Of a stretch of 16,741 nt of DNA, positions 1 through 16,741 are shown piece after piece. Every line of letters starts with the position of its first letter. The stretch's first letter is position 1. Below the pieces are notes generated by a model that was not told where the DNA came from, did not search any database, and saw nothing but the letters and a program-made list of their open reading frames with translations. The position numbers were made by a program, and so were the translations under genes. This stretch comes from an uncultured Desulfovibrio sp. GTDB lineage: Bacteria > Desulfobacterota > Desulfovibrionia > Desulfovibrionales > Desulfovibrionaceae. The stretch spans positions 1 through 16,741 of the forward strand of contig CAMBWG010000007.1 of the NCBI GenBank assembly GCA_945871415.1, in the 5' to 3' direction.

Positions 1-220
1 CCTCTCAGGGTATCGTTAAGAGAAATCAAGCGAACCTGTTTTCCGTAACGCACGAGAAAGCTGCCGAGGGGCAGGGGGGGCCAACCTCAGACGCACGGAA
101 GAAAAGGACATGGACTCATTCTTTTTTATCGGCAAAAAGCCCGTAACGTTGAGTCTCGCAAGCAATATTTTACTTATCGCCTCTGTCCGCCGGACACGGC
201 GTACGGCGGCAGAAAAGCAT
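1..220. other. 5' edge region without a confident gene
   Basis: No recognisable gene. On the plus strand one frame is open from the window edge (base 3) to a TAA at 144-146, 47 codons rich in Lys, Ser and Thr. Its codon use is unlike the GC-rich third positions of the other genes, so it is only a weak candidate for the 3' end of an upstream gene. A second frame opens at the ATG at 110, after a purine-rich stretch, but runs through the terminator hairpin and into antisense of ilvD, so I do not call it. A short hairpin (TGTCC/GGACA, about 185-197) precedes the terminator. I compared the stretch by eye with common riboswitches, SRP RNA, RNase P RNA and tmRNA and saw no match. Confidence 0.3.
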
Positions 221-250
221 AAAGGGGAGCCAGGCTCCCCCTTCTTTTTC
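221..250. terminator. intrinsic terminator, probably bidirectional
   Basis: The hairpin is GGGGAG / CTCCCC around a short CCAGG loop, flanked by A-rich sequence on the left and CTTCTTTTT on the right. On the plus strand the T-tract is good, which would end a transcript entering from the left. On the minus strand it lies 35 nt after the ilvD stop and is followed by TTTATGCTTTT, so it can also terminate ilvD. Confidence 0.65.
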
Positions 251-285
251 TATGAACAGCCTGTTGGATCAGAAAACCCGCCTTT

Positions 286-1968
286 TCACACCGGCTTGTA
301 CATGGCGCCGCTGTCGGCGGAGCTGACCATATTGGCGTAGCGCCGCAGCACGGGATAGGGGCACTCCTTGCGCGGAGGCGTCAGTTCGCCGCGCCGCCGG
401 GCCAGTTCGGCCTCGTCCACCAGCAGCTCCAGACGGCGGTTGGGGATGTCCACAAGGATGCGGTCCCCGTCGCGCACCAGGGCGATGGGGCCGCCGTTGG
501 CCGCTTCCGGCGAGATGTGGCCGATGGCCGCGCCGTTGGTGCCGCCGGAAAAGCGCCCGTCGGTGAGCAGAGCGACGTCCTTACCGAGGCCCATGCCGGT
601 AATGGCGGACGTGGGCGAGAGCATTTCACGCATGCCCGGGCCGCCGCGGGGACCTTCGTAACGGATGACGACCGCGTCGCCGGGCTTGATCTTGCCGTCG
701 AGGATGGCGTGCATGGCGTCTTCTTCGCCGTCGAAGACGCGGGCGCGCACGTCGCGACACATCATTTCCGGGGCCACGGCGGACTGCTTGACGACAGCGC
801 CGTTGGGCGCAAGGCTGCCGCGCAGGATGGCGATACCGCCTTCTTTGGAATAGGCCTTGTCGATGGGATGGATAACGTCTTCGTCAAGAATGCGGGCATG
901 GCGCTCGGCGAGGTTTTCGCCGACGGTTTTGCCGGTGACGGTCAGACAGTCCTTGCGGATCAGACCGAGCTTGTCCAGTTCGCTCATGACGGCGGGGATG
1001 CCGCCCGCATTTTCCAGATCTATCATATAATGCTTGCCCGCGGGCGAGAGCTTGCACAGGTTGGGAGCCTTGCGGCTGACCTCGTCGAAAATTTCAAGCC
1101 CGATTTCGAGTCCCGCCTCATGGAAGATGGCGGGCAGGTGCAGGGTCGTATTGGTGGAGCAGCCCAGCGCCATGTCCACGGCAATGGCGTTTTCCACGGC
1201 GTCGCGGGTCACGATGTCGCGGGGGCGGATGCCCTTTTCCAGAATTTCCATGACGCGCATGCCCGCCTGCTTGGCCAGGCGCAGACGCGCCGAATAGGCG
1301 GCGGGAATGGTTCCGTTGCCGGGCAGGGCCACGCCGATGGTTTCGGCCAGGCAGTTCATGGAGTTGGCCGTGAACATGCCCGCGCAGGAGCCGCAGCCGG
1401 GACAGGCGCGTTCTTCATAGGCCGTAAGTTCCTCTTCGGTCATCTGTCCGTTGCGCACGCGGCCCACGGCCTCGAAAAGGGTGATGAGGTCCCCTTTCTG
1501 ATCCCGGTTCAGATCGCCGGGCAGCATGGGGCCGCCGGAGACGAGGATCGAGGGAATGTTCAGGCGCATCATGGCCATGAGCATGCCGGGAACGCATTTG
1601 TCGCAGTTGGGGATAAAGACCAGCGCGTCGAAGGCATGGGCGCGGGCCATGATCTCGATGGAGTCGGCGATGAACTCGCGCGAGGGCAGAGAGAAGCGCA
1701 TGCCCTCGTGATTCATGGCCAGACCGTCACAGACGGCAATGGCGGGAAATTCCAGCGGTGTGCCGCCGGCCATGCGGACGCCGGCTTTGACGGCTTCGGC
1801 GAGCTTGTCGAGGTGCATGTGCCCGGGCACAACTTCGTTGGCGGCGTTGACCACGCCCACCAGCGGGCGGTTGATTTCCTCGCGGGTCAGGCCCAGGGCG
1901 TACAGGAGAGAGCGATGCGGCGCTTTTTCGAGGCCGCTTTTCATTTTTTTGCTGCGTTCGTCTTTCAT
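286..1968 (-). CDS. ilvD: dihydroxy-acid dehydratase
   Basis: IlvD dehydrates 2,3-dihydroxy-3-methylbutanoate and its C6 analogue to the 2-oxo acids in valine, isoleucine and leucine (and pantothenate) synthesis, in the cytoplasm. The 560-residue length is within the family range. NCDKC at 121-125 and CPGCGSC at 190-196 supply the Fe-S and metal ligands, followed by the conserved [10 protein letters not shown] and later GPRGGPGM and GRFSGGTNG blocks. The early loop reads NEVVPGH, without the cysteine found there in [2Fe-2S] dehydratases and like the E. coli enzyme, so an oxygen-labile [4Fe-4S] form is inferred. I chose the ATG at 1966-1968 because AAAGGA lies just upstream and homology begins there; upstream in-frame codons look non-coding. 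The gene is separated from the maf operon by a terminator and a family 1 repeat, so it probably has its own promoter. Confidence 0.97.
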
Positions 1969-2042
1969 AGAGTATCCTTTGCGGCGCGCAATGCCGGTTG
2001 GCGCGGCGCGGCACAAGCCGTCGCGCAAGCGTCATTGTTACG

Positions 2043-2073
2043 AAAAAACGCCGGGGTCGTAAACCTCCGGCGT
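2043..2073 (-). terminator. intrinsic terminator after the Trm112-yfcE-maf operon
   Basis: Read on the minus strand, stem arms ACGCCGG and CCGGCGT (extended by two GG/CC pairs with one bulge) are followed directly by TTTTTT. It lies about 180 nt after the maf stop, beyond the family 1 repeat, and 75 nt before the ilvD start. I read it as the end of the maf operon. An ilvD attenuator is possible, but no leader peptide rich in Leu, Ile or Val codons precedes it. Confidence 0.7.
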
Positions 2074-2098
2074 CGGGTGTCATGATGGGCGCGGGATA

Positions 2099-2240
2099 GA
2101 GCGTTTCACCTTTGAAAAAGGCGAAACACGAGGCGGCGGCACAACGCCGCCCGGCCCGAACGGGCGGAAAAACCGCGTTTTTTCCGCGAAACGACAGGTC
2201 GTATGGTTTGGGACGCAACGCGTTTCAAACTGAAATGCTC
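2099..2240 (+). repeat. family 1 intergenic repeat, copy 1
   Basis: Complete copy, 142 bp, between the maf stop and ilvD. In order it holds stem-loop 1 (GCGTTTCACC / GGCGAAAC), stem-loop 2 (GGCGGC / GCCGCC), stem-loop 3 (GCGGAAAAA / TTTTTTCCGC) and stem-loop 4 (GTTTGGGACGC / GCGTTTCAAAC, with two mispairs). The ends are GAGCG and ATGCTC, an imperfect terminal inverted repeat. Its right end is only 14 nt from the last base of the maf stop codon. Confidence 0.85.
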
Positions 2241-2254
2241 CAGGCCGGCGGCTG

Positions 2255-2893
2255 TCAGCGCGGCGTCCCGGTAGCGCCGGGACATATCCAGCCCTGTTCC
2301 AGCAGGCGGGCCGCCAGCCGGGTGACGGGCAGGCCGACGACGTTGCTCCATGAGCCCCGCACTTCAGAGACAAGGAAAGCCCCCTGTCCCTGAATGGCAT
2401 AGGCTCCGGCCTTGTCCAGCGGTTCGCCGGTGCGCACGTAGGCGCGCAGAATATCGTCCGGCCAGGGATGGAAACGGACGCTGCTGCTTTCGCTGAAGCT
2501 CTGCTCCCTGCCGTCGGGGGTGACGAGGCAGACGCCGCTGATGACGTGGTGTTCCCTGCCGGAAAGATCATGGAGCATGCGCAGAGCATCGGCATCGTCG
2601 CAGGGTTTGCCCAGCAGACGGGAGTCCAGCGCCACGATGGTATCGGCCGCCAGCAGCAGAAGGTCCGAAGACGGCCCGCCCACGAGGTCGAGAGCCGCCC
2701 GGGCCTTGGCCGCGGCGGCGCGCCGCACATAGGCGTCCGGCTTTTCGCCGGGCAGCGGGCGAGGCTCCGCGGCGTCCGGCACGCAGACCTCAAAAGGCAG
2801 TCCCCATTCCTCCATGAAGCTGCGGCGGCGCGGCGAGGCTGAGGCCAGAATCAGCCGCAGGCCGGGTTTCAGACAAAAGAGAGGGGTGCTCAT
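2255..2893 (-). CDS. maf: Maf-family nucleoside triphosphate pyrophosphatase, YhdE type
   Basis: Maf proteins hydrolyse non-canonical or excess nucleoside triphosphates to the monophosphate and pyrophosphate in the cytoplasm. The 212 residues carry the signature SASPRR (18-23), AADTIV (82-87) with the catalytic Asp84, GKP (95-97), and KAGAYAIQGQGAFLV (161-175) with SWSNVVGLPV. The AGAY.IQG form is typical of the dTTP/UTP-preferring YhdE branch rather than the m7GTP-preferring YceF branch; that substrate is inferred from the motif. The start ATG shares ATGA with the stop of the phosphoesterase upstream, so the two are probably translationally coupled. A roughly 10-residue extension precedes the usual Maf start, which is common. 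An alternative start is unlikely because of the overlap and the CGGAG just upstream. Confidence 0.95.
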   Translation of the reverse strand: MSTPLFCLKPGLRLILASASPRRRSFMEEWGLPFEVCVPDAAEPRPLPGEKPDAYVRRAAAAKARAALDLVGGPSSDLLLLAADTIVALDSRLLGKPCDDADALRMLHDLSGREHHVISGVCLVTPDGREQSFSESSSVRFHPWPDDILRAYVRTGEPLDKAGAYAIQGQGAFLVSEVRGSWSNVVGLPVTRLAARLLEQGWICPGATGTPR

Positions 2894-3450
2894 GCCCCGG
2901 CGGCTCCGTTGGGGCGGTGTTGCAGGACGATATTGCCGTCCGTGTCCAGAACACTGAAGCAGCCGTCTTCATAAAGACCGTAGCTGGCGCGTGAGCCGCC
3001 CTTGGGCAGGCTGAGGGACCCGGGATTCCAGAAGTGGAGGCCGTCCAGGGTTTCGCCGCGCGGCACATGCGTATGTCCGCGCAGCAGGACGGTGCCCTTT
3101 TCAAACTGCGGAATGGGGGGCATTTCGGGAATATGATGCCCGTGGCTGACGAAAATATGCAGATTGTCGGCGTCTATCCAGGCGCTTTCAGTGACGGGGA
3201 AAGGCAGCAGGCCGAGATCCACTTCGGCGTCGCAGTTGCCGCGCACGGCGGTCACAGGGCAGGGCAGAGAACGCATGGTCTCCAGCACGCCCAGCGTATC
3301 GTAGCCCCGCGGCAGTCTGTTGCGCGGACCGTGGTAGACAAGATCGCCGAGCAGCACGAGCCGTTCCGGGGCAAGGGCGCGGGCCCGGTCGCAGATGAAG
3401 CGCAGGGCTTCCAGCGAGCCGTGCAGATCGGAAGCGATGAGCAGGCGCAT
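2890..3450 (-). CDS. YfcE/MJ0936-type metallophosphoesterase
   Basis: A 186-residue calcineurin-like phosphodiesterase of the small YfcE class, with a two-metal active site. All metal-binding blocks are visible: DLHG (D8, H10), GDLVYHG (D36), GNCD (N72), SHGHH (H103) and GHTHVPRG (H126, H128), then the family's NPGS motif (142-145). E. coli YfcE hydrolyses artificial phosphodiesters and its natural substrate is unknown, so I give no physiological role. The ATG at 3448-3450 is chosen over an upstream in-frame ATG because AAGGAGGG sits 8 nt before it. It overlaps the upstream Trm112-like stop by one base (TGATG) and the maf start by four, so this is one transcript. Confidence 0.93.
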   Translation of the reverse strand: MRLLIASDLHGSLEALRFICDRARALAPERLVLLGDLVYHGPRNRLPRGYDTLGVLETMRSLPCPVTAVRGNCDAEVDLGLLPFPVTESAWIDADNLHIFVSHGHHIPEMPPIPQFEKGTVLLRGHTHVPRGETLDGLHFWNPGSLSLPKGGSRASYGLYEDGCFSVLDTDGNIVLQHRPNGAAGA

Positions 3451-3650
3451 CAGTTGCGCCCTCCTTCCGTCCACTGATTATGAGGAACGGCTTCTTCCAC
3501 CAGCATGACGGGAATGCCGTCGCGCACGGGGTAGACCACGGCGCAGGCAGGGCAGAGAAAACCGTCGGGGTTCCCGGTATCGCCCAGGGCTTCCAGCGAG
3601 CCGTGGCAGCGGGGGCAGGCCAGTATTTCAAGCAGCTCTTGCGTGTTCAT
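3450..3650 (-). CDS. Trm112-family zinc-ribbon protein
   Basis: A 66-residue Trm112/YcaR-like protein. CPRC (12-15) and CPAC (33-36) form the expected four-cysteine zinc site, followed by the family's YPVRDGIPVML block (40-50). Eukaryotic and archaeal Trm112 activates several methyltransferases; the role of bacterial members is less clear, so a partner-binding role is only inferred. The start at 3648-3650 has AGAGG upstream. It is the first gene of the minus-strand operon, coupled to the phosphoesterase through a one-base TGATG overlap. A methyltransferase lies about 1.1 kb away on the other strand (4739-5509), a possible partner but without direct support. Confidence 0.92.
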   Translation of the reverse strand: MNTQELLEILACPRCHGSLEALGDTGNPDGFLCPACAVVYPVRDGIPVMLVEEAVPHNQWTEGGRN

Positions 3651-3748
3651 CGAAAAAAACCTCTGCTGTACCCTTATTCCTGAGGAAAAGGATGTGACGG
3701 AATGGCGTCGTTCTTTCGGGCTGAAGCCCGGGAACGGCATCGAGGGCG

Positions 3749-3777
3749 AGCATAGCCGGAGCCTGTGTGTGATGCAA
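3749..3777 (-). promoter_or_regulatory. putative sigma70 promoter of the Trm112-yfcE-maf operon
   Basis: On the minus strand TTGCAT (3777-3772) is separated by exactly 17 nt from TATGCT (3754-3749). That places the transcript start about 90 nt before the Trm112-like start codon. A small GC hairpin (CGGGCT / AGCCCG, about 3718-3731) lies in the leader. Judged by eye only. Confidence 0.45.
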
Positions 3778-3851
3778 GCAGCGGGGACGGGCGACCGTTG
3801 CACTTGCTTTTTTTGCATGATGACTTAGGGTAGAGGCAGAGAGGATTGTGT

Positions 3852-4712
3852 ATGAAGCTTGTTGATCTGCATACCCACACCCAGGCTTCCGACGGTACGA
3901 ACGCGCCCGGCGATCTGGTGCGGCTGGCGCAGGAGTGCGGTCTGGCGGCAGTGGCCATCACGGATCATGATACGGTTTCAGGACTTGCCGAGGCTCAGGC
4001 CGCCGGAAAGGAATGCGGAATAGACGTGGTGCGGGGGTGCGAACTCTCGACCAGCACCGATATGGGCGAGATGCACATTCTCGGTCTCTGGTTGCCGGAG
4101 GACGTGAGTCCTCTGCAGGGAAAGCTGGAATTTCTGCGGCGAAAACGGGGCGAACGCAATATCCGTATCGTGGAAAAACTGCAGCATCTCGGCATCGATA
4201 TTTCCATAGAGGAAGTTCTGGACGAAGCCCGGGGCGAGTGCGTGGGGCGGCCGCATATTGCGGCGGTGCTTATCCGCAAGGGCGTCGTGAAGGATATCGG
4301 CTCGGCTTTCAAGGAATATCTTGGCTACTACGGCAAGGCTTATCTGCCCAAGGATGTTCTGGAGCCGGAAGAAGCCGTGCGCCTGTTGTGCGAGCTGGGG
4401 GCGACCGTGAGCTGGGCGCATCCCATGCTGTCGAAGACCAGCGACGAATGGCGGGACAATTTCCTGCGCCGTCTGGTGGACAACGGCCTGAGCGCCATAG
4501 AGGCCTATCACAGCGAACATTCCGACGCGGATGTGCGTGTCTGCATTGATATGGCGCGCCGTTACGGACTGGCCCTGAGCGGCGGTTCGGATTATCACGG
4601 GACCAATAAACCGAAGATTCGCCTCGGCGTCGGCTACGGGGGGCTGCGTGTGCCCTATGCCGTGTACGAGGCATTGCAGACGCAACGCGCCCGGCGCGGC
4701 CTGCCCGTGTAG
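3852..4712 (+). CDS. PHP-domain phosphoesterase, TrpH/YciV (RNase AM) type
   Basis: The 286-residue protein has the full PHP metal-ligand series: DLHTHTQASDG (5-15; H7, H9, D14), ITDHDT (D38, H39, D40), GCELS (E64), H75, GRPHIA (H135), WAHP (H190), AYHS (H220) and GGSDYHG (D247, H249). Length and motifs match the YciV/TrpH family. E. coli RNase AM of this family trims 5' ends of small rRNA precursors, and other members act as 3',5'-nucleoside bisphosphate phosphatases, so the substrate is not settled here. The start is the ATG at 3852, six bases after GAGAGGA; a TTG two codons upstream is less likely. It heads a plus-strand operon with the methyltransferase (26 nt gap) and cheW, and is divergent from the Trm112-like operon. 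Confidence 0.92.
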   Translation: MKLVDLHTHTQASDGTNAPGDLVRLAQECGLAAVAITDHDTVSGLAEAQAAGKECGIDVVRGCELSTSTDMGEMHILGLWLPEDVSPLQGKLEFLRRKRGERNIRIVEKLQHLGIDISIEEVLDEARGECVGRPHIAAVLIRKGVVKDIGSAFKEYLGYYGKAYLPKDVLEPEEAVRLLCELGATVSWAHPMLSKTSDEWRDNFLRRLVDNGLSAIEAYHSEHSDADVRVCIDMARRYGLALSGGSDYHGTNKPKIRLGVGYGGLRVPYAVYEALQTQRARRGLPV

Positions 4713-4738
4713 GCCGTCCGGCGGCTGCGAGGGGACTT

Positions 4739-5509
4739 ATGCGCCGTTTTTATCAGGAAAGCTGGCAGGGGATTCCGTTCAGCACCTTTTCGCATCTTTC
4801 CTTTTTTCATCTGGCGGAGCCCAAGTTCTACGGCACCTTCTATGAAGAATTGTTTCGCCGTTACAAGAACTGGGAGGATCTGCCCGCGCAATGGCGCGAG
4901 AACAAGAAGCAGGATGCCGCGTGGCTGGCGCGAATTCTTGAGGAGCGGCGGCGGGCCGAGGACTGGCCGCCGGATCGGCCCTTGCGCGTGCTGTCCATAG
5001 GCAGCGGCGTCGGCTATATGGAGCACGCTCTGCTGGAGCAGGTTCCCGGGCTGGAGCTGCATGTCAATGAGCCGAGCACCGTGGGCATGCGCTGGCTGCG
5101 CAACATCATCCCGGCGGATCGCATCTACATAGGGCTGCCGCCAGCCTGCCTGCCCTCAGACATTCAGTATGACATGATCTATCTTTCCGCCGTGGATTAC
5201 AGTATACCACAGCGGGAGCTGGAACATCTGCTGGGAGAGCTCCGTTCTCAGCTGACGCCCGGCGGCGAACTGGTCTGTCTGTCCGCCTCGCTGCTGGAAG
5301 AAGATTCCTTTGTGGGCAGTCTGGTCAATCTGCTGAAGAATATCATCCGCTGCGGCCTGCATTTCCTTGGAGTGCGGCGGCAGCAGTTCTGGGGCTGGCG
5401 TCGCACGCGAGCCGAATACAAGGCCCTGTTCCGGGAGGCCGGTTTCGCCAATATCCGGGACGGATGGCTGGACGACAATGTCGAAACCTATTGGATTCGC
5501 GGCGTATAA
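4739..5509 (+). CDS. class I SAM-dependent methyltransferase, substrate unknown
   Basis: 256 residues. After a hydrophilic 80-residue N-terminal region rich in aromatic and charged residues comes the Rossmann SAM motif VLSIGSGVGYMEHALLEQ (84-101), an acidic residue in HVNEPS (E111) that would hold the ribose, YDMIYLSAVDYSIP (144-157) as motif II, and LTPGGELVCLSASL (172-185) as motif III. The C-terminal part ends in a Trp/Arg-rich block and FREAGF, a common closing helix-strand of small-molecule methyltransferases. I cannot assign a substrate. GAGGGG lies four bases before the ATG. It is 26 nt after the PHP gene and 22 nt before cheW, so it is co-transcribed. Confidence 0.85.
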   Translation: MRRFYQESWQGIPFSTFSHLSFFHLAEPKFYGTFYEELFRRYKNWEDLPAQWRENKKQDAAWLARILEERRRAEDWPPDRPLRVLSIGSGVGYMEHALLEQVPGLELHVNEPSTVGMRWLRNIIPADRIYIGLPPACLPSDIQYDMIYLSAVDYSIPQRELEHLLGELRSQLTPGGELVCLSASLLEEDSFVGSLVNLLKNIIRCGLHFLGVRRQQFWGWRRTRAEYKALFREAGFANIRDGWLDDNVETYWIRGV

Positions 5510-5531
5510 CGCGCCCGTCAAGGAGGGATGC

Positions 5532-6008
5532 ATGGACGATGCGCTGAACAAGAGCGGCAATGAGATCTTGCAGCTGGTGACGTTTTCCATCGGTGAAGAG
5601 GATTTCGGCGTGGATATCCTCAAGGTGCAGGAAATCATCCGCATGATGGATATCACCAAGGTGCCGCGCGCTCCTGAATTCGTGGAGGGCGTCATCAACC
5701 TGCGCGGCAAGGTCATTCCCATTATCGACCTGCGCCGCCGTTTCGGCCGGGCTCCGCGTCCTCACGACAAGGATACGCGCATTATCGTTATCGAGATGAG
5801 CGGCATCATTGTGGGCTTTGTGGTGGACGCCGTGTCCGAGGTGCTGCGCATACCCAAGAGCACGGTGGAGCCGGCGCCGCCGGTCGTGGCGGGCGTGGAC
5901 GCCGACTACATCAGCGGCGTGGGCAAGCTTGAAGATCGACTGCTGATTCTGCTCGATCTCGACAAGCTGCTTTCCAGCGAGGACCTGGACATGCTCAGCG
6001 AGATATAA
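5532..6008 (+). CDS. cheW: chemotaxis coupling protein CheW
   Basis: A single-domain CheW of 158 residues that bridges chemoreceptors and the CheA kinase at the inner membrane. The fold is evident from LVTFSIGEEDFGVDILKVQE (15-34), the core VEGVINLRGKVIPIIDL (51-67) with the conserved Asn-Leu-Arg-Gly receptor-binding turn, IIVGFVVDAVSEVL (92-105) and YISGVGKLEDRLLILLDL (126-143). The ATG at 5532 follows AGGAGGG at ideal distance; the frame remains open further upstream inside the methyltransferase gene, but that part is out of phase with it and non-homologous. It is an orphan: no cheA, cheR or receptor gene is nearby, and it ends an operon of RNA/nucleotide-type enzymes. Confidence 0.95.
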   Translation: MDDALNKSGNEILQLVTFSIGEEDFGVDILKVQEIIRMMDITKVPRAPEFVEGVINLRGKVIPIIDLRRRFGRAPRPHDKDTRIIVIEMSGIIVGFVVDAVSEVLRIPKSTVEPAPPVVAGVDADYISGVGKLEDRLLILLDLDKLLSSEDLDMLSEI

Positions 6009-6021
6009 CTCTGTTCCTTGC

Positions 6022-6070
6022 AACAACAAAAAACGGCGGAAGGTTTCTTCCGCCGTTTTTTGTTGTTTTA
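6022..6070 (+). terminator. strong intrinsic terminator after cheW
   Basis: A perfect 21-bp inverted repeat (6022-6042 with 6047-6067, GTTT loop) has a GC-rich core CGGCGGAAG / CTTCCGCCG and an outer A-tract/T-tract TTTTTTGTTGTTTTA. It starts 14 nt after the cheW stop. The symmetrical A/T flanks would let it work on both strands. Confidence 0.93.
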
Positions 6071-6137
6071 GAGCGTGTTAGAGCCTGTTAATACAGATTT
6101 GCAATTTATTTCAAATAAATAGAAATGTCGAACGCTC
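6071..6137 (+). repeat. family 3 AT-rich element with GAGCGT / AACGCTC ends
   Basis: A 67-bp AT-rich island in GC-rich surroundings. It begins GAGCGTGTTAGAGC, ends AACGCTC, and contains the perfect palindrome ATTTATTT / AAATAAAT (6104-6120, one central C). A diverged copy follows the family 1 repeat at the right end of the window (16689 onward), sharing CTGTTA, a TTTATT core and ATAAATAGAAA. Confidence 0.6.
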
Positions 6138-6142
6138 CGGTT

Positions 6143-6262
6143 CCTTCTGAAAAAGCGCGCTGGGGAAGGGATGGGGGGCTTGGGGGAAGGACTACAAGAA
6201 CGCCTTTCCTTCGGAAAGGCTGGGCCCTCTCGCGCTAGCAGAGGGGGTTCCCTTCCCCCCAA
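6143..6262 (-). repeat. family 2 post-stop repeat, copy A
   Basis: Read in the sense of the minus-strand dehydrogenase, it starts 19 nt after the stop. The outer stem is TTGGGGGGAAGG / CCTTCCCCCAA (one bulge) and encloses two inner hairpins, CCCTCT / AGAGGG and CCTTTCC / GGAAAGG (6203-6219), giving a three-way junction. A pyrimidine-rich run and AGCGCGCTTTTT follow. It may serve as the 3' end signal of the dehydrogenase mRNA. Confidence 0.75.
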
Positions 6263-6281
6263 ATAACTTACGAGGTCCGGC

Positions 6282-7208
6282 TTATGCCAGACCGAGATCT
6301 TTCAGCAGGTTGTCCACGGCCATGCGGCCCATGGTATTGGACGAACCCGGCGTGGACGAGGAGCAGTGAGAGCCCATGACCAGATTGTCCAGCGTATACC
6401 AGCCTTCTTCGGCAGGCGGTTCCTGCTCGAAGACGTCAAGACCGGCCCCGTAGATACGGCCTTCCTTCAGGGCCGCCAGCAGGGCCGCGCCGTCGATGAG
6501 GCCGCCGCGGGCCGTGTTGATGAGGATGGCCGTGGGCTTCATCATGGCCAGCCGTCCGGCGTTGATCATATGGCGGGTGCTGTCGTCCAGCACGGTATGC
6601 AGACTGATGAAGTCGGCTTCGCGGCAGATGCGTTCCACATCGGCACGTTCAATGCCGTTTTCCGCGGCATAGGCGTCATCCCAGTAGAGATCGTGGGCCA
6701 GAATCTTCATGGAGAAACCGCGGGCGCGGCGCACAACCGCCTTGCCGATGCTGCCAAGGCCGATGATGCCCAGCGTCGCGCCGAAGAGGTCCGTGCCCGT
6801 AATTTTGCTCCAGTCCTTGTGGCGGCAGCGGGCGTCAATGAGCGGCACCTTGCGGGCCACCGTCAGCATGAGGGCCAGCGTATAATCGGCCACAGCTTCG
6901 GTGGGCGCGCCCAGGGTGCGGGAAACCCGGATGCCGCGCGCCTCGCAGGCGGCCAGATCGATATTGTCCAGCCCCACGCCGTACTTGGCCACGGCCCGGA
7001 GTTTCGGGGCCGCCTCCAGCACTTCGGCGGAGACGGGGTCCACGCCCACGATCAGGCCTTCGCAGTCGGCAAGACGGGCTTTCATGGCCGCGGCATCAAG
7101 AATGCCGCCCGTGTCGTTGCGGCTGTACTCGATGCCCGCGGCGCGCAGGCGATCAAAGAGCGTCGGGTCTGTTTTGCCGAAGGAACGCGGCGTTACCAGC
7201 ACTTTCAT
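6282..7208 (-). CDS. NAD-dependent D-2-hydroxyacid dehydrogenase (SerA-like)
   Basis: 308 residues of the D-isomer 2-hydroxyacid dehydrogenase fold. YGVGLDNID (77-85) is the substrate-side signature, IGLGSIG (149-155) the dinucleotide motif, and Asp173 in AHDLY favours NAD over NADP. The catalytic set is R234 (NTARGGLID), E263 (DVFEQEPP) and H281 in GSHCSSST. The region after the histidine, SSSTPGSSNTMG, differs from the usual AxxTxEa form. The length lacks the ACT domain of classical SerA, so 3-phosphoglycerate is not certain; glyoxylate, hydroxypyruvate, sulfolactate-type or mercapto acids are alternatives. The start at 7208 has AAGGAG seven bases upstream. It is divergent from the symporter/desulfidase pair across a 428-bp region. 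Confidence 0.92.
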   Translation of the reverse strand: MKVLVTPRSFGKTDPTLFDRLRAAGIEYSRNDTGGILDAAAMKARLADCEGLIVGVDPVSAEVLEAAPKLRAVAKYGVGLDNIDLAACEARGIRVSRTLGAPTEAVADYTLALMLTVARKVPLIDARCRHKDWSKITGTDLFGATLGIIGLGSIGKAVVRRARGFSMKILAHDLYWDDAYAAENGIERADVERICREADFISLHTVLDDSTRHMINAGRLAMMKPTAILINTARGGLIDGAALLAALKEGRIYGAGLDVFEQEPPAEEGWYTLDNLVMGSHCSSSTPGSSNTMGRMAVDNLLKDLGLA

Positions 7209-7339
7209 ACACAACTCCTTTTGGGACGGAGACAGGATTTTCAGGGCAGCAGCGCAGGGCGCGCGCCCTGCCGCTCCGCAAGCCTTGCCTCTGGACGGCG
7301 GATTGTCAAGTTCGCGGACCTTTTCCGGCGTGGCGTCCG
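7209..7339 (-). promoter_or_regulatory. leader of the dehydrogenase with a perfect 18-bp palindrome
   Basis: Upstream of the dehydrogenase, TTGACA on the minus strand (7309-7304) is a fair -35 box, but the hexamer 17 nt later (AAGGCT) is a poor -10, so the promoter is uncertain. Between it and the ribosome site lies GCAGGGC-GCGC-GCCCTGC (7254-7271), a perfect palindrome that could be an operator or a leader hairpin. Confidence 0.35.
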
Positions 7340-7479
7340 GAGCGTTTTTCCTTTGGAAACGGGGAAAAGGCGAGGGCTCAGTGCCGCCCGGCTCAAGGAG
7401 AACTGAAAAAACACATTTTTTCCGCGAGACAACAGGCCGTATGGTTTGAAACGCAACGCGTTTCAAACGGAACCTGCTT
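7340..7479 (+). repeat. family 1 intergenic repeat, copy 2 (diverged)
   Basis: A diverged copy. Stem-loops 1 and 2 are degenerate (GAGCGTTTTTCCTTTGG start; GCCGCCCGGC retained). Stem-loop 3 is AAAAAACACATTTTTT, and stem-loop 4 is perfect (GTTTGAAACGC / GCGTTTCAAAC). The right end reads CTGCTTC instead of ATGCTC. It lies in the divergent region between the dehydrogenase and the symporter. Confidence 0.75.
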
Positions 7480-7636
7480 CAGGAGCGGCGGGGGAAGGCT
7501 TTTTCGCCGTCGTATTGCGAGCCCCGCGCTTTTGTGCCAATCTGAAACAGCCGGGCTGTTTTCTGCCTGCGGCGGACCTGTGGCCGCCGACGAGGGGGCG
7601 GGAAGTGTGGGCTGCCGGCAGGAAGGAGGTTTTCCT
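7480..7636 (+). promoter_or_regulatory. leader of the symporter-desulfidase operon
   Basis: No gene. A weak TTGCGA-17-CAATCT promoter-like pair is present. It is followed by AAACAGC / GCTGTTT with TTTT (about 7544-7563), which resembles a small terminator, then GGCGG / CCGCC, and then CTGCCGGCAG just before a strong GGAAGGAGGT. The order terminator-like hairpin, second hairpin, coding start is compatible with an attenuated leader, but nothing identifies a ligand. Confidence 0.3.
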
Positions 7637-8836
7637 ATGGCAAAAGTGGGCGATCTGTCTCTGATTCTCAAACTGCTCGGCGGCATCATTATCGGCGCGC
7701 TGCTGGGTTTTGTGGCCAATGAAAGCGTCATGAATGTGGTCGTGTCCGTGCGCCACATCTTCGGTCAGATTATTTTCTTCCTTGTGCCGCTGGTCATTGT
7801 CGGCTTCATCACGCCCGCCATTGTCCGCCTCGGCCAGAATGCCAGCAAGATTCTGGTGGTCGGTGTGCTGCTGGCCTATGTTTCCTCTCTCGGTGCGGCG
7901 CTCTTTTCCACCTGCGCCGGTTATGCGCTGATTGATCACCTTTCCATCGCCACCAGCACGGAAACGCTGCGCAAGCTGCCGGAAATGGTCTTCCGCCTGG
8001 ATATTCCTCCGTTGTTCAGTGTCATGAGCGCTCTTACGCTGGCGCTGGTCTTCGGCGTGGCCATCGCCTGGACAAAGTCCGAAACCATGAGCCGGCTTTT
8101 CGAGGAGCTGGAACGCGTCATGACCATGCTTGTGTCGCGTGTGCTTATTCCCGTATTGCCGTTCTTTGTGGGCCTGTCCTTCATGGGGTTGTCCTATGAA
8201 GGCTCGCTGAGCCGTCATCTGCCTGTGTTCATCAGCATGGTGCTTATCGTGCTGGTGGGGCACTTCATCTGGCTGGCGGTGCTGTACGGGATTGGCGGCA
8301 TGGTTTCCGGCCGCAGTCCCAGAGAAGTGTTCCGTCACTACATGCCCGCCTATCTGACGGCTGTCGGCACCATGTCCAGCGCCGCCACCCTGCCTGTGGC
8401 GCTGTCCTGCGCCCGTAAGTCCCGCGTGCTGAGCAGAAGTATGGTGGAATTTATGGTGCCGCTGGGCGCTACCGTGCATCTGTGCGGCTCCGTGCTGACG
8501 GAAACCTTCTTTGTCATGACTCTGAGCCAGATTCTCTACGGAGCGCTGCCGAGCCTGAGCACCATGCTGCTGTTCTGCGTGCTGCTGGCCATCTTTGCCG
8601 TGGGCGCTCCCGGCGTCCCCGGCGGCACGGTCGTGGCTTCGCTGGGCATCGTCACGGGCGTTCTTGGTTTTGACCAGAACGGCGTGGCCCTGCTGATCGC
8701 CATCTTTGCCCTGCAGGACAGCTTCGGCACCGCCTGCAACGTCACCGGCGACGGCGCGCTGACCCTGATGCTGGAAGGCATTTTCAACCGTAACGGCGAA
8801 CTTGATTCGCTGCAAAATCCCTCGGAGCAGGCATGA
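7637..8836 (+). CDS. SLC1/DAACS-family amino acid symporter, atypical cation motif
   Basis: A 399-residue inner-membrane transporter with the SLC1 (GltPh-like) layout: hydrophobic N-terminal helices, hairpin 1 with TMSSAATLPV (245-254), helix 7 with PLGATVHLCG (275-284), hairpin 2 with GAPGVPGG (323-330) and helix 8 with LQDSFGTACNVTGDGA (359-374). The canonical NMDG of helix 7 is HLCG, and the GltPh Arg397 position, which binds the acidic side chain, is Gly364. D361, N368 and D372 are kept. A neutral rather than acidic substrate is inferred, and the overlapping cysteine desulfidase suggests cysteine, serine or a similar amino acid. The ATG at 7637 follows GGAAGGAGGT with a 6-nt spacer. The stop overlaps the next start (ATGA). 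Confidence 0.93.
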   Translation: MAKVGDLSLILKLLGGIIIGALLGFVANESVMNVVVSVRHIFGQIIFFLVPLVIVGFITPAIVRLGQNASKILVVGVLLAYVSSLGAALFSTCAGYALIDHLSIATSTETLRKLPEMVFRLDIPPLFSVMSALTLALVFGVAIAWTKSETMSRLFEELERVMTMLVSRVLIPVLPFFVGLSFMGLSYEGSLSRHLPVFISMVLIVLVGHFIWLAVLYGIGGMVSGRSPREVFRHYMPAYLTAVGTMSSAATLPVALSCARKSRVLSRSMVEFMVPLGATVHLCGSVLTETFFVMTLSQILYGALPSLSTMLLFCVLLAIFAVGAPGVPGGTVVASLGIVTGVLGFDQNGVALLIAIFALQDSFGTACNVTGDGALTLMLEGIFNRNGELDSLQNPSEQA

Positions 8837-10122
8837 GTCTTTCTCTTTCGGAGAGGCAGTCCATTCTCGCCCTGTTGCGCAAGGAAGTCGTGCCCGCGCT
8901 GGGCTGTACCGAACCCATCGCCGTTGCGCTGGCGGCGGCCCGGGCCGCGGAAGCGCTGGGCCGGACGCCCGAACGCCTGTACGTGGAGGTCAGCCCCAAC
9001 CTGCTGAAAAACGGCATGGGCGTTGTGGTGCCGGGGACGGGCGAGTGCGGTCTCGGCGTGGCTGCGGCCGCCGGAGCGCTGGCGGGAAAAAGCTCGCTGG
9101 GGCTGGAGTGTCTGCGAGATCTCGATCCGCAGCAGGCGCGGCAGGCTTGCGCTATGGCCGCGAGCGATGCCGTGGAGCTGGCGTTGCCCGACAATGACAT
9201 TCTGCTCTACTGCGCTGTGACTGCCTGCGCCGGCACGGCAACGGCAAAGGCCGAACTGCGTGACAGTCACGATAATATCACGCGGGTCTGGAAAGACGGC
9301 GTGCAGATCTTCGGTCAGGATGAAGACGGCACCGCTGCCGGGCAGGGCGAGGATGTCTGGCCGTTGTCGCTGGCGCGCGTTTACGACTTTGCCATGCACG
9401 CGCCCCTGGAAGAGCTGTCCTTCATTCTCGAAGCCGCGCGCATGAACCGTTCCGTGGCGGAAGAAGGCCTGCGTAAGGAGTACGGTCTTGGCGTGGGACG
9501 CTCCATGGAGGACCGCATTCATCGGAATATCCTGTCCGACGATATGGCCACCTTTGCCATCAAGCTGACGGCCGCCGCTGCGGATGCCCGTATGGCCGGG
9601 GTTCAGATGGCCGTCATGAGCAATTCCGGGAGCGGCAATCAGGGCATTACCTGCACCATGCCGGTTGTGGCCTGCGCCGTGCGTCTGGGCAGGAGCGATG
9701 AGGAACTTGTGCGCGCTCTGATTGCCAGTCATCTGACGTCCATCCACATCAAGCATCATCTTGGCCGTCTGTCCGCTCATTGCGGGGCCATGGTGGCGGG
9801 AACGGCGGCGGCCTGCGGCATCGTGCTGCTGCTGGGCGGCGGTCTGCCGGAGATGGAACGCACCATCCGCAATATGGTCGGAGACATGGCGGGCATGATC
9901 TGCGACGGGGCCAAGAGCAGCTGCGCCCTCAAGGTTGCTTCCGCCGTGACTGCCGGTCTTCAGGCCGCCATGCTGGCTATGGACGGCAAATCCGTGCCCG
10001 GCAGAGAAGGTATCGTCGATGACGATATCGAGGCCTGCATCGCCAATCTGGGCCGTCTCGGCTCCTCCGGCATGCGGGAAGCCGACAAGGTTATTCTCGA
10101 TATCATGCTCAAGAAAAAGTAG
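8833..10122 (+). CDS. cyuA: L-cysteine desulfidase, CyuA/YhaM (UPF0597) family
   Basis: 429 residues, full length for the family. Members use a [4Fe-4S] cluster, not PLP, to convert L-cysteine to pyruvate, ammonia and sulfide; some are related to the L-serine dehydratase alpha subunit. Cysteine-bearing motifs are present: GCTEP (24-28), NQGITCTMPV (269-278, C274), AHCGAMVAGTAAACG (315-329, C317 and C328) and MICDGAKSSCALK (355-367, C357 and C364). The gene starts inside the symporter stop (ATGA), so uptake and breakdown are translationally coupled. In a sulfidogen this would add organic-sulfur-derived sulfide. L-serine as an alternative substrate cannot be excluded from sequence. Confidence 0.92.
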   Translation: MSLSLSERQSILALLRKEVVPALGCTEPIAVALAAARAAEALGRTPERLYVEVSPNLLKNGMGVVVPGTGECGLGVAAAAGALAGKSSLGLECLRDLDPQQARQACAMAASDAVELALPDNDILLYCAVTACAGTATAKAELRDSHDNITRVWKDGVQIFGQDEDGTAAGQGEDVWPLSLARVYDFAMHAPLEELSFILEAARMNRSVAEEGLRKEYGLGVGRSMEDRIHRNILSDDMATFAIKLTAAAADARMAGVQMAVMSNSGSGNQGITCTMPVVACAVRLGRSDEELVRALIASHLTSIHIKHHLGRLSAHCGAMVAGTAAACGIVLLLGGGLPEMERTIRNMVGDMAGMICDGAKSSCALKVASAVTAGLQAAMLAMDGKSVPGREGIVDDDIEACIANLGRLGSSGMREADKVILDIMLKKK

Positions 10123-10138
10123 GCTGTTGGTTTGGAGA

Positions 10139-10230
10139 GATTGGGGGAGAGGGAACCCCTCCGCTTGCGCGGGAGGTGGTCCCTCTCCCCCAAGCCCCCT
10201 CTCCTTCCCCCAGCGCGCTTTGTTCTGGTC
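10139..10230 (+). repeat. family 2 post-stop repeat, copy B
   Basis: It starts 18 nt after the cyuA stop. The perfect 14-bp outer stem is TTGGGGGAGAGGGA / TCCCTCTCCCCCAA (10141-10154 with 10180-10193), and the inner hairpin is CCTCC / GGAGG. It continues with a pyrimidine-rich run and AGCGCGCTTTGTTC. Same sense relative to its gene as copies A, C and D. Confidence 0.8.
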
Positions 10231-10375
10231 AATAAAATGTTGCGGGAGCTCTGCCGCTTTCCCCGGGCAAACGTCCCCCGGAGAATGAAAAGCGGGCGGA
10301 TCTTTTTCAAAAATTTTATGAGCCATCTTTTGAAAGAGTAAATCGAGCATCCGAAAGCAATCTCTGCAACACAAA
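10231..10375. other. intergenic stretch without a gene, possible small RNA
   Basis: No coding sequence seen. It holds CCCCGGG / CCCCCGG and a longer imperfect inverted repeat, CTTTTTCAAAA with TTTTGAAAGAG (about 10302-10339). Because a strong terminator follows although cyuA already has its own 3' element, a small independent transcript is possible; I see no convincing promoter. Confidence 0.25.
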
Positions 10376-10420
10376 GAGCCGGACAGCCGCCGCATGGCGG
10401 ACTGTCCGGCTCTGTTTTTT
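10376..10420 (+). terminator. strong intrinsic terminator
   Basis: The stem GAGCCGGACAG-CCGCC / GGCGG-A-CTGTCCGGCTC is 16 bp with one bulged A and a GCAT loop, followed by TGTTTTTT. It lies 254 nt after the cyuA stop, between convergent cyuA and degP. The minus-strand side is followed only by TTTGTGTTG, so plus-strand use is favoured. Confidence 0.88.
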
Positions 10421-10476
10421 CTGAAGCTCCGGGGGACGGTTATCTGAGGAAGAGCGTCGCGACGCTGCATTTACCC

Positions 10477-10545
10477 TGATAAAGCGCGTTGGGGGAAGGA
10501 AACACCCCTTGCGCGCCAGCCAAGGGGGGCCTTCCCCCCGGAAGC
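10477..10545 (-). repeat. family 2 post-stop repeat, copy C (short)
   Basis: In the sense of the minus-strand protease it starts 11 nt after the stop. The outer stem is GGGGGAAGG / CCTTCCCCC (10491-10499 with 10530-10538) and the inner stem CCCCTTG / CAAGGGG. It is followed by AACGCGCTTTATC, matching the tail of copies A and B. The pyrimidine-rich segment between stem and tail is missing. Confidence 0.72.
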
Positions 10546-10549
10546 ACAC

Positions 10550-11884
10550 TCAGCGCACAATCAGACGTGCATAGTATTCGCGGCCATTGCGGATGACGTG
10601 CAGCAGCACCTGATTAGCCATCCGTTCGCGGCGGAAGGCGTCTATGAGTGCTTCCAGCGTAGTGGTGCGCGTGCCGCCGACGCCCACGATGATGTCGCCG
10701 CGTCGCAGGAAGGAGGCCGGGCCGTCCCGGCGGGCTGCAACAACGGCCACGCCGCCGCGGGCAGGCTGGAGCGAGAGACCCCAGCGGCTTTCCATCATGC
10801 GCCGGGCTGTTTCGTTGTCAAAGGGAACGGGCGTCATGCTCAGGCGAAGTTCCCGGTCACCGCGCGCCACGCGCAGGGTGAGAGGTTCGCCGGGGAGCTG
10901 ATTGCGCAGGATGTTGAGGTAGTCGCGCCGGTCGTCCACGGCGGATTTGTTGATTTCGAGAATGACGTCGCCGGGTTCCATACCCGCCCGCTGGGCCGGG
11001 CCGCCGTTGAAAATGGCCGTGACCAGCAGCCCGCGGGCCTCCTTGAGACCAAGGGCCATGGCAATGCGCTGATCCATGTCCTCGCCCGACAGCCCGAGCC
11101 ATAGCGGGGAGACCTTGCCGCCGTGAAGCAGGTTGTCCATGACGCGGCGCGCCTTGTTGACGGGAATGGCAAAACCGATGCCTTCGCCCTTGGCGGAAAC
11201 GGCGGTATTGATACCGATCAGCTGCCCTTCGAGATTCAGGAGCGGTCCGCCGCTGTTGCCGGGATTGATGGCGGCGTCTGTCTGGAGCAGATCGGTCAGC
11301 ACGGCGTCTTCGCTGCGGATGGTGCGCCCCATGGCGGAGATGACGCCCACCGTGACCGTATGATTATAGCCGAAGGGATTGCCGATGGCGATGGCGGTTT
11401 CTCCGGGCATGATGTCCGAGGAATCGGCCATGGGGACCGAGGGCAGATTATGCGCGCCGCGCAGTTCGAGCACGGCAATGTCGAAATCGGGATCGGCGCC
11501 CTTGACTGCGGCGGCAAATTCCCGGCCGTCCTGAAGCCGTACCATGACGTCATCCCCGCCCGCGATGACGTGGGCGTTGGTCAGCACCAGCCCGCGGGCG
11601 CCGTCCACAATGACGCCGGAACCGAGACTGACGCGCTTTTGCCTGCGGGGGCGCATGGACTGGGAGAACGGGTCTTCGGCGAAACCGAAGAACTGTTCCA
11701 GCGGCGAGAAGCGCTGGCCTTCGATGATATGGGTGCTGGTGATATTGACAACGGCGGGAGCCGTGGCGTTGACGGCCCGGACTACGGGAGTAAGGCGCGG
11801 ACTGTCGGGCGCGGGAGCGGCAATGCTGCCTGTGGTCAGCAGCAGGGCGCAGGTCAGTCCTGCAAGCAGGGGAGAAAGACGCAT
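10550..11884 (-). CDS. degP: periplasmic serine protease, DegP/HtrA family
   Basis: 444 residues. A signal peptide of about 23-25 residues (MRLSPLLAGLTCALLLTTGS then AAPA) directs it to the periplasm. The trypsin-like domain has His105 (LTNAHVI), Asp135 (DFDIAVLEL) and Ser211 (NPGNSGGPLL). Two PDZ domains follow, about 258-350 (LWLGL, GGPAQRAGMEPGDVILEIN) and 365-440 (FLRRGDIIVGVGG), the second short. Such proteins degrade or chaperone misfolded envelope proteins as oligomers. The start at 11882-11884 has GGAGGA seven bases upstream; an in-frame ATG further upstream lies in a repeat fragment. It is monocistronic, convergent with cyuA and divergent from cobT. The exact paralogue (DegP versus DegQ) cannot be decided; the flexible loop (about 52-83) is intermediate. 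Confidence 0.94.
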   Translation of the reverse strand: MRLSPLLAGLTCALLLTTGSIAAPAPDSPRLTPVVRAVNATAPAVVNITSTHIIEGQRFSPLEQFFGFAEDPFSQSMRPRRQKRVSLGSGVIVDGARGLVLTNAHVIAGGDDVMVRLQDGREFAAAVKGADPDFDIAVLELRGAHNLPSVPMADSSDIMPGETAIAIGNPFGYNHTVTVGVISAMGRTIRSEDAVLTDLLQTDAAINPGNSGGPLLNLEGQLIGINTAVSAKGEGIGFAIPVNKARRVMDNLLHGGKVSPLWLGLSGEDMDQRIAMALGLKEARGLLVTAIFNGGPAQRAGMEPGDVILEINKSAVDDRRDYLNILRNQLPGEPLTLRVARGDRELRLSMTPVPFDNETARRMMESRWGLSLQPARGGVAVVAARRDGPASFLRRGDIIVGVGGTRTTTLEALIDAFRRERMANQVLLHVIRNGREYYARLIVR

Positions 11885-11906
11885 GAAACTATCCTCCGGG
11901 GTGGAA

Positions 11907-11942
11907 TTTTGAAACGTTCCGCGTTTCACACTGAAAATTCTC
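11907..11942 (+). repeat. family 1 repeat fragment (right end only)
   Basis: Only the right-hand part of family 1 is present: a degenerate stem-loop 4 (TGAAACG / CGTTTCA) followed by CACTGAAAATTCTC, matching the ends of full copies. It lies 40 nt left of full copy 3 in the same orientation, between the degP start and that copy. Confidence 0.6.
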
Positions 11943-11982
11943 TGGCGCTGTTCATAGTCGTGTCTTTTGTGCGCGCATGCAA

Positions 11983-12124
11983 GAGCGTTTTACCTTTGAA
12001 AAAGGTAAAACGCGAGACGGCGGCACAGCGCCGCCCGGCCCGATTGAACGGAAAAAGCGTGGTTTACCGTGAAGCGGCAGGCCGTATGGTTTGAAATACA
12101 CAGCGTCTCACACTGAAAATGCAC
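11983..12124 (+). repeat. family 1 intergenic repeat, copy 3
   Basis: 142 bp, between divergent degP and cobT. Stem-loop 1 is perfect (GCGTTTTACCTTT / AAAGGTAAAACGC). Stem-loop 2 is GGC / GCC rich, stem-loop 3 is weakened (GGAAAAAGC / GGTTTACC), and stem-loop 4 is decayed (GTTTGAAATAC / GCGTCTCACAC). The ends are GAGCG and ATGCAC. Confidence 0.82.
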
Positions 12125-12135
12125 AAGCCCGTCGT

Positions 12136-12170
12136 TTGCGCCCCGGCGCGGGATACGCTACAAACACGGC
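12136..12170 (+). promoter_or_regulatory. candidate cobT promoter giving a leaderless mRNA
   Basis: TTGCGC (12136-12141), a 17-nt spacer and TACAAA (12159-12164) end seven bases before the cobT ATG, so a start at +7 would coincide with the A of the ATG. No Shine-Dalgarno sequence is visible before cobT, which fits. The match to consensus is only moderate. Confidence 0.3.
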
Positions 12171-13268
12171 ATGACGTACCAGAACTATTCTCTTTTGGCT
12201 GAGGTCGCCCCCGATGCCGTGATTGTGCCGGTCAGTCCGGCGGATCTTGCGGCGGCACAGGCGCATCTGGACAATCTTACCAAGCCGCAGGGCAGTCTCG
12301 GCCGCCTTGAGGAGCTGGCCCGGCGTCTTTATGCCATGCGCGGCGGTGAAACGCCGTTGCAGGTCAGCCCGGCGCTCATGTTCACCGTGGCGGGCGATCA
12401 CGGCGTGGCGGCGCAGGGTGTATCCCCGTTTCCGCAAATCGTCACCCGCCAGATGGTGGCAAATCTGCTGGCGGGCGGAGCCGGGGTCAATGTGCTGTGC
12501 CGCGCCGGCGGTATGGATTTTTATCTTGTGGATGCCGGTTGCGTTGGTGGTCCCTTCCCGCCGCACGAAAAGTTGCTGGATCGCCGTCTGGGAGACGGCA
12601 CGGCCGATATGAGTCTGGGCCCTGCCATGTCACGCGAGACGGCGGCTGAGGGTCTGCGGCGCGGCATGGCCCTTGTGGCGGAACAGGCCGCCCGGGGCGT
12701 GCGCTGCTTTGCGACCGGGGAAATGGGTATTGCCAATACGACCGCCGCAACCGCCATTTATTGCGCGCTGCTGGGGCTTGATCCCGACGCCATGACCGGT
12801 CCCGGCGCGGGAGCCGGGCCGGAGCGCGTCCGGCACAAGGCGGCAGTTATTCGTCGGGCGCTGTCCGTCAATGCGGCGGCGTGCCGCAGGGACGATCCGC
12901 TGGGCGTGCTGGCGGCCGTGGGCGGCTTTGAGATAGCCGTCATGGCGGGCATCATGCTGGGGGCGGCGGCGCAGCGTCTGCCCGTGCTGGTGGACGGCTT
13001 CATTTGCAGCGCAGCCTATGCCGTGGCCGTGCGCCTGTGTCCGGCGCTGGCCGGCTACGCCGTGCTTTCCCACGCCAGCGCGGAGCCGGGCCATGTGCCC
13101 GCGCTGGAAAGTCTGGAAGAGGGCGCGCCTCTGCTGCATCTGGGTATGCGGCTGGGCGAGGGCACGGGGGCCGCTGTGGCCTATCATCTGCTGCGTTGCG
13201 CCGCGGCTGTTTTCAATGAGATGGCAACGTTCGACGGCGCTGGTGTGACGGGGGAAACATGCGGCTAG
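12171..13268 (+). CDS. cobT: nicotinate-nucleotide--dimethylbenzimidazole phosphoribosyltransferase
   Basis: CobT makes alpha-ribazole phosphate from nicotinate mononucleotide and a lower-ligand base for cobalamin nucleotide-loop assembly in the cytoplasm. The 365 residues match the family length. DNLTKPQGSLGRLEELA (34-50), AGDHGVAAQGVSPFPQ (74-89), GEMGIANTT (183-191), GPGAGAG (210-216), DGFI (275-278) and GMRLGEGTGAA (325-335) are the family blocks; Glu330 corresponds to the catalytic glutamate (E317 in Salmonella). No ribosome-binding site precedes the ATG, and I saw no cobalamin riboswitch in the 286-bp upstream region. No other cobalamin gene is present; the last 10 bases overlap the ABC ATPase gene. 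Confidence 0.96.
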   Translation: MTYQNYSLLAEVAPDAVIVPVSPADLAAAQAHLDNLTKPQGSLGRLEELARRLYAMRGGETPLQVSPALMFTVAGDHGVAAQGVSPFPQIVTRQMVANLLAGGAGVNVLCRAGGMDFYLVDAGCVGGPFPPHEKLLDRRLGDGTADMSLGPAMSRETAAEGLRRGMALVAEQAARGVRCFATGEMGIANTTAATAIYCALLGLDPDAMTGPGAGAGPERVRHKAAVIRRALSVNAAACRRDDPLGVLAAVGGFEIAVMAGIMLGAAAQRLPVLVDGFICSAAYAVAVRLCPALAGYAVLSHASAEPGHVPALESLEEGAPLLHLGMRLGEGTGAAVAYHLLRCAAAVFNEMATFDGAGVTGETCG

Positions 13269-14263
13269 CTCCCGGCGACGCGCACGCGCCGCTGCTTGCC
13301 CTGCGGCAGGTTTCCCGCTTTTTCCGTGTCGGCGGCGGTCTCTGGCGCGATGCCGCATGGCTGCGCGCCGTGGACGGCGTTGATCTTGTGCTCCATGCCG
13401 GGGAAAGCCTCGGGCTGGTGGGCGAATCCGGCTGCGGCAAGTCCACGCTGGGGCGTCTTGCCTGCGGCCTGTTGTCGCCCGGCTCGGGCGAAGTTCTGTT
13501 TCTGGGCAGGCCCCTGTCCCCGGCAGGGGCAAAAAGTCCGCTGGCAGGGCGCGTGCAGATGGTCTTTCAGGACCCCTTTTCCTCGCTGAATCCCCGGATG
13601 CGCGTCGGGCAGGCCGTGGAAGAACCGCTTGCGGCCCTGGCAGGCCGGGACGGCGCGCAGGGAGAGCTGTCGCCGGAAGCCCGGCGGCGCACCGTGGCCG
13701 AGATTTTTGCCACTATCGGTCTTGCAGGTATGGAGCGGCGCTATCCGCACGAATTTTCCGGCGGACAGCGGCAGCGTATCGCCGTGGCGCGGGCTCTTGT
13801 CACCCGCCCCGATCTGATCGTCTGCGACGAGCCGGTGTCCGCTCTGGATGCCTCGGTACAGGCGCAGATTCTTAATCTGCTGCGGGATGCTCAGGAGCGC
13901 TTCGGCCCGGCCTATCTGTTTATTTCCCACGATCTGGCGGTGGTCGGTTTTATGTGCCCGCGTATCATGGTCATGTATCTGGGGCAGATTGTGGAAGAAG
14001 GCCCCCGGGAGTGCCTGCTGGAGCGTCCGGCTCATCCTTATACGCGGGCCCTGCTGGCGGCGTCTCCCCGGCTGTCCGCCGATCCGGCGGCCCGCCGTCG
14101 TCTGCCCGCGCCCGTAGAGGGCGAACTGCCCAGCCCGCTTGCCCCCCCGCCGGGTTGCCGTTTTCACCCCCGTTGCCCACAGGCCGACGCACAGTGCCGG
14201 TCAGCCGTGCCTCCCTGGCGCGAGCTTGCTCCCGGCTGGCGCGTGCGCTGTTTCAAGGCGTGA
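13259..14263 (+). CDS. ABC transporter ATPase, DppF/OppF (peptide/nickel) type, orphan
   Basis: A 334-residue nucleotide-binding subunit for a peptide- or nickel-type importer. Walker A is GESGCGKST (55-63), the Q-loop is FQDPFSSLNPRMRVGQ (103-118), the signature is FSGGQRQR (166-173), Walker B is LIVCDEPVSALD (186-197) and the H-loop is ISHD (222-225). The C-terminal oligo_HPY region has ERPAHPYTRALL and CRFHPRCPQADAQC (300-313), the cysteine pattern common in DppD/DppF-type ATPases. GGGGGA precedes the ATG, which lies within the last codons of cobT, so the two are translationally coupled. No binding protein, permease or partner ATPase is in the window, so the substrate is open; a corrinoid or metal link to cobT is only a guess. 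Confidence 0.92.
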   Translation: MRLAPGDAHAPLLALRQVSRFFRVGGGLWRDAAWLRAVDGVDLVLHAGESLGLVGESGCGKSTLGRLACGLLSPGSGEVLFLGRPLSPAGAKSPLAGRVQMVFQDPFSSLNPRMRVGQAVEEPLAALAGRDGAQGELSPEARRRTVAEIFATIGLAGMERRYPHEFSGGQRQRIAVARALVTRPDLIVCDEPVSALDASVQAQILNLLRDAQERFGPAYLFISHDLAVVGFMCPRIMVMYLGQIVEEGPRECLLERPAHPYTRALLAASPRLSADPAARRRLPAPVEGELPSPLAPPPGCRFHPRCPQADAQCRSAVPPWRELAPGWRVRCFKA

Positions 14264-14284
14264 CGTTTCCGGCAGTGCGCTTTG

Positions 14285-14375
14285 TTCGAGGGAGGAGAGG
14301 GATGCCCTTTTGAAAAAGGTTATCCCTCTCCTCCCTCGAACTCCCTCCCCTTCCGAAAACTTTTACTTTGGTTAT
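14285..14375 (+). repeat. family 2 post-stop repeat, copy D
   Basis: It starts 21 nt after the ABC ATPase stop. The perfect 19-bp stem is TTCGAGGGAGGAGAGGGAT with its complement (14285-14303 with 14322-14340), and the inner hairpin is CCTTT / AAAGG with a TGAA loop. A pyrimidine-rich run and GAAAACTTTTACTTTG follow. The tail differs from copies A-C, but the layout and sense are the same. Confidence 0.75.
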
Positions 14376-14518
14376 TGAGCAGCAGAATGACACGGGGGGA
14401 TGGACGCGTTCCTGCCGTCTCCCAGGGACGGCGAAGGAGCATTCCGTTGTGCGCCCTGCCGGGGACGACGATATGCGGCGGGTGGTTGCGCCGCCGTAAT
14501 GCAACATTCTTCAGAATC
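14376..14518. other. intergenic stretch without a recognised feature
   Basis: 143 bases between the family 2 and family 1 repeats upstream of trmD. GGCGGGTGGTTGCGCCGCC can fold, but I see no gene, promoter or further repeat. Confidence 0.3.
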
Positions 14519-14661
14519 GAGCGTTTTGCCATTGAAAAAGGTGAAACGCGAGGCGGCGGCACTGCGCCGCCCGGCCAGAAGTGAGCGGAAAAACGCGGTT
14601 TTTCCGCGAAACGACAGGCCGTATGGTTTGAAACGCACAGCGTTTCAAACTGAAAATGCTC
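14519..14661 (+). repeat. family 1 intergenic repeat, copy 4
   Basis: 143 bp, about 70 bp before trmD, and the best-preserved full copy. Stem-loop 1 is GCGTTTTGCC / GGTGAAACGC (with G-T wobbles), stem-loop 2 GGCGGC / GCCGCC, stem-loop 3 a perfect GCGGAAAAAC / GTTTTTCCGC and stem-loop 4 a perfect GTTTGAAACGC / GCGTTTCAAAC with an ACA loop. The ends are GAGCGTTTT and AAAATGCTC, complementary at 8 of 9 positions. Confidence 0.88.
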
Positions 14662-14733
14662 TAAGATAAGCGCAGGGCTTCGGCCTTGCCGGGGCGTGCG
14701 CGATCTCTTTTGACAGACGGAGCGACTTGCGGC

Positions 14734-16041
14734 ATGGTTTGCGGCATGCCGCAGTTTCACATTGTTTCTCTTTTCCCGGAATTTTTTGATTCGCCGCTGG
14801 GCGTGGCGCTCATGGGACGCGCCCGTGACGCGGGCATTGTGGACGTGACGTTTCACAATCCGCGGGATTTCAGCAGCGACAGGCATCGCCATGTGGACGA
14901 CAGTCCCTATGGCGGCGGTCCCGGTATGGTCTTGCAGGGGGAGCCGGTGGCGGCTGCCCTGCGATCCATTCCGCAGCCGGGGCGCATGCTGGTCATGAGC
15001 CCGGGAGGACGTCCCATGACGCAGCGCATGGCGCGCGCATGGGCGAAGGAAGATCATCTGACTATTGTCTGCGGCCGGTATGAGGGGCTGGATCAACGCC
15101 TTTTCGAGCTGTTCCCGCTGGAGGCGGTCAGCCTGGGCGACGTGGTGCTCAACGGCGGCGAAACGGCGGCGCTGGCGCTGATGGAAGCCGTAGCGCGCCT
15201 GATGCCCGGCTTCATGGGCAAGGAGGCTTCCGGCGACGAAGAGAGCTTTTCGGCGGGCCTGCTGGAGTATCCGCACTACACACGCCCCGAAGTGCTGGAG
15301 GGGCTGCCTGTGCCGGAAGTGCTGCGCAGCGGCGATCACGGGCGCATTGCCCGCTGGCGACGGGAAATGTCGCTGCGGGCGACGCTGGCGGTCCGGCCGG
15401 ATCTGCTGGACAGCGCACCGCTGGGGCGCGAGGATGCGCTGACCCTGGCGGGAGTGCCGCGTGAACGGGCGGGGCGCAATCTCTCCTTGTGCCTGATGCA
15501 CTATCCCGTTATGCTGGATGCGAAAAATAGCGGCGTTTCCTCTTTGACAAATTTTGATATTCACGATATAGCCCGGATTTCCTGCAGCTATGCGATGGGG
15601 CCGTTCTATGTGGTAACGCCGCTGGAAGATCAGCAGCGTCTGCTGACAGAGATTCTGCAGCACTGGACGGACGGTCCCGGAGGCCGGGGCAACCCCGACA
15701 GGGCCAGAGCTTTGAGCCTTGTCCGGCCGGCGCTTTCGCTGGATGCGGCCATGACGGATCTGGAACAGCGAACGGGGCAGCGCCCCCGGCTGGTCACAAG
15801 TTCCGCCACATGGCCCGCAGGCAGGAATGCGCCGCCTTTGCTGACGTGCGCCGATGTGCTGGAATGGTGCCGGAGCGGCCCCGTGCTGCTCTGTCTCGGT
15901 ACTGCCCACGGTCTGGCGCCGGAAGTGCTGGCGCGCAGCGACGGGCAGTTGCGCCCTGTGCGCTTCCTGCAATACAACCACCTTTCGGTGCGGAGCGCGG
16001 CCGCTATCCTGGCCGACAGAATTTTGGGCGACTATCAATAA
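14734..16041 (+). CDS. trmD: tRNA (guanine37-N1)-methyltransferase fused to a second SPOUT-like domain
   Basis: The N-terminal ~235 residues are TrmD, which methylates N1 of G37 next to the anticodon: [12 protein letters not shown] (54-65), [12 protein letters not shown] (111-122), [11 protein letters not shown] (133-143), RP-rich [20 protein letters not shown] (175-194) and [12 protein letters not shown] (199-210). E170 occupies the place of the catalytic Asp169 of Haemophilus TrmD. Residues ~251-435 form an added domain with [36 protein letters not shown] and [15 protein letters not shown], which resembles the knotted methyltransferase TM1570 encoded between trmD and rplS in Thermotoga. The start is uncertain: the ATG at 14734 has GGAG 11 nt upstream, 14746 is an alternative, and a TTG at 14686 is unlikely. 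It is followed by rplS after 53 nt. Confidence 0.95.
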
Positions 16042-16094
16042 CGCCGCGATATCAAGGACGGTTCCCTGTGAGCCGGCTATTCAAGGAGTTGGGC

Positions 16095-16442
16095 ATGGAC
16101 ATCATTAAAAAGATTGAACAAGAGAACATGCGCATGGATATGCCCGTGTTTCGCTCCGGCGACACGGTTAAAGTGCATCTGCGCATTGTGGAAGGCGAAA
16201 AGGAACGTATTCAGGTGTTCCAGGGCAATGTGATCCGCATCAGCCGCGGCACGACGGACGCGACCTTCACCGTTCGCAAGATTTCCGACGGCGTGGGCGT
16301 GGAACGCATCTTCCCCATGCATTCTCCCTTCATTGATCACGTGGAAGTGGTGACGCAGGGCCGTGTGCGCCGCAGCCGTCTCTACTACCTGCGCGCCCTC
16401 AAGGGCAAGGCCGCTCGTATCAAGCCCCGCGGCCGCTTCTGA
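16095..16442 (+). CDS. rplS: 50S ribosomal protein L19
   Basis: The 115-residue L19 lies at the interface of the ribosomal subunits. The sequence is typical throughout: [19 protein letters not shown] (1-19), [20 protein letters not shown] (19-38), [12 protein letters not shown] (41-52), [20 protein letters not shown] (57-76), and the basic tail [20 protein letters not shown] (91-110). AAGGAG lies six bases before the ATG. Translation from upstream in-frame codons would run through trmD sequence out of phase and is rejected. It is co-transcribed with trmD, as in most bacteria. Confidence 0.98.
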
Positions 16443-16577
16443 TTTTTGTCTTGTTGTTCCGGCCATTCTTCGGAATGAGCGGAAAACAGCGCCTGAACAG
16501 CCTCATCCAATGCCCCGGGCATTGGTATGGGGCTGTTTGCGTAACGGAGCCCGGTGCCGGGCGTACCCGGAAAGGTA
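16443..16577. other. 3' region of rplS with an imperfect hairpin
   Basis: No gene seen. AACAGCC...CCAATGCCC pairs with GGGCATTGG...GGCTGTT (16496-16537), a long hairpin with small internal loops, but only TTTGCG follows, so it is not a classical terminator. It may protect the trmD-rplS mRNA 3' end. Confidence 0.4.
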
Positions 16578-16682
16578 GCAGGGCAGCGCAGCCCTGCCCG
16601 AAGTGCGTGGAAAAATGCGTTTTTCCGTGAAGCGACAGGCCGTATGGTTTGAAACGCAACGCGTTTCAAACTGAAAATGCTC
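16578..16682 (+). repeat. family 1 intergenic repeat, copy 5 (left end missing)
   Basis: Stem-loop 1 is absent. The stem-loop 2 position holds a different but perfect stem (GCAGGGC / GCCCTGC). Stem-loop 3 is GGAAAAA / TTTTTCC, stem-loop 4 is perfect (GTTTGAAACGC / GCGTTTCAAAC), and the right end is AAAATGCTC. Same orientation as all other copies. Confidence 0.82.
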
Positions 16683-16688
16683 CGGGGG

Positions 16689-16741
16689 CTGTTACGCTAA
16701 TTTTTCTGTTTATTCCAGATAAATAGAAAATAAAGACGACA
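16689..16741 (+). repeat. family 3 AT-rich element, second copy, cut by the window edge
   Basis: It starts six bases after family 1 copy 5 with CTGTTA, then an AT-rich segment with TTTATT and ATAAATAGAAA in the same order as the element at 6071-6137. The right end, expected to read AACGCTC, lies beyond the window. Confidence 0.5.

Follow-up and report, generated by a model that had tools for sequence, protein, structure and literature searches.

Why does a single stretch of Desulfovibrio DNA carry five copies of a repeat built of four hairpins, all on one strand, and is the fold of such a repeat useful to the host or to the repeat itself? The stretch (the window below, 16,741 nucleotides) is contig C7 of a draft genome of an uncultured Desulfovibrio sp., G000, which comprises 2.56 Mb in 435 contigs and is 79% complete. 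In what follows, G-numbers denote the genomes compared, L-numbers the fetched sequence stretches and C-numbers the contigs. An original prediction, made from the letters of the window, had proposed a strand-locked family with a MITE-like origin, a selected structure and a strand linked to replication direction or insertion polarity. Judged from sequence, the repeats are copies of a small non-coding mobile element (MITE), which a bacterial transposase of known type most likely moves. We consider it highly probable that the element is an IS630-moved MITE inserted at TA, whose fold is kept while it spreads and decays after it has landed.

The repeat family and its copies in the window

The five copies and the fragment that had been reported for the window are present where they were placed, and the five copies had bit scores of 94 to 153 in a profile search. 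They and the parts of the best of them are as follows:

2099 to 2240, plus strand: copy 1, near full length, with TA on its left (2097-2098) and CA on its right
7340 to 7479, plus strand: copy 2, near full length with decayed ends, between divergent genes
11907 to 11942, plus strand: fragment, only stem-loop 4 and the right end
11983 to 12124, plus strand: copy 3, near full length, between divergent genes
14519 to 14661, plus strand: copy 4, full length and top-scoring in the window, with a right TA at 14662-14663
14519 to 14537, plus strand: left terminal repeat of copy 4
14521 to 14549, plus strand: stem-loop 1 of copy 4 (model positions 3-31), including the left terminal repeat
14552 to 14571, plus strand: stem-loop 2 of copy 4 (model 34-53)
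14585 to 14607, plus strand: stem-loop 3 of copy 4 (model 67-90)
14626 to 14650, plus strand: stem-loop 4 of copy 4 (model 109-133)
14643 to 14661, plus strand: right-hand terminal repeat of copy 4 (as reverse complement GAGCATTTTCAGTTTGAAA), the most frequent of the right ends at 123 of 218
16578 to 16682, plus strand: copy 5, 5' truncated and without stem-loop 1 (profile match 16573-16682)

In G098, too, the corresponding place holds a truncated copy, the counterpart of copy 5. The paired change reported for stem-loop 1 was borne out, the model pair 9-25 being C-G in copy 1, T-A in copy 3 and T-G in copy 4. The perfect stem-loop 2 claimed for copy 5 stood in part: a 7-bp perfect stem (GCAGGGC/GCCCTGC) can be read by eye, but the copy is 5' truncated and its G098 counterpart retains only GGGC/GCCC. 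The window had no Rfam match at gathering score, and with it the candidate of a known Rfam RNA was rejected.

Other repeats share the window. A second small element of 67 nt at 6071-6137 has GAGCG...CGCTC ends, a TA on its left side only and an unrelated core, and its first 21 nt had no exact match in the 386 fetched loci. Another intergenic repeat, with long G-rich/C-rich hairpins, lies at 6152-6260, 10139-10220, 10458-10545 and 14265-14360 (limits by eye), and a 41-nt AT-rich direct repeat occurs at 6085-6125 and at 16689-16729, one copy directly after copy 5.

The four-hairpin family is dispersed, about 144 nt long, and ends in the terminal inverted repeats GAGC...GCTC; its shortness (a MITE being under 300 bp), its many scattered copies and its inverted ends are all traits by which MITEs are recognised. 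A profile search of the 21 largest contigs of G000 (338 kb, window included) found 68 copies above 40 bits, 45 of them near full length, which by extrapolation gives roughly 500 copies in the whole assembly, and 181 copies were found in 796 kb of G098. Copies occur at contig ends (L038:1-98, L038:19030-19078 and G000:C50:1-52), and the repeat therefore probably breaks the G000 assembly. Long reading frames run across copies. Among 79 genomes of the genus, 35 had at least one covariance-model match and 10, termed copy-rich here, had at least 40, diverged ones in the case of G033, while blastn gave no match in any of 24 genomes outside the genus. An exact 21-mer of the family occurs in at least 98 stretches of named records, and the 80 matches listed belong to Desulfovibrio, Ca. 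D. intestinigallinarum or Desulfovibrionaceae, plus one Mailhella. Among the open-licence papers listed in a literature search, none dealt with this repeat family in Desulfovibrio.

TA insertion sites and a probable IS630-type partner

Among 162 copies with both ends, TA was present on both sides of 83, on one side of 56 and on neither side of 23, against a frequency of TA among intergenic dinucleotides of 2.7%. In the 55 youngest copies (less than 5% from the consensus), 38 had TA on both sides and one on neither, from which it follows that the TA duplication decays with age. An automatic table of present and empty sites (156 rows: 54 empty, 87 present and 15 intermediate) was polluted by repeated flanks, and the empty-site evidence is for that reason limited to five insertions read by eye against the empty sites of relatives:

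L197:8268-8411, read against L042 (G000/G098 comparison)
L042:7535-7675, read against L197 (G000/G098 comparison), with a single TA in the relative
L047:9727-9872, read against L195 (G000/G098 comparison)
L038:14530-14673, read against L380 (G000/G098 comparison)
L188:746-888, read against L258 of G093, with a single TA in the relative

At three of the five (L197, L047 and L038) the insertion point in the relative holds CA, CG or TG instead of TA. The TA counts and the empty sites amount to a target site duplication, as expected of a MITE. At 42 of the 162 both-end copies a gene ends in a stop codon made up of the flanking TA and the opening G of the element, whereas only 834 of 7585 available TAs (11%) lie in stop codons; insertion there would be harmless, because TA and this G spell a new stop (TAG). 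Copies in head-to-tail tandem, separated by two bases (G021:C272:716-1006, G021:C262:2247-2536 and L043:4988-5230) look as if one copy had inserted into the flanking TA of another.

A candidate partner for the repeat was located where a DDE_3 search and a paired-end scan converged, on contig 4 of G098; the wide scan gave 149 pairs, mostly chance, one of which led to IS630. The G098 element is about 990 bp long, is flanked by TA and has an uninterrupted frame for a predicted transposase of 299 aa (PF13358, DDE_3, E 1.2e-33). In G021 a 91% identical copy with a broken coding frame and unrelated flanks starts and ends on identical bases; TA stands at both ends of the IS at these two unrelated sites. 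A DDE_3 transposase and a TA target place the element in the IS630/Tc1-mariner group. On its left the MITE most often (53 of 219) carries the left end of the G021 IS, identical in 19 of 19 nt, and next most often (29 of 219) the left end of the G098 IS, again identical over 19 nt; the match at the right end is weaker than at the left (16 of 21). The MITE accordingly shares its ends with an autonomous IS of the same or a related genome (G098 and G021; none was found in G000). Beyond the ends, the best match between the core of the MITE and the IS was only 10 nt (E 0.17), and the core is no fragment of the IS.

The MITE-like origin originally proposed has thus held up: the TA is duplicated, relatives have empty sites, and the ends match those of an IS630-type element. 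We infer that the MITE would be moved in trans by this transposase, which would be supplied by the IS of about 990 bp and recognise the GAGC ends, the element then inserting at a TA that would be duplicated. At E values up to 1e-20 the transposase was found in two of the ten copy-rich genomes and not in G000 or the seven others; where it was not found it may have been lost or been missed by the assembly, or the mover may be another element. In G002, the right end of the MITE is identical over 15 nt to that of one resident IS630 copy and differs at one base from two further copies, and on this match of ends G002 is a second MITE/IS630 pairing, in another lineage. G000 (C172), G098 (C140) and G021 (C84) each also have one separate DDE_3 frame, 280-281 aa long, which may be a relative that has been conserved or domesticated.

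Position among genes and the fate of the hairpins

The position of the copies was analysed in 398 loci from seven genomes (2.26 Mb), with one locus per intergenic region and strand, genes called by a simple purpose-written caller (a non-standard program) and intergenic regions of 60 bases or more as background. Between tandem genes, 132 copies lay along the direction of transcription and 70 against it (p 1.5e-5). Convergent genes flanked 96 loci and divergent genes 30, as against 196 and 217 background regions (odds ratio 3.5), and the remaining loci overlapped a called gene (32) or lay at stretch edges (38). By genome, the same-to-opposite counts were 19:10 in G000, 85:46 in G098, 12:4 in G097, 5:1 in G092, 3:4 in G065, 4:3 in G093 and 4:2 in G021, and on these counts G098 carries most of the weight of the bias. 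Across age classes the same-direction share was 0.59, 0.66, 0.77 and 0.71. The original observation that copies lie upstream of genes did not generalise: the window is unusual in its two divergent placements (copies 2 and 3), which are the arrangement that the family avoids. Under the mobile-element explanation, copies would survive mainly beyond gene ends, two to one along transcription.

The same bias along transcription and the enrichment between convergent genes would also be expected if the copies were RNA useful to the host, as 3' UTR stabilisers, terminators or processing sites (compare BIMEs and Correia elements), with the fold kept at each site, and the comparison of families also speaks for that explanation. 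Most stem pairs hold within the family, where two-sided change occurs mainly at 9-25, 10-24 and 117-125. Sister families in G002, G024 and G033 have stems that differ, in an unchanged hairpin order, and fold stably, and an extra hairpin and longer stems, with identical ends, mark most of the sequences examined from G064, G088 and G017 (24 sequences were read for the sister families, from best-scoring loci only). Covariation was counted in 18 sequences of four genomes (six from G000 and four each from G002, G024 and G033) over 33 pairs of stem-loops 1, 3 and 4, stem-loop 2 being left out because its columns have gaps between families. Standard pairs filled 94.9% of cells across the sister families, two-sided change was found at 19 of the 33 pairs, and the covariation score was 0.397, as against 0.142 for shuffled sequences and at most 0.092 with partners slid. 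Further pair types numbered 35, not above the shuffles, which reached that number in 85 of 500.

The fate of pairs among individual copies tells a different story from a fold kept at each site. With stem variants sorted by the number of copies that carry them among 245, pairing was kept in 21% of cells for variants in one to three copies, 37% for those in four to ten and 72% for those in more than ten (a class of only 24 pair states), while slid controls kept 27-50% with no rise with sharing. G-U stood against A-C at 12 to 5 states among widely shared variants and at 8 to 13 among private ones. Decay of G-C pairs over all copies, with four pairs left out, was 162 C-to-T against 160 G-to-A, and A-U pairs stood at 156 to 91 in the comparison of G-U with A-C, the control running the other way. 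Variation at stem and unpaired positions was 0.0076 and 0.0087 in the private class and, over all columns, 0.060 and 0.075 in the shared class; a reading of these values by which stems vary less was dropped.

A strict reciprocal ortholog search over seven genomes left four pairs, all between G000 and G098, and in these 46 of 261 stem positions (17.6%) and 35 of 207 unpaired positions (16.9%) had changed (p 0.90). The orthologous copies diverge about twice as much as their flanks (about 7%, in flanks that include coding DNA), and both species retain pairing at 12 of the 30 pairs that changed. A loose set of ten G000/G098 pairs had the same outcome (stems 91/526, unpaired 80/408, p 0.39), although two of its members (L051:8622/L189:14571 and L037:9249/L233:15156) were rejected as not orthologous because the positions of their flanks point to different sites.

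Since shared variants mostly pair, private variants mostly break pairs and orthologs change alike in stem and loop, the fold appears to be kept by spreading copies and, on few loci, not by resident ones. The spreading lineage keeps its fold, and on the few loci available the fold apparently has no job at each site; the selected structure of the original prediction is therefore supported for the lineage and finds no support at individual inserted copies (the four orthologous pairs). A host RNA kept at each site was rejected on this limited evidence of private variants that mostly break pairs and of four orthologous pairs, and neither an Rfam match in the window nor, by eye, a T-run after the hairpins speaks for it; we regard it as quite improbable. 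Template switching between hairpin arms can give paired changes in DNA palindromes, and stems restored in this way during replication, without selection, would yield two-sided changes with no use made of the fold. Such switching would be expected to mend the private changes of resident copies too, yet these kept pairing in only the 21% of cells noted above and the four orthologous pairs were without stem conservation, so that we think it rather unlikely to be the source of the paired changes. In the IS630-moved MITE, by comparison, compensatory change would preserve the hairpins in lineages still spreading and a landed copy would decay freely, as seen on few loci.

Strand, related elements and the use of the fold

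The five copies of the window do all lie on the plus strand, as first observed, but strand-locking was abandoned for the family, which in the 21 largest contigs of G000 has 40 plus and 28 minus copies on mixed contigs. All loci were on one strand in 7 of 50 stretches holding four or more loci, and strands cluster within stretches beyond chance (p 0.0016), so that a weak regional effect may remain. GC skew, which on draft contigs is a proxy for replication direction only, was compared with strand at 340 loci, all from stretches whose skew exceeds 0.02, and 190 agreed (p 0.034 locus-wise, taking loci as independent, and 0.09 by stretch-flip). A strand set by the direction of replication, or by the polarity of insertion with respect to the fork, would account for the window and the clustering and draws on G098, where 49 of 70 loci in the first 20 stretches (stretch-flip p 0.010) and 80 of 129 in a larger set were concordant; the pooled result and the counts elsewhere (G000 38/68, G097 12/25, G092 8/15) make it very unlikely, and the proposed link of strand to replication was not supported on these draft contigs. 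Two findings had been named in advance as ones that would count against the original prediction, copies on both strands without bias and no excess of paired substitutions: the first was obtained, with both strands used and no clear replication bias, and the second was not, paired substitutions far exceeding shuffled or slid controls. A REP/REPIN identity of the copies, with a RAYT (Y1) transposase as the mover, which their intergenic, palindromic and high-copy nature and the Y1 transposase genes in 46 of 79 genomes of the genus might suggest, is extremely improbable and was rejected, PF01797 having no match in five of the ten copy-rich genomes (the drafts G000, G033, G094, G095 and G098) and TA duplication and IS630 ends not being known as traits of REPs. 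Many Y1-type transposase genes were seen in the single-contig genomes G091 and G064 (35 and 13 matches).

The Desulfovibrio element is a MITE comparable to RUP and its IS630-Spn1 (PMC3049150, PMC2229807). The RUP of Streptococcus pneumoniae is likewise a MITE (107 bp) with IS630-Spn1-like ends and a TA target, over-represented between convergent genes, but it is tightly folded with its ends paired together, whereas the Desulfovibrio repeat is a chain of four or more separate hairpins (PMC3049150, PMC2229807). The two are likened by description and not by sequence, and compensatory change between families was measured here. RUP is 61% on the leading strand, mirroring genes (PMC3049150), and the enrichment of such repeats at gene ends is known and, in the passages concerned, is read as tolerance (PMC3049150, PMC2229807). 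ERIC and Correia/NEMIS are alike in their size of about 100-160 bp and their terminal TA and repeats, and differ in that their stem comes from the pairing of both ends; their transcripts fold and can affect mRNA, and among these elements only RUP is named, in the part of the review that treats them, as having a matching IS (PMC2229807, PMC3049150). The CIR of Caulobacter and Brucella are also intergenic, about 110 bp long and made of separate arms with a linker, and are set apart by description in having two arms, a GANTC methylation motif and another lineage (PMC2229807). Chunjie of Geobacter uraniireducens, a bacterial MITE of variable size, is set apart in the same manner at 235 bp (PMC10969869).

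The question addressed here is whether the folds of bacterial MITEs are useful to the host or to the element, and the answer so far favours the element. One family permits two tests, the first looking for compensatory change from family to family and the second following what becomes of pairs at orthologous sites. The present analysis contributes a test that starts to tell the element's need for its fold from the host's. It also carries a warning, namely that covariation across the copies of a repeat should not be read as evidence of a host RNA. The core hairpins (2 and 3), we infer, help the element to be copied, perhaps by folding as a plus-sense single strand. This single-strand idea draws on the excess of G-U over A-C among widely shared variants; over all copies, the decay of G-C pairs is symmetrical. 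More specifically, and only as a tentative suggestion that may well prove wrong, the hairpin core could be an intermediate that folds as a single strand, either RNA or one strand of the DNA, and without which the MITE would not be copied by a double-strand IS630-type transposase or would not outcompete others for it; the step would show because only spreading lineages have compensatory change. The sister families, with different stems on one plan and some with an IS630 of their own, make the role of the fold directly testable, and if the suggestion is true, the folded intermediate would be a step in the spread of MITEs that is missing from the usual cut-and-paste scheme.
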